Source: Candidatus Pelagibacter sp.
Lineage (GTDB): Bacteria > Pseudomonadota > Alphaproteobacteria > Pelagibacterales > Pelagibacteraceae
Assembly (NCBI GenBank): GCA_002689925.1
Contig: NZIO01000014.1
Coordinates: forward strand, 1-64,000
DNA length: 64,000 bases
Reading direction: 5' to 3'
Below the pieces are notes generated by a model. That model saw only the letters and a list, made by a program, of their open reading frames with translations. It made no database searches and was not told the origin of the DNA. Shown here one piece after another: positions 1 through 64,000 of the stretch. A program made the position numbers and the translations under genes. How positions within the stretch are numbered: the first letter of the stretch is position 1; every line of letters begins with the position of its first letter.

Positions 1-1140
1 AATAAGAATAATAAATTGGAAACATTATCAAATGGTTTAGATGAGAATTTGATAAATAATTTAGTAATAATACCTTACAATAATTACGATGAGTCTATTA
101 AAATCTTAAACAAACATTTGAAAAATATTTGCTGTGTGATGTGTGAACCAATTCAGGGGGGTTTACCTGATGAAAGAGGTTCTAAATATATTGACAAAAA
201 TCTTAATTTTAAAAACTTCTTTATAAATACAGATACTCCATTTAATAAAAATTTAATAAAAAAAATATTTGCTTATATAAAAATTTTTTTTGCATTAATT
301 AAATCATTTTATATTTTATTAAAAATAAGACCAAATTTAATTATAGGCATGGGTGGCTATGTTTCATTTCCAATTTGTTTAGTATCAGCGATATTAAAGA
401 TTCCAGTTGTTCTTTATGAAAGTAATTTAATTTTAGGGAGATCTAATAAGTTTTTATTACCAATCTGTAAAAAAGTAATTATAAGTACTGATTATTTAGA
501 GGATATACCAAAAAAATATGAACATAAATTTATTTCTGTAGGTCATATAATTAGAGAAGAGCTTTATAATATCAAAAATTTTAATAAAGGAAGCATTAAA
601 ACAAATAATATTTTAATTATTGGAGGAAGCCAAGGTGCTGAAATATTTGGAAAAATTATTCCAAGAGTAATTAATCAAATCAAAAAAGATATTTCAGATA
701 TTAAAATATTTCAACAATGCTTAAATACTCAAATTGAAGAAATAAAGAGTTTTTATAAAAATAATAATATTGAAGCTGAAGTATTTAGTTTTAAAAAGGA
801 TATCTATAAGACTATTTTAAATACCAAGTTAGCAATTACAAGATGTGGATCATCTACATTAGCTGAGTTAGTTCACACACAAACACCATTTATCGCAATT
901 CCATACCCCTTTGCTTTAGATGACCATCAATATAAAAATGCTAAATATTATGAAAGAAAAGGCTATTGCGTATTAATTGAACAAAACAACTTTAATGAAA
1001 AAATTTTATTTGAATTGATGCTAAATATGATTAAAGATAAAAATAATCTAATCGAAGCTTCTAACAAAATGTATAATAAAAAAAAAGAAAAAGTTTTTTA
1101 TAAAATTCAATCTATAATTGATAATTTAATTTATGATTAA
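1..1140 (+). CDS. murG: Chimeric ORF: aminotransferase class-III fragment joined to MurG lacking its N-terminus (5' partial)
   Basis: The frame is open through the left window edge; the first usable start inside is TTG at 16. From about residue 56 the protein reads as MurG, the peripheral-membrane transferase that adds GlcNAc to lipid I to give lipid [11 protein letters not shown] near 111, GGSQGA near 203, [10 protein letters not shown] near 276 and a DDHQYKNA stretch near 302. The GGTGGH loop that normally opens MurG is absent. Residues about 1-51 instead resemble an internal piece of a class-III aminotransferase of the glutamate-1-semialdehyde aminomutase type (VIIPYNN, then EPIQGG near 44). 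The switch falls around bases 163-180. This could be a contig-edge assembly chimera or a real recombination joint; as written the enzyme should be defective. It overlaps murC by 8 bp. Confidence 0.8.
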
Positions 1141-2531
1141 AATAAATATAGCAAGCAAAGAGGTAATCCATTTTATTGGAATAGGAGGCATAGGAATGAG
1201 TGGATTAGCCCAGATAATGAAAAATACAGGTTTTAAAGTTCAAGGCAGTGACATTAGTAATAATAAAAATATTGAAAGATTGAAAAAAGTAGGTATCAAA
1301 ATATTTATTGGTCACTATAAAAAAAATATTTCTGGAGTTACTTTAGTAGTTGTTTCTTCCGCAATTAAAAAAAATAATCCTGAGTTAGTAGCATTAAAAA
1401 AAAAAAAGAATACCAATTTTTTCTCGAGGAGATATGTTGGCAAATATTGTTTCTTTAAAAAAAAATATAGTAATTTCTGGATCACACGGTAAAACAACCA
1501 CAACTTCTTTAGTTTCAAATATATTACTTGAGTCTAAATTGGATCCAACTGTAATAAATGGGGGAATAATTAATTCACTTAAAAATACTGCAAAACTTGG
1601 TAAGGGAGATTGGGCAGTAATAGAATCAGACGAGTCTGACGGAAGTTTTTTAAAACTACCTATTACATACTCTATAGTTACTAATATTGATAAAGAACAT
1701 TTAGATTATTATAAAAATTTTTCAATATTAAAAAAATCTTTTCAAAAATTTATTGAAAAAACTCCATCTTTTGGAAAAAGTTTTATTTGTTATGATGATA
1801 AAAATTCCAACGATATTATTAAATTATGTAAATCAAAAAATTTTTTAACATATGGATTTAATAAAAAATCTAATTTTAGAATAATAAATGTTAAAAAAAA
1901 TTTAACTTACTCTAAGTTTGATTTGAAAATAAATATTTATGGTCAAAAAGAAGTTTTAATAAAAAATATATATTTAAAATTGTTAGGAGATCATAATATT
2001 TTAAATGCAACAGCTGCTATTGGTGTTACTTTGAATATTGGAGTTAAGACATCTATTATTAAAAAAGCATTAAAAAATTTTACTGGAATACAAAGAAGGT
2101 TTACAAAAGTCTTTTCTTATAAAAAAATAGATTTTTTTGACGATTATGCTCACCATCCATCTGAAATTAAAGCCTTATTAAAATCAGCTAAAGAGACATT
2201 TAAAAAAAGAAAAATAATTTCTATTTTTCAACCTCATAGATTTTCAAGAGTAAATCAACTCAAAAAAGAATTTAGTCTATCTTTCAAAAATAGTGATGAA
2301 GTTGTTCTTTGTCCAGTTTATTCTGCCGGGGAAAAACAGGAGTATAACTTTAATCAAAAAAAATTTTCAAATTTGATTTTTAAAAATTCAAACGTACAGG
2401 TTATTAACATTAACGATGAAAAAGATTTATACAATTTTTTTAAGTCTAATCTCTATAAAAATGAACTGGTTATTTGTATGGGAGCTGGAAGTATATCAAG
2501 TTGGATAAAAAATATTTCTTTAAAGCTATGA
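1133..2531 (+). CDS. murC: UDP-N-acetylmuramate--L-alanine ligase, interrupted by a frameshift
   Basis: MurC adds L-Ala to UDP-MurNAc in the cytoplasm, the first step of the peptidoglycan stem peptide. The 5' part (from ATG 1133) carries the dinucleotide-type motif [14 protein letters not shown] at residues 13-26. The rest, including the ATP loop GSHGKTTTT and the [10 protein letters not shown] motif, lies in the next frame up to TGA 2529-2531. The frames meet in a run of 12 A at 1396-1407. Reading one A fewer joins VALKKK directly to [14 protein letters not shown], as in other MurC proteins. Without correction the first frame stops at 1492, while the second could start at ATG 1434, which would lose the N-terminal domain. 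A sequencing indel, a real mutation or transcriptional slippage would each explain it. The gene sits between murG and murB. Confidence 0.88.
1396..1407 (+). other. A12 homopolymer at the murC frame switch
   Basis: Twelve consecutive A residues inside murC mark the exact point where the coding frame changes. Removing one A (or adding two) restores a continuous MurC. Runs of this length are prone both to sequencing indels and to RNA-polymerase slippage. Confidence 0.85.
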
Positions 2532-3445
2532 GTTTAAATAAAAAAATAGAAAAAATAAAAGATCTAATAGAGGGAAAACTGATTTATGATTATAATTTAT
2601 CTAAATCTTCCTGGTTTAATATAGGTGGAAACGCTAAAATTTTTTTTAAACCAGAAAATATTAAAGAATTATCACTATTTATTAAGACAATTGCTAATGA
2701 ATTGCCCATCTATGTAATAGGCAGAGGTTCAAATCTTTTAATAAGAGACGGGGGTTTTGATGGCGCTGTGATAAAACTTGGAAAATCTTTTTCTCATTTA
2801 TCTCTTTTTAGTGAAAATACTTTAATTGCAGGAGCCTCGGCACTTGATAAAACGGTATCAAAATTTGCATATGACAACAGTATCTCTGGGTTTGAATTTT
2901 TATCCTGTATCCCAGGCTCTATAGGAGGTGCTATAAGAATGAATTCAGGATGCTACAAAGAAGACATGTCACAAAAAATATTATCTATTCAAGCAATGGA
3001 TATAAATGGAATAGTAACAACAATCCCTTCAACCAAAGTAAATTTTTTTTACAGAGGCTGTGATCTTAGTGAAGATTTAATTTTTTTAAGTGTTACATTA
3101 AAAGGAAATATAAAACAAAAAAAAGAAATTAATGAAAAAATGAAAAAATTTATTAATGATAAAGAAAAATCTCAACCAAATAAAATAAAAACCTGTGGAA
3201 GTACATTTAAAAACCCAAATGAAAAAAATAATAAAAAGGCATGGGAATTAATTAAATTTGCAAAATGTGATAATTTCAAAGTAGGTGGAGCTAAAATTTC
3301 AGAACAACATTGTAATTTTTTTTTAAATGATGGATCTGCTAAAGCAAAAGACTTAGAAAGTTTAATTAATAAAGTAAAAAAAGAAGTATTTGAAAAAACA
3401 GGTGTTAATCTGGAACCGGAGTTAAAAATTATAGGAAATGAATAA
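2528..3445 (+). CDS. murB: UDP-N-acetylenolpyruvoylglucosamine reductase
   Basis: MurB is the cytoplasmic FAD enzyme that reduces UDP-GlcNAc-enolpyruvate to UDP-MurNAc with NADPH. FAD-binding motifs are visible: SSWFNIGGNAK, VIGRGSNLLIRDGG, and SCIPGSIGGAIRMNSG. The YRGCDL, CGSTFKNP and EPELKIIG elements near the C-terminus complete the family pattern. I chose ATG 2528 because it overlaps the murC stop as ATGA and gives about 305 residues, the usual size. An upstream in-frame ATG at 2474 would add 18 residues lying inside murC. The gene is intact, unlike its two upstream neighbours, and overlaps ddl by 8 bp, suggesting translational coupling. Confidence 0.95.
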   Translation: MSLNKKIEKIKDLIEGKLIYDYNLSKSSWFNIGGNAKIFFKPENIKELSLFIKTIANELPIYVIGRGSNLLIRDGGFDGAVIKLGKSFSHLSLFSENTLIAGASALDKTVSKFAYDNSISGFEFLSCIPGSIGGAIRMNSGCYKEDMSQKILSIQAMDINGIVTTIPSTKVNFFYRGCDLSEDLIFLSVTLKGNIKQKKEINEKMKKFINDKEKSQPNKIKTCGSTFKNPNEKNNKKAWELIKFAKCDNFKVGGAKISEQHCNFFLNDGSAKAKDLESLINKVKKEVFEKTGVNLEPELKIIGNE

Positions 3446-4364
3446 AAAGAAAGATACAATTGCAATACTTATGGGAGGTCTTTCTGATGAAAGAAATATA
3501 AGTATATTAACGGGAAAAGCCTGTTGCAAAGCTTTAATAAAAAAAGGATACAAAATAAATAAAATTGATCCTAAAGATAATCTTTTATATGAATTAAAAA
3601 AAACTAAACCAAAAAAAGTATTTAATGCTTTACATGGAAGATATGGAGAAGATGGTTTTGTTCAAAATATTTTAGAATATTTGAAAATTCCATATACTCA
3701 CTCGGGTGTTTTAGCATCAACTTTGGCTATGGATAAAGTATTATCAAAAATAATTTTTATCAAAAACAATTTTTTAGTACCAAAATATATTTTACTAGAA
3801 AATGTATCTAAAAATGAAATAAGCAAAAAACTTAAGACTAAAAATATTAAATTTCCTACAGTTATTAAGCCTACAAATGAAGGCTCTAGTCTAGGTGTTT
3901 ATATTTGTAAAAATTTAAGTGAGCTTTATAAAAATTATAAAAAGTTAAGAAATTATAAAAAAGTTATTGTAGAGCAATATATACCAGGTAGAGAAATTCA
4001 AGTAGCTGTAAAGGGCAATAAAGCCTTAGGTGCAATAGAGTTAGTTCCTAAAAGAAAATTTTATGATTATAAGGCTAAATATTCAACAAGAGCTAATACA
4101 AAACATATAATGCCAGCACCAATTAATAAAAAAAAATATAATGAAGTTCTTTTAATTGCCAAAAAAGCTCACAAAGTTCTTGGCTGTAAAGGAATTACTA
4201 GATCAGATTTTAGATTTTATAAAAATAAGTTTTATTTATTAGAACTTAATACTCAACCTGGGATGACAAATTTATCATTAGTTCCAGAAATTGCGTTAAA
4301 TCAGGGAATTAAGTTTGAAGAATTGATTGATTGGATGATTAAAGATGCAAGTCTTAATAGATAA
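3438..4364 (+). CDS. ddl: D-alanine--D-alanine ligase
   Basis: An ATP-grasp enzyme that joins two D-Ala residues for the peptidoglycan stem. The N-terminus MGGLSDERNIS matches the GG-S-ER start of DdlB proteins; HGRYGEDG, YTHSGVLASTLAMDK, the KPTNEGSSLGV nucleotide-binding segment and a C-terminal LELNTQPGMT metal-binding motif follow in the expected order. At 308 residues it is full length. It overlaps murB upstream by 8 bp and ftsQ downstream by 20 bp, so it is part of the same transcription unit in the usual dcw order. Confidence 0.95.
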   Translation: MNKKKDTIAILMGGLSDERNISILTGKACCKALIKKGYKINKIDPKDNLLYELKKTKPKKVFNALHGRYGEDGFVQNILEYLKIPYTHSGVLASTLAMDKVLSKIIFIKNNFLVPKYILLENVSKNEISKKLKTKNIKFPTVIKPTNEGSSLGVYICKNLSELYKNYKKLRNYKKVIVEQYIPGREIQVAVKGNKALGAIELVPKRKFYDYKAKYSTRANTKHIMPAPINKKKYNEVLLIAKKAHKVLGCKGITRSDFRFYKNKFYLLELNTQPGMTNLSLVPEIALNQGIKFEELIDWMIKDASLNR

Positions 4365-5031
4365 AAAAAATAGGATATTAATATATCTTTTAATTTTTAT
4401 TTTATTATCGTCATATAATAACTCTAAATATAAATTTCTTAATAATTTTGATTTATTTAGAATTTCATCCATTCAAATTGAAGGTAATTCTTTATTGTTA
4501 AAAAAGGAAATCATCCAATTAATTGGAAATATATTTGAACAAAATATTTTTTTTTTAAAAAAATCAGAAATTGATGAAAAATTAAAAAGTGTCAGCATAA
4601 TTCATTCATTTGATATAAAAAAAAAATACCCAGATACAATCATTATTAATATTTATGAAGAAAAGCCACTTGGTATATTAATTGAAAAAGATAAACATAT
4701 TATAACCCAGGAAAATAATATAATTTCATATAATTTAGATATAGATAAAAGTAACTTGCCTTTAATTTATGGCAAAGAAGCTGAAATTTTCTTTTTAGAA
4801 TTTTACAATCTGTTAAAAAAATATGATTTTCCACTGAATAAAATTTCAAGTTTTCACTTTTTTCAAATCGGTAGATGGGATTTAAAACTAAAAAATGAAA
4901 AAATTATAAAATTACCTTACGAAAATATAGAAAGATCTATTATTCAAACAATTACATATTTAAATGAAGAAAAACTAAAAGAATATAATATTATAGATTT
5001 AAGAATAGATGGAAAAATAATAGTTCAGTAA
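4345..5031 (+). CDS. ftsQ: Cell division protein FtsQ
   Basis: Divisome scaffold protein with one N-terminal transmembrane segment (about residues 10-24, ILIYLLIFILLSS) and a periplasmic part. ISSIQIEGNSLLLKKEIIQLI at 40-60 is a POTRA-type start, followed by the FtsQ-like segment with YPDTIIINIYEEKPLGIL. Sequence conservation is weak, as usual for FtsQ, and the call leans on position between ddl and ftsA. At 228 residues it is slightly short. The start overlaps ddl by 20 bp, and its TAA shares one base with the ftsA ATG (TAATG). Confidence 0.85.
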   Translation: MQVLIDKKNRILIYLLIFILLSSYNNSKYKFLNNFDLFRISSIQIEGNSLLLKKEIIQLIGNIFEQNIFFLKKSEIDEKLKSVSIIHSFDIKKKYPDTIIINIYEEKPLGILIEKDKHIITQENNIISYNLDIDKSNLPLIYGKEAEIFFLEFYNLLKKYDFPLNKISSFHFFQIGRWDLKLKNEKIIKLPYENIERSIIQTITYLNEEKLKEYNIIDLRIDGKIIVQ

Positions 5032-6245
5032 TGAATACACAAAAGATTATAAGTATTTTAGAAATTGGAAATTTATTTTTAAAATGCATATTAGCAAAGA
5101 TAGATGAAGAGGGTAACTTTGAAATTATTGGTAAATCAATAAGTGAGTCAAAAGGATTTAACAATGGAAGTGTAATTAATTTAAACGCAGCAACAGAATC
5201 AACTAGAAAATGTATTGCAGATATTGAACAGCAAACAAATATAAATATTAAAAAAATATTTATTATTTTTGAATCTATAGAAATTTTAAGCACAAAACTT
5301 TCAAAATATAAAAAAATTGGAGGTTCAAAAATTGATAAAGATGATATTAGTTTTTTATTAAAAGAAGCAAAAAATCAAATTCAAAATAATAATTTAAAAG
5401 AGTTTATTATTCATATCTTTAATTTTAATTATATTATCGATAAAAAAAGATATGATAAAATTCCAATTGAAATTTATGCTGATTTTTTAAAACATGATCT
5501 TAATATAATAACAGTTCCAGCTAATATTGTTAAAAACTTAAACCAAGTTTTGATTGACTGTGATATCGAAGTAGAAAAATTTATTTCAAGTACTTTTGCT
5601 TTAGGTGTTGAATGTTTAAGAGAAAATGATTTAAAATTAGGATCTACAATTATAGACATAGGTTATGAAAAGATAACTATAGCAGTGTTTAGTAATTTTG
5701 CATTAATTCATCTTAAATCTTATCCTATTGGATCTAATCATATAACAAAAGATATATCTAGAGTGTGTTCATTAAGTTTAGATGAATCAGAAAATATAAA
5801 AAAAGATTTTGGTTTATATTTAAAACAAGATGTAAAAAATAGTGAATTAGAAAATAATTACGTGCCAAAAGATTATTTTAAAGATTCAAAATTTAGAAAA
5901 ATAAGTATTAAACTTATCCAAGATATTATTAAAGCAAGGATTGATGAAATTTTTGAACTATCTAAAAATGAAATAATTTTTTCTAATATCAAGCTAGATA
6001 AATCTCATGATGTTTACTTTTTAGGAGGAGGATCTCTATTAAAAAATTTATCCCAATATGGCTCTGAATATTTTCTCTCAAATATTAAAAATATCGAAAA
6101 TAATACTTTAGATCAGCCATTAGCTTGTTTTGGAGCTCTTAAAATTATAATAAATGGCTTTGAAACTGAAGCTATACCCAAGAAAATTGACAAAAAACCA
6201 GGCAAGATTGGTTTATTGTCCAAATTATTAGGCTTTAAAGATTAA
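5031..6245 (+). CDS. ftsA: Cell division protein FtsA
   Basis: Actin-fold ATPase that tethers the FtsZ ring to the inner membrane. The protein begins with a SILEIGNLFLKC segment corresponding to the first phosphate loop; GSTIIDIGYEKITIAVF near 205 is the second phosphate motif, and VYFLGGGSLLKNL is the adenosine motif. The tail (PKKIDKK...IGLLSKLLGF) ends in a short amphipathic stretch that would be the membrane-targeting helix. At 404 residues it is near normal length. ftsZ, which usually follows ftsA in alphaproteobacteria, is not here: only 68 non-coding bases separate ftsA from lpxC. Confidence 0.92.
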   Translation: MNTQKIISILEIGNLFLKCILAKIDEEGNFEIIGKSISESKGFNNGSVINLNAATESTRKCIADIEQQTNINIKKIFIIFESIEILSTKLSKYKKIGGSKIDKDDISFLLKEAKNQIQNNNLKEFIIHIFNFNYIIDKKRYDKIPIEIYADFLKHDLNIITVPANIVKNLNQVLIDCDIEVEKFISSTFALGVECLRENDLKLGSTIIDIGYEKITIAVFSNFALIHLKSYPIGSNHITKDISRVCSLSLDESENIKKDFGLYLKQDVKNSELENNYVPKDYFKDSKFRKISIKLIQDIIKARIDEIFELSKNEIIFSNIKLDKSHDVYFLGGGSLLKNLSQYGSEYFLSNIKNIENNTLDQPLACFGALKIIINGFETEAIPKKIDKKPGKIGLLSKLLGFKD

Positions 6246-6313
6246 TTAAAATTGTAATTTTTAGTAACAAAGATTGTCTTTAAAGGTAAGAAAAGAACAA
6301 TAATATCTAATTA

Positions 6314-7240
6314 ATGTTTTCAAATTTTCAAAAAACTATAAGAAGCGAAATAACTTTTAAAGGTATTGGCTTACATACAGGTAAAGATGTTAACTTAAAA
6401 CTAAGTCCATCTAACCAAGATACTGGAATAGTTTTTAGAAGAACAGATATTGAAAATTCAAAAAATATTATATTTGCTAACTATGCTAATGTTATTTCTG
6501 CTAAGTTTTGTACTAAACTTCAAAATAAATTTGGAATATCTATTTCAACAGTGGAGCACTTATTAGGTGCATTATATGGAGAAGGAATTGATAATTTATT
6601 AATAGAAGTAGATGGACCTGAAATTCCAATATTAGACGGTTCTGCAATTAAGTTTTTACATGGAATAAGATCAGTTGGCATACAGAAGCAAGCAGCAATT
6701 AGAAAAATTATTAATGTTGAGCGTAAAGTAGAAATAAAATCTGGATCCAAATATATTTCGATAGAGCCAAAAGAAAAAAATCTTGAAATTGATTTTGAAC
6801 TGATTTATGAAAATAAGTTAATTGGAAAACAACGAGAAACTGTCGATTTTCAAAAAGATGACTTATCTCAAATATATAATTCAAGAACTTTTTGTTTATA
6901 CGAGGACATAGAAAAAATTAAAACAATTGGTCTAGCTAAGGGTGGTTCTCTTGATAATGCAATTGTAGTTAAAGATGATAAGATAATTAATGAAGAAGGT
7001 TTAAGACACAAAAATGAATTTGTTAAGCATAAAATATTAGATTGTATGGGAGATATAATGTTAGCAGGAAATAGAATTCATGGTCTAATCAGATGTAGCC
7101 AAGGTGGACATCAACTTACAAATGAATTATTAAAGAAATTTTTTATAAATAAAGAAAATTGGACAATTATATCTTCTGAGAAGGAAAAAAATAATACCAA
7201 TAAATCATTTTTCCCCAAATCTGTTGCAGTCAATGCGTAA
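6314..7240 (+). CDS. lpxC: UDP-3-O-acyl-N-acetylglucosamine deacetylase
   Basis: Zinc deacetylase that commits UDP-GlcNAc derivatives to lipid A synthesis. The opening (IRSEITFKGIGLHTGKDV) is the family signature. The zinc/active-site elements STVEHLLGAL and EFVKHKILDCMGD are present, as is the DGPEIPILDGSA substrate segment. At 308 residues it is full length. It normally follows ftsZ in alphaproteobacteria but here follows ftsA directly. Its presence shows that the organism makes a lipid-A-based outer membrane, consistent with lptD, lptF and lptG later in the window. Confidence 0.96.
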   Translation: MFSNFQKTIRSEITFKGIGLHTGKDVNLKLSPSNQDTGIVFRRTDIENSKNIIFANYANVISAKFCTKLQNKFGISISTVEHLLGALYGEGIDNLLIEVDGPEIPILDGSAIKFLHGIRSVGIQKQAAIRKIINVERKVEIKSGSKYISIEPKEKNLEIDFELIYENKLIGKQRETVDFQKDDLSQIYNSRTFCLYEDIEKIKTIGLAKGGSLDNAIVVKDDKIINEEGLRHKNEFVKHKILDCMGDIMLAGNRIHGLIRCSQGGHQLTNELLKKFFINKENWTIISSEKEKNNTNKSFFPKSVAVNA

Positions 7241-7276
7241 GTAATTATTTGAAGCATTTGTAATAAAACTACATTT

Positions 7277-7294
7277 TGATAAAGTGTTTTATCA
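7277..7294 (+). promoter_or_regulatory. Inverted repeat just upstream of bamD
   Basis: TGATAAA and TTTATCA are perfect 7-bp arms separated by GTGT, ending 3 bases before the bamD ATG. It could form a small hairpin in the mRNA leader or be a protein-binding site. Its function is unknown and the arms are AT-rich, so chance is possible. Confidence 0.35.
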
Positions 7295-7297
7295 TTC

Positions 7298-10939
<3,642 letters not shown>

Positions 10940-10953
10940 AAAGGATAAAACTT

Positions 10954-11589
10954 ATGAATGAAGATATTATAGCAACTGAACAAGCGCTTAAAAGAGATAA
11001 AGTATTTAATTTTTTACAAAAAAATAAACTTAAAATAATAGTAATTACTGTAGCAATAATTTTAGCTGTTTCATCATTTTCTATTTATTCTTTTTTAAAA
11101 GAAAAAAAAAAAATTAATCTCTCAAATACATATATTGAAGCAACCGTAATGCTAAAACAGGATGAGCTAGATAAAGCAGAGGAAAACCTAAAAAAATTAG
11201 TTTTGAGCAAAGATCCTTTTTACTCAATGATTGCCTTAAACTTAATAATAAATAAAGGTTTGTTTAAAAAGAATATAGAAGTAGTAGATTTTTTTGATTA
11301 TTTAATTGAAAGTAAAAGTTTTGATAGTGAACAAAAAAACCTACTTATATACAAAAAAAGTATTTTTATGTTGGACTTTATTTTAGAAAATGAACTATTA
11401 AACCAACTAAATCCTATTATAAACACAGATTCTGTTTGGAAAGTTAATTCATTAATATTGATAGCAGATTATTTTTTTCATCAGAAAAATTATTTAAAAT
11501 CAAAAGAATTTTATGAAAAAATCTTTTCTTTGAAAGATTCTACCAGTGAACAAATTAATTATGCTAAATCTCAATTGAACAAGATTTAA
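10954..11589 (+). CDS. Membrane-anchored tetratricopeptide-like protein (YfgM-type)
   Basis: A 211-residue protein with a charged cytoplasmic N-terminus (about 1-27), one transmembrane helix (about residues 28-49, KIIVITVAIILAVSSFSIYSF) and a C-terminal helical TPR-like region (KQDELDKAEENLKKLV, FFHQKNYLKSKEFYEKIF). This architecture and its position one base before bamB fit the YfgM/TPR_21 family, whose enterobacterial member is an ancillary partner of the SecYEG translocon with periplasmic chaperone links. That function is inferred from the family only; sequence similarity is low. AAGGAT upstream of ATG 10954 is a plausible ribosome binding site. Confidence 0.7.
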   Translation: MNEDIIATEQALKRDKVFNFLQKNKLKIIVITVAIILAVSSFSIYSFLKEKKKINLSNTYIEATVMLKQDELDKAEENLKKLVLSKDPFYSMIALNLIINKGLFKKNIEVVDFFDYLIESKSFDSEQKNLLIYKKSIFMLDFILENELLNQLNPIINTDSVWKVNSLILIADYFFHQKNYLKSKEFYEKIFSLKDSTSEQINYAKSQLNKI

Positions 11590-11590
11590 A

Positions 11591-12922
11591 GTGATTAAAA
11601 ATAAAATAATAATTTTTTTGTTATTAACTATTGTATCTAGCTGTTCTTTAGATAAAGACTCTGGTTTTTGGAATGGAGCAACTATTGAAAAACGTAAAAA
11701 AGATAGAGCTGAAAGAGATGCTAACCCTAATAATGAGACAGTATTTAGTAAAAAAAAATTTTTTTCTAAAGAAATAATAGGAAATCAGACAGTTTCACTA
11801 GGAAAGATAATAGAAAAAGAAAAATGGCATGTTTCAGGCTCAAATCCTTCCAATTTTACAGGTAATATTGAATTTTCTGGTTTGTTAAAAAAACAAACTA
11901 AAAAAAAGATTGGCAAAAACAAATTTAAATTTTTCTTATCAAACAACCCACCAATAGTTTACCAAAATTCTGTTTTATCCAGTGATAATAGAGGAACAAT
12001 TTATAGTTTAAATGATTTAAACCAAATTAATTGGAAAATAAATATCTACAAAAAGATAGATAAAAAAAAATATAAAAGTTTATCATACACATATTTTAAT
12101 AATGTGATTTATGTTTCAGATAATCTTGGATATTTATATGCTCTCAGTGCAAATACTGGAAAACTTATATGGTTAAAAAATTATAAAATACCTTTTAGGT
12201 CTAAAATAAAAATTTTTAATGATAAGATTTATTTAGTCAACAATATTAATAAATTATTTTGTTTTAAAATTTCTGATGGTTCAATATTATGGGAACATTC
12301 TACAGTAGATACAAGAATTAAATCTCAATCTTTTTTAGCCTTATCTATAGATAAGAAAGGAAAGATTTTTTTTATTAATTCAGCTGGAGAAATTACTAGT
12401 ATAAATTCTTCTAATGGAAGTTTTTTTTGGTCGTTCCCAACCTTAGATAGTATAATGGAACATAAATCAGATTTCTTTCAAACATCGGATATCGTTATAG
12501 ATAATGAAACTTTGTATTTTTCTAATATGAATACAAACACTTACTCAATTAATTCCAAAACAGGTTTTTTAAATTGGAAACAAAATATTGAATCTAGTTT
12601 AACTCCAATTATAAGTGGAAAAAGTTTATTTATCTTATCACACAAAGGTTTTTTAGTTAACATTGATAAAAAAACTGGTCAATTATTGTGGTCTAAGAAA
12701 ATTTTTAAAGATAAACGAAATCCATTTTCAACAGGAATAATTATGGGTTCAAATAAAATTTATGCAACAAATTCTGAAGGATATATTTCAGTTATATCAG
12801 CAACTTCGGGAGATATTTTGGTACAAAAAAAAATAGCTAAATCAATTTATTCCAATCCTATTATTGTTAATAGTAAACTTTATATATTAACTGGAAATTC
12901 TAAATTATTAATTTTTGAATAG
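11591..12922 (+). CDS. bamB: Outer membrane assembly lipoprotein BamB-like beta-propeller
   Basis: Begins at GTG 11591, one base after the previous stop. A lipoprotein signal peptide ends in VSSC, giving Cys18. The mature protein has repeated PQQ-like propeller blades with the typical tryptophan-containing motif (LYALSANTGKLIWLKNY, FKISDGSILWEHS, INSSNGSFFWSF, INSKTGFLNWKQ, IDKKTGQLLWSKK). BamB scaffolds BamA in outer-membrane protein assembly. At 443 residues it is somewhat longer than E. coli BamB, the excess being a lysine-rich N-terminal section. In many relatives der (engA) follows; here the next gene is the convergent purF. Confidence 0.85.
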   Translation: MIKNKIIIFLLLTIVSSCSLDKDSGFWNGATIEKRKKDRAERDANPNNETVFSKKKFFSKEIIGNQTVSLGKIIEKEKWHVSGSNPSNFTGNIEFSGLLKKQTKKKIGKNKFKFFLSNNPPIVYQNSVLSSDNRGTIYSLNDLNQINWKINIYKKIDKKKYKSLSYTYFNNVIYVSDNLGYLYALSANTGKLIWLKNYKIPFRSKIKIFNDKIYLVNNINKLFCFKISDGSILWEHSTVDTRIKSQSFLALSIDKKGKIFFINSAGEITSINSSNGSFFWSFPTLDSIMEHKSDFFQTSDIVIDNETLYFSNMNTNTYSINSKTGFLNWKQNIESSLTPIISGKSLFILSHKGFLVNIDKKTGQLLWSKKIFKDKRNPFSTGIIMGSNKIYATNSEGYISVISATSGDILVQKKIAKSIYSNPIIVNSKLYILTGNSKLLIFE

Positions 12923-12929
12923 GAATATT

Positions 12930-14363
12930 TTATAATTTTTGACCCAACAACGATAGTTGATTTTCTTTAAAACTTTTATCATTAGCATCTATAGGTTTTA
13001 TAGGATAATCCCCTGTAAAGCAGTGATCTGTAAATTGAGGATAAGTTGAATTTCTCTTTTCATAACCCATCGACTTATATAAACCTTCTATTGATAAGAA
13101 TTGTAAAGTTTTTGCATCAACAAATTTCCTCATCTGTTCCAAACTAAATTTTGATGCTAATAATTCATTAATATCTGGTGTATCTACACCATAAAAATCT
13201 GGATATTTAATTGGTGGAGATGCAATTCTCATATGAACTTCTTTAGCTCCACAATCATATAACATTTTTACAATTTTTACTGAAGTAGTACCTCTTACCA
13301 AAGAATCATCAATTAAAATTAAAGATTTATTTTTTATTAAAGATTTATTAATGCTGTGTTTTAATTTTACACCTAAACTTCTTATTTGCTGTGTAGGTTC
13401 GATAAAAGTTCTTCCAACATAATGGTTCCTAATAATTCCGAGTTCTATATTTTTATTTATTTTTTCAGCATAGCCAATTGCTGCAGGAACACCTGAATCT
13501 GGAACAGGTACAATTAGATCAGAATCAATATGACTTTCTTTAGCTAATTCAGCCCCCAATTTTTTTCTATATTCGTATATACTTTTATTATTAATGATGC
13601 TATCTGGCCTTGAAAAATATATGTATTCAAATATGCAAGGTCTAGATTTAATTTTAGGAAATGGTTTTATACTTTCTAATCCATCATTTGTAATTACTAC
13701 AATTTCTCCATTTTCTACTTCTCTAATAAATTTAGCTCCAATTATATCTAAAGCACAAGTTTCTGACGCAAGAATATAAGATTTATTCAGTTTTCCAATT
13801 ACTAAAGGCCTAATTCCAAATGGATCTCTAATACCTATAAGTTTTTTATTAGTTAAAATTGTTAAAGCATAACCTCCTTGAATCTTAAATAGAGCATCAA
13901 TTATTCTATCTATTATTTTTGGTCTTTTAGACTTTGCTATTAACTGAACTATGGTTTCAGTATCTGAGGTTGTTTGAAAAATTGATCCATTTTTTACTAA
14001 TTCTTTTCTTAAATACAGCGCATTACTTAAATTTCCATTATGTGCAATACTGAGTCCACCATTATGAAGATCAGCATAAAAAGGTTGAACGTTTTTAATT
14101 AAATTATTTCCAGAAGTTGAATATCGATTATGACCAATTGAATGATTACCAGGTAATTTTTTTAAAACCTTTCCTTTTGTGAAATTATCTCCAACTAAAC
14201 CCAATCTTCGTTCAGCAAAAAATTGCTTACCATCAAAGGAAACAATACCACAGCCTTCTTGGCCCCTATGTTGCAAAGCATGTAGCCCTAAGGCAGTTAG
14301 AGCGGCAGCATCTTTATTATTAAAGATACCAAAAACGCCACATTCCTCTTTTAATTTTCCCAT
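12930..14363 (-). CDS. purF: Amidophosphoribosyltransferase
   Basis: First committed enzyme of purine synthesis: it transfers the amide nitrogen of Gln to PRPP. The N-terminal Ntn glutaminase domain starts KEECGVFGIF, with Cys8 as the expected nucleophile after removal of a short propeptide; HALQHRGQEGCGI and GHNRYSTSG follow. The C-terminal phosphoribosyltransferase domain has the PRPP loop ILIDDSLVRGTTS. At 477 residues it is full length. Its ATG abuts the cvpA stop, the same cvpA-purF pairing as in many bacteria. It converges on bamB with a 7-bp gap and no clear terminator. Confidence 0.97.
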   Translation of the reverse strand: MGKLKEECGVFGIFNNKDAAALTALGLHALQHRGQEGCGIVSFDGKQFFAERRLGLVGDNFTKGKVLKKLPGNHSIGHNRYSTSGNNLIKNVQPFYADLHNGGLSIAHNGNLSNALYLRKELVKNGSIFQTTSDTETIVQLIAKSKRPKIIDRIIDALFKIQGGYALTILTNKKLIGIRDPFGIRPLVIGKLNKSYILASETCALDIIGAKFIREVENGEIVVITNDGLESIKPFPKIKSRPCIFEYIYFSRPDSIINNKSIYEYRKKLGAELAKESHIDSDLIVPVPDSGVPAAIGYAEKINKNIELGIIRNHYVGRTFIEPTQQIRSLGVKLKHSINKSLIKNKSLILIDDSLVRGTTSVKIVKMLYDCGAKEVHMRIASPPIKYPDFYGVDTPDINELLASKFSLEQMRKFVDAKTLQFLSIEGLYKSMGYEKRNSTYPQFTDHCFTGDYPIKPIDANDKSFKENQLSLLGQKL

Positions 14364-14912
14364 TTATATTTTTTCAATTTTTTTTTTAGTTTTATTTATA
14401 TCTTTTTGTCTCTCTGGAAGTTCTTTAATTAATACTCTGCTTCCTTCATAAATCATAGGAAAAGTTAGAGCTTTTTCAGTTTCGATGGGCCATTTTTTAT
14501 ATGGATAAAACCAATTTAATATTGAAAAAATACAAATACAGACAATGTAGCCTTTAAAAATTCCAAAAATTGAACCAAAAGTTTTATCTGCAACACCAAG
14601 TCCAGTCCAAACTACTGCTTTACTGATTCCTTTAGCAACAATGATTACTATAAATAATGATATTAAAAATAAAAAAATACCAAGCCCTACATCAGTAATA
14701 AAGTCTGACTCAAAATAATTAGAAACCCAAGGTTTTAACTTAGGAACAAATATTATAGTAAAAATTAAAGCAATTAACCATTTAGAAAAAGACAGGAGAC
14801 TCAAAGTAAACCCTTTTATTGAACATCTTACTATAAAAAAAATGATTAATAAAAAAACTATTAGGTCAAAAATATTTAAAAATTCTTCAAAAAAAAATAA
14901 AAATTTTTCCAT
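14364..14912 (-). CDS. cvpA: CvpA family membrane protein
   Basis: A 182-residue inner-membrane protein with about four hydrophobic helices (near 14-30, 38-56, 75-95 and 110-135) and a charged C-terminal tail. The pattern GFTLSLLSFSKWLIAL and GVADKTFGSIFGIFKGYIV matches the CvpA family (named for colicin V production), and the gene is fused operon-style to purF with zero spacing. The molecular role of CvpA is poorly defined; family members are linked to envelope homeostasis. Confidence 0.88.
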   Translation of the reverse strand: MEKFLFFFEEFLNIFDLIVFLLIIFFIVRCSIKGFTLSLLSFSKWLIALIFTIIFVPKLKPWVSNYFESDFITDVGLGIFLFLISLFIVIIVAKGISKAVVWTGLGVADKTFGSIFGIFKGYIVCICIFSILNWFYPYKKWPIETEKALTFPMIYEGSRVLIKELPERQKDINKTKKKIEKI

Positions 14913-14913
14913 C

Positions 14914-17292
14914 TTAAAATGGCTTAGTAACTAAAATTAATTTAGGTAAAAGAGTTAAAACAGAGATCATTGCAAGAAGCATTGCTATACCAGTAAAAAT
15001 ACCAAAATAAATTGTAGGAATAAAGTTAGAAAATACAAGTATAGAAAAACCAAACACAATTGTTATTGAAGTATTTAGAATAGCAACACCAACTGTTGAG
15101 TGACATAGTTTTAAAGTTTTTTCATAATCTTGGTTTTGTGTAAATTCTTCTTTAAATCTATATATATAGTGGATACTATTATCTACAGCAATTCCAATAG
15201 TTATTGCAGCAATAGTTATCGTCATCATATCAAGAGGTATTCTTAGTAGACCAATTATTCCTAATATAAAAAATGCAGCAATAAAATTTGGAACAACACC
15301 TATTAATGAAATTTTTAAATTTTTGAATAATACTAAAAACATAGCAAATATTCCTATCATCACAAAACCAAGTGTTAATATTTGTGATTTAAATAAACTT
15401 TGAAGAAGATTATTAAATAAAATTAAAACGCCTGTTAATTTAAATTCATTTTCTTTAAGTTTTAATTCATTTTTTAGGTCGTATTTAATTTTTTTGATTA
15501 GTTCATTTCTTCTTAAATCTTCTTGAGAATCTTTAATTCTTAAGCTTATACGAGCCTCGTTGTCTTTAATTGAAATATACGGATCAATTATTTCCTTTTT
15601 AATTTCGTCTGGAATTTTAGTATAAAGAACACCCATTTCTAAGGTTCCAAGAGGTTTATCATTATTTAGCTGAGTTGCGACTTTTATTATTGATGAAAAA
15701 GATAAAACTTTTCCTACATGATCTAGGTTTTCTAAATAGTTGTGAACTTTTTTTATTTTTTCTATTTTATCTTTAGTAAACCAATATTTATCGTCGTTTT
15801 GATTATTATCTTCACCCCAATCTTCAAAGTCATCGTCTTCATTTAATTCAGGTTGTTCTAATTTTTTTTTTGAAAATTTCAAAATAACTTCAAGAGGAGT
15901 GGTACCACCTAATTTGTCATCAATTAGTTTCATTCCTTTATATATTTCAGTATTTTTATTAAAATAATTTATAAAACTATTTTCAACTTCTAATCGACTT
16001 ATACCTGTTATACTTAAAAAAATTATTAGAGCTGTTGTTAAAAAAATAAACTTTCCATTATTTATAGAAATTTTTGCAAAATAACTTGTTATTTTAGAAT
16101 CTTTTTCTTTAATTTCTGTTTTTTCATCAGGCATAAAACTTAATAAAGTTGGAAGGAGTGCAAAAGTTACAATAAATGCTGTAATTAACCCAAGTGTCAT
16201 CATCCACCCAAAGTCGATAATTGGTTTAATTTCACTAAAGACTAAAGATAAAAAGGCACAAATTGTTGTTAAAACAGTATAGATAATAGGCCAAAACATT
16301 TTAGAAGTGGTCATTAAAATAATTTCTGAATTTTTTATTTCAGGATTATTTTTCCTTAATTGTAAAAAACGAGTACTCATATGAATATTCATAGCCATAG
16401 TTAAAATTAACATTAAGGCAATAAAGTTTGATGATATGACCGTTACTTTCCAACCTAAAAGACCAAGTAATCCCGTCATAATTATTACTGAAAAAAAACA
16501 ACTACTTATTGGAATAATTATCCAAATCAATTTTCTAAAAATAAACCATAGAGTAGCAATAATAAAAATAAGCACACCAACACCAAATACAATAATATCA
16601 TTTTTAATATAAGTCATCATATCATCAGCAATCATTGGTATTCCGCCCAAATAGATTTTTCCTACATCTTTATAAGTTTTAATTATTTCTCTTATTTCAA
16701 TTATATTTTCATGATTTTTTTTCTTAATCGTGTCTTTATATTTTTCTATCTCATTTCTATTTTTAAAATTTATTAACTCTTTATCTTTTTTAATATTAAC
16801 TATAATTCCAGTAGTTTTTCCATCTTCACTTATTACAAAGTTTCTAAAGACTGGACTATTTAAAATTTCATTAAAACCTCTTTTTTTATCAATTCCTTCA
16901 CTTTTTAATGTGCTAAAATTTTGAAGTCTTTCTGTTAATGTTTTATCTGTACTATTCAACAAAGGTATATCTAGAAGTGTTATTACGCTGTGAACCCACG
17001 TTAAGCTTTGCAGTTTATATTTAAGACTTAGTAAATTATTAATTGAATTTTCAGAAGTCATGGCTTCTTTTGGAGTATAAGTTAAAACTAAAAAATCTTT
17101 TGCTCCATATCTCTTAGTAACTTCTTTTAAATACTTAAGATCTGGGTCCCCTTCGATTAATAGTGTATCTGATGAAGCATCCAATCTAAAATCTTTAGAA
17201 AAATAACCAAACCCTAATAAAGCAACTATTAAGAATAAAAAAACTAGTTTTGGACTTTTAATAATTAAATTTTGATAAATTTTTTTATACAT
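14914..17292 (-). CDS. RND/MMPL-family transporter
   Basis: A 792-residue inner-membrane protein with the RND layout: one N-terminal helix (about 15-30), a large periplasmic loop, helices 2-6 (about 230-390), a second loop containing an acidic stretch (PELNEDDDFEDWGEDNNQND), and a final helix bundle (about 635-790). IPLDMMTITIAAITIGIAVDNSIHY is the conserved helix expected to carry proton-relay Asp residues. Relatives include predicted exporters of lipids or hydrophobic compounds (hopanoid- or mycolate-type MMPL proteins). No membrane-fusion or outer-membrane partner is adjacent, so the cargo is unknown. It is one base upstream of cvpA in the same operon. Confidence 0.85.
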   Translation of the reverse strand: MYKKIYQNLIIKSPKLVFLFLIVALLGFGYFSKDFRLDASSDTLLIEGDPDLKYLKEVTKRYGAKDFLVLTYTPKEAMTSENSINNLLSLKYKLQSLTWVHSVITLLDIPLLNSTDKTLTERLQNFSTLKSEGIDKKRGFNEILNSPVFRNFVISEDGKTTGIIVNIKKDKELINFKNRNEIEKYKDTIKKKNHENIIEIREIIKTYKDVGKIYLGGIPMIADDMMTYIKNDIIVFGVGVLIFIIATLWFIFRKLIWIIIPISSCFFSVIIMTGLLGLLGWKVTVISSNFIALMLILTMAMNIHMSTRFLQLRKNNPEIKNSEIILMTTSKMFWPIIYTVLTTICAFLSLVFSEIKPIIDFGWMMTLGLITAFIVTFALLPTLLSFMPDEKTEIKEKDSKITSYFAKISINNGKFIFLTTALIIFLSITGISRLEVENSFINYFNKNTEIYKGMKLIDDKLGGTTPLEVILKFSKKKLEQPELNEDDDFEDWGEDNNQNDDKYWFTKDKIEKIKKVHNYLENLDHVGKVLSFSSIIKVATQLNNDKPLGTLEMGVLYTKIPDEIKKEIIDPYISIKDNEARISLRIKDSQEDLRRNELIKKIKYDLKNELKLKENEFKLTGVLILFNNLLQSLFKSQILTLGFVMIGIFAMFLVLFKNLKISLIGVVPNFIAAFFILGIIGLLRIPLDMMTITIAAITIGIAVDNSIHYIYRFKEEFTQNQDYEKTLKLCHSTVGVAILNTSITIVFGFSILVFSNFIPTIYFGIFTGIAMLLAMISVLTLLPKLILVTKPF

Positions 17293-17349
17293 ATTTTTAA
17301 ATAATTATAAATTATCAAATTTAAACTATTTTATTAAAAACTTAAAGTT

Positions 17350-18777
17350 TTAGCTTGATTGTAAATCTTTAAATTTAGTATACATAGCCTCAAATTCAAC
17401 TCTTACATTACCTGTTGGTCCATGTCTTTGTTTGGCTATAATAATTTCAGCTAACGTAGCGACTTCATTCATCTTAACTTGCCACTCCGCATGCTCTGCA
17501 GTTGCAGGCCTGGGTTCTTTTCTTTCTAAATAATAGGCTTCTCTAAAAACAAACATTACAACATCTGCATCTTGTTCAATTGATCCAGATTCCCTTAAAT
17601 CCGCTAGTTGCGGTTTTTTATCATCTCTTTGTTCAACAGCCCTAGATAATTGAGATAAAGCCAAAACAGGTGTATTTAACTCTTTAGCTAAAGCTTTTAA
17701 ACCTTGTGTAATTTCTGAAATTTCTTGAACCCTACCTTCATTTTTAATATTTCCAGACCTCATAAGCTGAATATAGTCAATGACAATTAGATCTAATCCA
17801 AAAAGTCTTTTAATTCTTCTTGCTCTATTACTAAGAGCAGAAATAGTTATTGCAGGAGTTTCGTCTATATAAAGAGGTAAGTCAGCAATATTTTTTGATG
17901 CTTCAATAAATTGCTCAAACTGTTCTTCTGAAACATTACCTTTTCTTATATTATTTGAAGTTATTTTTGCTTGTTCAGATAATATTCTTGTAGAAAGTTG
18001 CTCTGATGACATTTCCAAAGAAAAGAAAGCAACTGTAGATTTGATAGATTTTTTTTGTAAATTTTGTGCTGCATGAAAAGCTATATTAGTAGCCAATGCA
18101 GTTTTACCCATTGAAGGTCTTCCAGCAATTATAACTAAGTCTTGATTATGTAATCCACCCAGTCTCGAATCTAACTCAGAAAGTCCTGTTGGTATGCCAA
18201 CAATACCTTCATCATTTTGATAGGCCTTTCTAGCCATTTCAATTGTTTGTTTAAGAGCATTTTCAAATTTAACAAATGATCTATAAAATTGACCTCTTTC
18301 TGCTAAGTCAAATAAAGTTTTTTCAGTTGATTCTATAATTTCTTCTCCAGAGGAACTAACTTCTTTATTTGAAGCTTTGTCTAAAATATCCTCAGAAACT
18401 TTAACTAGCTCCCTTCTAATATGCATGTCATGAATTATTTTTGCATAATCAATAGCTTGTCTAGCAGAAGATGAAAATTTAGTAATTTTAACAAGATATT
18501 CCTGTCCTCCTAGTTCTTTTAGTCCCTCGTCATTTTCAAAATAATTTTTTAATGTAATAGGATTTACCAGAAGACCTTTTGCTATAAGCTTTTCAATAGC
18601 TGAAAATATTTTTATATGTATTGGGTCAAAAAATTTTTGAGAATCAATTATGGAGCTAATTTCATCATAGATATCATTAGAAACTAAAATTGAACCCAGA
18701 ACACCTTGCTCCGCCTCTATATTGCAAGGCAATTGTTTAAAAGATCCTTTTATTACTGAAAATTTTTCACTACTCAT
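17350..18777 (-). CDS. dnaB: Replicative DNA helicase
   Basis: Hexameric 5'-3' helicase of the replication fork. The N-terminal domain (LPCNIEAEQGVLGSIL) and the RecA-like C-terminal domain are complete: Walker A GRPSMGKT at 219-226, SLEMSSEQL, the Walker B-type LDLIVIDYIQLM, and the DnaB signature near LSQLSRAVEQRDDKKPQLADLR. At 475 residues it is normal length with no intein. It is transcribed in the same direction as rpsF-rpsR-rplI with a 97-bp leader. That leader contains two TGTGGA elements resembling DnaA boxes on the complementary strand. Confidence 0.97.
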   Translation of the reverse strand: MSSEKFSVIKGSFKQLPCNIEAEQGVLGSILVSNDIYDEISSIIDSQKFFDPIHIKIFSAIEKLIAKGLLVNPITLKNYFENDEGLKELGGQEYLVKITKFSSSARQAIDYAKIIHDMHIRRELVKVSEDILDKASNKEVSSSGEEIIESTEKTLFDLAERGQFYRSFVKFENALKQTIEMARKAYQNDEGIVGIPTGLSELDSRLGGLHNQDLVIIAGRPSMGKTALATNIAFHAAQNLQKKSIKSTVAFFSLEMSSEQLSTRILSEQAKITSNNIRKGNVSEEQFEQFIEASKNIADLPLYIDETPAITISALSNRARRIKRLFGLDLIVIDYIQLMRSGNIKNEGRVQEISEITQGLKALAKELNTPVLALSQLSRAVEQRDDKKPQLADLRESGSIEQDADVVMFVFREAYYLERKEPRPATAEHAEWQVKMNEVATLAEIIIAKQRHGPTGNVRVEFEAMYTKFKDLQSS

Positions 18778-18850
18778 TTTTATTGTATTTATATATATAA
18801 ACAGCCAAAAAATAGTTACAGCAATAAAAAAATTAAATTATATTTTAATC

Positions 18851-18870
18851 TGTGGAGTATTTGTGGAAAA
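18851..18870 (-). promoter_or_regulatory. Two DnaA-box-like elements upstream of dnaB
   Basis: On the minus strand TTTTCCACA (18862-18870) fits the relaxed DnaA-box consensus TTWTNCACA. A second TACTCCACA (18851-18859) has the same CCACA core 11 bp away, one helical turn. Two short matches in a 97-bp spacer may be coincidence; there is no cluster large enough to suggest an origin. Confidence 0.25.
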
Positions 18871-18874
18871 AATA

Positions 18875-19333
18875 TTAAACTTTTTCACCTTCTTTTACAA
18901 CCTCAATAAGAATTTTTGCTTGAATTTCAGGGTGTAAATTTACTTTAGCAAAATAAGAGCCTACTTTTTTAATTTCATTGTTAAGTTCAATTATTACTGG
19001 TTTAATTTCTATTTTGCTATTTTCATAAATTACTTTAGATATTTCTTTGGGTTTGATTGATCCATATAATTCATCATTTTCCATTGCTCTTTTAGAAAAT
19101 AAAAATTGTTTTTGATTAATAACATCAAATTTCTTTTTTGCATCCTTTTTTTGTTCAATATTTTTTTTATTGAGTTCTTCTTTCTTCTTATTAACCAAGG
19201 TAATATTTTCTTTGGAGGCATTCAATGCTTTCCCATATTTCAATAAATAATTTCTTGCAAATCCTCTTTTTACTTTTACGACCTCTCCTATTTGACCAAG
19301 TTTTTTAATATTTTCTAAAAGTATCACTTCCAT
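18875..19333 (-). CDS. rplI: 50S ribosomal protein L9
   Basis: Large-subunit protein L9, which binds 23S rRNA. The N-terminal lobe MEVILLENIKKLGQIGEVV and the RNA-binding GFARNYLLKYGKA are typical; a long lysine-rich connecting helix follows, then the C-terminal lobe. I chose the ATG at 19331-19333 because L9 proteins almost always start M-E/Q-V-I-L-L. An ATG two codons upstream directly abuts the rpsR stop and would add Met-Leu. It is the last gene of the rpsF-rpsR-rplI operon. Confidence 0.95.
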   Translation of the reverse strand: MEVILLENIKKLGQIGEVVKVKRGFARNYLLKYGKALNASKENITLVNKKKEELNKKNIEQKKDAKKKFDVINQKQFLFSKRAMENDELYGSIKPKEISKVIYENSKIEIKPVIIELNNEIKKVGSYFAKVNLHPEIQAKILIEVVKEGEKV

Positions 19334-19339
19334 AAGCAT

Positions 19340-19624
19340 TTAAATCAAAGCTAATATTCTTGCTCTTTTAATTGACTTTGATAGTTCCTTTTGTTTTTTT
19401 TGAGAAATTGAAGTAATTCTAGATGGCAACATTTTTCCATTTTCTGAAATATATCTTTTCAATAGTTTAATGTTTTTGTAATCAACAATAGGAGCATTTT
19501 TAGCCGATAAAACACATGACTTAACTGTTCTAATTCCAGGTTTTTTAAATAAACTAAGTTGAGAAAAATCATTTCCTCCTCGACGTTGTTTATTTTTTGA
19601 TCCTTTTCTTCTATTTTGTTTCAT
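19340..19624 (-). CDS. rpsR: 30S ribosomal protein S18
   Basis: Small-subunit protein S18 (94 residues), the partner of S6 in the central domain of 16S rRNA. Recognisable by the basic N-terminus, the [24 protein letters not shown] core and the C-terminal basic helix [16 protein letters not shown]. The start overlaps the rpsF coding region by 14 bp, which suggests translational coupling within the S6-S18-L9 operon. Confidence 0.96.
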
Positions 19625-19979
19625 TATCTTTTGTTTTGTTTGTTAATCCTTCTTGAGGATTTTTTAAAGTAAAATAATTTGACTCAAGGTCATGTTTTTT
19701 TACTTTGACTGTTAAAAATCTTAAAATACTACTATTAATACTCTCATTTTTTTCTAGTTCTAAAATGTTTTCTCCTGGGCATTCAATTTTAAGGTGACTA
19801 TAAAACCCTTTTTTAGTCTTTTTAATTGGTTGTGAAAAATTTAACATGCCCCATTCTTCAATTTTTATTATTTTACCTGAATTTTTTTCTATTAATGATT
19901 TTAAGCTATTATGAACTTCTTCTAATTGACTTTTAGTAAGATTTGGCTTTGTTATAATTGTGTGTTCGTATAATTTCAT
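19611..19979 (-). CDS. rpsF: 30S ribosomal protein S6
   Basis: Small-subunit protein S6 (122 residues). [18 protein letters not shown] opens the ferredoxin-like fold; [14 protein letters not shown] and [16 protein letters not shown] are family segments. The C-terminus extends as a low-complexity tail overlapping rpsR. First gene of the rpsF-rpsR-rplI operon, reading away from fabD. Upstream there is a possible promoter at 20044-20072 and a short perfect hairpin in the leader at 19996-20011. I did not find the CCG-containing S6:S18 autoregulatory motif. Confidence 0.95.
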
Positions 19980-20043
19980 ATTTTTTTTGGTTTAACTAAA
20001 TTTTTATTTAGATAATCCCCTTTTTATTGGAGAAAAAAAATGT

Positions 20044-20072
20044 TTTATACTATTATTAATTTAAATATACAA
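20044..20072 (-). promoter_or_regulatory. Candidate sigma-70 promoter for rpsF-rpsR-rplI
   Basis: On the minus strand TATAAA (20044-20049) lies 17 bp downstream of TTGTAT (20067-20072). The -10 matches 5 of 6 consensus bases, but the -35 only 3 of 6. Position is right for the ribosomal operon, leaving a leader of about 55-60 nt. AT-rich background makes such matches frequent. Confidence 0.35.
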
Positions 20073-20105
20073 TAATTAAATTAAAATATATTAAGTAAAT
20101 AATTT

Positions 20106-21035
20106 ATGTTTTCTGTTATTTTTCCTGGTCAAGGCTCTCAATACGTTGGTATGGGTCAAGATTTACACCAAAAGTTTAGCTTAGTTAGAGAAATATTTGA
20201 AAAAGTTGACAACAAGCTTAATTACTCTTTAAGTAATATTATCTTAAATGGCCCCGAATTGGATTTGAGATCTACTAAAAATACTCAGCCCGCTATAATG
20301 ACAATAGGTGTTTGCATCTTTGAAGTATTAAAAAAAGAATTCAACCTAGACTTAAATAAAGCAGGTTTTTTTGCAGGACATTCTTTAGGTGAATATACAG
20401 CACTTGTATGTTCTGGAGCTCTAAAAATTGAAAATGCTGCCTATCTACTTAGTGAAAGAGGAAAAGCAATGCAAGATTCTTCACCAGAAGACTCAGGAGC
20501 TATGACTGCAGTTATAGGTATGACAATTAATGAAATAGATGAAGAAATTAAATTATTAAAAGGTGAAGGTATTTGCGAAATAGCCAATGATAATTGTTAT
20601 GGGCAAGTTGTAGTAAGTGGAACAAAATCAAAAATTGAAAATTTAAATATTAATTTAAAAAGTAAAAAAAAAAGAAGTATTATGCTTCCAGTAAGCGCAC
20701 CATTTCATTCCTCATTAATGGAACCAGCATCAAAAAAAATGAAAGATAAAATTCAAAATACTAATTTTTTGTTACCAAAGCCAAATATTATAAGCAATGT
20801 TACAGCAAAAGAGGAAAATAATGTTGATAAAATAAAATTATTGTTAGTTGAACAAATTACGTCTAGGGTTAGATGGAGAGAAAGTGTAGAGTATATGATA
20901 AAAAAAGGTGTTAAAGAATTTATTGAGATTGGTCCTGGTAAAATTTTGTCAGGTTTAATAAAAAAAATAAATAAAGAAGTAGAAATAAAAAGTATTTCTA
21001 ATATAGATGATATAATAAAATATTATAAAAAATGA
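20106..21035 (+). CDS. fabD: Malonyl-CoA-ACP transacylase
   Basis: Loads malonyl groups onto acyl carrier protein for fatty-acid elongation. FPGQGSQYVGMG at residues 6-17, the nucleophile elbow GHSLGEYTALV, and SAPFHSSLM with the catalytic His are all present. At 309 residues it is full length. First gene of fabD-fabG-acpP, overlapping fabG by 4 bp, and divergent from rpsF across a 126-bp spacer. Confidence 0.97.
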   Translation: MFSVIFPGQGSQYVGMGQDLHQKFSLVREIFEKVDNKLNYSLSNIILNGPELDLRSTKNTQPAIMTIGVCIFEVLKKEFNLDLNKAGFFAGHSLGEYTALVCSGALKIENAAYLLSERGKAMQDSSPEDSGAMTAVIGMTINEIDEEIKLLKGEGICEIANDNCYGQVVVSGTKSKIENLNINLKSKKKRSIMLPVSAPFHSSLMEPASKKMKDKIQNTNFLLPKPNIISNVTAKEENNVDKIKLLLVEQITSRVRWRESVEYMIKKGVKEFIEIGPGKILSGLIKKINKEVEIKSISNIDDIIKYYKK

Positions 21036-21766
21036 TTAATTTTAAAAATAGAAATATTTTAATAACAGGAGCAAGTGGTGGTATAGGAAATGAATTAGTT
21101 AAAAAATTTATTTCACTTGGTGGTAACGTGCTAGGAAGTGGAACCAAAAATGAAAAATTAGATTTATTAAAAAAAACAAACCCCAATGTAAAAATTAAAA
21201 AGTTTGATATTTCTGATCACTCAAGAATTGAATCATTTATAGATGAAGTATTTTTAGAATTAGGAGGTCTTGATATTGTAATTAATAACGCTGGAAAAAA
21301 TATAGACAATCTTTCTTTAAGAATGAAAGAAGAAGAATGGAAAAAAGTAATTGATATTAATTTAACATCTACATTTTTACTTTCTAAGTATTCAATAAAA
21401 AAAATGTTAAAAAATAAATTTGGTAGAATTGTAAACATTACATCAGTAGTTGGTCACACAGGCAATTTAGGTCAAGCAAACTACGCGGCCTCTAAAGCTG
21501 GAATTATTGGGATGTCTAAAAGTCTTGCTATTGAATATGCTAAAAAAGATATTACTGTAAATTGTGTATCTCCAGGATTTATAGTTTCTAATATGACCTC
21601 AAACATAGCTGAAAAGGTAAAACTATACCTTACTTCAAGAATTCCAATGGGAAAGCTAGGATCTGGGGAAGATGTATCAAATTGTGTTGCATTTTTATCT
21701 TCAGAACAGGCTGGCTACATAACAGGTGAAACTTTGCATGTAAATGGGGGCATGTATATGTCTTGA
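21032..21766 (+). CDS. fabG: 3-oxoacyl-ACP reductase
   Basis: Short-chain dehydrogenase that reduces beta-ketoacyl-ACP with NADPH in the fatty-acid cycle. The cofactor loop TGASGGIGNE is at 11-20, NNAGK near 86, and the catalytic Ser with YAASK near 151-155. ISPGF-type segment appears as VSPGFIVSNM, and the C-terminus ends GYITGETLHVNGGMYMS, typical of FabG. At 244 residues it is standard. Start overlaps fabD; acpP follows after 53 bp. Confidence 0.96.
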   Translation: MINFKNRNILITGASGGIGNELVKKFISLGGNVLGSGTKNEKLDLLKKTNPNVKIKKFDISDHSRIESFIDEVFLELGGLDIVINNAGKNIDNLSLRMKEEEWKKVIDINLTSTFLLSKYSIKKMLKNKFGRIVNITSVVGHTGNLGQANYAASKAGIIGMSKSLAIEYAKKDITVNCVSPGFIVSNMTSNIAEKVKLYLTSRIPMGKLGSGEDVSNCVAFLSSEQAGYITGETLHVNGGMYMS

Positions 21767-21819
21767 CAAAACATATTAATAATTTATTAAAGTTTAAATA
21801 ATCAATTTAAGGAATTACA

Positions 21820-22059
21820 ATGACAAAAGATGTAAGTGGTAAAGTAAAAAAAATGGTTGCAGATCATTTAGGTATAGATGAGTCAAAGGTACTAGAAGAA
21901 TCTAGTTTCATTGATGATCTAGGTGCAGACAGTCTTGATACTGTAGAATTAGTAATGGCTTTTGAAGAAGAGTTTGGTTCAGAAATATCTGACGGAGAAG
22001 CTGAAAAAATTCTTACAGTTGGAGATGCTGTTAAATTTATTGAAGGCAAGCAAAACTAA
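21820..22059 (+). CDS. acpP: Acyl carrier protein
   Basis: A 79-residue acidic carrier protein that holds acyl intermediates on phosphopantetheine. The attachment site is Ser38 in [22 protein letters not shown]. An AGGA ribosome binding site lies upstream. In alphaproteobacteria fabF, mltG and yicC usually stand between acpP and gmk; none is here. A hairpin follows the stop at 22062-22095. Confidence 0.97.
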
Positions 22060-22061
22060 TC

Positions 22062-22095
22062 AAAAGCTAAAAAAATTTTAAACTATTAGCTTTTT
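22062..22095 (+). terminator. Possible terminator/attenuator after acpP
   Basis: AAAAGCTAA (22062-22070) and TTAGCTTTT (22086-22094) are perfect 9-bp arms with a 15-nt loop, ending in five T. The stem is AT-rich and therefore weak. It ends 4 bases before the gmk ATG, so it could also control gmk translation. Confidence 0.45.
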
Positions 22096-22099
22096 CAAA

Positions 22100-22741
22100 A
22101 TGAGCATTATAAGACCAGTAATGGGTCAACTTGTAGTCTTATCTTCCCCCTCTGGGGCAGGAAAAACCACATTGTCTAAAATGTTGGCAAAACAAAATTC
22201 TAACTTTGTAATTTCAATTTCACACACAACCAGAAAGCCAAGACCAGACGAAGTTGATGGCAAAGACTATTACTTTATAGATAAAAAAAATTTTGAAAAC
22301 TTAGTAAAAGAAAAAAGTTTTTTTGAATATGCTTCTATTTTTGATAATTATTATGGAACACAAAAAGAAACTGTAATTAAGAATCTATCTAATGGAAAGG
22401 ATGTTTTATTAGATATTGACTGGCAAGGAACACAACAGCTTAAAAAGAAAATAAAAAATTTAAAATTAGTTACAATTTTTATATTACCTCCTAGCATAGA
22501 TATTCTTAAACAAAGATTAATAAACAGAAATCAAGATGGAAAAAAATTAGCTGATAAGAGAATGAAAAAATTTTCAGAAGAGATTTCACACTGGAAAGAA
22601 TATGATTATGTAGTTGTAAATGATAATATTGATAGTTGTTATAATCTTATTATATCAATAATTAATTCTGAAAAAAATGGAATAAAATTTGTTTATAATG
22701 ATAAAGAAATCAAAAATACAATAAACAAATTAATTAGCTAA
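22100..22741 (+). CDS. gmk: Guanylate kinase
   Basis: Phosphorylates GMP to GDP. P-loop SSPSGAGKTT, the GMP-binding HTTRKPRPDEVDGKDYYF and YGTQKETV, and LLDIDWQGTQQLK are all visible. At 213 residues it is full length. ATG 22100 is used; an in-frame ATG at 22121 (MGQLVVLSS) would also give a complete enzyme. The 3' end overlaps the convergent rsmA by 12 bp. Confidence 0.96.
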   Translation: MSIIRPVMGQLVVLSSPSGAGKTTLSKMLAKQNSNFVISISHTTRKPRPDEVDGKDYYFIDKKNFENLVKEKSFFEYASIFDNYYGTQKETVIKNLSNGKDVLLDIDWQGTQQLKKKIKNLKLVTIFILPPSIDILKQRLINRNQDGKKLADKRMKKFSEEISHWKEYDYVVVNDNIDSCYNLIISIINSEKNGIKFVYNDKEIKNTINKLIS

Positions 22742-23524
22742 TTTTTCGTATTTTTGTGCTAGTTTATAATAAATTTCCATTTTAAGATTAGCAGGCCTAA
22801 GGTTTAAGTTCAAATTTAAATCACTTATTATTTTTTTGTCATTTTGAAAAGTTCTATTAAAAGCTTTATTAATCATTTTTCTTTTGTTAGAAAAAAAAAT
22901 TCTAGTTATTTGTTCTAATTTTTTTGGATCATTTAATTGAAAATAATCTTTTTTGATTGGAACAAAAGTTAACAAAGTAGAGTCAACTTTTGGTTTTGGA
23001 AAGAAACAATCTTTAGAAATGTCAAAATGTTTTTTAATATCTAGTCTCCAATTACTTAATATAGATAACCTTCCATAATCCCTAGAACCGAACTTTGCAA
23101 TAATTCTATCAGCAACTTCTTTTTGAAACATTAATATAAGTTTATTGTACCATGGAGGCCATTTTTTAATTAAAATCCATTTAGCTAATAATTGACTTGA
23201 AATATTGTAAGGTAAATTACCAAATAAAATTATTTGGTCATTTTCAAATTTTTTTTCATCAAATTTAAGAGCATCTTCGTTAAATAAAAAAATATTTTTA
23301 TCATTTCTAAATTTATCTTTAAGCTCTTGGTAAAGATTTTTATCCTTTTCAATTAAATAAATTTTTTTAGGATTCTTATTAATTATTTCATTTGTTAAAT
23401 TACCTGTACCAGGGCCAATTTCCAATAAAACAGTGTTTGACTTTATGTTGCCAATCTCAACAATTTTTTTGATAATATTTTTGTCTTTTAAAAAATTTTG
23501 TCCTAAGCTTTTTTTTGGATACAT
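22730..23524 (-). CDS. rsmA: 16S rRNA dimethyladenosine transferase
   Basis: RsmA/KsgA dimethylates two adjacent adenines near the 3' end of 16S rRNA during 30S maturation. The start PKKSLGQNFLKD, the SAM motif LLEIGPGTGNLT, and the catalytic FGNLPYNISSQLLAKWI (the NLPY motif) identify it. At 264 residues it is normal. Last gene of the lptF-lptG-lptD-surA-pdxA-rsmA series, one base after pdxA, in the same surA-pdxA-rsmA order as in many proteobacteria. Confidence 0.96.
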   Translation of the reverse strand: MYPKKSLGQNFLKDKNIIKKIVEIGNIKSNTVLLEIGPGTGNLTNEIINKNPKKIYLIEKDKNLYQELKDKFRNDKNIFLFNEDALKFDEKKFENDQIILFGNLPYNISSQLLAKWILIKKWPPWYNKLILMFQKEVADRIIAKFGSRDYGRLSILSNWRLDIKKHFDISKDCFFPKPKVDSTLLTFVPIKKDYFQLNDPKKLEQITRIFFSNKRKMINKAFNRTFQNDKKIISDLNLNLNLRPANLKMEIYYKLAQKYEKLAN

Positions 23525-23525
23525 T

Positions 23526-24497
23526 TTATTTAATTAAATTAAAAAATTTAATTGATTCAATTAAACTTTGATGATTAGCTATTTTTTTTCCCATTATATC
23601 TTCACCAACTCCATGATCTGGAGATATTCTTATAAAAGGTAATCCAAGTGTTATATTAATTGCATTAAATTTAAATATAGATTTCATTCCAGTTAAAACT
23701 TGATCATGATACATACCAATTAAAATATCAATTTTTTTATTTTTATAATATACAAAACTTGTATCTGGAGAAATCGGTCCTATCACATTAATTTTTTTAT
23801 TCTTCAAAAACTTTATAGCTGGAATTATTATTTTTTCTTCTTCAGAGTAATTATTATCTGAATAGTTGTGAGGGTTTAATCCTAAAATACCAATTTTAAT
23901 TTTTTTATTTAATTTTTTTTTATAAAAATTATTAACTATTTCCACTTTTTTTATAATTAATTTCTTTTTAATTAAATTAGCTACTTTTCTTAAAGGAATG
24001 TGGGTTGTTATTGGCACAACAGATAAATTAGAATTATAAATTAACATAACTTCATTATTTTTTTTGTTAATTTTTTTAGAAATATATTCTGTAACACCTT
24101 GATAATTTTTTTTAAATAAATTTTCTTTTGAAATAGGACAATTAATAAAACCTTCAATTTTTTTTTCTTTAAGAAAATCTAAACATACATTAAAACAAGA
24201 AAAAATAAATTTATTAGATTTTTTAGAAATTTTTTGAAAAGGTTTAGTTTGATTATATTTCACATCATAAACAGGTAAATAATTACCAAATAATTCCTTA
24301 CGAGTAAAATTTTTTGATATTTCTTTAATCTTTAATTTAAATCTTAATTTTTGTTTTTGTTTTTCAAGTAGGTTTTTATTTCCTATAATAAAAAAAGGTT
24401 TATGTTTATATTTTCTTTTATCTTTCCATGCTTTAAAAATTATTTCTGAAGATATACTGTTTGGTTCTCCCAATATGATAGCTATACACCTTTTCAT
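23526..24497 (-). CDS. pdxA: 4-hydroxythreonine-4-phosphate dehydrogenase-like protein
   Basis: PdxA oxidises 4-phosphohydroxy-threonine in pyridoxal phosphate synthesis. The fold-level match is clear over 323 residues, and the three metal-binding His contexts remain: TTHIPLRK, GLNPHNY and MYHDQVL. Other conserved positions differ: the usual GHTE motif reads GVTE (His lost), and the usual SVDHGTA segment reads SPDHGVGED. The protein is also unusually lysine-rich. It may be divergent, altered in substrate or decaying. It shares one base with the surA stop and is cotranscribed with rsmA. Confidence 0.82.
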   Translation of the reverse strand: MKRCIAIILGEPNSISSEIIFKAWKDKRKYKHKPFFIIGNKNLLEKQKQKLRFKLKIKEISKNFTRKELFGNYLPVYDVKYNQTKPFQKISKKSNKFIFSCFNVCLDFLKEKKIEGFINCPISKENLFKKNYQGVTEYISKKINKKNNEVMLIYNSNLSVVPITTHIPLRKVANLIKKKLIIKKVEIVNNFYKKKLNKKIKIGILGLNPHNYSDNNYSEEEKIIIPAIKFLKNKKINVIGPISPDTSFVYYKNKKIDILIGMYHDQVLTGMKSIFKFNAINITLGLPFIRISPDHGVGEDIMGKKIANHQSLIESIKFFNLIK

Positions 24498-25438
24498 TAA
24501 TTATACTTTACCAAAGTTGAATTTTTTATATTCTGAAAATGCAAAGAAGAATACGTGTTAAACTGTTTATTTTTTTGAACATTAACTAAATTTTGTTTTT
24601 CTTTTTCTAAATCTATTTTAATCTTAATCTCTCTTTTATCATTAATTTTAAATATTATAACACCCTCAGGTAAAGAAACTGCTTTAGTAACAGAGCCGAC
24701 TTTAGTTTTTGAAATTTCTTTTTTGACTTCTCCATATAGTTGTTTTTCATTAATCCAACCTAAGTTACCACCATTTTGAGCTGTACCAGATGTACTCATT
24801 GCTATTGCAGTTTGATTAAAGCCATTAACTTTAATGCTGTCTTTAATCTTTTTAATTTCTGAATTAAAGTCTTCTCCACTAATTTTCTCAAGCACTATTT
24901 CAGATAACAAATATTCATTAAAAAATTTTCTTTTTTTTATTTTATTTAGTTTCTCTATTATTTCATTGTCATTAATCTTAATTCTATTTTTATAATATTG
25001 ATAAATAAAAGAATTCCACTTTAATTCTGAAGCAATTCTTTTTTCTAAATAAGCAAAAGGGACGTTGTTATTTTGAAAAACTTTTTTTAATTGATTTTTA
25101 TCTATTTCAAGGTTTTTACAAATTATTTGAATTTCTTCTTCAACTACAGCTTGACTAAAACGGTTTGCATTAAATTTATCTATTTCAATTTGTTTGATCA
25201 TTCTATCTACCAAAGATCTCAAACCTATTCTTTGTAGTATTTTAGGTTCTTGATTAGAGAGAGCTCCTTTGTTTATTATATTAAGTAATTTTATTTCATT
25301 TATAAGGTCCACGGATGTGACTGGTTTATCTCCTACAGTTGCTATGATTTTACCCACCACAAGCGCATTACATTTAAAAGATATTATAAAAAAGAATAAC
25401 GCACTAAACAAAAACAAATTCTTTTTATTCTTTATCAT
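24497..25438 (-). CDS. surA: Periplasmic chaperone / peptidyl-prolyl isomerase SurA-like
   Basis: Periplasmic chaperone for outer-membrane proteins. A signal peptide (about residues 1-25, ending near CNA) is followed by the SurA N-terminal helical domain (VVGKIIATVGDKPVTSVDLINEI). One parvulin-like rotamase domain follows, with the AMSTSGTAQNGGNLGWINEKQL region. At 313 residues it has one isomerase domain where E. coli SurA has two, common in alphaproteobacteria. It overlaps the lptD stop by 4 bp, coupling it to its main client pathway. Confidence 0.87.
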   Translation of the reverse strand: MIKNKKNLFLFSALFFFIISFKCNALVVGKIIATVGDKPVTSVDLINEIKLLNIINKGALSNQEPKILQRIGLRSLVDRMIKQIEIDKFNANRFSQAVVEEEIQIICKNLEIDKNQLKKVFQNNNVPFAYLEKRIASELKWNSFIYQYYKNRIKINDNEIIEKLNKIKKRKFFNEYLLSEIVLEKISGEDFNSEIKKIKDSIKVNGFNQTAIAMSTSGTAQNGGNLGWINEKQLYGEVKKEISKTKVGSVTKAVSLPEGVIIFKINDKREIKIKIDLEKEKQNLVNVQKNKQFNTYSSLHFQNIKNSTLVKYN

Positions 25439-27930
25439 TTTAATTTTTCTAATTGTTTACCCGTATTACTTAAATTTCCGGTTGTATACTGATAATATGG
25501 AAGGATTGAAAAAGTCATTTTTAAACTATCTGATGGTTCAACATCTTGATCTGAATAAAAAGTTCTATTGAATTCAAGTCTTGCTCTAAAACAATCATTT
25601 AAGTATTGCCAGTACATATTATGATATTCTGTACTGCTTGTTTGAAAATTTTTTCTTGTACTAAAGCTTAAAGAATTAGTGTCGGTAATATTTACCGTTA
25701 ACCCTCCTTTCATGTAATTTGTGTCACCTCTGTCATCTTCTTCTTCAAGGTAATCTACATTTAAAGTAGCAAACCCATAATTTAAACTTGTTGAGAGCTC
25801 ATTGTAAGTAAGGGTGGACATGTTATTGTCAATTGAAAATTTATAATTTACATTACTTTCTTCATTAAAATTATATTTTAAATTTCCAACAGTGTCAGAC
25901 ATAGATCTGTTTAAACTAGACATTGATGACATGTCTGGATTTTTTTCTAAATTATATATTTGACCTAAAGAAGCTTCAAATTTTTTACTTATTAAAAATT
26001 TCTCTTGTGATTTTTCAGCAGTATTAAAATCTACTCCAAAAATTATACTAGATCCAGACTCTATTACATCTGATTGTCCAAGTTTATTAGTTGCAAAAAG
26101 ATTAGTAGCCGAAAGTGTTGTTGTGTTATCTCCAAGATCTCTCATGTGCCCAGGTGCGTATCTAAACTTAATTTTTGGTGTCAAAGTATTTATTGAAAGT
26201 TTATCTTCTTTTTGTAAAGGCAAAGATCTTGTTAAACTAAAAACACCTGAAATTTCGTGATTTGGATGGTCACTCTTATATCCTGATCCATCAGCATCAT
26301 AATTGACATTCTTAATTATTGTTTCCATTTCTGTTAAATAACCTTTTTTGCTTATTTTTTGATTAGCATTCCAAGTAATATCATTAATTAACATCGATGT
26401 TTCTTGATCAACACTGTAATTTCTATGATAACTTTGTGTATCCCACCAAAAACTACCTACTTTATCGGAGCTATAAAGTTTATTTCCTATATTGAATGTT
26501 GGCAGTATATATTCATACCTTGTATTTGAAGAAACAGTAATATCTTCATAAACATTTCCTTGCAAAGTCAAATAAAATGAATCTTTTTTAAGATTTAACT
26601 TAATTTCATTCTCTAAAGTTGTATCACCCATTTCAACTAAACCTGTTGCCCCCGCATCTTTTGCAGTATTGATGTCATAGATTGTAAAATAAGTAGAGTT
26701 ATTTGCTCGCTGAATTTTTAAATTTAAATCACTAGTATCAAATTTACTCATATCTAAATCAAGATCAGACTTAAGATACATGTGATTTCTTGATCCCTTT
26801 GTTCTTTTAGATGTATTTGATTTGTAACCTTGGGCATAACCAAAATCTAAAACTGTACTAGAATTTTTTGTTACATGTCTATACTCAGCCAAAAAAAGAG
26901 GATTTTCCTCTAAAAAAAATTTAGGTGTAAATGTTAAATCTTTATTTTTTCCTAAATCAAAAAAGTAAGGTAAAGCAACTCCACTCCCCATAATGTCAGA
27001 CTCAGTAAATGATGGTCTTAAAAAACCTGATTGTCTATCTACACTGGGATCTGGATGAAAAAATTTAGGAAAGTAAAATACTGGTATATCATAAATTTTT
27101 ACCCATGAATTATCATAATAAATTGTTTTTTTCTTTTTATCGTGAGTAATTTTTTTGGCTTGCAATGTCCATGGAGGACATTTACCATTTGCTCTTTTTC
27201 TACATAAAGTATAAGCACCACCTTTATAAAAAGATTTGTTTGTTGTAATCACTGCCGAATTGGCAACAAACCTAGGGTGGTTTTCTTTATTTGCTTCTAT
27301 TATATTATTTCTGTTTAAATTAACTCTAACCCTGGAACCAGTTAATTTCTTTTTACCAGTATCTAAATAAACTTCATCAAAATAATGCTTGTTCTTTAAA
27401 TTATCTATAAACTCAATAAGTCCTTTAGAGGCAAATATTTTTTTAATTGTAGAGTATTGAAACATTTCTACAGAAAGTGATTGATCTTCTAAATCAATAA
27501 GATTTGAATATTCATTTGATGAAATTTGATCATTAAGAGTGTCATATATCAGACTATCAGATGTTACTTCATAGCCATCATCTAAAAATACTTTAGAATT
27601 ATCAAATGTATATATTTTTCCAGTTTTTTGATCATACATAACTTTATCAGAGGTTATTTTATTATTTTTTGTATCAGTTATTACAACAGAACCGTAAGCT
27701 TCCAACACCTCTTCTTTTTTAAAGTATTTACTCTCATCTGCAGTAATTATATTACCAATATCATCTGTTACCACTACTGAACCTTCCGCTTGAACAGTTT
27801 CATTTTCTTTGTCAACATTTATAACTGAAGCGGTCATCTCAAATTCATCAGAATGAGTAATAAAGATATTTGTGCTAAATAAAAATATTAATACTAAGTA
27901 ATGTAATATCTTTTTATTTTTGATTGACAT
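25435..27930 (-). CDS. lptD: LPS assembly outer membrane protein LptD
   Basis: Outer-membrane beta-barrel that inserts LPS into the outer leaflet. After a signal peptide (to about residue 27) comes an OstA/LptA-like periplasmic domain with repeated short strands (ASVINVDKENETVQAEGSVV, DEVYLDTGKKK), then a long barrel ending in alternating aromatic strands (ILPYYQYTTG). Cysteines occur in the TLCRKRANGKCPPW segment and near WQYLNDCFRARL; these could form the disulfides needed for LptD maturation. At 831 residues it is full length. It overlaps lptG by 17 bp and surA by 4 bp. Confidence 0.93.
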   Translation of the reverse strand: MSIKNKKILHYLVLIFLFSTNIFITHSDEFEMTASVINVDKENETVQAEGSVVVTDDIGNIITADESKYFKKEEVLEAYGSVVITDTKNNKITSDKVMYDQKTGKIYTFDNSKVFLDDGYEVTSDSLIYDTLNDQISSNEYSNLIDLEDQSLSVEMFQYSTIKKIFASKGLIEFIDNLKNKHYFDEVYLDTGKKKLTGSRVRVNLNRNNIIEANKENHPRFVANSAVITTNKSFYKGGAYTLCRKRANGKCPPWTLQAKKITHDKKKKTIYYDNSWVKIYDIPVFYFPKFFHPDPSVDRQSGFLRPSFTESDIMGSGVALPYFFDLGKNKDLTFTPKFFLEENPLFLAEYRHVTKNSSTVLDFGYAQGYKSNTSKRTKGSRNHMYLKSDLDLDMSKFDTSDLNLKIQRANNSTYFTIYDINTAKDAGATGLVEMGDTTLENEIKLNLKKDSFYLTLQGNVYEDITVSSNTRYEYILPTFNIGNKLYSSDKVGSFWWDTQSYHRNYSVDQETSMLINDITWNANQKISKKGYLTEMETIIKNVNYDADGSGYKSDHPNHEISGVFSLTRSLPLQKEDKLSINTLTPKIKFRYAPGHMRDLGDNTTTLSATNLFATNKLGQSDVIESGSSIIFGVDFNTAEKSQEKFLISKKFEASLGQIYNLEKNPDMSSMSSLNRSMSDTVGNLKYNFNEESNVNYKFSIDNNMSTLTYNELSTSLNYGFATLNVDYLEEEDDRGDTNYMKGGLTVNITDTNSLSFSTRKNFQTSSTEYHNMYWQYLNDCFRARLEFNRTFYSDQDVEPSDSLKMTFSILPYYQYTTGNLSNTGKQLEKLK

Positions 27931-29005
27931 GAATTAATCCTATAGAACTAAAGACAAATATAATCAAGACGGGCATCCATACAGCTACTTGAATAGGCAA
28001 TTTATCTGTTTCTCCTAAAGCTTTTGAAAAATCATTGAAATAATAAATTATCACCGAAGAAACTATTGCAAAAAATATATAACCTACATATTTCCCTCTA
28101 AATCTTAAACCCATAATACTTACACCTGCTAAAAAAACCATGCTTAAAAGAAAGAATGGAAACGCAATTGCTCTATGAAATTTGCTCTCAATTTCTTTCG
28201 TTGAATAACCTCTTTTTTGATAAACTGAACTTAATTTTTTTAAATTCCAAAATGAGACAGTTTCCAGATTTGAATAGAGATTTTTAATACTTTTTATGTC
28301 ATAGGCACTTAAATACTGCATTTCATTGATTTTTTTAACATCTATATTTTCATCTTTTTGATAAATTTTTACATTTTTAAGAGTCCACATTTTATTTTTT
28401 ATATCAGCTTCTTCAGCCTCAATTCTTAAAAGAGGATTATTTTCTAGATCAAATTGATATATTGAAACCTCTGTTAGTTTTGAATCGGTTAGGGTTGCAG
28501 ACCTAATGTAACTATAATTATTTTGATTTTTTTCTTTAATCCAAATACCATTAACTGTAATTGCAGCTAAAAAATCATTATTTTTAACATAACCACCTTT
28601 TAAACTAAAATATTTTTGTGCCAACGTTGATGTTATTGGAGTTAAACCTAACACAAAAAACACACCCACTCCAAAAGCAATTAAACAGGGAGATAAAATA
28701 ATTTTAGCATTTGAAATACCACCAATTTTAATCGCTGTCATTTCATCATCACGAATAAATTTTAAAAATAACCAAATTGAAGATATTAAAATTATAAATG
28801 GAAACAATTTATAAATTAAATGTGGAACTTTAAATAAGGACATTAATAAAGGAAGTAAAACTCCAACATCGAAGTCTTTAAAAAAATTAATTTCTTCAAA
28901 TAGATTTAAAATAATTCCTAAACCAAAAAATGATAATGTGACGACAATTATTTTATGTAAAAACTCTTTAAAAAAATATCTATTTAATATTGAAAATAAG
29001 GGCAT
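27914..29005 (-). CDS. lptG: LPS export permease LptG
   Basis: One of the two transmembrane subunits of the LptB2FG transporter that extracts LPS from the inner membrane. YjgP/YjgQ family layout: N-terminal helices (LNRYFFKEFLHKIIVV and FPFIILISSIWLFLKF), a periplasmic beta-jellyroll (about 130-245, GIWIKEKNQNNYSYIRSATL), and C-terminal helices (about 275-360). At 363 residues it is complete. It lies directly between lptF and lptD. The ATPase gene lptB is not in this window. Confidence 0.9.
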   Translation of the reverse strand: MPLFSILNRYFFKEFLHKIIVVTLSFFGLGIILNLFEEINFFKDFDVGVLLPLLMSLFKVPHLIYKLFPFIILISSIWLFLKFIRDDEMTAIKIGGISNAKIILSPCLIAFGVGVFFVLGLTPITSTLAQKYFSLKGGYVKNNDFLAAITVNGIWIKEKNQNNYSYIRSATLTDSKLTEVSIYQFDLENNPLLRIEAEEADIKNKMWTLKNVKIYQKDENIDVKKINEMQYLSAYDIKSIKNLYSNLETVSFWNLKKLSSVYQKRGYSTKEIESKFHRAIAFPFFLLSMVFLAGVSIMGLRFRGKYVGYIFFAIVSSVIIYYFNDFSKALGETDKLPIQVAVWMPVLIIFVFSSIGLIHVNQK

Positions 29006-29013
29006 ATAATTTT

Positions 29014-30180
29014 TTATTTTGTCAAGTTTTCATATTTAAAAACCCTAAACAAGTTCAAGTAATTTAATACAATTAATAAAATGGGTAATAAATAATATGA
29101 TATAGCTATATAATTAACTTTACCAGAATATCTCACTGCAATTTCAGCAAAAATCAATACTGAAAAACCTATAAGAAAATACATAAATTTAATTAATTTT
29201 TGATTCTTACTCTCACGTCTTGAGGATAATAAGTAGCAACCTATTAATGCTAGCAAAGGAATATAAAGAGGCATACCAAATCTTCTATTTAGTTCATTGG
29301 AAACTTCAATTGTTGGATAGGGACATTTTTCTATATTTTTTACATTTAATAATTTTTTAAATAAATTTTCAATATTTGAAAAATAAGAAAGTTCAAAATT
29401 TTTATATGAAAAGAAACAATCAAAAAGAATAGTAGTTGGATTTTCTTGAATTTTTGGCCACGAGCTACTTTTATTTTTATATTTTGATAAATTTAATTCA
29501 AATTTATCAAAATAAATAAAACTAATTTTACCTTCTTTTTCTTTTTGAATGACTCCATCAAACAGCACTAAAATACTCGATTTGTTAATTTTTTTTAAAA
29601 AACCTTTTTTTGCAAATGTTGTTGATGACTCTTTGTTTAGTCCTTCTTCTCTTAAAAATATATTCTCAATCGCACCATTTTTTTTCTTTTCATTTACAAA
29701 TATAGTTAAAGATTTTACTGTATCATTAAATTTTTTTTCTTGAAGCAAAGCAGGTATAATATTCATATTAGAGCCTGTTAATAAAGATCTAGAAACATTC
29801 AAAGATTTTGGTGAAAAAGTACTTGAAGTTATTAATTGAATGATGGTTACAAAAATAGAGATTAAGAAAATTATATTTACAATTTTCATTTTATTTAAGC
29901 CAGATGTCCACAAAACTAACAATTCATTATTTTCTTCAAGCTTAAGAATTGTTAACATTATAGATCCCAAGAAGGAAAACGGCATTAATTTTGAAATAAT
30001 TTTTGGAATCCCTAGAATGGAGTATGAAAAATATGTATAAAATGCATGGCCATCTTCAGTAACAAAATCTAAATAATTTACTGCTTGTACGGTCCAAACT
30101 ATCGCAGTGAGAGTAAAGAGGATAATAGCAAAAAAGGCAAAAAACTCTTTAAAAAAATAATAGTAAATTTTGTTTTTCAT
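29014..30180 (-). CDS. lptF: LPS export permease LptF
   Basis: Partner of LptG in the LPS ABC exporter, same YjgP/YjgQ family. The N-terminus IYYYFFKEFFAFFAIILF and helices through about residue 120 are followed by a periplasmic domain (FAKKGFLKKINKSSILVLFDGVIQ) and C-terminal helices with NRRFGMPLYIPLLALIGCYL. At 388 residues it is complete. First gene of the minus-strand envelope operon and divergent from pepA across 77 bp. Confidence 0.9.
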   Translation of the reverse strand: MKNKIYYYFFKEFFAFFAIILFTLTAIVWTVQAVNYLDFVTEDGHAFYTYFSYSILGIPKIISKLMPFSFLGSIMLTILKLEENNELLVLWTSGLNKMKIVNIIFLISIFVTIIQLITSSTFSPKSLNVSRSLLTGSNMNIIPALLQEKKFNDTVKSLTIFVNEKKKNGAIENIFLREEGLNKESSTTFAKKGFLKKINKSSILVLFDGVIQKEKEGKISFIYFDKFELNLSKYKNKSSSWPKIQENPTTILFDCFFSYKNFELSYFSNIENLFKKLLNVKNIEKCPYPTIEVSNELNRRFGMPLYIPLLALIGCYLLSSRRESKNQKLIKFMYFLIGFSVLIFAEIAVRYSGKVNYIAISYYLLPILLIVLNYLNLFRVFKYENLTK

Positions 30181-30257
30181 TTAAGGGTAAATATTATATA
30201 TAACTAATAAAACAACTTCGATTAGAATTCAATCTATAGGTTAAGGGTAGGAAAAAA

Positions 30258-31736
30258 ATGTTAATTTTCGACAATAATTTGGGAAAGAATAGTGATGCTT
30301 TAGCTATTTTTGTATCTGAAAAATATGATTATAAGGATCCAAGAGGTCTTTTATCAAAGGAAGTAGTTAGTAAAATAAATTCATTTTTAAAAATATTAAA
30401 AGGAAAAAATGAAAAAGATGAAATAAATTCACTTGATATTTCAGATAAAAAAAAATGTTTTATAATAAAAATTAAAAAAAAATATGAAAAATATTATCCT
30501 GAAGAAATTGGGGGAACTTTCTTTTCATATATTAAAAATTTTAAACATATTAATTCAATAGATTTATATGCTGACAGTTTAAGTGAAAATAAGGAAAGAA
30601 CTATAAAATTTATTTCTGAATTTACTTTTGGATTTCAACTTAAAAGCTATACATTTAATAAATATAAAACTTTAAACAAAGATAAGATTAACAAAAAAAT
30701 CAACTTTAAAGTTATTACATCTTATAAAGAAAAAGTTAAAAAAGAATATAAATATTATGATGCTATAAAAGAAGGTGTTTTTTTAAGCAGAGATTTAGTT
30801 TCAGAACCTCCAAATGTATTAAACCCAAAAAAATACACCGAAGAAATAAAAAAACTTTCTAAATTAGGATTAAAAATAGAAATTCTAAATGAAGCAAAGT
30901 TAAAAAAAATGGGCATGAATTCACTTTTGGGTGTTGGTCAAGGAAGTGAAAATGAAACTTTTTTAGTAGTTATAAAATGGAATGGAGCAAAAAATAATTT
31001 TGGAAAACCCTTAGCGTTTGTTGGAAAAGGCGTTTGTTTTGATACTGGTGGTATTTCTTTAAAACCAGCTAGATTTATGGAAGAGATGAAATATGACATG
31101 GGTGGTTCAGCAGTAGTTGTTGGATTAATGAAAAGTCTTGCAATACGTAAAGCAAAAATTAATGCTGTAGGTGTAGTTGGTTTAGTTGAAAATATGCCAG
31201 ATGGTAATGCACAAAGACCAGGTGATATAGTTAAATCTTACTCAGGTAAAACAATTGAAGTTCTTAACACAGATGCAGAAGGAAGACTTGTGCTAGCAGA
31301 TGCATTAACTTATACAGAAGAAAGATTTAAACCTAAATTCATAATAGATTTGGCAACATTGACCGGTGCTATTATAATGGCTTTGGGAGAAGAGTATGCG
31401 GGTCTATTTTCTAATGATGACGAATTATCAAAAAATATTTTTAAATCAAGTGAAAATGTTAATGAAAAAGTTTGGAGACTACCTCTACATAAAAATTATG
31501 ACAAATTAATGGACTCGCCAATTGCTGATGTGCAAAATATAAATTACGCAGGTGGAGCTGGATCAATAACAGCTGCACAATTTTTACAAAGATTTATTTT
31601 AAACAAAACTCCTTGGGCACATTTAGACATTGCAGGAATGGCATTTTCAAAAAAAGCTGCAAATTTAAATCCTGGTGGAGCCACAGGTTTTGGAGTTAGG
31701 TTATTAAATAATTTAATAAAAGAATTTTATGAGTAA
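30258..31736 (+). CDS. pepA: Leucyl aminopeptidase (M17)
   Basis: Cytosolic di-metal aminopeptidase that trims N-terminal residues from peptides. The C-terminal catalytic domain has the conserved VGKGVCFDTGGISLKP, the metal ligands in KYDMGGSAVV, and the family signature NTDAEGRLVLADAL. At 492 residues it is full length. AGGAAAAAA before the ATG is a plausible ribosome binding site. ndk follows after 5 bp; holC, often found beside pepA, is not present. Confidence 0.96.
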   Translation: MLIFDNNLGKNSDALAIFVSEKYDYKDPRGLLSKEVVSKINSFLKILKGKNEKDEINSLDISDKKKCFIIKIKKKYEKYYPEEIGGTFFSYIKNFKHINSIDLYADSLSENKERTIKFISEFTFGFQLKSYTFNKYKTLNKDKINKKINFKVITSYKEKVKKEYKYYDAIKEGVFLSRDLVSEPPNVLNPKKYTEEIKKLSKLGLKIEILNEAKLKKMGMNSLLGVGQGSENETFLVVIKWNGAKNNFGKPLAFVGKGVCFDTGGISLKPARFMEEMKYDMGGSAVVVGLMKSLAIRKAKINAVGVVGLVENMPDGNAQRPGDIVKSYSGKTIEVLNTDAEGRLVLADALTYTEERFKPKFIIDLATLTGAIIMALGEEYAGLFSNDDELSKNIFKSSENVNEKVWRLPLHKNYDKLMDSPIADVQNINYAGGAGSITAAQFLQRFILNKTPWAHLDIAGMAFSKKAANLNPGGATGFGVRLLNNLIKEFYE

Positions 31737-31741
31737 CTAAT

Positions 31742-32146
31742 ATGATTGAAAAAACTTTATCAATAATTAAACCAGATGCGGTAGAAAGAGAATTAGGAGA
31801 TAGTATAAAAAAAATTTTTCTAAATAACGGTTTAAATATTTCAAAATCTAAAAAAGTAAAAATAACAAAACAAGAAGCATCAGAATTTTACAAGGTTCAT
31901 GAAACAAAACCTTTCTATGAAGAGCTATGTGCCTATTTATCATCAGGACCCATAATAGTGATGATTTTAGAGGGTGAAAACGCAATTTTAAAAAATAGAG
32001 AAATTATGGGCGCAACAAACCCAAAAGATGCCGCTGAAGGAACTATAAGAAAATTATATGGCATTTCTATCGACAAAAATTCAGTACATGGCTCAGATAG
32101 CCTAGACAATGCAACAAAGGAAATAAATTTTTTCTTTAAAAATTAA
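31742..32146 (+). CDS. ndk: Nucleoside diphosphate kinase
   Basis: Transfers the gamma-phosphate between nucleoside di- and triphosphates to balance NTP pools. EKTLSIIKPDAVER at the N-terminus and the active-site His in SVHGSDS near residue 115 define it, with GATNPKDAAEGTIRKLYG in between. At 134 residues it is normal. It is probably cotranscribed with pepA; its stop overlaps the convergent purN stop by 4 bp. Confidence 0.97.
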   Translation: MIEKTLSIIKPDAVERELGDSIKKIFLNNGLNISKSKKVKITKQEASEFYKVHETKPFYEELCAYLSSGPIIVMILEGENAILKNREIMGATNPKDAAEGTIRKLYGISIDKNSVHGSDSLDNATKEINFFFKN

Positions 32147-32715
32147 TTTTTAAATATTCTTTTTATAGCCAGGGAATAAGCAATATATTCAAGTTTAAGA
32201 ATTTTTTTATTTAGAGATTTATGAGTATCTTTTTTTTGAATCTTAATTTTTTTTTGAAGAATTATCTTTCCAGAGTCTAATTTTTTATTTACAAAATGAA
32301 CAGTACATCCACTAAACTTTTCTTTATTTTTAATTACCCTCATATGGGTATTTAATCCTTTATACTTAGGTAATAACGAAGGGTGTATATTTAAGATTTT
32401 ATACTTAAATTGTGTTATAAATTTTGAAGATAAAATTTTCATAAATCCAGCTAAACAAATTAATTTAATATTATTTTTTTTTAATAATATTAAAGAATTT
32501 TTTTCAAAACTCTTTTGATTTATATATTTAATACACTTTACTTTTATATTATTTTTTTTAGCAAAAATTATACCTTTTGCTTTTGCATTGTTTGATATAA
32601 CTAAATCAATTTTAATGGGAAAATTTTTATTTTTAGAGTTTTTAAAAATTTTTTTTAAATTAGTCCCATTTCCAGAAATAAAAACACATGTAGATACTTT
32701 TTTCTTTTTTACCAT
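32143..32715 (-). CDS. purN: Phosphoribosylglycinamide formyltransferase
   Basis: Transfers a formyl group from formyl-tetrahydrofolate to GAR, the third step of purine synthesis. The N-terminal FISGNGTNLKKI substrate loop, LAGFMKILS, the catalytic NIHPSLLPKYKGLNTH and GCTVHFVNKKLDSGKII are in order. At 190 residues it is normal. It overlaps purM by 7 bp in the common purM-purN pair. Confidence 0.95.
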   Translation of the reverse strand: MVKKKKVSTCVFISGNGTNLKKIFKNSKNKNFPIKIDLVISNNAKAKGIIFAKKNNIKVKCIKYINQKSFEKNSLILLKKNNIKLICLAGFMKILSSKFITQFKYKILNIHPSLLPKYKGLNTHMRVIKNKEKFSGCTVHFVNKKLDSGKIILQKKIKIQKKDTHKSLNKKILKLEYIAYSLAIKRIFKN

Positions 32716-33767
32716 TTAATTTTTCCATATATATTAGTCAACATTTTACCTTTAGATATGTATCCTATTTCATATGGTTTAAATTCTTTAGAAAAATGAT
32801 TTTTTATTTTAGATATATTTTTTTTATCTGTTATTATACAAAAGCCAACTCCACAATTAAAAGTATTAATCATTTCTTTATCTTGTATTCCTCTACTTTT
32901 TAACCAACTAAATATTTTTTTAGTTTTAATCTTACCCAAATCAATATTTAAAACATGGTTTTTAGGAATTACCCTAATGATATTATCTATTAATCCTCCA
33001 CCAGTAATATTGGCACATCCATTGATTAATCTTTTATCATTGAGTGCTAATATTTCTTTTACATAAATTTTTGTAGGTTTTATTAGTTCTTTGTTTAGTT
33101 GTTTATTAGAAAAATAATATTTTTTTGAATCTTTGTTGTGTATTTTTTTACTTAATACTTTTCTTACTAAAGAAAAACCATTTGAGTGTAATCCTGAAGA
33201 AGGAACTGCCAAAATAATATTATTTTTTTTAATTTTAGATTTAATTAATAATTTACTTTTTTCAACTATACCTACAGAAAACCCTGCTATATCAAATTTT
33301 CCTTTAGAATATGTTCCAGGCATTTCTGCTGTTTCACCACCAACAAGAGAACAACCTGAAATTTTGCATCCTTTTACTATCCCATTTATTAAATTTTTTA
33401 TTTTTGGAATATTTAATTTTTCAATTGATATATAATCTAAAAAAAAAAGTGGTTTTGCACCTTGAACAATCAAATCATTTACACACATTGCAACCAAATC
33501 AATACCTATAGTATTAAATTTATTGATTTTATTTGCTACTTCAATTTTAGTGCCAACTCCATCTGTAGAGGAAACTATAATCGGGTTTTTATACTTTAAT
33601 CTCGATAAGTCATATATTGCCCCAAAACTGCCTATATTTTTAAAGGATTTTGAATTTTGTTGCTTTTTTTCTGTTTTTTTTGAGGCTTTGGATATGTATT
33701 TAACCAATTTATCTGCTAATCCAATATTAACACCGCTTTTTTTATAAGTATAATAGGTTTTTTTCAC
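32709..33767 (-). CDS. purM: Phosphoribosylformylglycinamidine cyclo-ligase
   Basis: PurM (AIR synthetase) closes the imidazole ring using ATP. The N-terminus TYKKSGVNIGLADKLV, the VSSTDGVGTKIEVA segment, GCSLVGGETAEMPG and NITGGGLIDNI are typical. At 352 residues it is full length. It is divergent from the DUF2066 gene with only 12 bp between starts, so the two promoters must overlap or lie inside the neighbouring coding sequence. Confidence 0.96.
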   Translation of the reverse strand: MKKTYYTYKKSGVNIGLADKLVKYISKASKKTEKKQQNSKSFKNIGSFGAIYDLSRLKYKNPIIVSSTDGVGTKIEVANKINKFNTIGIDLVAMCVNDLIVQGAKPLFFLDYISIEKLNIPKIKNLINGIVKGCKISGCSLVGGETAEMPGTYSKGKFDIAGFSVGIVEKSKLLIKSKIKKNNIILAVPSSGLHSNGFSLVRKVLSKKIHNKDSKKYYFSNKQLNKELIKPTKIYVKEILALNDKRLINGCANITGGGLIDNIIRVIPKNHVLNIDLGKIKTKKIFSWLKSRGIQDKEMINTFNCGVGFCIITDKKNISKIKNHFSKEFKPYEIGYISKGKMLTNIYGKIKW

Positions 33768-33779
33768 TGAGTTTAACTA

Positions 33780-34865
33780 ATGATTAATTTAACAAAATAT
33801 TCAATTAAACAATATAGTTTAATTTTTTTAACAGCAACTATATTTTTATTAATATCTGTAAAACTTTCATTTTCAAGGGAAAATATTTTTTTTGTAGAAA
33901 ATATTGAAGTTTCAAAACAGATGGATATTACATTTTCTAGAGATAAAGCCATAGAAGATGGTTTAAAGAAAGCATTTAAAAAACTTTTATTAAAAGTTTT
34001 ATTATCAAAGGATCAAAATAAAATTAAATCACTACAATCAAAAGAATTAAAAAAACTAGTTAATAGTTTTGTAATAAGAAATGAAAGTTTTAGTAACAAT
34101 GAATATAAAGCTATTTTTGATGTAATTTTTAAAGAAAGAGATTTAAGTATTTTTTTAGAACAAAAAGGACTATTATTTTCTAATCCAAAAAAAATTTCAT
34201 TACTATTTTTTCCAATTTTTATTGATAATGGAGAAATAAAAATTTATGACGAAAATATTTTTTTTAAAGATTGGGAAAATATATATAAAGAACAAGAATT
34301 GATAAACTTTATTTTACCAATTGAAGATTTAGTAGAAGTTTCTGATATTCAAAAATTTAAAAATTCAATAGAAAATTTTGAAATTCAAAATATAGCTAAA
34401 AAATATAGTATAGATAATTATGTAATTTCTATAATAGAATTAAATAATGATAAGCTTGATATTTTTTTAAAGATGAATTTAACAGATAATAAATATAATA
34501 AGTCGATCGTTTATGATAATGATTTTTCTATTGAAGATAAAAATGAAATTAACAAATTAATCAAGATCATTAAGCTAAATATAATTGATACGTGGAAAAA
34601 AGTAAATTTGATCAATTACTCAACGCCACTTTCGCTTGAATTTACTTACAAGAATATTGATTTAAAAAAATTATACGATTTAGAGATGTCAATTCAAAAA
34701 ATCACAACTATTAAAAATTATTCTATAAAAAAATTTAGTGTTAATAAAACAATTTTTAAGCTGGAATATTTTGGCAGTCCCAAAAAACTTTACAAAGAAT
34801 TTGAGTATTATGATTATTCTTTAAAAGAAAATAAAGGAGTTTGGTTTTTAATTAAAAATGAATGA
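33780..34865 (+). CDS. DUF2066 domain protein (uncharacterised, secreted or membrane-anchored)
   Basis: A 361-residue protein with an N-terminal hydrophobic helix or signal sequence (about 12-31, YSLIFLTATIFLLISVKLSF). The segment with RDKAIEDGLKKAFKKLLLKVLL fits the DUF2066 family. Most of the rest is strongly charged and AT-biased, with no catalytic motif I can identify. The placement purN-purM / DUF2066 / hda recurs in alphaproteobacteria, but no function is established. It overlaps hda by 8 bp. Confidence 0.65.
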   Translation: MINLTKYSIKQYSLIFLTATIFLLISVKLSFSRENIFFVENIEVSKQMDITFSRDKAIEDGLKKAFKKLLLKVLLSKDQNKIKSLQSKELKKLVNSFVIRNESFSNNEYKAIFDVIFKERDLSIFLEQKGLLFSNPKKISLLFFPIFIDNGEIKIYDENIFFKDWENIYKEQELINFILPIEDLVEVSDIQKFKNSIENFEIQNIAKKYSIDNYVISIIELNNDKLDIFLKMNLTDNKYNKSIVYDNDFSIEDKNEINKLIKIIKLNIIDTWKKVNLINYSTPLSLEFTYKNIDLKKLYDLEMSIQKITTIKNYSIKKFSVNKTIFKLEYFGSPKKLYKEFEYYDYSLKENKGVWFLIKNE

Positions 34866-35523
34866 ACAATTAATATTTAAATTTCCTTATAAAAAAATTT
34901 TTTTAAAAGAAGATTTTTATGTTTCAAAAAGTAATTTTGAAGCTTTTAAACTAATAGAATCATGGCCGAAATGGTTAAAAAAATCTGTAAATATTTCTGG
35001 GCCAAAAGGTTCTGGCAAAAGTCATTTAGCTTCTATACTTAAAAGAAAAAGCTCTTCATTAATAATTAATAGTAAAGATATTAATGATGGTGTTTTTTTG
35101 AAGTTTAAATTAAAAGAAATTTTAATAATAGAAGATTTAACTCAAAAGATACCAGAAAATATTTTATACTCATTATTTAATATGGCTTCACAAGATAATA
35201 AATTTTTTTTAATAACCTCTGAAAAACCTATATCAACATTTAATTTTAAATTACCAGATTTAAAATCAAGGGTAAAAAGTAGTTCTATTTTAAAAATATC
35301 TCTACCTGGTGATGATTTAATAAAAGCAATTTTATCTAAAAGTTTTTCAGATAAACAAATTTTTGTAGATAAAAAATATATAGATTTTATAGCGAAAAGA
35401 ATTGAAAGATCTTATGATAAGATATTAAAATTTGTTAATATTTTAGATAGATTTTCTTTAAAAAGTGGTAAATCACTTAACTTTAAGGTAATAAAAGAGT
35501 CCTTGAAAATGTTAAATAAATAG
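34858..35523 (+). CDS. hda: DnaA-like AAA+ protein (Hda/regulatory inactivation of DnaA type)
   Basis: A 221-residue AAA+ protein equivalent to the DnaA ATPase core without the DNA-binding domain. Walker A is GPKGSGKSHLA near residue 46; a Walker B-like ILIIEDL follows, then a sensor region and the R-finger-type stretch DLKSRVKS. In other proteobacteria Hda stimulates hydrolysis of DnaA-ATP with the sliding clamp. The clamp-binding motif would be N-terminal (EQLIFKFP), which fits a QL-x-F/L-type peptide. It overlaps DUF2066 by 8 bp. Confidence 0.85.
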   Translation: MNEQLIFKFPYKKIFLKEDFYVSKSNFEAFKLIESWPKWLKKSVNISGPKGSGKSHLASILKRKSSSLIINSKDINDGVFLKFKLKEILIIEDLTQKIPENILYSLFNMASQDNKFFLITSEKPISTFNFKLPDLKSRVKSSSILKISLPGDDLIKAILSKSFSDKQIFVDKKYIDFIAKRIERSYDKILKFVNILDRFSLKSGKSLNFKVIKESLKMLNK

Positions 35524-35536
35524 ACAAGGTGTAAAT

Positions 35537-37324
35537 TTGCATAAATATAGAACTCATACTTGTAACGAATTAAATATAAAAAATAAAAATGAAAAAATTA
35601 TTTTATCAGGTTGGATTAATAAAAAACGTGATCATGGAAACCTATTATTTATTGATTTAAGAGATAATTATGGTTTAACGCAGTGTGTTATAGACAATAG
35701 TAGTAAATTTTTCAAAGAGTTAGAAAAATTACAATTAGAAACTGTTATTAAAATTGAAGGTACTGTAGTAGAACGAACAAAAGAAACCATTAACACTGAA
35801 TTAGACACAGGAGAGGTTGAAGTTAAAATACTATCTTTTGAAACACTTGGGCAGTGTAAAGAACTACCAATGCCAGTTTTTAGTGACCAAGAATATGCTG
35901 AGGATATTAGATTAAAATATAGATTTTTAGACTTAAGAAGAAAAAAAATTCATGAAAATATAATTTTAAGATCTAAAGTAATTGCTTTTATAAGATCAGA
36001 AATGACAAAATTAGGTTTTTTAGAATATCAAACTCCAATTTTGACATCTTCAAGTCCAGAGGGAGCCAGAGATTTTTTAGTGCCAAGTAGATTAAACCCA
36101 GGTAATTTTTATGCACTTCCACAAGCACCACAACAATTCAAACAATTAATTATGATTGCTGGGTTTGATAAATATTTTCAAATAGCTCCATGCTTTAGAG
36201 ATGAAGATGCTCGTGCTGACAGAAGCCCAGGTGAATTTTATCAACTTGATTTAGAAATGTCTTTTGTTGAACAAGAGGACATATTTAATGTCGTAGAAAA
36301 ATTAATGGTTAATTTATTTAAAAAGTTTTCAAATAAAAAAATAAAATCTGAAAAATTTGTAAAGATCTCTTACGAAGATTCTATGCTTAATTATGGAACT
36401 GATAAACCAGATTTAAGAAATCCTTTGATTATATCAGATTTAACAAAAATCTTCTCAAGAGATGATGTTACATTTGAGATATTTAAAAAATTAGTGAAAT
36501 CTGGATCTCAAGTAAGAGCAATTGTTACAAAAAATACCAAAGATAAACCAAGAAGTTTTTTTGACAGCATTGATAAATGGGCTAAAGAAGAAGGAGCCTC
36601 AGGCCTTGCTTATTTTACTTTTGAAAAAAATGAAACTATATCAGCGAAAGGTCCTGTTGGAAAATTATTTTCAGAGGAATCATTAAAAGAAATTATGAAA
36701 ATAACTTCTGCTGAAATTGGAGACAGTATATTTTTAGCATGTGGCAAAAAAGATGATGTCGAAAAAATTACTGCTTTAGCAAGAGATAAAATAGGTCAAG
36801 AACTAAAACTAATTAATAAAGACGAATTTGCTTTTTGTTGGATAGTTGACTATCCTATGTTTGAAAAAGATTTAATTACAAAAAAAATTAAATTTAGTCA
36901 CAACCCTTTTTCAATGCCCCAAGGAAATATTAAAAATATTGACTTTAATAATCCTTTAAAAATAAAAGCGTTCCAGTATGATATTGTTTGCAACGGTGTT
37001 GAGTTATCATCAGGAGCTATTAGAAATCATATACCTGATTTAATGTATAAATTATTTTCAATCGCTGGATATGATAAGAAACATGTAAATGAAAAATTCA
37101 GTGGAATGATTAATGCATTGAGTTATGGCGCTCCTCCACATGGCGGTATTGCACCGGGCATTGATAGAATAGTTATGTTACTGGCAAATGAAAAAAATAT
37201 TAGAGAGGTTACAATGTTTCCAATGAATCAAAATGCACAAGATTTGATGATGAAAGCCCCTTCAGAGGTTGACGAAGATCAATTAAAAGAGCTGAATTTA
37301 AAAATTAATAAAAAAAATTCTTGA
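35537..37324 (+). CDS. aspS: Aspartyl-tRNA synthetase
   Basis: Class II synthetase charging tRNA-Asp. The N-terminal OB anticodon domain (SGWINKKRDHGNLLFIDLRD), class II catalytic motifs (RYRFLDLRR-like region, QAPQQFKQL, CFRDEDARADRSPGEFYQLD), the bacterial insertion (GAD-type) domain and motif 3 GGIAPGIDRIVMLL are all present. At 595 residues it is the bacterial long form. The start is TTG at 35537, preceded by AAGGTG about 7 bases upstream; the family start (MHKYRTHTCNEL) requires this codon. hda is 13 bp upstream. Confidence 0.96.
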   Translation: MHKYRTHTCNELNIKNKNEKIILSGWINKKRDHGNLLFIDLRDNYGLTQCVIDNSSKFFKELEKLQLETVIKIEGTVVERTKETINTELDTGEVEVKILSFETLGQCKELPMPVFSDQEYAEDIRLKYRFLDLRRKKIHENIILRSKVIAFIRSEMTKLGFLEYQTPILTSSSPEGARDFLVPSRLNPGNFYALPQAPQQFKQLIMIAGFDKYFQIAPCFRDEDARADRSPGEFYQLDLEMSFVEQEDIFNVVEKLMVNLFKKFSNKKIKSEKFVKISYEDSMLNYGTDKPDLRNPLIISDLTKIFSRDDVTFEIFKKLVKSGSQVRAIVTKNTKDKPRSFFDSIDKWAKEEGASGLAYFTFEKNETISAKGPVGKLFSEESLKEIMKITSAEIGDSIFLACGKKDDVEKITALARDKIGQELKLINKDEFAFCWIVDYPMFEKDLITKKIKFSHNPFSMPQGNIKNIDFNNPLKIKAFQYDIVCNGVELSSGAIRNHIPDLMYKLFSIAGYDKKHVNEKFSGMINALSYGAPPHGGIAPGIDRIVMLLANEKNIREVTMFPMNQNAQDLMMKAPSEVDEDQLKELNLKINKKNS

Positions 37325-37331
37325 AGAAAAA

Positions 37332-37946
37332 TTAAAAATATCTTTTAAAAGTCTCATTAATTGACAATACTCCAAAATCATTTAGTCCACCTATAATAAG
37401 CTGTATGGCTACTATAATAATTACTGCTAAACCTATATATCCAATCCATTTGTGATTTTGTATATATTTTGCAAAATAAGTAGCTAAAGTTCCAATTAAA
37501 ACAACAGATAAAACCAAACCAAATATCATTAGAAAAAATTGATCTTTTGCAGCCCCAACGACAGCAATTACGTTATCAAAACTTAAAGTTATGTCAGCAA
37601 AAATTACTTTATATATACTTTGTAAATAAGATGGTTCTTTAGATACTTTAGTTGGTGATTTAATCTTTTTTGTATGAAATAAATCTTTTTGCAGGTCATG
37701 TACCATCCAAATTAAAAGCAACCCACCTATAATTTTAATAAAAGGAAATCCAAATAAAAAAGTTGCTGAAAGAGCAAAAATAATTCTAAATACTAAGGCT
37801 GCAAGCACACCCCAAAAAATTATTTGTTTTCTATGTTTTGGAGCAAAGTTTGATGCTATAAGACCTATAATTATTGCATTATCAGCAGCCATGATAATAT
37901 CAATAAAGATAATTTGAATTAATATGATGGATTGTTCTAACACCAT
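37332..37946 (-). CDS. TerC/YjbE family integral membrane protein
   Basis: A 204-residue membrane protein with about six to seven helices. The conserved acidic membrane motifs of the TerC family are visible: IIMAADNAIIIGLIA near residue 20 and FADITLSFDNVIAVVG near 115. Family members are linked to metal ion (manganese) export or tellurite resistance; which applies here is unknown. It converges on aspS (7-bp gap) and diverges from the M24 gene. Confidence 0.85.
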   Translation of the reverse strand: MVLEQSIILIQIIFIDIIMAADNAIIIGLIASNFAPKHRKQIIFWGVLAALVFRIIFALSATFLFGFPFIKIIGGLLLIWMVHDLQKDLFHTKKIKSPTKVSKEPSYLQSIYKVIFADITLSFDNVIAVVGAAKDQFFLMIFGLVLSVVLIGTLATYFAKYIQNHKWIGYIGLAVIIIVAIQLIIGGLNDFGVLSINETFKRYF

Positions 37947-38017
37947 TAATTTATATATATTATAATGATTAAAATTTAAAGCAATTTGATTTTTTAAAAA
38001 ATATTACTTTATTAAAA

Positions 38018-39232
38018 ATGAAAAAAAAATACATTAATCAATTTGGAAATGAAATATTATTTTCTAAATCAGAATACCAAGAAAGAGTTAATAAAGTTAA
38101 AGCGAAGATGCTTGATAACAATATTGATTTATTGTTAGTTTCAAGTCCAGCAAATCAATTTTATTTGACAGGATATGATGGCTGGTCTTTTTATACACCC
38201 CAAATGGTAGTTATTACAATTGATGAAGATCAGCCTTATTGGATTGGAAGACAAATGGATTCAGTCGGGGCAAAATTTACAGCTTACTTGGATAAAAATC
38301 ATATAATTCCCTATCCTGACACTTTTGTAGCTTCACAACTTATACATCCGATGAATTTTTTAGTTGATTTTATCAAAGAAAAAAAATGGGATAAAAAAAA
38401 TATAGGTGTCGAAATGGATGATTACTATTACACAGCAAAATGGAATAATATTTTAATAAAAAATCTTCCAGAAGCAAAATTTCAAGATGCCTTTTTATTA
38501 ATAAACTGGATTAGAATGACAAAGTCAAATCAAGAAATAATCTATATGAAAGAGGCAGGTAAAATTGCTAATCTAGCTATGCAAAAAGCTTTGCAAAAAG
38601 CAAAGATTGGTGTTCGCCAATGTGATGTTATAGCTGAGCTTAATAAGACTACCACCAGCGGTACTAAAAAAATTGGAGGCACTTTTACATGTAAACCACC
38701 TAACGCTATGGTAGGAAAATATTGCAGTGCACCACATTTAAGTTGGACTGATAAAAAATTAAAAAAAAATGAAATTTTTTATATAGAGTTAGGTGGAGCC
38801 AAACATAGATACCATGTTCCATTAGCTAGATGTATTTATATGGGAAAAACACCTAAAAAAATTAAAGATACAGCAAATATTATATGTGAGGGACTTAATG
38901 CGGTTTTAGCAAAAGTTAAACCGGGTATTACTGGACACGAGTTAGAAAAAACTTGGAGAGAAGTTATAAGCAAATATGGTTTAAAAAAAGATTCTAGAAT
39001 AGGTTATCCAGTTGGTATTGGTTTTCCACCAACTTGGGGAGAGTTAACCACAAGTTTTAGAAAAGGTGATAAAAACATAATAAAAGAAAATATGACATTT
39101 CATTGCATACCTGCTTTATGGTTAGAAGAGTATGGAATCGTAATTAGTGAAACTTTTGTAGTAAAAGAAAAAGGTGCAGAAAGACTAACCAATTTCCAGC
39201 AAAAATTATTTGATTTAGAAAATTTTAAATGA
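38018..39232 (+). CDS. M24 family peptidase/creatinase-like protein, ectoine-hydrolase-like
   Basis: A pita-bread fold protein of 404 residues. The N-terminal domain has TGYDGWSFYTPQ near 51, a segment characteristic of DoeA/EutD ectoine hydrolases, and the C-terminal domain spans about 170-395. The metal-ligand positions of true aminopeptidases (D-D-H-E-E) are changed: FYIELGGAKHRYHVPLAR has Glu257 and His266 where two Asp are expected, although ISETF retains a Glu near 378. This resembles metal-independent creatinase-type members, which hydrolyse small C-N bonds rather than peptides. The next gene (GGT-like) overlaps it by 4 bp. Substrate unproven. Confidence 0.75.
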   Translation: MKKKYINQFGNEILFSKSEYQERVNKVKAKMLDNNIDLLLVSSPANQFYLTGYDGWSFYTPQMVVITIDEDQPYWIGRQMDSVGAKFTAYLDKNHIIPYPDTFVASQLIHPMNFLVDFIKEKKWDKKNIGVEMDDYYYTAKWNNILIKNLPEAKFQDAFLLINWIRMTKSNQEIIYMKEAGKIANLAMQKALQKAKIGVRQCDVIAELNKTTTSGTKKIGGTFTCKPPNAMVGKYCSAPHLSWTDKKLKKNEIFYIELGGAKHRYHVPLARCIYMGKTPKKIKDTANIICEGLNAVLAKVKPGITGHELEKTWREVISKYGLKKDSRIGYPVGIGFPPTWGELTTSFRKGDKNIIKENMTFHCIPALWLEEYGIVISETFVVKEKGAERLTNFQQKLFDLENFK

Positions 39233-40743
39233 GATTAAAAACCAAATATGGAATGGTAGTTAGTGGCCACAGAGATGCCACCAAAGCTGGAATGAAAATA
39301 TTAAAAAAGGGAGGAAATGCTATAGATGCTGCAATAGCAACAGCCTCAACACTTGCTGTAGTAATTCCAAATATGAATGGATTGGGAGGTGACAGTATTG
39401 CACTCTGGTATGATGCTAAAAAAAATAAGGTAAAGGTTATAAATGGATCTGGTAAATCACCCATAAAAGCATCAAAAAAATATTTTAAATCTATAGGTTT
39501 AAAAAAAATACCCCAAAGAGGACCTTTATCAATTTCTATACCAGGGGTAGTGCACGCATGGGAAACATCTTTAAAAAAATATGGTAAAAAAAATTTTAAA
39601 GAAGTATTAAAAGATGCAATTAATTTTGCTGAAAAGGGTATTACTATAAACAAATATCTAAAAGATTTCTTAGAGGGTAAAGTTTACAAAAGTTTAATTA
39701 AGAATAATAAAAACTTATCTTCAATTTTTGGAGAAAAAAAAATTTTTAAAATTGGATCCAAAATTAAGCAAAAAAATTTAGCAAAAACCCTTAGAATACT
39801 ATCTAAAGATGGAGCTAAATCATTCTATAAAGGAAAACTATCCAAAATTATAGTTGAAGATATAAAAAAACAAGGATCAATTATAACAGAAACAGATTTT
39901 AAAAATCACTTAACATTAATTCAAAAACCAATCGTAACAAATTATTATAAAAAAAAAGTATATACAGCACCACCTAACTCTCAAGGTTTAGCCTTATTAA
40001 TATTATGTAATTTATTTCAGAATATAAACAAAAAATCAGAAAAAATAAATTTATACAGCTACTTTAAAAATAAGAAAATTGCTTTTAATAATAGAGATTT
40101 TTATTGTATAGATCCAACTATTTCAAAAATTAATTTTAAAAAAATTAAAGATTTAAAAAAAAATATATATTTTAAAAAAAAGGATTATAAAAAAAATATA
40201 TCTGGAGATACAAGTACACTTGTAGTTGTTGACAAACATGGTAATGCTGTGAGTTGGGTGCAAAGTTTATTTGAAGAGTTTGGGAGTGGGATTGTTTCAT
40301 CAAGAACTGGTGTTATATTACATAATAGATTATATTTAGAAAAAATTGATAACTCTATTAATTATTTAAAACCTAATAAAAGACCATTCCATACACTATG
40401 TCCATCCATAGTTTCAAATGGAAAAAGGTGTGATTTAACAATTGCAACACCTGGTGATCATGGTCAACCACAAACTATTTTTCAAATTTTACACCATGTA
40501 TATAAAAATAATATTCAAATACAAAAAGCAATTGATTTACCACGTGTAAGACATAATAGTGCAAATACTATTCTAGTAGAAAAAAACTACCTTGATAAAT
40601 TTAATTATAAAAAAAAAGATAAGATATTAAAAATATATAAATATAAGAAAAAAAATAGAATATTTGGTGGTGTCACAGCAATAAAAATAAATTCAAATAA
40701 AACTTTATCCCGTGGTGCTGATAAAAGAAGAAATTGTTATTAA
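39229..40743 (+). CDS. Gamma-glutamyltransferase-like Ntn hydrolase without signal peptide
   Basis: GGT-family enzymes are autocleaved and hydrolyse or transfer gamma-glutamyl groups, for example from glutathione. GGNAIDAAIATA near 28-39, NMNGLGGD near 48 and the cleavage region GDTSTLVVVDKHGNAVSW near 326-343 place it in the family. The protein starts directly with the catalytic fold (MRLKTKYGMVVSG) and has no export signal, so it is predicted cytosolic, unlike E. coli GGT. By hand alignment with E. coli GGT the nucleophile position falls on Ser329 rather than Thr. It is translationally coupled to the M24 gene and converges on a TauE/SafE gene. Confidence 0.83.
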   Translation: MRLKTKYGMVVSGHRDATKAGMKILKKGGNAIDAAIATASTLAVVIPNMNGLGGDSIALWYDAKKNKVKVINGSGKSPIKASKKYFKSIGLKKIPQRGPLSISIPGVVHAWETSLKKYGKKNFKEVLKDAINFAEKGITINKYLKDFLEGKVYKSLIKNNKNLSSIFGEKKIFKIGSKIKQKNLAKTLRILSKDGAKSFYKGKLSKIIVEDIKKQGSIITETDFKNHLTLIQKPIVTNYYKKKVYTAPPNSQGLALLILCNLFQNINKKSEKINLYSYFKNKKIAFNNRDFYCIDPTISKINFKKIKDLKKNIYFKKKDYKKNISGDTSTLVVVDKHGNAVSWVQSLFEEFGSGIVSSRTGVILHNRLYLEKIDNSINYLKPNKRPFHTLCPSIVSNGKRCDLTIATPGDHGQPQTIFQILHHVYKNNIQIQKAIDLPRVRHNSANTILVEKNYLDKFNYKKKDKILKIYKYKKKNRIFGGVTAIKINSNKTLSRGADKRRNCY

Positions 40744-41483
40744 ATAATAGCTTGTCCCAAAACTATTATAGCACTTATAAAACATATTATCAGTATAAGT
40801 TTTTTTAGATTTATGTTTACATAATCTTTAACAATTTTTTGTCTACCTAATATTATTCCAAATATAATTCCAGGGACTAGCAATAAACATCTCACTACTT
40901 CTCTAAAATTTATTAGATCAATATAAATTAATACTAAAACAGAAAATAAAGCTCCAATACCAAAAAACATATTTAAAGTAGCAACAACATTTTTAGAAGA
41001 ACTATTTTGATACACGATTGCCATAGGAGGACCTCCTACACCAGTAAGAGTTCCCATAAAGCCAGAACAAGCTCCAGCAACTGTTATATTTCTTTTTGTA
41101 GCTATAATATTCCATTTTTTAGCACTTAAAAATACCGTGATTAAAAGCAATATACCAAAAATTATTAAAAAACTTTTTGTACCAAATGTTAATGAAATTA
41201 AAGGAACCGAAAGTAAAGTTCCAAAAACTCTTCCTGAGAACGAATAAGCTAAATCTTTCAGGATAACATCTTTTAAACTTAGTAATGCGTTACTAAAGGC
41301 TAAAAATGTACCCATTAAAACAATACAACTAGGAACCATAGTAGGCTCAAAAAGAATTAAAAAACAAGCGGGAATACCAAAACCGATACCCACAGCACTT
41401 TGCGTTGTTGCTCCAATAACTATTAGAAACAAAGCTAAATAATAAAATTCTAATGAAGAATAGTAACCAAGAATGCTAAGCAC
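40740..41483 (-). CDS. TauE/SafE family membrane transporter
   Basis: A 247-residue membrane protein with about eight hydrophobic helices. The two-repeat pattern with ATTQSAVGIGFGIPACFLILFEP and TGVGGPPMAIVYQNSS matches the TauE/SafE (DUF81) family of small-anion exporters or importers. Some members handle sulfite or sulfonates, others sulfate or lactate-type anions. It lies 2 bp after the racemase-like gene and is probably cotranscribed with it, so its substrate may be connected with that reaction. Confidence 0.85.
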   Translation of the reverse strand: MLSILGYYSSLEFYYLALFLIVIGATTQSAVGIGFGIPACFLILFEPTMVPSCIVLMGTFLAFSNALLSLKDVILKDLAYSFSGRVFGTLLSVPLISLTFGTKSFLIIFGILLLITVFLSAKKWNIIATKRNITVAGACSGFMGTLTGVGGPPMAIVYQNSSSKNVVATLNMFFGIGALFSVLVLIYIDLINFREVVRCLLLVPGIIFGIILGRQKIVKDYVNINLKKLILIICFISAIIVLGQAII

Positions 41484-41485
41484 TT

Positions 41486-42247
41486 TTATTTTCTAGGATC
41501 ATCATGATCTGGATTAAACCTTGTAGGTAACAACCCTGACTGAAACCATTCTATAAAAGTATAAATATTAAATACAGGAATGTTAAATTTTTTTCTGATA
41601 TCTGCAGCAAAAGGACTCATGTTAGTACATTCCATCACTAAGGCACCAATATTAGAATTTTTTTTTAATAATTCTTCAACCGCTTCTATATGGTCTTGTC
41701 TAGCTAAATCTATATCCATTTCTTTTTCATCATTTATGATGACTCTAGTAAATTCTTTTCCATTTTCGGTCCCTATAACAGGTGTATCTAATGGAATATT
41801 AGCAGCTTTTAAATGGGCTTCTTTTAAAGAAGGTTTGTGAATAGTTAGAATCCCAACTTTTTTATTTTTTGGCAGCAAACTTTGAACCATTGGTACTTGC
41901 ATTAAAGAAGAGGTTGCAACTGGAACATTTACAGCTTCAGCCATTTTTTTTTGAAACAATGATAAAAAACCACAGTTAGTTGTAATGCCATCAGCACCCA
42001 TTCTAACCAATTCTTTTGCAGCACTTATAAAACCATCTAAAATTTCTTTACCTTCATCATAAACCGCCTGTTTTGGTGTTGCTCCAGGTACTATTCTATA
42101 ATGCACTGGAACGCTCCATGTTCTCGCATTAGCTATATCTCCTGGTATTCTTGGAAATTGAGTATCTAGCATGCAGACACCTACAGTACCTCCGTATACA
42201 GTTTTGCCACCAACAGCTATATTTTTGATATTACTTCCAACTACCAT
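41486..42247 (-). CDS. Aspartate/glutamate racemase superfamily protein
   Basis: A 253-residue protein with the two-cysteine pattern of the Asp/Glu/hydantoin racemase superfamily: GADGITTNCGFLSLF near 105 and GALVMECTNMSPFA near 210. The first Cys would deprotonate one face and the second the other. Members include amino acid racemases, maleate isomerase and EutA of ectoine use, so the substrate is not fixed. It is divergent from the ThDP gene; ATTATA at 42260-42265 (TATAAT on the minus strand) is a plausible -10 for it. It forms a pair with the TauE/SafE gene. Confidence 0.8.
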   Translation of the reverse strand: MVVGSNIKNIAVGGKTVYGGTVGVCMLDTQFPRIPGDIANARTWSVPVHYRIVPGATPKQAVYDEGKEILDGFISAAKELVRMGADGITTNCGFLSLFQKKMAEAVNVPVATSSLMQVPMVQSLLPKNKKVGILTIHKPSLKEAHLKAANIPLDTPVIGTENGKEFTRVIINDEKEMDIDLARQDHIEAVEELLKKNSNIGALVMECTNMSPFAADIRKKFNIPVFNIYTFIEWFQSGLLPTRFNPDHDDPRK

Positions 42248-42292
42248 AAATAAACCCTAATTATAATTTCCTTCTAAAGCAAGTAATTAAAT

Positions 42293-42320
42293 TTGACAGG
42301 GACATTTTTTTATATTTAAT
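42293..42320 (+). promoter_or_regulatory. Strong sigma-70-like promoter, apparently giving a leaderless mRNA
   Basis: A perfect TTGACA (42293-42298) is followed after 16 bp by TTTAAT (42315-42320), 5 of 6 to TATAAT. The expected transcription start is about 7 bases later, at or next to the A of ATG 42327. No Shine-Dalgarno sequence is present, which fits a leaderless transcript. Confidence 0.6.
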
Positions 42321-42326
42321 TATACT

Positions 42327-44012
42327 ATGTCTAAAGGCTCTAATTATTTAACAGGTGCTGAAGCACTGGTTAAACTACTAGAAAAACATGAAGTTAAATA
42401 TATTTTTGGGCTTTGTGGCGATACGACTTTACCTTTTTATGATGCACTATATAGGTTAAATCACTCAATTAAGCATATTTTAACAAGGGATGAAAGAAGC
42501 GCTAGTTACATGGCAGATGCCTATGCAAGAGTTACAGGTAAAGTTGGAATTTGCGAAGGACCAAGTGGTGGTGGTGCAACTTATATAATACCAGGAATTG
42601 TTGAAGCAAATGAATCTTCAATATCAGTAATTGCAATAACAAGTGATGTTCCCACTAGTTCAATTGGTCATTTTCCTTTAACAGAATTAAATCAAAAAGA
42701 ACTATTTAAACCCTTAACTAAATGGAATGAAAAAATAGATAAAGCCAAAGAGTTAGCAAAGATAATTAGAAAATCCTTTGAAGAAAGTACATCTGGCAGA
42801 CCTGGAGCATGCCATCTTTGTTTTCCATATGATGTTCAAAAAGCAGAAGTGGAGGAAGAAGACTTATGGGTTAATAAAGAATTTACAAAATTTCCTGCTC
42901 AACCTAAATCACCAGATCCACAAAAAATAGATCAGATAATTGAAGAAATATTAAAATCAAAAAAACCAATGATTATCTGTGGTGGTGCTATAAAAAATTC
43001 ATTTGCTGAAAAAGAATTACAAAAATTAGTTGAAAAAATTAATATTGTTCTTGCAACAAGTGTAACAGGCAAAGGAACATTAGCTGATACTCACCCAAAT
43101 TGCTTAGGGGTAGTTGGAAGTAATGGTGGTTCAATATATACAAGAGAAATTACAAAAAATTCAGACTTGGTAATTTTTATTGGCTGCCGAGCTGGCTCAG
43201 TAACGACAGAAAAATGGCAATATCCCAACAAACAAACTAAAATAATTCATATAGATGCAGACCCAAAAGTTATAGAAGCAAACTACAAAACACACATTTC
43301 ATTGATAGCAGATGCAAGACTTACATTAATTGAGTTAAATAAAAAAATTAAAAAATTTAATTTTGAAGGTAAAAAGATAGTAAAAGAAGTAAAAAAAAAT
43401 AAATTTAAGGAATTTAATAAACTTTGTGATGAAAATAAGGGTTTAATAAAACCAGAACGTGTTGTTAAAGAGCTTAATAATACTCTTCCAGAAGATGCAT
43501 ATATAGTTGTCGATCCTGGTACGCCCTGTCCATATTTTGCTTCTTACTATAACTTTTCAAAATCTGGAAGGTATTTCTTAACTAATCGTGCTCATGGGGC
43601 TCTTGGCTATTCTTTATCTGCATCAATAGGAGTTCAAATTGGACAGCCAAAAAATAAAGTTGTTGCAATTATGGGCGATGGAAGTTTTGGATTTACAGTA
43701 GGTGAATTAGAAACTGCTATGAGACTTAAATTACCTATTATATTCATTGTAATTTCAAATAGTGTATATGGCTGGATAAAAGCAGGACAAAAATCTAGCT
43801 TTAATAAAAGATATTATTCAGTAGATTTTACAAGAACTGATCACGCAAAAGTTGCTGCTGCATATGGCCTCAAAACATGGACAGTAAAAAAACCAAAAGA
43901 TCTTAAAAAAATAATTTTAAAAGCACTTAAACAAAAAAACCCTTGTCTAATAGATATTATAAGTCAACCCTTACAAGATGCAAAAGCACCCGTAAGTGAA
44001 TGGATTGCATAA
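42327..44012 (+). CDS. Thiamine-diphosphate-dependent enzyme (acetolactate-synthase-like)
   Basis: A 561-residue three-domain ThDP enzyme. The N-terminal pyrimidine-binding domain keeps the catalytic Glu context in TRDERSASYMADAYARVTGK near 55; the middle domain has the VTGKGTLADTHP and IGCRAGSVTTEKW segments; the C-terminal ThDP domain has MGDGSFGFTVGELETAMR with the downstream NSVYGW metal-diphosphate motif. The family includes acetolactate synthase, benzoylformate and sulfopyruvate-type decarboxylases and related 2-oxoacid enzymes. No regulatory ilvN-like partner is adjacent, so a catabolic 2-oxoacid reaction is more likely than valine synthesis. The neighbouring amino-acid oxidase could supply a 2-oxoacid. 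Confidence 0.82.
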   Translation: MSKGSNYLTGAEALVKLLEKHEVKYIFGLCGDTTLPFYDALYRLNHSIKHILTRDERSASYMADAYARVTGKVGICEGPSGGGATYIIPGIVEANESSISVIAITSDVPTSSIGHFPLTELNQKELFKPLTKWNEKIDKAKELAKIIRKSFEESTSGRPGACHLCFPYDVQKAEVEEEDLWVNKEFTKFPAQPKSPDPQKIDQIIEEILKSKKPMIICGGAIKNSFAEKELQKLVEKINIVLATSVTGKGTLADTHPNCLGVVGSNGGSIYTREITKNSDLVIFIGCRAGSVTTEKWQYPNKQTKIIHIDADPKVIEANYKTHISLIADARLTLIELNKKIKKFNFEGKKIVKEVKKNKFKEFNKLCDENKGLIKPERVVKELNNTLPEDAYIVVDPGTPCPYFASYYNFSKSGRYFLTNRAHGALGYSLSASIGVQIGQPKNKVVAIMGDGSFGFTVGELETAMRLKLPIIFIVISNSVYGWIKAGQKSSFNKRYYSVDFTRTDHAKVAAAYGLKTWTVKKPKDLKKIILKALKQKNPCLIDIISQPLQDAKAPVSEWIA

Positions 44013-44019
44013 TTTATAA

Positions 44020-45267
44020 ATGAATAATCAAAAGAGAAAAATAACAATTATTGGAGCAGGTATAATTGGAATTTCTTCTGCATTAAATTTAATTAGAAGA
44101 GGTTACGATGTAACAATAATTGAAAAAGAAATTGATGGTGAGTCAGCATCTTTTGGTAATGCATCTTGGCTATCTGCACCATCTATAACACCTGTATTAA
44201 CTCCTGGGATAATCTATAAAATTCCTAAAATGTTATTTTCTTCTAATGGCCCTCTTTTTTTAAGATTTCCAGGTGTAGTTAAAATTTTACCATGGTTATT
44301 TAAATATTTAACTTACTCAACAGAAAAAAAAGTGAATCATATATCAAAACATTTAGAACCTTTGCTTAGAAATAGCATAGAAGAACACAAGAAATTAGCA
44401 GAAGGGACAGATGCTATACAATGGATTAAAGAAACACCATATTTATACTTATACAAAAATAAAAATGATTACTCTAAAGATTCTTTTACTTGGAATATTC
44501 GAAAGAATTATGGCTTCACCTTAATAGAGGTTCAAAATGATGAACTTCATGAATTAGTACCAGGTCTTTCTGAGGACTATACTTTTGCAATTAAAATAGA
44601 AAATCAAGGATATATAACTAATAGTAAAAAATATTTAAAAGATTTATTAGAGGGTTTTAAAAACTTAGGTGGAAAAATTATAGAAGAAGAGGTTTTGAAT
44701 ATTAATTCTAATGAAAAAGATATTAAGATTAAAACTAATATCAGTGAACTTTTATCAGACAATATTTTAATTACAGCTGGTGTTTTTTCAGACACGTTGT
44801 CTAAAAAATATGGGGCTAATGTTCCATTACAGTCAGAAAGAGGTTATCACTTAGAATTAAAAAAAACAAATTTAGAACTTAAATATCCGTTGATGAACGG
44901 TTATTTAAAACTTGCAATAGCACCTAAGCCATTAAATGGAATAAGGTTTGCTGGTCTTGTAGAGTTTGGAAGCATTAAATCAAAACCAAATCATAAAGCA
45001 TATGATTTACTTATGAAAAATGCACAATCTATGTTTCCTGGAATTTCATACAAAGAAAAAAGTGAGTGGTCAGGGCATAGACCAGCAACTGTAGACAGTC
45101 TTCCATTAATTGGAAAGTCACCAATAGATGAAAAAGTTTTTTTTGCTTATGGACATCACCATATTGGTTTGACAGCTGGACCAAAAACAGGTGAATTGAT
45201 AACAAAAAATATTTCAAGAGATAATGATCAAATAGATTTATCAGCTTATAAGCCAAATAGATATTAA
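44020..45267 (+). CDS. FAD-dependent amino acid oxidoreductase (DadA-like)
   Basis: A 415-residue DAO-family flavoprotein. The FAD motif ITIIGAGIIGISSALNLIRRG at 8-28 is followed by GESASFGNASWLSAPSITPV, typical of D-amino acid dehydrogenases, and the C-terminal FAYGHHHIGLTAGPKTGELI flavin-contact motif. Such enzymes oxidise D-amino acids, or small secondary or N-methylated amines, to imino then 2-oxo acids. It follows the ThDP gene by 7 bp, so the two may act in sequence. Exact substrate is unknown. Confidence 0.83.
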   Translation: MNNQKRKITIIGAGIIGISSALNLIRRGYDVTIIEKEIDGESASFGNASWLSAPSITPVLTPGIIYKIPKMLFSSNGPLFLRFPGVVKILPWLFKYLTYSTEKKVNHISKHLEPLLRNSIEEHKKLAEGTDAIQWIKETPYLYLYKNKNDYSKDSFTWNIRKNYGFTLIEVQNDELHELVPGLSEDYTFAIKIENQGYITNSKKYLKDLLEGFKNLGGKIIEEEVLNINSNEKDIKIKTNISELLSDNILITAGVFSDTLSKKYGANVPLQSERGYHLELKKTNLELKYPLMNGYLKLAIAPKPLNGIRFAGLVEFGSIKSKPNHKAYDLLMKNAQSMFPGISYKEKSEWSGHRPATVDSLPLIGKSPIDEKVFFAYGHHHIGLTAGPKTGELITKNISRDNDQIDLSAYKPNRY

Positions 45268-45359
45268 TTGTTCAATTATGAGTTGTATATAATTTTATTT
45301 GAATTTTTTTTTTTTTCGTGATCAGATTGAATCAATAATAATAAAATAGAGGAGATAAA

Positions 45360-46340
45360 ATGATAAAAAGTATTATTAAATTATTCTCAACAGTATTGTT
45401 TTCAATCGTGTTTGCATTAAATGTACAAGCGGCTGAAAAATGGGATATGCCTATGGCATATTCTGCAACAAACTTTCATAGTCAAAATGGAGTTATGTTT
45501 GCTGACGCTGTAAGAATAGCAACGGGTGGAGAGATAGATATAACAGTTCACGCAGGTGGTTCATTATTTAAAGGTGGAGAAATTAAAAAAGCAATTCAAA
45601 CAGGTCAAGTACCTATTGGAGAAAGATTGCTTTCTGGACACCAAAACGAAAGTTTAATTTTTGGTACTGACTCTATTCCTTTTCTTGCAACTTCTTATGA
45701 TGCATCTGATAAACTTTGGAAACATTTAAAACCAGAGTTAACAAAAATATTAGATTCTCAAGGTTTGGTACTACTTTATGGTGTGCCTTGGCCTTCACAA
45801 GGATTGTATTTTAATAAAGAAATAAATTCAGTTGCTGATACAAAGGGAATTAAATTTAGATCTTATAATAACTCGACTGCAAGAATAGCTGAACTTATGG
45901 GTATGTTACCTGTACAAGTTGAAGCTGCAGAATTATCTCAAGCTTTAGCAACAGGTGTTGCTTCATCTTTTGTTTCTTCAGGAGCAACTGGATATGATAG
46001 AAAAGTTTGGGAACATCTAAGTCATTTTTATGAAGTAAATGCTTGGTTACCTAGAAATTATGTAATGGTTAATAAAAAATCTTGGAAAAAGATTGGTAAA
46101 AAAAACCAGGATATAATTATGGGTGTTGCAGCAATGGCTGAAGCAGCTGGTACAGCAAGATCTGAGCAACTTTCTGGTTGGTATTTATCCCAGTTAGCTG
46201 CAAATGGTATGACTGTTACTGAAGCAAAAGGTCAATTAAGAAAAGACTTGGAATCAATCGGTAAAACTATGTCTGATGAGTGGATGGCTAACGCTGGCTC
46301 TGTTGGAAAAAAAATTATCGCTGGATTCAAATCTGAATAA
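45360..46340 (+). CDS. dctP: TRAP transporter substrate-binding protein (DctP family)
   Basis: Periplasmic receptor of a tripartite ATP-independent transporter. A signal peptide (about 1-23, ending VQAA) precedes a 326-residue DctP-fold protein. The region GIKFRSYNNSTARIAELMGMLPVQVEAAELSQALATG contains the arginine that normally contacts a carboxylate ligand. A strong GAGGAG ribosome binding site lies at 45349-45354, and TATAAT at 45288-45293 may be its -10. A terminator hairpin directly follows, so the receptor is probably made in excess over the membrane subunits. The ligand is probably an organic or amino-acid-like acid. Confidence 0.92.
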   Translation: MIKSIIKLFSTVLFSIVFALNVQAAEKWDMPMAYSATNFHSQNGVMFADAVRIATGGEIDITVHAGGSLFKGGEIKKAIQTGQVPIGERLLSGHQNESLIFGTDSIPFLATSYDASDKLWKHLKPELTKILDSQGLVLLYGVPWPSQGLYFNKEINSVADTKGIKFRSYNNSTARIAELMGMLPVQVEAAELSQALATGVASSFVSSGATGYDRKVWEHLSHFYEVNAWLPRNYVMVNKKSWKKIGKKNQDIIMGVAAMAEAAGTARSEQLSGWYLSQLAANGMTVTEAKGQLRKDLESIGKTMSDEWMANAGSVGKKIIAGFKSE

Positions 46341-46365
46341 TAAAAAGAAATAGAAATAATTAAAT

Positions 46366-46399
46366 TGAGCCCAATTAATTTTGGGCTCAGTTTTTTTTT
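46366..46399 (+). terminator. Intrinsic (partial) terminator between dctP and dctQ
   Basis: TGAGCCCAA (46366-46374) and TTGGGCTCA (46381-46389) form a perfect 9-bp stem with a 6-nt loop, followed by nine T (46391-46399). With five G-C pairs it is the strongest Rho-independent terminator I see in the window. The dctQ ATG begins 9 bases after the T run, so read-through must feed dctQ and dctM. Confidence 0.88.
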
Positions 46400-46407
46400 A
46401 AAATTTT

Positions 46408-46947
46408 ATGCAAGAAAAAAAACATCCATTAAGATCATTTTTGGATAATCTATATCAAGGTGCTGGCTACTTAGCTGCAGTTGCACTTTTAATGATATTG
46501 TTAATTATTGTTTATAATATGGTAGCTCGCTGGACGGGGAATACCGCTATGGGAGCAACAGCTTATGCTGGTTATGCAATGGCCGCCTCTGCTTTTTTTG
46601 CAATGGCTTACACTCTTAATCAAGATGGACATATAAGAGTTAAAATGCTTTTAAGTAAACTTGGAAAAAAAAGAAAATGGGGAGAAAGATGGTGCTATGG
46701 AATTGGTTCTGTCTTAACTTTGTATTATTTTTATTATGCTAGTAGAGGAGCATATTTTTCTTTTATATTGAATGATATTTCTCAACAAGATGATGCGTGG
46801 CCAATGTGGATACCTCAAATGAGTATGGTTATTGGAACTTTAATTTTAGCAGTAGCTTTTTTAGATAGATTTTATCAAATAATTTTTTTTAATTATGATG
46901 AACTAGAATCTAAATGGGAAGTAAAAGACGATAAAGCTATTGATTAG
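46408..46947 (+). CDS. dctQ: TRAP transporter small permease (DctQ family)
   Basis: A 179-residue membrane protein with four helices (about 17-35, 48-68, 95-113 and 135-155), as in DctQ subunits. LNQDGHIRVKMLLSKLGKKRKW is the typical cytoplasmic loop between the second and third helices. It forms the membrane complex with the large permease 9 bp downstream. It lies behind the dctP terminator, suggesting lower expression. Confidence 0.9.
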   Translation: MQEKKHPLRSFLDNLYQGAGYLAAVALLMILLIIVYNMVARWTGNTAMGATAYAGYAMAASAFFAMAYTLNQDGHIRVKMLLSKLGKKRKWGERWCYGIGSVLTLYYFYYASRGAYFSFILNDISQQDDAWPMWIPQMSMVIGTLILAVAFLDRFYQIIFFNYDELESKWEVKDDKAID

Positions 46948-46956
46948 AAAAAAAAT

Positions 46957-48270
46957 ATGGAACATTTATATTTAACAATTATTTTTATTTTTACATTATT
47001 TTTCCTTTTAGGAAGTGGTGTATGGATTGGATTGGCTTTAATTGGGGTTGCTTATGTTGGGATGGAAATATTCACAGTTCGTCCTGCAGGAGATGCAATG
47101 ATCACAACTATATGGACAACATCATCTAGCTGGTCTTTAACTGCATTACCATTATTTATATGGATGGGTGAAATATTATATAGAACCAAACTTTCTGAAG
47201 ATTTATTTAAAGGTTTAGCTCCTTGGATGAACAATTTACCAGGAAGATTATTACACACAAATATTGTTGGATGCACTTTTTTTGCCGCAGTATCAGGTTC
47301 TTCAGCAGCTACATTAACTACAGTTGGTAAAATGTCCGTGCCAGAATTGAGGAAAAGAGGTTACCCAGAAAATATGACAATAGGAACTTTAGCTGGTTCA
47401 GCCACACTTGGTTTAATGATTCCACCATCTCTAACTTTAATAGTTTATGGAGTTACAATTAATGAATCGATAATTCAGTTATTTATGGCAGGAATTTTAC
47501 CCGGCTTAGTTTTAGCCTCTCTTTTTATGGGGTATGTTGCAGTCTGGTCTACTCTCAATAAAACTAAAATGCCAGACAAGGATCCACAAATTAAGTTTTT
47601 TGAAAAAGTAAAAAGTTCAAGATTTCTAATACCAATATTTTCTTTAATCATATTTGTAATTGGATCTATGTATATGGGTTGGGCTACACCCACAGAAGCA
47701 GCAAGTTTTGGAGTTATTGGTGGATTAATACTTGCATCTTTACAAGGTTCTTTAACCGTCAAAACATTTTTAGCAAGTTTAATGGGAGCAACAAAAACAT
47801 CATGCATGATAGCTTTTATTTTAGCTGGAGGAGCTTTTTTAACAATGTCAATGGGGTTCACTGGATTACCTAGAACAATTGCTGAATGGATTGGATCAAT
47901 AGGTTTATCAAATTTAGAACTATTACTTTGTTTAATGGTTTTTTATATTATTCTAGGATGTTTTTTGGATGGGATTTCTTCCATAGTTTTAACAATGGCT
48001 GTAGTTGAACCCATGATTAGAGATGCGGGTATAAATGTTATATGGTTTGGAATTTATCTAACAGTTCTTGTAGAGATGGCCCAAATTACACCTCCAGTAG
48101 GTTTCAATTTGTTTGTTTTACAAGGAATGACAAAACATGAGATGTATTTTTTAGCAAAATCTGCATTACCAATGTTTTTAATGATGGTAGTTATGGTTTT
48201 TATAATGATAGCGTTTCCTGAGTTAGCTACATATTTACCAAGCACAGTACGCTCTGCTGGCGCAGGATAA
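46957..48270 (+). CDS. dctM: TRAP transporter large permease (DctM family)
   Basis: The 437-residue ion-coupled channel subunit, with twelve or so helices. AAVSGSSAATLTTVGKMSVPELRKRGYP near 108-135 and GTLAGSATLGLMIPPSLTLIVYG near 142-165 are family signatures; LVEMAQITPPVGFNLFVLQG lies near the C-terminus. Together with dctP and dctQ this makes a complete sodium-driven TRAP system. The enoyl-CoA hydratase gene follows after 7 bp, linking uptake to CoA-thioester metabolism. Confidence 0.93.
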   Translation: MEHLYLTIIFIFTLFFLLGSGVWIGLALIGVAYVGMEIFTVRPAGDAMITTIWTTSSSWSLTALPLFIWMGEILYRTKLSEDLFKGLAPWMNNLPGRLLHTNIVGCTFFAAVSGSSAATLTTVGKMSVPELRKRGYPENMTIGTLAGSATLGLMIPPSLTLIVYGVTINESIIQLFMAGILPGLVLASLFMGYVAVWSTLNKTKMPDKDPQIKFFEKVKSSRFLIPIFSLIIFVIGSMYMGWATPTEAASFGVIGGLILASLQGSLTVKTFLASLMGATKTSCMIAFILAGGAFLTMSMGFTGLPRTIAEWIGSIGLSNLELLLCLMVFYIILGCFLDGISSIVLTMAVVEPMIRDAGINVIWFGIYLTVLVEMAQITPPVGFNLFVLQGMTKHEMYFLAKSALPMFLMMVVMVFIMIAFPELATYLPSTVRSAGAG

Positions 48271-48277
48271 TTAGAGC

Positions 48278-49030
48278 ATGAAAGATAATATTATTTTTGA
48301 AAAAAAAGATAGTATAGGAATAATAACTTTTAATCGTGAAAATGTTTTAAATGCATGGAATAAAGAAATGCGTTTAAAGATTTGTGATATTTTTGACGAA
48401 ATAAAAAATAAAAATAATTTAAAAGCTATAATTTTTACAGGTTCAGGAAATAAAGCTTTTTGTGCTGGACAAGATTTAAATGAATTTAAAGATTTTGATA
48501 AAAACAAAATTGATAGCTGGATAGATGAGTTTAAAAACGTTTATACGGCAGTTAGATCAGCAGAAATACCTGTTATAAGCGCAATAAATGGAGCTGCAGT
48601 TGGCTCTGGATTTCAACTAACTTTGCTTACAGATATTAGAGTTTCTCATAAAGGCGCTAAGTTTGGACAGGTAGAAATTAATTCAGGGGTAGTAAGTGTG
48701 ATAGGACCATGGATAATAACAAAAGTGCTTGGATTATCAAAAGCAATTGAACTTACATTAACTGGAAGATTAGTTATGGGTGAAGAAGCATATAAAAATG
48801 AAATTATTCATCATTTAATTAACAAAAATGAAGTAATGGGGTTTTCTATGAAGATTGCAAAAGAACTGTCAGAAAAACCTGAAAAGGCAATGAAATTTAC
48901 AAAAAGAAGATTGTGGGAAAATTTTAAAAGTGGAATGGAAGAAACTTTTGAAAGTGCAAAGAAATATCACAAACTATCATTTCAATCAGGTGAACCACAA
49001 AAAATAAGTAAAAATTTTTTAAATAAATAA
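48278..49030 (+). CDS. Enoyl-CoA hydratase/isomerase family protein
   Basis: A 250-residue crotonase-fold enzyme. The oxyanion-hole segments IFTGSGNKAFCAGQDLNEF near 50-68 and AINGAAVGSGFQLTLLTDIRV near 97-117 are present, and GQVEINSGVVSVIGPWII near 128 holds the usual acidic position. Members hydrate, isomerise or hydrolyse acyl-CoAs. Between a TRAP system and an acyl-CoA ligase it probably acts on the CoA derivative of an imported acid; a CaiD-like role is one option, not shown. Confidence 0.85.
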   Translation: MKDNIIFEKKDSIGIITFNRENVLNAWNKEMRLKICDIFDEIKNKNNLKAIIFTGSGNKAFCAGQDLNEFKDFDKNKIDSWIDEFKNVYTAVRSAEIPVISAINGAAVGSGFQLTLLTDIRVSHKGAKFGQVEINSGVVSVIGPWIITKVLGLSKAIELTLTGRLVMGEEAYKNEIIHHLINKNEVMGFSMKIAKELSEKPEKAMKFTKRRLWENFKSGMEETFESAKKYHKLSFQSGEPQKISKNFLNK

Positions 49031-49042
49031 TATTTTTAATAA

Positions 49043-50554
49043 ATGAAAAAAAATTTACTACCAAGTAAAACTATTTCAGAATTACTTAATATTAGTTTAA
49101 AAAAAAATCCAAATTATATTGTATATAAAATCAAAAAAAAAAATATTACTAAAATTCAGTTAATAGAAAAGATTTTAAAAGTAAGAGGAGGTCTTTCCAA
49201 AAAAGGTTTAAAAAAAGGAGATAAGGTTGTTAGTGTTTTAGATAATTCATTTGAGCAAATAATTTTATTTTTTGCATGTGTAACACTTGGTGTCATTTGG
49301 GTCCCTTTAGGCAGTGAACGAAAAGGACTGGGATTAGATTATATAATAAATAAAGTTAAACCTAAGATAATATTTTCAGAAAACAAAAAACCAAAAAATT
49401 TACCCACCAAATTAATTAGTAAAGTCCTAAAGATTAATGAAAATTTAAAAAATATAGAATATAAAAAAAAAAATTTTGAACTTTTGGATCAGCACGAAAC
49501 TGCCTGTATATTATTTACATCAGGAACTACAGGCCCACCAAAAGGAGTAATGGTAAGTCAAAAAATGCTACTAGTATCAGCATATGCAACAGGCATTGCT
49601 GCTAAAATAAATTATAAAGATAAATTATTTTTATGGGAATCAATGCATCATATAGGTGGATTACAATTAATAATCTTATTTTTATTAAATGATTTTTATT
49701 TAATTATTTCTAAAAAATTTTCCGCAAAAAAATTCTGGATTGATATTAGACGACATAAAATTACTAAAATTCATTATTTAGGAGGAATACTTGATATATT
49801 GCTTAAATTAAAAAAAAACAAAAAAGATAAAAAACATAATGTTAAATTAGCTTTTGGCGCCGGTTGCAGCGCAATAACATATTCTAGGTTTAAAAAAAGG
49901 TTTAATATTCCTCTAAGAGAAGTTTATGGGATGACAGAAGCGTCAAGTTTTACTTCGATAAACTTTAATAATAAAAAAGACTCTATAGGAAAACCTTTAC
50001 CTTGGTTTAAGGTTAATATTAAAAAAATTAAAAATAAAAAAAATATTGGAGAAATTATAATAAAAGAAAAAGAATTTGGTTTGATTACTAAGGGGTATTT
50101 TGAAGATAAACTGGCAACAAATACTTTGTTGAAAAAAGATGGTTTGCATACAGGCGATTTAGCAACCAAAGATAAAAATAATAATCTTTATTATATAGGT
50201 CGTTTAAAAGATTCTGTTAGAGTTAAAGGTGAAAATATTTCAGCATGGGAAATTGAAACTACTTTAAACAAAAATAAAAATATTTCAGAAAGTGCAATTT
50301 TAGGTGTTAAAGCAGAGATAGGAGAGAATGAAATTGCTGCATTTTTAGTTCCAAAAATTAAAAAAATAAAAATTAAAGAACTCATAAATAGTTATAAAAA
50401 GGAATTTTCTAAATTATACTTGCCTAGATATTGGACATTCATAAATAAATTTCCAAGAACTACTACCTTAAGAGTGGATAAAAAAAATATTAAAATCAAT
50501 TCTTACAGATTTTATGATTCTTTAAATGATGATTTTATTAAAATAGAAAATTAA
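49043..50554 (+). CDS. AMP-dependent acyl-CoA ligase (CaiC-like)
   Basis: A 503-residue ANL-family ligase that activates a carboxylic acid as acyl-AMP then acyl-CoA. The P-loop CILFTSGTTGPPKGVMVS near 152-169, the VYGMTEASSFTS motif near 294 and HTGDLATKDKNNNLYYIGR near 371 are clear. The C-terminal motif reads FPRTTTLRVDKKNIK, where many relatives have P-x4-GK; variant endings of this kind occur in crotonobetaine/carnitine-CoA-ligase-like proteins. It follows the enoyl-CoA hydratase by 12 bp and closes the operon that starts with dctP. Confidence 0.85.
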   Translation: MKKNLLPSKTISELLNISLKKNPNYIVYKIKKKNITKIQLIEKILKVRGGLSKKGLKKGDKVVSVLDNSFEQIILFFACVTLGVIWVPLGSERKGLGLDYIINKVKPKIIFSENKKPKNLPTKLISKVLKINENLKNIEYKKKNFELLDQHETACILFTSGTTGPPKGVMVSQKMLLVSAYATGIAAKINYKDKLFLWESMHHIGGLQLIILFLLNDFYLIISKKFSAKKFWIDIRRHKITKIHYLGGILDILLKLKKNKKDKKHNVKLAFGAGCSAITYSRFKKRFNIPLREVYGMTEASSFTSINFNNKKDSIGKPLPWFKVNIKKIKNKKNIGEIIIKEKEFGLITKGYFEDKLATNTLLKKDGLHTGDLATKDKNNNLYYIGRLKDSVRVKGENISAWEIETTLNKNKNISESAILGVKAEIGENEIAAFLVPKIKKIKIKELINSYKKEFSKLYLPRYWTFINKFPRTTTLRVDKKNIKINSYRFYDSLNDDFIKIEN

Positions 50555-50558
50555 ATAT

Positions 50559-51050
50559 TTAATATTTTGAACTTCCAAGTTCAATAGAACTTTTTAATAT
50601 ATTATATTCTTCACACTTGCAGTCTTCTAAAACCACAAGTCTTTCTTTAGCTTTGTCTATCCTGTTTGTTTCTAAATATAATTCTCCTAAATATTCATTT
50701 ATTCCTACATGATTTGGATCTAAAGATAATCCTTTAAGATAATATTCTTCTGCAACGTCAAAATTACCAATTTTTCTTGAAGCAAAACCTAAATAATTAA
50801 GTGTATCAGGTTGATTTGGTTTTTCTTTATTAGCTTTTTGGAAATATTTTAGCGCTTTATTAAATTTTTTTTTAGCTTTTTTAATATTTTGTTTTTTTTC
50901 ATATTTTTTTGCTTGTTTAATTAAAGAAGCTCCTTTTTTAAAATTATCTATCTTTATTTGATTTCCATCTCCTGAACCTGAGCTAGCAGCATAGCTTATG
51001 TTTGTCAAAATTAGACTAATCAAAATGACGATGAAATGTTTTTTAATCAT
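50559..51050 (-). CDS. Secreted tetratricopeptide repeat protein
   Basis: A 163-residue protein with a signal peptide (about 1-21, ending SYAA), a very lysine-rich linker, then at least three TPR-type helix pairs (PDTLNYLGFASRKIGNFDVAEEY, LDPNHVGINEYLGELYLETNRIDKA). Periplasmic TPR proteins act as protein-interaction scaffolds, but no partner can be named. It lies 2 bp downstream of pxpA on the same strand and converges on the acyl-CoA ligase with a 4-bp gap. Confidence 0.75.
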   Translation of the reverse strand: MIKKHFIVILISLILTNISYAASSGSGDGNQIKIDNFKKGASLIKQAKKYEKKQNIKKAKKKFNKALKYFQKANKEKPNQPDTLNYLGFASRKIGNFDVAEEYYLKGLSLDPNHVGINEYLGELYLETNRIDKAKERLVVLEDCKCEEYNILKSSIELGSSKY

Positions 51051-51052
51051 TA

Positions 51053-51826
51053 TTATATAAATTTATTCATTTTATTTAATGATTTTAACATTATACCATT
51101 TTTTTTTAAACTGTCCTTAATGACACGTGCAGTATTAAGAGAACTTTTATTGTCACCATGAATACAAACTGAATCTATTTCACAAGGAATTTTTTTTCCA
51201 GACAAACAGTTTAAAGACTGATTTTTAACCATATTCAATACATGATTTTTTGCAATTTCTGGATCTATAATTAATGCGTTTGGTTTTGATCTTGATATCA
51301 AGTTACCATTATCTTCATAGTTTCTATCTGCAAATATTTCACAAGCAATTTTCATGTTAAATTTTTTTGCAGCTATTTCCATTTTTGAACCAGTTGGCAC
51401 AAGATAGATAAGGTCTTTATCAATTTCATTAATTACACTTGCAAGTGTAGTAGCTAGCTCGAGATCCTCACAAGCCATATTATTTAAAGCTCCATGAGGC
51501 TTAATATGTGTAACTTTTTCATTAAATTTTTCAGCTATATTTTGAAGAGCTTGATATTGATCAATGATTAATTTTTTTATTTCTAAAGGTTTTAAATTAA
51601 TTCTTTTTCTTCCAAAATTATCGGGATCATTAAAAGAAGGGTGAGCACCTATACTTACTTCATTTTTTTTCGACATTTCAATAGTTTTTTTCATCGTTTC
51701 ATTGTTTCCAGCATGATAACCACAAGCTATATTTGCAGTATTTACAATTTCTAACAGCAAGTGGTCATTTTCGGTAGAATGAAATTTTGAGCTTTCCCCT
51801 AGGTCACAATTAATATTTATTTCCAT
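51053..51826 (-). CDS. pxpA: 5-oxoprolinase subunit PxpA (LamB/YcsF family)
   Basis: PxpA with PxpB and PxpC forms the prokaryotic ATP-dependent 5-oxoprolinase, which converts pyroglutamate into glutamate. The N-terminus MEININCDLGESSKFH, ANIACGYHAGNNETM, GAHPSFNDPDNFGRK and HIKPHGALNNMA are all signatures of the YcsF/PxpA family. At 257 residues it is full length. It is divergent from pxpB with a 52-bp spacer, so the three subunits are on two transcripts, probably driven from the same intergenic region. Confidence 0.93.
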   Translation of the reverse strand: MEININCDLGESSKFHSTENDHLLLEIVNTANIACGYHAGNNETMKKTIEMSKKNEVSIGAHPSFNDPDNFGRKRINLKPLEIKKLIIDQYQALQNIAEKFNEKVTHIKPHGALNNMACEDLELATTLASVINEIDKDLIYLVPTGSKMEIAAKKFNMKIACEIFADRNYEDNGNLISRSKPNALIIDPEIAKNHVLNMVKNQSLNCLSGKKIPCEIDSVCIHGDNKSSLNTARVIKDSLKKNGIMLKSLNKMNKFI

Positions 51827-51878
51827 ATTATAAAAACATTGTTTATTTAATAAATAATTGTAATTATTATATCAACTT

Positions 51879-52565
51879 ATGTTCAAAAAACTAAATAATA
51901 TTGGAGACAATGGAATAGTTTGTGATTTTGGCACAGAAGTTAGCAAAGAAATAAATACTAAAGTAATTGAATTATTCCAATATCTTAATAAAGACAAAAG
52001 CCTAGAAAAAGAAGTTGGTATATTAAATTGCACACCTTCGTACAACAAATTAATAATAAACTTTGATTTAAGAAAAACAAATGCAGCTGAAGTTTTTAAA
52101 TTTTTAAAAGCAATTAATTATTCTAAATTAAATTTATCAAAAAAAACAACTGAATGGATTATTCCAGTATGTTACGATTTTGGACTAGATTTTGATCGCA
52201 TAGAAAAAAAATTAAAAATCGACAAAGATGAAATCATTGACATACATCTAAAAACTAATTTTTTTATATATATGATAGGATTTACACCAGGACATCCTTT
52301 TATGGGAGATTTAAATTCTAAATTATTTTTAAATCGTTTAGAAACTCCAAGAGTAAAAGTTCCAGCTGGGTCTGTCGGTATAGTTGAAAAATTTTGTAAT
52401 ATTTATCCTCATGAAAGTCCAGGAGGTTGGAATATTATAGGAAAAACTCCTACTAAACTTTTTGATAATTTAAATGGAAAAAAACCATGTCTTTTATCAC
52501 CAGGGGATACAGTGAAATTTAAAGCAATTACAAAAAATGAATTCGAAAATTTTAACAATGAATAA
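51879..52565 (+). CDS. pxpB: 5-oxoprolinase subunit PxpB (allophanate hydrolase subunit 1 family)
   Basis: A 228-residue KipI/PxpB-type protein. The conserved YMIGFTPGHPFMGDL segment near 131, the LETPRVKVPAGSVGI segment near 152 and HESPGGWNIIGKTP near 189 are diagnostic. With PxpC it forms the part of 5-oxoprolinase that phosphorylates 5-oxoproline. Its end overlaps pxpC by 8 bp, indicating coupled translation of the two partners. Confidence 0.93.
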   Translation: MFKKLNNIGDNGIVCDFGTEVSKEINTKVIELFQYLNKDKSLEKEVGILNCTPSYNKLIINFDLRKTNAAEVFKFLKAINYSKLNLSKKTTEWIIPVCYDFGLDFDRIEKKLKIDKDEIIDIHLKTNFFIYMIGFTPGHPFMGDLNSKLFLNRLETPRVKVPAGSVGIVEKFCNIYPHESPGGWNIIGKTPTKLFDNLNGKKPCLLSPGDTVKFKAITKNEFENFNNE

Positions 52566-53520
52566 AAGTTTTTTTAAAGTTTTAAGGGCAGGGATTAATA
52601 CAACATATCAGGATGAAGGTCGCTTTGGCCTTCAGCATTTAGGTATTGCCGCAGGCGGATGCATGGATTATAAAAATTTTTTTTTAGGAAATTCTTTAGT
52701 TAAAAATAAGAGCCAAGAGGGTGTTATAGAATTTGCTTATCAGGGACCTTTATTAAGGCTCATGAAAGGAAATACAAAAATAGCTATAACAGGCAATGTA
52801 TATTTTCAAATTATTTATTCTAAAAATGATAAGAAAATTGATGGAGAGTGCTATAGAAGCTATGATTTAATGGAAGGAGATCAAATTGATATTATAGCAA
52901 CTCAAAAATCAGTTTATGGCTACTTGTCAGTAGAAAATGGATTTGATGTTAAACCTTTTTTTAATAGTATTTCTACTTTGTCTAGAGCACAGATTGGTCC
53001 CAATGAAGGAAAAAAACTAAACACAGATAATGAAATATTTATTAAAGAAAATAGTAAAATTAAGAACAATTTCATTTCAAAGGTAAGTTTTAAAACTAAA
53101 AATATAATTAGAGTTTTAAAAGGGTTTCAGTATGATTATTTTTCAGAAAAAAGTAAAAAAGATTTTTTTTCTAAAAGTTATAATATTACAAATCTTACAG
53201 ATAGAATGGGAATGAGATTAGAAGGAGAAACTATAAACAATATTGTTAATACAAATATAAAATCTGAAGGGATAACAAAGGGAGCGATACAAATTCCAGC
53301 TGACGGACAACCAATAATACTTTTAACTGATCACCCGACTATTGGTGGGTATCCCAAGATAGCTAATGTGATATCTGCAGATTATGACGTGTTAATTCAA
53401 AAAACACCAGGTGAAAATATAGAGTTTAAACTTATTGAGTTGAATGAGGCTGAAGAATTATATAAAGAATATCTTGCAGAAATTAAAGAAATTATAAAAG
53501 ATATTAAAGAAATAAATTGA
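52558..53520 (+). CDS. pxpC: 5-oxoprolinase subunit PxpC (allophanate hydrolase subunit 2 family)
   Basis: The second half of the KipI/KipA-type complex. FKVLRAGINTTYQDEGRFGLQHLGIAAGG at the N-terminus and the C-terminal PADGQPIILLTDHPTIGGYPKIANVI are strong family matches. I chose ATG 52558 (about 320 residues) because the family begins close to this point; ATG 52537 upstream would add seven residues inside pxpB. The TGA overlaps the TTG start of the EamA transporter gene. Confidence 0.93.
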   Translation: MNKSFFKVLRAGINTTYQDEGRFGLQHLGIAAGGCMDYKNFFLGNSLVKNKSQEGVIEFAYQGPLLRLMKGNTKIAITGNVYFQIIYSKNDKKIDGECYRSYDLMEGDQIDIIATQKSVYGYLSVENGFDVKPFFNSISTLSRAQIGPNEGKKLNTDNEIFIKENSKIKNNFISKVSFKTKNIIRVLKGFQYDYFSEKSKKDFFSKSYNITNLTDRMGMRLEGETINNIVNTNIKSEGITKGAIQIPADGQPIILLTDHPTIGGYPKIANVISADYDVLIQKTPGENIEFKLIELNEAEELYKEYLAEIKEIIKDIKEIN

Positions 53521-54386
53521 CCTTAATAACAAAAATACCTGGCACACTTTTAATTTGTTTAGGTGCAATTTGCCTAAGTTTTGGAGGATTAATTGTAAAA
53601 TCTTTTGAAGGAGCTAATTTATGGCAAATTCTTTTTTGGAGACAATTTTTTTTTACTATTGTTGTAGCTTTATATTTGCTTGCTACTTATAAGAAAAATT
53701 TTTTTAAATCATTTTATAATGCTGGAATTCCTGGGTTTGTAGCAGGATTATCTTTGTCAATTGGATTTTCAGCCTATGTATTTGCGATGTATTATACTAC
53801 TGTTGCAAATACAAATTTTATAATTACAACTGAAACAATTTTTTTAGCATTATTTGGATATATATTTTTAAAAGAAAAAATTAATATAATCACTTTTATT
53901 TCAATACTTCTTGGAATGGCTGGAGTTTTGTTAATTGTTGGAAATTCTTTGTCAGTTCAAACAAGTCAAGAATTTTTTGGAAATATAGTTGCTTTTATAA
54001 TGCCAATAACTTTTGCAATACTGGTAATCATAATTAGAAAATATCCAAATATCGATATGGTTCCTTCACAATTTATAGCAGGATTTTTTGCAGCACTTAT
54101 TGGTTTTGTGATTGCAGGAAAAATATTAATTTCACCTCATGATCTTTTTTTAGCTTTTTTAGCAGGCTTTTTTCAAATAGGTTTTGGTTTTATACTTATT
54201 ACCATTGGATCTCAAAAAACACCAGCTGCAGTTGTTGGAGTTTTGATGCTTACGGAAGCTGTTTTTGGTCCTATATGGGCCTGGTTATTTATCAATGAGA
54301 TACCACCAATAACTGTAATAATTGGTGGATCAATAATTATTTTTGCAATTTTGTTTGAATTTTTTTTAAGTAAAAAAGTTAATTAA
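53517..54386 (+). CDS. EamA/DMT superfamily transporter
   Basis: A 289-residue permease with ten predicted helices in two EamA repeats (for example LWQILFWRQFFFTIVVALYLLA and TTVANTNFIITTETIFLALFGYIFLKEKI). The DMT family exports or imports amino acids, nucleotides and other metabolites; the specificity is not visible. The start is TTG 53517, overlapping the pxpC stop as TTGA, so it belongs to the pxpBC operon and might handle a 5-oxoproline- or glutamate-related compound. Confidence 0.83.
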   Translation: MTLITKIPGTLLICLGAICLSFGGLIVKSFEGANLWQILFWRQFFFTIVVALYLLATYKKNFFKSFYNAGIPGFVAGLSLSIGFSAYVFAMYYTTVANTNFIITTETIFLALFGYIFLKEKINIITFISILLGMAGVLLIVGNSLSVQTSQEFFGNIVAFIMPITFAILVIIIRKYPNIDMVPSQFIAGFFAALIGFVIAGKILISPHDLFLAFLAGFFQIGFGFILITIGSQKTPAAVVGVLMLTEAVFGPIWAWLFINEIPPITVIIGGSIIIFAILFEFFLSKKVN

Positions 54387-54462
54387 TATTACAGAAAACT
54401 GAAAAAAAATAAAACCTATTAAAAAATCTCTTAATTTACTAATTGTAGTAATTACAAAGTGA

Positions 54463-54491
54463 TAGACATGTGCAATATGAAAGGTTATATT
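54463..54491 (+). promoter_or_regulatory. Promoter of the glycine-riboswitch/gcv transcript
   Basis: TAGACA (54463-54468) and TATATT (54486-54491) are each one mismatch from consensus and separated by exactly 17 bp. The predicted start near 54498 lies a few bases before aptamer 1, which is where a riboswitch promoter must be. Confidence 0.6.
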
Positions 54492-54504
54492 TGACATTAA
54501 GATA

Positions 54505-54678
54505 ACGGGAGAGAGTGTTGAGTATCACACCGCCGAAGGAATTAAGTTTAAGGATTCCCTAACTGTTTAGCAGTTACCTTAACCGAAAATCTCAGGCAAA
54601 AAGGACCGTACATAATAACTCTGGAAAGAAGACGTACGTCTCACCGAAGGAGCAAATCTCTCAGGTACCAGGACAGAG
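54505..54678 (+). ncRNA. Tandem glycine riboswitch upstream of gcvT
   Basis: Two glycine-aptamer copies lie in the only spacer longer than 300 bases (54387-54701). Aptamer 1 (about 54505-54609) has GGGAGAG, CCGAAGGA, a long P3b arm and ATCTCAGGCAAAAAGGACCG, closed by ACGG/CCGT. Aptamer 2 (about 54619-54678) has CTCTGGAAAG, CACCGAAGG, ATCTCTCAGGTACCAGGACAGAG, closed by CTCTG/CAGAG. The class senses glycine cooperatively and usually switches on the glycine cleavage operon. Sequences upstream of 54463 in this spacer show nothing else I can identify. Confidence 0.95.
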
Positions 54679-54700
54679 GGGGCAAGTTAACGAGAGTTAT
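54615..54700 (+). promoter_or_regulatory. Predicted riboswitch expression platform (anti-RBS pairing)
   Basis: ATAACTCT (54615-54622) is perfectly complementary to AGAGTTAT (54693-54700), which ends one base before the gcvT ATG and covers the GAGAG ribosome binding site. CTCT is also the 5' arm of P1 of aptamer 2. The two pairings exclude each other, so glycine binding would free the ribosome site (an ON switch). Confidence 0.65.
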
Positions 54701-54701
54701 T

Positions 54702-55796
54702 ATGGAAACACAGAAAACAATTTTATATAATTATCATAAAAGTTTGGGAGCTAAATTTGTATCTTTTGCTGGATATGAAATGCCAGTACAGTATTCAGCT
54801 GGAGTAGTGGCTGAACACAAAACTACCAGAAGTGAAGCCGGTTTGTTTGATGTTTCGCATATGGGGCAACTATCAATAGAAGGAGGCGATGATTTAATTT
54901 TAGCTTTAGAAAAAATAATTCCTTTAGATTTTAAAAGTATAAGAAACAATCAATCAAAATATACTTTTCTTACTAATATTAATGGCGGTATTTACGATGA
55001 CTTAATTATAACAAAAGTAGAAAAAGGGTTTAATTTTATTCTTAATGCAGCCTGCAAAAAAAATGATTTTCAACTTATAAAAGATGGCCTTAATAATAAA
55101 TTTAAGTTAACTTTGCATAAGGACTTGTCTTTAATTGCTTTGCAAGGGCCAAAAGCGCCTGAAATTTTAGAAAAACTGATTAAGGGCGTGTCTTTACTTA
55201 AGTTTATGAATGGTCAGAAATTTATTTATGAAACTACCAAAGTTTATATTACAAGATCTGGCTATACAGGAGAAGATGGATTTGAAATTTCAATACCAAA
55301 TGATTTAGTAGAAAATTTTGCAAAAAAATTAATTTTAAATGGCGCTAAACCAACTGGATTAGGTGCAAGAGATACTTTGAGGTTAGAAGCTGGGCTATGT
55401 CTTTACGGACATGATATTAATGAAACCACAACACCAATTGAAGCAAATTTAAAATGGGCAATATCTAAAAAAAGAATGAAAGAAGGAGGATTTTTAGGCT
55501 TTGATAAAATTAAACTTGATGTGAGTGGAAAATTATCAAGATTAAGAATTGGAATTAGACCATGTGGAAAAATTATAGCAAGAGAAGGAACCAAAATTTT
55601 TTCTACCAAAGGTGAAGAAATTGGATTAATTACAAGTGGAACTTTTGGTCCAAGCGTTAACAGCTCTATAGCAATGGGTTATGTAAAATTTGATTTTGCT
55701 AAACCAGAACAAAAAATCCTTTTGGAAGTTAGAGGAAAAAAATATGAAGCTGTAGTTTCAGAACTTCCTTTTTATAAAAAAAATTATGTGAGGTAA
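54702..55796 (+). CDS. gcvT: Glycine cleavage system T protein (aminomethyltransferase)
   Basis: Takes the aminomethyl group from lipoyl-GcvH and passes the carbon to tetrahydrofolate, releasing ammonia. [35 protein letters not shown] at the N-terminus is the family start; [11 protein letters not shown] near 188 and [20 protein letters not shown] near 222 bind folate. At 364 residues it is full length. Located directly behind the glycine riboswitch and followed by gcvH after 5 bp. The organism can thus turn excess glycine into one-carbon units. Confidence 0.97.
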
Positions 55797-55801
55797 ATAA
55801 A

Positions 55802-56182
55802 ATGAATGAAATTAAATATTCTAAAGAACATGAGTGGATTAAATTAGAAGGTGAAACAGCAACAATAGGAATTACTAAGCATGCAACAGAGATGTTAGGT
55901 GATATTGTTTTTGTAGAACTTCCTGAAAAAGGAACTTCTGTTGTAAAAGATGGAAACGCAGGAGTAGTTGAGTCCACTAAAGCTGCAAGTGATGTATATA
56001 CACCTGTTTCTGGAGAAGTTGTTGAGTGCAATCAATCTATAGTCGACGATCCATCAAAAATTAATTCTGATCCTGAAAATGAAGCTTGGTTTTTTAAGTT
56101 AAAAATTAAAAATAAAGCAGAAATGGATTCTTTAATGAATAAAGAAGAATATGATAAATTTGCAAAAGAAAGTTCTAATTAA
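55802..56182 (+). CDS. gcvH: Glycine cleavage system H protein
   Basis: Small lipoyl carrier (126 residues) that shuttles the aminomethyl group between GcvP and GcvT. The lipoylated lysine is in [17 protein letters not shown] near residue 61. [17 protein letters not shown] opens the domain. It lies between gcvT (5-bp gap) and gcvP (no gap), the usual stoichiometric cluster. Confidence 0.97.
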
Positions 56183-59041
56183 ATGTTAAAAAATGCTCAA
56201 AAAGATTTTATTCAAAGGCATATAGGTTCTTCTGAAGAAGAGCAAAAAATTATGCTTAAAGAATTGGGTTACAAAAATTTAGGTGACTTAATGACCAAAA
56301 CAGTTCCAGAGAAAATTTTATTAAAAGAAGATCTTAGTATTGGAGACCCTAATTCAGAATATAAAGCCCTTAGAAAATTGAAAGATATTTCAAAAAAAAA
56401 TAAAGTTTATTCGAGTTTTATTGGAATGGGTTATTATGGAACTTATACCCCTTACGTAATTTTAAGAAATATTTTAGAAAACCCAGGTTGGTATACTTCT
56501 TATACCCCTTATCAGCCGGAAGTTGCTCAAGGAAGACTTGAAATGTTACTAAATTTTCAGCAAATGATAATAGATTTTACAGGAATGGATATTGCTAATG
56601 CTTCTCTTTTAGATGAAGGTACAGCTGCTGCTGAAGCTATGGGTTTAAGTTATAGAATAAACAAAAGTGAATCAAAAAAAGTTTTTGTTTCAAAAAATTG
56701 TCATCCTCAAACTATTGAAGTTATTAAAACTAGAGCTGAACCTTTGGGTTTAGAAGTAATTGTTGGAAGCGAAGATAAAGATATTAATGAAAATATTATT
56801 TGTGGGATTATACAATACCCAGGAACTTTAGGTGATATAAAAGATCCTAGTGAAGCTATTAGCAAAATACATAAGCATAATGGAAAAGCAGTTTTAGTGT
56901 GTGATCTGTTGTCTCTTGCTAAATTAAAAACACCAAGTGAATTAGGAGCTGATATAGCGGTGGGAAGCTCACAACGTTTTGGTATTCCGATGGGATATGG
57001 AGGACCACATGCAGCATTTTTTGCAACCAAAGACGAATACAAAAGAGCAATGCCAGGAAGAATAGTTGGTGTTTCTGTTGATAGAAATGGTAATAAAGCT
57101 TTTAGACTCGCCTTACAAACAAGAGAGCAACACATAAGAAGAGATAAGGCCACAAGTAATATTTGTACGGCTCAAGCTTTACTTGCAATAGTTTCAGCTG
57201 CTTATGCTATATACCATGGACCCAAAGGAATTAAAAAGATAGCTGAAAGTGTTTCTCAATTAACAAAAAATTTTGCAGATAAATTAAAACAATCTGGTTA
57301 TGAACTTTATTCAGATTATTTTTTTGATACCGTTACTGTAAAGACATTAGATAAAACGGATAAGATTTATCAAAATGCTCTTGATCAACAAGTAAATATC
57401 AGAAAGGTAAATTCTGAAATGTTAGCTGTTTCATTTGATGAAAGAAAAAATCTTTATAGAGTTAATCAGCTGTTAAAAATTTTTAATTGTTCAGAAACAA
57501 TTAAAGAAACGATGAATAAAAGTTTATCTAACTTGCCAAAAAATTTATTAAGAACCTCAACTTTTTTAAATCACCCAGTTTTTAATAGCTATCACTCAGA
57601 AACTGAAATGCTTAGATATTTAAAAAGATTAGAAGATTCTGATATTGCATTAAATAGATCTATGATAGCACTTGGATCATGTACCATGAAACTAAATTCA
57701 GTTTCTGAAATGATCCCAGTAACATGGAAAGAATTTTCACAACCTCACCCATTTTCTCCTGTTGAACAAATGGATGGTTTTAGAGAATTATTTACGGATT
57801 TAAAAAATTGGTTGAGATCAATAACTGGTTTTTCTGGTGTGTCTTTACAACCAAACGCAGGGGCGCAAGGAGAATTTGCTGGATTAATGGTAATTAGAAA
57901 ATTTCATGAAAAAAATGGTCAAAAAAATAGAAATGTTTGTTTAATACCTAGTTCAGCTCATGGAACTAATCCAGCTAGCGCTCAAATGGTCGGCATGAAA
58001 GTGGTCGTTGTTAACTGTGATCATTATGGAAATGTAGATTATGAAGATTTAAAGAAAAAAGCAGAAACACATTCAGATAATTTAGCGGCATTAATGGTTA
58101 CTTACCCATCAACACATGGAGTCTTTGAGGAAGAAATAATTAATATCTGTGACTTAATTCATAAACATGGTGGTCAAGTTTATATGGATGGAGCAAATTT
58201 AAATGCATTAGTAGGTATAGCTAAACCTGGAAATTTTGGTCCCGACGTGTGTCATATTAATTTACATAAAACTTTTTGTATTCCTCATGGTGGTGGTGGA
58301 CCTGGAATGGGTCCTATAGCTTGTAAAAAACATTTAGAAATTTATTTACCTACTCATTCTATAATTAATGATTGTGGGCCTGCAACTGGTATAGGAGCCG
58401 TTTCAGCTGCCCCTTGGGGGAGTTCAAGTATATTATCTATATCATGGATGTATATAAAGATGATGGGGTCAGAAGGTTTGAAACTTGCTACTCAAAATGC
58501 AATCTTAAATGCAAACTATATAGCTCATACTCTTAAAGACCATTACCCAATTTTATATAAAGGTAAAAATGGAAATGTAGCTCATGAGTGCATTATTGAT
58601 ATTAGAAAAATTAAAGCTGAAACTGGGGTGACTGAAGAAGATATTGCAAAAAGATTGATCGATTTTGGTTTTCATGCTCCGACTATGTCTTGGCCTGTTC
58701 CTGGAACTATGATGATAGAACCTACTGAAAGTGAAAGTTTAAAAGAAATCAAACGTTTTTGTGATACTTTAATAAAAATCAAAGGAGAGATAAATAAAAT
58801 TAAAAATGGAAAGTTTGACAAAATTGATAATCCATTAAAAAATGCTCCTCACACTCATGTAGAATTAACTGCTAATGAATGGAAACATAACTACGAGAGA
58901 GAAGTAGCTGCATATCCTTCTGCGACTTTAAAATTGTATAAGTATTGGCCTCCAGTTGCTAGGGTTGATAATGTTTATGGTGATAAAAATCTTTTTTGCT
59001 CTTGTCCTTCTATGGACGAGTATAAAGACACAGCTGCTTAA
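56183..59041 (+). CDS. gcvP: Glycine dehydrogenase (decarboxylating), P protein
   Basis: PLP enzyme that decarboxylates glycine and transfers the aminomethyl group to GcvH. At 952 residues it is the single-chain form with both halves. FIQRHIGSSEEEQ is near the start; the GYYGTYTPYVILRNILENPGWYTSYTPYQPE segment is near 90. The PLP lysine lies in INLHKTFCIPHGGGGPGMGP in the C-terminal half. It starts on the base after the gcvH stop. The L protein (dihydrolipoyl dehydrogenase) is not in this window. An amine-oxidase-like gene follows after only 12 bp. Confidence 0.97.
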   Translation: MLKNAQKDFIQRHIGSSEEEQKIMLKELGYKNLGDLMTKTVPEKILLKEDLSIGDPNSEYKALRKLKDISKKNKVYSSFIGMGYYGTYTPYVILRNILENPGWYTSYTPYQPEVAQGRLEMLLNFQQMIIDFTGMDIANASLLDEGTAAAEAMGLSYRINKSESKKVFVSKNCHPQTIEVIKTRAEPLGLEVIVGSEDKDINENIICGIIQYPGTLGDIKDPSEAISKIHKHNGKAVLVCDLLSLAKLKTPSELGADIAVGSSQRFGIPMGYGGPHAAFFATKDEYKRAMPGRIVGVSVDRNGNKAFRLALQTREQHIRRDKATSNICTAQALLAIVSAAYAIYHGPKGIKKIAESVSQLTKNFADKLKQSGYELYSDYFFDTVTVKTLDKTDKIYQNALDQQVNIRKVNSEMLAVSFDERKNLYRVNQLLKIFNCSETIKETMNKSLSNLPKNLLRTSTFLNHPVFNSYHSETEMLRYLKRLEDSDIALNRSMIALGSCTMKLNSVSEMIPVTWKEFSQPHPFSPVEQMDGFRELFTDLKNWLRSITGFSGVSLQPNAGAQGEFAGLMVIRKFHEKNGQKNRNVCLIPSSAHGTNPASAQMVGMKVVVVNCDHYGNVDYEDLKKKAETHSDNLAALMVTYPSTHGVFEEEIINICDLIHKHGGQVYMDGANLNALVGIAKPGNFGPDVCHINLHKTFCIPHGGGGPGMGPIACKKHLEIYLPTHSIINDCGPATGIGAVSAAPWGSSSILSISWMYIKMMGSEGLKLATQNAILNANYIAHTLKDHYPILYKGKNGNVAHECIIDIRKIKAETGVTEEDIAKRLIDFGFHAPTMSWPVPGTMMIEPTESESLKEIKRFCDTLIKIKGEINKIKNGKFDKIDNPLKNAPHTHVELTANEWKHNYEREVAAYPSATLKLYKYWPPVARVDNVYGDKNLFCSCPSMDEYKDTAA

Positions 59042-59053
59042 AAAAAAATATTT

Positions 59054-60295
59054 ATGAGAATTGCTATTATCGGATCAGGCATATCCGGGCTTAGTTCGGC
59101 ATATTTTTTATCAAAAAATCATAAAGTAGATTTATTTGAAAAAGAGGATCGTTTTGGAGGTCATTCTTATACAACAGAAGTTTCTGAAGAAAATTCAAAA
59201 AAACTAATTTCATTAGATTTAGGTTTTATTGTTTTTAATAAACTTACTTATCCAAACTTATTAAATTTTTTTGACGAGTTAAAAGTACCATATGAAAAAA
59301 GTAATATGTCATTTTCAGTTTCGTTAAAAAATTCAAACTTAGAATACTCAGGGAATGGTTTTACAGGATTGTTTTCAAACAAATTTAATATTTTAAATTT
59401 TAATTTTCTAAGAATGATATACGAAATTATAACTTTCTATAATGAAGCAAATAAGCTTGATATAAAAAATTATGAAGATCAAACACTTGGAGAATTTTTG
59501 AAATCAAAGAAAATGACTAAGTATTTTATTGATTATCATATCATTCCTATGGTTGCAGCTATTTGGTCAATGCCTTTAAAATTAGCTGAAGAAATGCCTT
59601 TGAAGTTATTTTTAATTTTTTTTAAGAATCACGGTCTATTTAAGATAAAGAATAGACCTCAATGGTATACATGTAGTGGTAGAAGCAAAGTCTATGTTAA
59701 TAAAATTTTGGATACAATAAGTGGTGAACATTTTAAAAATTATGAAATTAAAAAAGTGTCTAGAAAAAACAATAGTGCAAGATTGTATTATGGAGAATCA
59801 AATGAGTATTTTGAATATGATCATGTGATTTTTGCTACACACGCAGATCAAACGTTAAAGATTATTGATGATCCAACTGATAATGAAAAAAATTTTTTAA
59901 GTATTTTTCAATATAAAAAAAGTATTGCTTATCTTCATAGTGACGTTAAGTTGATGCCTAATAAAAAAAATCTTTGGTCAAGCTGGAACTCTATTTTAGA
60001 CAAAGATCAGCCTGAAAAAAGCTGCCTTACTTATTGGTTAAATAAATTACAAAATTTAAAGACTAAAAAAAACTATTTTCTTACATTAAACCCTATTATA
60101 GATATTGATAAATCTAAAATTATAAAAAAAATTGATTTTACTCATCCAATTTATAATAACAGAACTTTCGATACTCAAAATCAATTAATGGAACTACAAG
60201 GAGTTAATAATAGCTGGTTCTGTGGAAGTTATTTTGGTTATGGATTTCACGAAGATGGATTAAAATCAGCAATTAAAATTTCGAAACTTTTATGA
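59054..60295 (+). CDS. FAD/NAD(P)-binding amine-oxidase-like protein
   Basis: A 413-residue flavoprotein of the phytoene desaturase/amine oxidase superfamily. The FAD motif IAIIGSGISGLSSAYFLSKNH at 3-23 is followed by VDLFEKEDRFGGHSYT, and the C-terminal WFCGSYFGYGFHEDGLKSA is the flavin-contact end. A homologue regularly precedes DUF1365 and CFA-synthase-like genes in light- and singlet-oxygen-response loci, where it may modify unsaturated fatty-acyl chains. It starts 12 bp after gcvP and overlaps DUF1365 by 4 bp. Confidence 0.82.
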   Translation: MRIAIIGSGISGLSSAYFLSKNHKVDLFEKEDRFGGHSYTTEVSEENSKKLISLDLGFIVFNKLTYPNLLNFFDELKVPYEKSNMSFSVSLKNSNLEYSGNGFTGLFSNKFNILNFNFLRMIYEIITFYNEANKLDIKNYEDQTLGEFLKSKKMTKYFIDYHIIPMVAAIWSMPLKLAEEMPLKLFLIFFKNHGLFKIKNRPQWYTCSGRSKVYVNKILDTISGEHFKNYEIKKVSRKNNSARLYYGESNEYFEYDHVIFATHADQTLKIIDDPTDNEKNFLSIFQYKKSIAYLHSDVKLMPNKKNLWSSWNSILDKDQPEKSCLTYWLNKLQNLKTKKNYFLTLNPIIDIDKSKIIKKIDFTHPIYNNRTFDTQNQLMELQGVNNSWFCGSYFGYGFHEDGLKSAIKISKLL

Positions 60296-61062
60296 AAAAA
60301 TTTTCCTCTTGTATTTATTCATGCAACGTGATTCACAAAAGATTTAAACCAAAAAAACATTTTTTTAAATATAAAACCTTTTCTTTAATGATTGACTTAA
60401 AAGAACTTAAAGATTTAGAAAAAAAAGTTAATTTTTTTTCTTATAATAAGTTTAATATCTTAAGTTTTTATGATGTAGATCATGGAGGACGTGATGGAAA
60501 AAATTTGCTTGATTGGGTTAAAAAAAAATTAAAGAAATCAAAAATAGACATAAATGATGGAAAAATTAAATTATTATGTTACCCAAGATTTTTTGGTTAT
60601 GTTTTTAATCCGCTAAGTATTTTTTATTGTTTTAACAAGAAAGGAAGATTAAAAGCAATTCTTTACGAGGTAAAAAATACTTTTAATGAGCAACATACAT
60701 ATATATTTAAAATTAATAAACCATCATATTTAGCTAAACATAGTTGTAAAAAAAAATTTTATGTTTCTCCTTTTATTAAAATGAAGACCTTTTACAACTT
60801 TAGATTGTCAAACCCAGGAAAAAATTTGAATGTATTAATTAAGCAAAGTGATATGAGTGGAATTTTATTAATCGCAAGTCAATCAGGAAAAAAAATTCAG
60901 TTAAACAGTCAAAATTTGTTATATCAATTTCTTAAAAATCCATTTATGTCATTTAAGGTTATTATGGCGATACACTTTGAAGCAGCTAGATTGTGGATTA
61001 AAGGTGTTAAAGTAGTTGTACATAAAATTAAAAAGAATGACACTTTATCTTTAGAAAACTAA
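60292..61062 (+). CDS. DUF1365 family protein
   Basis: A 256-residue DUF1365 protein; the start SCIYSCNVIHKRFKPKKHFFKYKTFSLMIDL and the central LLCYPRFFGYVFNPLSIFYCFNKKGRLKAILYEVKNTF, here listed as two conserved blocks, are typical. Biochemical function is not established, though the gene is nearly always beside the amine-oxidase-like and CFA-like genes. It overlaps the upstream gene by 4 bp and the downstream one by 1 bp. Confidence 0.85.
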   Translation: MKKFSSCIYSCNVIHKRFKPKKHFFKYKTFSLMIDLKELKDLEKKVNFFSYNKFNILSFYDVDHGGRDGKNLLDWVKKKLKKSKIDINDGKIKLLCYPRFFGYVFNPLSIFYCFNKKGRLKAILYEVKNTFNEQHTYIFKINKPSYLAKHSCKKKFYVSPFIKMKTFYNFRLSNPGKNLNVLIKQSDMSGILLIASQSGKKIQLNSQNLLYQFLKNPFMSFKVIMAIHFEAARLWIKGVKVVVHKIKKNDTLSLEN

Positions 61063-62249
61063 TGAATTTTAGCCTAAACATATTATGTGACCAGTTTATT
61101 TTTTGGCATTTAAAGAAAATTAAACATGGTTACTTAAAACTGACTAATCACAATGGAAAAGATCATTTTTTTGGTGATGAAAACAGTTATTTAAAAGCTA
61201 AAATAAAAATTAATGATCCTAATTTTTCATTAAGATTGCTTAGAAAAGCCAGTAGTGGATTAGGAGAAAGTTATATTAATAATGATTTTGAGACAGATGA
61301 CTTGCCAGCATTAATAGAATTATGTGCCAAAAATATTAATATTACTTATAGATTTTCAGGCCTATTGAGCATTCCCTTTATTAAAAGGTTTTTAAACAAT
61401 AATTTTTTTTCAAACACAAAACAAAGAAGCAAAAAAAATATAACTTCTCACTATGATCTAGGAAATGAATTTTTTTCAAAATGGCTCGATCAAAGTCTTA
61501 CATACTCTTGCGGTATATTTAACACTTCAAATGAAAGTTTAGAAAAAGCACAAATAAACAAATACAATAAATTAATAGATTTAATTAAACCAAAAAAAGG
61601 TGACAATATATTAGAAATAGGTTGTGGTTGGGGAGGGTTCGCGGAACAATTAGCTAAAAATTATGAAATTAAATTAGATTGCATTACAATTTCAAAAAAA
61701 CAATTCGAGTTTACAAAAGAAAAAATTAGAAGACAGGGACTTAACAAAAAGGTAAATGTCTACATGTTAGATTATAGAGATTTAACAAAACAATATGACA
61801 GTATCGTTTCAATTGAAATGATAGAAGCAGTGGGTGAAAAATATTTAAATCAATATTTTAAAACAATAAAAAAACATTTAGTGCCTGGCGGTAAAGCAGC
61901 AATCCAATCAATCATTATTAATGATAATCTATATGACCGTTATAAAATTAGAGAAGATTTTATACAAAAGTTTATTTTTCCAGGTGGTTTTTTGCCTTCA
62001 ATAAAAGCATTACAAAAAATCTCTTTACAAACAGGATTAGAAATTAATGATCATAAATTATATGGTCAGCATTATTCAAATACTTTAAAACAATGGAGAA
62101 AAAGTTTTTTAAATTCATGGGATCAAATATCAAGACAAGGGTTTAATTTAAGTTTTAAAAATATGTGGGATTTTTACCTATCTTACTGTGAAGCAGGGTT
62201 TAAATCTAAAAATATAGATTTGATTCAGTTTTCTTTGTTTAAAAAATAG
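61062..62249 (+). CDS. Cyclopropane-fatty-acyl-phospholipid synthase-like methyltransferase
   Basis: A 395-residue SAM-dependent enzyme acting on unsaturated acyl chains of membrane lipids. The N-terminal lipid-binding half leads to TSHYDLGNEFFSKWLDQSLTYSCGIF near 127-152 and the SAM motif ILEIGCGWGGFAEQLA near 182; EMIEAVGEKYLNQYF and GGKAAIQSI follow. These match the CFA family. In combination with the preceding two genes it could make a methylated or furan-type fatty acid rather than a cyclopropane; that is inference. Confidence 0.88.
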   Translation: MNFSLNILCDQFIFWHLKKIKHGYLKLTNHNGKDHFFGDENSYLKAKIKINDPNFSLRLLRKASSGLGESYINNDFETDDLPALIELCAKNINITYRFSGLLSIPFIKRFLNNNFFSNTKQRSKKNITSHYDLGNEFFSKWLDQSLTYSCGIFNTSNESLEKAQINKYNKLIDLIKPKKGDNILEIGCGWGGFAEQLAKNYEIKLDCITISKKQFEFTKEKIRRQGLNKKVNVYMLDYRDLTKQYDSIVSIEMIEAVGEKYLNQYFKTIKKHLVPGGKAAIQSIIINDNLYDRYKIREDFIQKFIFPGGFLPSIKALQKISLQTGLEINDHKLYGQHYSNTLKQWRKSFLNSWDQISRQGFNLSFKNMWDFYLSYCEAGFKSKNIDLIQFSLFKK

Positions 62250-62255
62250 ATTTGA

Positions 62256-62783
62256 ATGAAAATTATATTTACTCTACTAATTGCAATTTTATTAACTAAC
62301 TGTTCAGGTAATAATATGAAACCAATAGATTTTAAAGATCAAAAGCCCAGATTAATTATCGAGGATTATTTATCAGGAAATGTAAAAGCTTGGGGAATAT
62401 TACAAAATAGATCTGGGAAAGTAATAAGGCAATTTTCTGCTGATTTGAATGGATCATGGGATGGAAAGCAATTAATTTTAAAAGAAAAATTTAATTGGAA
62501 CGATGGTGAAGTTCAAAATAGAGAGTGGAAAATTAATAAGATTGATGAAAATAATTATGAAGGAACAGCTGGAGATGTTGTGGGTAAAGCAATAGGATAT
62601 TCTTATGGACCAGCTTTTAAATTTGAATATGTATTATTAGTTCCTGTAAAAGGCAAAGAAATGAAAATTACTTTTGATGACTGGATATTTAAACAAGATG
62701 AAAAGGTTGCAATTAATAGAGCTACCTTGACTAAGTTTGGAATTAAAGTTGCTGAACTAACAGTTATGTTTGTTAAAGATTAG
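62256..62783 (+). CDS. DUF3833 family lipoprotein
   Basis: A 175-residue protein with a lipoprotein signal peptide ending LLTNC (Cys16). The repeated tryptophan/aspartate pattern (SGNVKAWGILQNRSGKVIRQF, GSWDGKQLILKEKFNWNDGE, MKITFDDWIFKQD) matches DUF3833. Its function is unknown, but it is a constant member of the same gene neighbourhood. Last gene of the plus-strand run; its stop overlaps that of the convergent SDR gene by 4 bp. Confidence 0.82.
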   Translation: MKIIFTLLIAILLTNCSGNNMKPIDFKDQKPRLIIEDYLSGNVKAWGILQNRSGKVIRQFSADLNGSWDGKQLILKEKFNWNDGEVQNREWKINKIDENNYEGTAGDVVGKAIGYSYGPAFKFEYVLLVPVKGKEMKITFDDWIFKQDEKVAINRATLTKFGIKVAELTVMFVKD

Positions 62784-63535
62784 TAGTTTATTTTTTTCAT
62801 ACCCCTGTCAACAAATTTAAAATAAATACTACTAGGTAATATTCTTAAAAATTTTAAAAAGTATGTAAATATTTTTGGAAAGTGAATCTCAAAACTTTTT
62901 TTCTTAACTAAACCTATATAGATTTGCTCAGCAGCAAATTCAGGAGATTTTATCATCGGCATAGGAAAATCATTTTGATCTGTCATGGGTGTTTTAATAA
63001 AACCTGGACTTATTAGAGTAATTCTTACATTTTTTCTTTTCATTTCAAAATGTAGACTTTCTGCAAAACTTGTTAGAGCAGATTTTGAGGCACAATAAGC
63101 ACCTGCAGCAGGCAGGCCTCTGTATCCAGCAACTGATGAAACGATGGATATTTGTCCACCTTTTTTATCTTTATAATAATCATAAACAGAGTTAATAGAA
63201 TTCATGGTACCAAAATAATTTACTTCCATAATCTTTCTAATTTTTTCTAAATTAAATTCTTTTTCAGATTTTGGATCATGTATTCCAGTACTAAATACAG
63301 AAATTTCAATATTTTTAAATTTTTCAATGATAGTTTTAAAAACAGTTTTACATTGTTCAATATTTGTAACATCTAAAGGAAAGGGATGTATGTTTTCATT
63401 TTCTCGGTTTAATTCATGTAGTAAATTTTCACGTCTTGCAGATGCTGCTACTAACCAACCTTCATTTGCAAATTTTATAGCAAGAGCTCTACCGATACCA
63501 CTACTAGCACCTGTTATCCAAATTTTTTTATTCAT
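62780..63535 (-). CDS. Short-chain dehydrogenase/reductase
   Basis: A 251-residue classical SDR: TGASSGIGRALA near 8, NYFGTM-type segment near 111, and the catalytic Ser plus YCASK near 147-151. The C-terminal part carries a hydrophobic stretch (FPKIFTYFLKFLRILP) suggesting membrane association. Substrate unknown; SDRs of this sort are part of the light/singlet-oxygen lipid cluster. It is translationally coupled (ATGA) to a 38-residue ORF upstream. Confidence 0.88.
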   Translation of the reverse strand: MNKKIWITGASSGIGRALAIKFANEGWLVAASARRENLLHELNRENENIHPFPLDVTNIEQCKTVFKTIIEKFKNIEISVFSTGIHDPKSEKEFNLEKIRKIMEVNYFGTMNSINSVYDYYKDKKGGQISIVSSVAGYRGLPAAGAYCASKSALTSFAESLHFEMKRKNVRITLISPGFIKTPMTDQNDFPMPMIKSPEFAAEQIYIGLVKKKSFEIHFPKIFTYFLKFLRILPSSIYFKFVDRGMKKINY

Positions 63536-63648
63536 TTAAATATAAGTGTTAGAATTAAAATTATCCAAAATATAGCATAATAATAAAATATATATTTTCT
63601 TGCAAAACCTGTTGATATTGACTCATTCTTAGGTGTTTTTTTTTTCAT
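63532..63648 (-). CDS. Small single-helix membrane protein (38 residues), unannotated-size ORF
   Basis: ATG at 63646-63648 followed by ten A, then a frame that ends TGA at 63532-63534, overlapping the SDR start as ATGA. The product has a basic, polar N-terminus (MKKKTPKNES, then GFARKY) and one hydrophobic helix (about 20-37, IFYYYAIFWIILILTLIF). I do not recognise a family. The 4-base overlap and good membrane-protein composition argue for a real gene. The A10 tract at codons 2-4 is also a potential slippage site. Confidence 0.6.
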   Translation of the reverse strand: MKKKTPKNESISTGFARKYIFYYYAIFWIILILTLIFK

Positions 63649-63661
63649 ATACTTAATTTAA

Positions 63662-63681
63662 ACATTTTGTATTAAAAATGT
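63662..63681. promoter_or_regulatory. Inverted repeat in the tspO divergent spacer (left)
   Basis: ACATTTT (63662-63668) and AAAATGT (63675-63681) are perfect arms with a 6-base spacer, 14 bases upstream of the 38-residue ORF. It could be an operator for the minus-strand genes. AT-rich, so chance cannot be excluded. Confidence 0.35.
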
Positions 63682-63738
63682 AATAAAAAACTGCGACAAG
63701 ATGTGTATAGATTCTAAACAATATTAGCTTTAATCAGG

Positions 63739-63755
63739 TGATTGTAATACAATCA
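63739..63755. promoter_or_regulatory. 17-bp palindrome upstream of tspO
   Basis: TGATTGTA and TACAATCA are perfect 8-bp arms around a single central A, ending 17 bases before the tspO ATG. The size and symmetry are those of a dimeric repressor or activator site. I do not recognise the regulator. Confidence 0.5.
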
Positions 63756-63772
63756 AATTAACTAATTTTAAT

Positions 63773-64000
63773 ATGATTAAAAAAATTCCCTCTCTTTTAA
63801 TTTTTTGTTTTTTAGCATTTGGAGCTTCTGCCTGGGGTGGCTTGGTTACATCACTATATAAAGAGCCATGGTTTTCAACTCTTGTAAAGCCAACCTTTAA
63901 TCCTCCAGAATGGATTTTTGCACCAGTTTGGATAACTTTATATTTGCTAATGGCTTTTTCAATTTGGTTAATTTGGATTAGTCCTAAACGATCTGAAAAG
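63773..64000 (+). CDS. tspO: TspO/MBR family tryptophan-rich sensor protein (3' partial)
   Basis: The first 76 residues are present and the frame is open at the right edge. An N-terminal helix (IPSLLIFCFLAFGASAWGGL) is followed by the family hallmark PWFSTLVKPTFNPPEWIFAPVW and a second helix LYLLMAFSIWLIW. TspO proteins are five-helix membrane proteins that bind porphyrins or sterol-like ligands and, in Rhodobacter, link oxygen/light to pigment gene expression. It is divergent from the SDR gene set, consistent with a photo-oxidative context. Confidence 0.9.
   Translation, partial: MIKKIPSLLIFCFLAFGASAWGGLVTSLYKEPWFSTLVKPTFNPPEWIFAPVWITLYLLMAFSIWLIWISPKRSEK

Follow-up and report, generated by a model that had tools for sequence, protein, structure and literature searches.

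A predicted SAR11 5-oxoprolinase locus in which an 11-gene cassette with its own TRAP transporter occupies the transporter site

SAR11 cells dominate the surface oceans and carry few transporters. Several described systems resemble parts of the SAR11 locus considered here. The arginine racemase/DauA/AruI route combines a racemase, an FAD-dependent D-amino-acid dehydrogenase and a ThDP decarboxylase, and the eut/doe clusters for hydroxyectoine and ectoine contain a TRAP transporter, an M24 hydrolase and a protein of the Asp/Glu racemase family. TRAP solute receptors solved with pyroglutamate (5-oxoproline) include DctP6 and DctP7 of Bordetella pertussis and 6wgm from a marine metagenome, although receptors possibly co-purify with pyroglutamate because this compound is abundant. 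Finally, a report on Corynebacterium glutamicum describes pxpTABC, in which PxpABC is encoded next to a transporter (PMC13274462).

Here, we analysed a stretch of 64,000 nucleotides from Candidatus Pelagibacter sp. (the window) and called the genes of a 16 kb interval (positions 38018-54386) from open reading frames and Pfam/NCBIfam profile matches. Every gene family named in a preliminary description of this interval is present in the order given there, the two permeases being TauE and EamA proteins, but the interval comprises two modules rather than the single pathway that was suggested. The first, TPR-PxpABC-EamA, is a common SAR11 locus. The second, at positions 38018-50551, is an 11-gene cassette with the order M24-GGT-TauE-racemase-ThDP-DAO-DctPQM-ECH-ligase, and it occupies the position of the TRAP transporter.

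Candidate genes for all three 5-oxoprolinase subunits are co-located in the window. PxpA (51053..51826, minus strand) scores above the NF003814 cut-off (296.7 vs 226); PxpB (51879..52565, plus strand) matches PF02682 and is just below the TIGR00370 cut-off (141.7 vs 145.55); and PxpC (52537..53520, plus strand) matches PF02626 and scores above the domain model TIGR00724 (238.2 vs 230.2) but far below the equivalog NF045499 (187.7 vs 500). They are flanked by the gene for a TPR protein (50559..51050, minus strand), which is part of the SAR11 Pxp locus, and the gene for an EamA-family permease (53517..54386, plus strand; PF00892). The usual SAR11 arrangement is TerC / TRAP / TPR-PxpABC-EamA. PxpA was found in 74/147 genomes of the order and in all 45 SAR11 genomes with a DctP homolog, in 43 of which the TRAP system lies 1.8-3.2 kb from PxpA. 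We fetched 20 SAR11 stretches, drawn from 19 of these 45 genomes; leaving aside G005, a single-contig genome discussed below, TRAP adjoins PxpABC in 18/18 genomes, the TPR gene adjoins PxpA in 16/18 loci and the EamA gene adjoins PxpC in 15/18. EamA is the usual PxpC neighbour in SAR11 and not a member of the cassette. The slot beside PxpABC can also be empty or hold a LIV-type ABC system with a D-glutamate cyclase. The cyclase was found in 6/147 genomes, by coordinates within ~5 kb of PxpA in all six, none of which had a DctP match.

The ThDP gene of the cassette was present in 3 of the 397 family genomes sampled and 2 of the 147 order genomes, counts that underestimate the SAR11 carriers because the genome samples were drawn evenly from a larger group; four SAR11 cassette loci came from a different collection. 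In five of at least seven SAR11 carriers found, the cassette stands beside PxpABC. Two of these five are single-cell genomes with the cassette in the same slot and the same gene order, and two SAR11 MAGs carry it in that slot as far as their contigs extend. G005 contains the same block of 11 genes, in unchanged order, at another site. Because the same 11 genes recur in the same order in G005 and both single-cell genomes, the order is not due to chance. Thus, the idea of a single unit holds for the genes from M24 to the ligase, a real SAR11 gene unit around a recurrent core of an amino-acid type, but not for the whole interval: PxpABC, TPR and EamA mostly occur without the cassette, with PxpA in 74 and the ThDP gene in 2 of the same 147 genomes. 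For the two halves, this is the independent distribution that the preliminary description named as refuting its proposal. This independence, and the quality of the metagenome-assembled genome (91.07% complete, 7.36% contamination), could point to unrelated neighbours or to a mis-assembly, but we regard this explanation as very unlikely given the repetition of order and site in the single-cell genomes and, in part, in the two MAGs, the same block in a single-contig genome, and similar third-position GC values in the block (0.13-0.20) and in the genes on either side (0.12-0.18). The mis-assembly form is already refuted, since the single-cell genomes carry the same arrangement. No foreign composition was seen in third-position GC, and we therefore make no claim of recent transfer.

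The TRAP system of the cassette consists of the solute receptor DctP (45360..46340), the small permease DctQ (46408..46947; PF04290) and the large permease DctM (46957..48270; PF06808, TIGR00786), all on the plus strand. Judged by structure matches, sequence and phylogeny, DctP belongs to the pyroglutamate-binding receptor subfamily. Its top structural matches are 6wgm, 2pfz and 2pfy (Z 43.5, 42.9 and 42.8; next best 35.3), its sequence matches to solved pyroglutamate receptors have E values from 3.4e-116 to 6.5e-72, and it keeps 64 of the 79 columns identical across these three structures. In a comparison of 33 rows (L085 left out), 40 columns, including Arg167, are invariant. A conserved arginine has a selectivity role in DctP receptors (PMC4646407), and the conservation of Arg167, rather than a reading of the structure, suggests that it is the equivalent residue. 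In the DctP tree, 6wgm is nested within a group of DctPs from racemase-ThDP-TRAP loci (100/99), whose sister is formed by the SAR11 cassette DctPs (96/93); in this tree, L104 and other over-long ORFs were trimmed at the N-terminus, row Cl_L085 is labelled 'thdp' though its locus is without a ThDP gene, and both Bordetella rows are on long branches. DctPs linked to ThDP genes are set apart from those linked to Pxp genes by 24 columns that are nearly fixed, so that the two groups may differ in ligand. The search of the window's genome (91% complete) gave no DctP homolog besides this one, and the cassette TRAP may therefore have to serve PxpABC. Within the range of substrates first proposed, the D-amino-acid and gamma-glutamyl side fits a receptor of this subfamily. 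The SAR11 receptor may already be characterised in a survey of SAR11 solute receptors; our literature search on SAR11 solute receptors returned no matching paper, that on SAR11 and pyroglutamate returned nothing relevant, and the matches listed for Pelagibacter and oxoproline did not mention Pelagibacter.

The racemase-ThDP-DAO-TRAP core recurs in other Proteobacteria. As evidence we used an unpicked neighbourhood count, rather than a hand-picked 32-locus cluster count, covering 76 non-SAR11 ThDP loci of a named scan (from the best 80 matches listed) and 29 class-level loci, with neighbours accepted from 22% identity, a low threshold. In the named scan (best 80 matches), a racemase gene is near the ThDP gene in 16/19 loci with DctP vs 7/57 without, and a DAO gene in 16/19 vs 2/57, a contrast inflated by many Achromobacter near-copies without DctP; the corresponding class-level counts are 8/8 vs 5/21 and 6/8 vs 1/21. 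GGT, crotonase and ligase genes are near the ThDP gene in 5, 3 and 2 of the 76 loci (best 80 matches) and in 1, 1 and 0 of the 29, a TauE-type gene lies within 8 kb of it in 4/76 and 0/29, respectively, and among the matches listed no M24 gene was found near it in the 105 non-SAR11 loci at 22% identity. There was no Pxp match in the 19 named-scan (best 80 matches) or 8 class-level non-SAR11 ThDP loci with DctP. Among 20 cassette-type DctP loci without an adjacent ThDP gene (20 of the 22 best-ranked; G404 and G179 were omitted as members of the same genus as G307), Pxp genes occur at one, L217, where PxpABC-family genes, a membrane protein gene, DctMQP and DAO are co-directional and the racemase gene is divergent; the L217 PxpB (91.6 vs 145.55) and PxpC (198 vs 230.2) are under the NCBIfam but over the Pfam cut-offs. 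Outside SAR11, the cassette-type TRAP is rarely next to PxpABC, which counts against a role in 5-oxoproline use, and L217 provides an independent link in favour of it. A multi-term literature search for a module of this type found none.

At the start of the cassette, the M24/creatinase-family hydrolase (38018..39232, plus strand; PF00557/PF01321) is nearest to the ectoine hydrolase DoeA, aligning with 6twj over 386 residues at 313 bits. Ectoine or hydroxyectoine degradation, with M24 as DoeA and the racemase-family protein as EutA, is nevertheless the least credible of the explanations that we weighed: M24 is under the DoeA cut-off (TIGR02993, 410 vs 613) and was not found at the non-SAR11 loci listed above, no DoeB-type deacetylase was found in the window's genome (91% complete; in a control of the DoeB model, 1/14 control genomes gave a below-cut-off match), and DctP falls in the pyroglutamate subfamily, the ectoine receptor TeaA reaching only Z 32.9. 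The earlier suggestion of ectoine as a substrate is thus disfavoured. The next product (39229..40743, plus strand; PF01019) is a predicted Ntn hydrolase of the gamma-glutamyltransferase family, narrowly above the TIGR00066 cut-off (359.1 vs 357.85), with Thr328 in the motif GDTSTLVVVD as putative nucleophile and the small chains of solved relatives aligning from about residue 330; it may instead be another amidase. The TauE/SafE-family membrane protein (40740..41483, minus strand; PF01925) is perhaps an anion exporter. This protein, together with two Ruegeria clusters that have xsc, pta or sulfate-exporter genes nearby, prompted us to consider a sulfonated amino acid route, which was rejected: the window racemase scores 28.9 vs 190 on the cysteate racemase model, and among the annotated regions examined such genes occur only near those two clusters.

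The Asp/Glu/hydantoin-racemase-family protein (41486..42247, minus strand; PF01177) is above the PRK07475 cut-off (311 vs 231). Its Cys92 is kept in 15/16 aligned rows, the sole exception being without that stretch, and Cys207 in 16/16; we take these to be the catalytic pair of PLP-independent Asp/Glu-type racemases. The FAD-dependent, DAO-family amino-acid dehydrogenase-like protein (44020..45267, plus strand; PF01266, 164.6 bits) had been called DadA-like, a name that its PRK00711 score does not justify (149.6 vs 383). For neither protein did the profile models searched include a match to a characterised substrate. At the end of the cassette are an enoyl-CoA hydratase/isomerase (crotonase) family protein (48278..49030, plus strand; PF00378) and an AMP-forming acyl-CoA ligase family protein (49043..50554, plus strand; PF00501/PF13193). 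The ligase scores 190 vs 651 on the crotonobetaine/carnitine model PRK08008; the label CaiC-like falls away, and we found no evidence for carnitine or betaine as the substrate.

The ThDP enzyme (42327..44012, plus strand) is assigned to an unnamed acetohydroxyacid-synthase-like family. It has GDG at 450, Asn478 and Glu56, and is below the cut-off for the acetolactate synthase large subunit (TIGR00118, 406.2 vs 538.35). Its closest folds are the BbmA/CsmA 'HKA synthases', glyoxylate carboligase and acetohydroxyacid synthase (Z 42.7, 41.6 and 41.5), to which it is alike in fold at an identity of only 26-30%; because several ThDP families tie within ~1 Z in the structure search, we assign no reaction. 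A literature search on BbmA/CsmA returned unrelated papers only. On PRK07524, the model for the decarboxylase of the arginine route, the enzyme reaches 296.9, though under the cut-off of 500, which is in line with a possible but less probable explanation: that the cassette might degrade another amino acid through racemase, D-amino-acid dehydrogenase and ThDP decarboxylase, pyroglutamate being a receptor mimic and PxpABC a bystander in a convenient site. The trio indeed occurs with other transporters, namely TAXI-TRAP in Leisingera and, in Agrobacterium, an ABC system of the amino-acid type (ThDP protein only 35% identical to the window's; racemase homologs at such loci are also 35% identical), and PxpABC is usually missing beside the trio outside SAR11. 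However, the window receptor is closest to pyroglutamate-binding proteins, most SAR11 carriers found have the cassette in the slot of the 5-oxoproline transporter, and the sole DctP found in the genome may serve PxpABC.

On balance, we therefore lean towards a SAR11 locus for scavenging 5-oxoproline, where an 11-gene catabolic cassette has taken the place of the usual TRAP and contributes one that belongs to the same ligand subfamily. From the families and their arrangement we infer that DctPQM would import 5-oxoproline or a closely related compound, cyclic or glutamate-like, and that PxpABC would convert L-5-oxoproline, with ATP, to L-glutamate. The two-cysteine racemase would interconvert the L- and D-forms of 5-oxoproline or glutamate; the D-form would be oxidised by the FAD enzyme to a 2-oxo acid, which the ThDP enzyme would decarboxylate or couple. 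Among the weakest assignments, the M24 and GGT-type hydrolases could release substrate by cleaving amides or opening rings, the ligase and crotonase could carry the product through to acyl-CoA, and TauE could export an anionic product. A ThDP enzyme is not needed to make glutamate from 5-oxoproline, which leaves either a second route or an analogue as the true ligand. An unlikely extension is that marine Proteobacteria have a PxpABC-independent route that degrades both enantiomers of 5-oxoproline, or else a closely related lactam, and in which a new class of ThDP enzyme works with TRAP, racemase and FAD dehydrogenase, a route to which SAR11 adds the CoA ligase and crotonase and which it joins to PxpABC; one transporter would then feed both routes and both enantiomers.

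The cassette, known from a few SAR11 bacteria, may show how these minimal cells obtain glutamate derivatives of either handedness from seawater, and it marks a genomic site at which alternative uptake systems, probably for the same substrate, alternate. The analysis also highlights a widespread, unnamed ThDP enzyme family, encoded beside a racemase and an amino-acid-oxidase-like enzyme, and makes it specifically testable, with one receptor and two enantiomers, which dissolved nitrogen compound this TRAP class takes up.

Compared with the known systems, the cassette follows the same racemase-FAD dehydrogenase-ThDP decarboxylase logic as the arginine route, but its ThDP enzyme is under the decarboxylase model cut-off and its receptor is of the pyroglutamate subfamily. 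It shares a TRAP transporter, an M24 hydrolase and an Asp/Glu-racemase-family protein with the eut/doe clusters, from which it differs in the receptor subfamily, in an M24 protein under the cut-off and in that no DoeB was found. As in C. glutamicum pxpTABC, PxpABC stands next to a transporter, which in the window is a TRAP system instead of PxpT and comes with the cassette, PxpB being just under its cut-off. The window DctP is like the solved pyroglutamate receptors in sequence, fold and shared columns, whereas its ligand is predicted and its gene is tied both to PxpABC and to a cassette with racemase, ThDP and DAO genes.

The interval 38018-54386 of the window is a widespread SAR11 5-oxoproline locus combined with a rare, genuine cassette that has a conserved core, so the preliminary proposal of a single pathway is only partly supported. 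Each gene named in that proposal was recovered by ORF calls and family searches in the window, and two of its labels were too strong: the DAO-family protein (FAD-dependent, amino-acid-dehydrogenase-like) scored 149.6 against a D-amino acid dehydrogenase cut-off of 383, which falls well short of "DadA-like", and the ligase scored 190 against a carnitine-CoA ligase cut-off of 651, which falls well short of "CaiC-like".

Leaving G005 aside, the TRAP genes adjoin PxpA-PxpB-PxpC in each of the 18 genomes that we fetched from the order, and the DctP receptors of these genomes are 45-50% identical to the window DctP. TerC adjoins DctP in 17 of the 18, TPR adjoins PxpA in 16 and EamA adjoins PxpC in 15; gcvTHP is often found downstream, and EamA and gcvTHP are ordinary neighbors of the Pxp locus. 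Among the 147 genomes of the order-level sample, 45 encode DctP (E<=1e-40) and 74 encode PxpA, with PxpA present in every DctP-bearing genome (45/45); the two genes lie 1.8-3.2 kb apart in 43 of these 45, 4.7 kb apart in the window and 172 kb apart in G005. Between the usual flanks of the locus, the window carries other content, namely, M24, GGT, TauE, racemase, ThDP, DAO, DctPQM, crotonase and ligase genes (38018-50551). Two SAR11 genomes in which we did not detect the cassette ThDP gene also encode an M24 protein, 40% identical to that of the window, close to their Pxp loci (L035 1144; L036 1123).

The cassette is genuine but rare. Its ThDP gene was detected in 2 of the 147 genomes of the order (E<=1e-90) and in 3 of 397 sampled from the family (E<=1e-120), and the best 80 matches of a named-genome scan added four loci assigned to Pelagibacter or Pelagibacteraceae. 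The window genome is 91.07% complete with 7.36% contamination, and the contig is 67.7 kb long. Placement of this genome in SAR11 relies on kinship groups and on relatives named Pelagibacter or Pelagibacteraceae that share these genes. The full cassette also lies between TerC and PxpABC in L137 and L138, single-cell genomes by their isolate labels, which speaks against a binning or assembly error. In L135, the left part of the cassette adjoins TerC and runs up to the contig end inside DctP, and in L136, ThDP-DAO-DctPQM directly precedes PxpABC, without crotonase, ligase or TPR, the contig ending at the ThDP gene. Thus, among the matches listed, five of the seven SAR11 carriers, the window included, have the cassette in the slot between TerC and TPR/PxpA. 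In G005, the same 11 genes occur in the same order elsewhere in the genome and the slot is empty; in G639, TauE-racemase-ThDP follow a CtaA gene, and M24 and GGT are absent from this stretch, which is cut by the contig end. Third-position GC differs little between the cassette block (0.13-0.20) and the genes on either side (0.12-0.18), and we therefore do not claim a recent arrival.

We fetched 11 PxpA loci without an adjacent DctP, from 10 genomes without a DctP match and from G005. The slot is empty in six (G003, G026, G015, G078, G105 and G005). In G011 and G020, a D-glutamate cyclase and a transporter-sized gene block lie between TPR and TerC; in G009 and G001, a similar block adjoins PxpA, in a stretch without TerC; and the G064 locus begins at a contig end, inside TRAP. 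ABC families were checked with Pfam for two G011 proteins and one G009 protein, as was the G011 cyclase; in G020, G009 and G001, the cyclase was identified by protein search, and the remaining ABC genes by size and order. D-glutamate cyclase occurs in 6 of the 147 order genomes, by coordinates about 5 kb or less from PxpA in all six, none of which has a DctP match (E<=1e-40). Given this pattern and the varying contents, transport and entry enzymes seem to be swapped in this slot while the 5-oxoprolinase stays constant. LIV-type ABC genes with a D-glutamate cyclase are thus the alternative slot content in some SAR11 loci, namely, L125 (3519-8995; ABC and cyclase Pfam-checked), L129, L130 (one ABC protein Pfam-checked) and L131.

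Outside SAR11, racemase, a related DctP and DAO were found near 13, 8 and 7, respectively, of 29 class-level ThDP loci. Where DctP is present, racemase accompanies it in 8/8 and DAO in 6/8, compared with 5/21 and 1/21 where it is not. Among the best 80 matches of the named scan, 76 loci are non-SAR11 (racemase 23, DctP 19, DAO 18), with racemase and DAO each in 16 of the 19 DctP loci and in 7 and 2, respectively, of the 57 DctP-less loci, many of which are Achromobacter near-copies. No Pxp match was found in these 19 or in the eight class-level DctP loci. A search from DctP gave 20 class-level loci that lack an adjacent ThDP gene (20 of the 22 best-ranked); racemase and/or DAO adjoin TRAP in 11 of them, although several of these racemases show only 27-36% identity, and both of those that we tested fell under the cut-offs (Pfam, 26.5 vs 31; PRK07475, 106.5 and 116.1 vs 231). 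From these co-occurrence counts, TRAP, racemase and DAO form the tightest set, which ThDP often joins; M24, GGT, crotonase and ligase are mostly additions made in SAR11. Two Ruegeria plasmids carry racemase-GntR-ThDP-LysR-MLE-DAO-DctPQM, and in L217, one of the 20 loci without adjacent ThDP, the PxpABC-family genes are co-directional with those for a membrane protein, DctMQP and DAO, the racemase gene being divergent.

Several further contexts were observed. The megaplasmid of Ruegeria pomeroyi DSS-3, a genetically tractable model strain, has a racemase-GntR-ThDP triad beside xanthine-dehydrogenase-type genes (L083 8463-11698), with TRAP and DAO absent from the 21.7 kb read. Sulfonate-type genes near the Ruegeria clusters (L081 19546-24361 and L082 3005-5113; xsc, YeiH-type exporter; pta, sulfate exporter) may be a coincidence. 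The membrane proteins adjoining DctM in L081 (14838-15770) and L217 (4697-5629), about 38% identical to each other and without a Pfam match, look BASS-type by eye and are perhaps exporters replacing TauE. Among the matches listed, ThDP orthologs in L163 and other Achromobacter loci adjoin tripartite tricarboxylate (TTT) receptors and GntR, which places the ThDP family with a second kind of transporter as well; a further context of this family is GntR-ThDP-TTT receptor-AtuA-DUF4387-RraA on the Variovorax PBL-E5 plasmid (L116 8213-14067).

The AlphaFold2 model of the window DctP (mean pLDDT 89.4) most closely resembles 6wgm, DctP6 and DctP7 (Z 43.5, 42.9 and 42.8; next receptor, 35.3), structures titled as "specific for pyroglutamate" (6wgm) or as binding pyroglutamic acid, and retains 64 of the 79 columns identical in the three. 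In the tree, 6wgm nests inside the clade of racemase-ThDP-linked DctPs; those of SAR11 that are Pxp-linked fall into a clade of their own (support 100/100). As 24 columns separate the two groups almost fully, they need not share one ligand. Both Bordetella receptors bind pyroglutamate, DctP7 with a KD of 0.3 uM, as has been reported (PMC13274462, PMC12344293; KD from the former). This binding and the receptor likeness favor 5-oxoproline or a close analogue as our best guess for the modeled DctP.

By known chemistry, PxpABC would convert L-5-oxoproline to L-glutamate, and the racemase and DAO encoded beside it could handle D-forms; the D-glutamate cyclase of the alternative ABC arrangement hints at the same, a parallel that we infer. 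Two cysteines are typical of cofactor-independent amino-acid racemases, and among the 16 aligned racemases, Cys92 is kept in 15 and Cys207 in all. Thr328 is a plausible nucleophile of the GGT-family protein. The ThDP protein retains GDG (450), Asn478 and Glu56, and its fold is about equally similar to BbmA, glyoxylate carboligase and acetohydroxyacid synthase. A ThDP step is needless for conversion of 5-oxoproline to glutamate or for handling D-forms, which is the main gap in the 5-oxoproline reading favored by the receptor and the main argument for the alternative that the cassette substrate is another amino acid. No characterization of the conserved core was found in the literature searched; its families are known, and what is new, and recurrent, is their combination.
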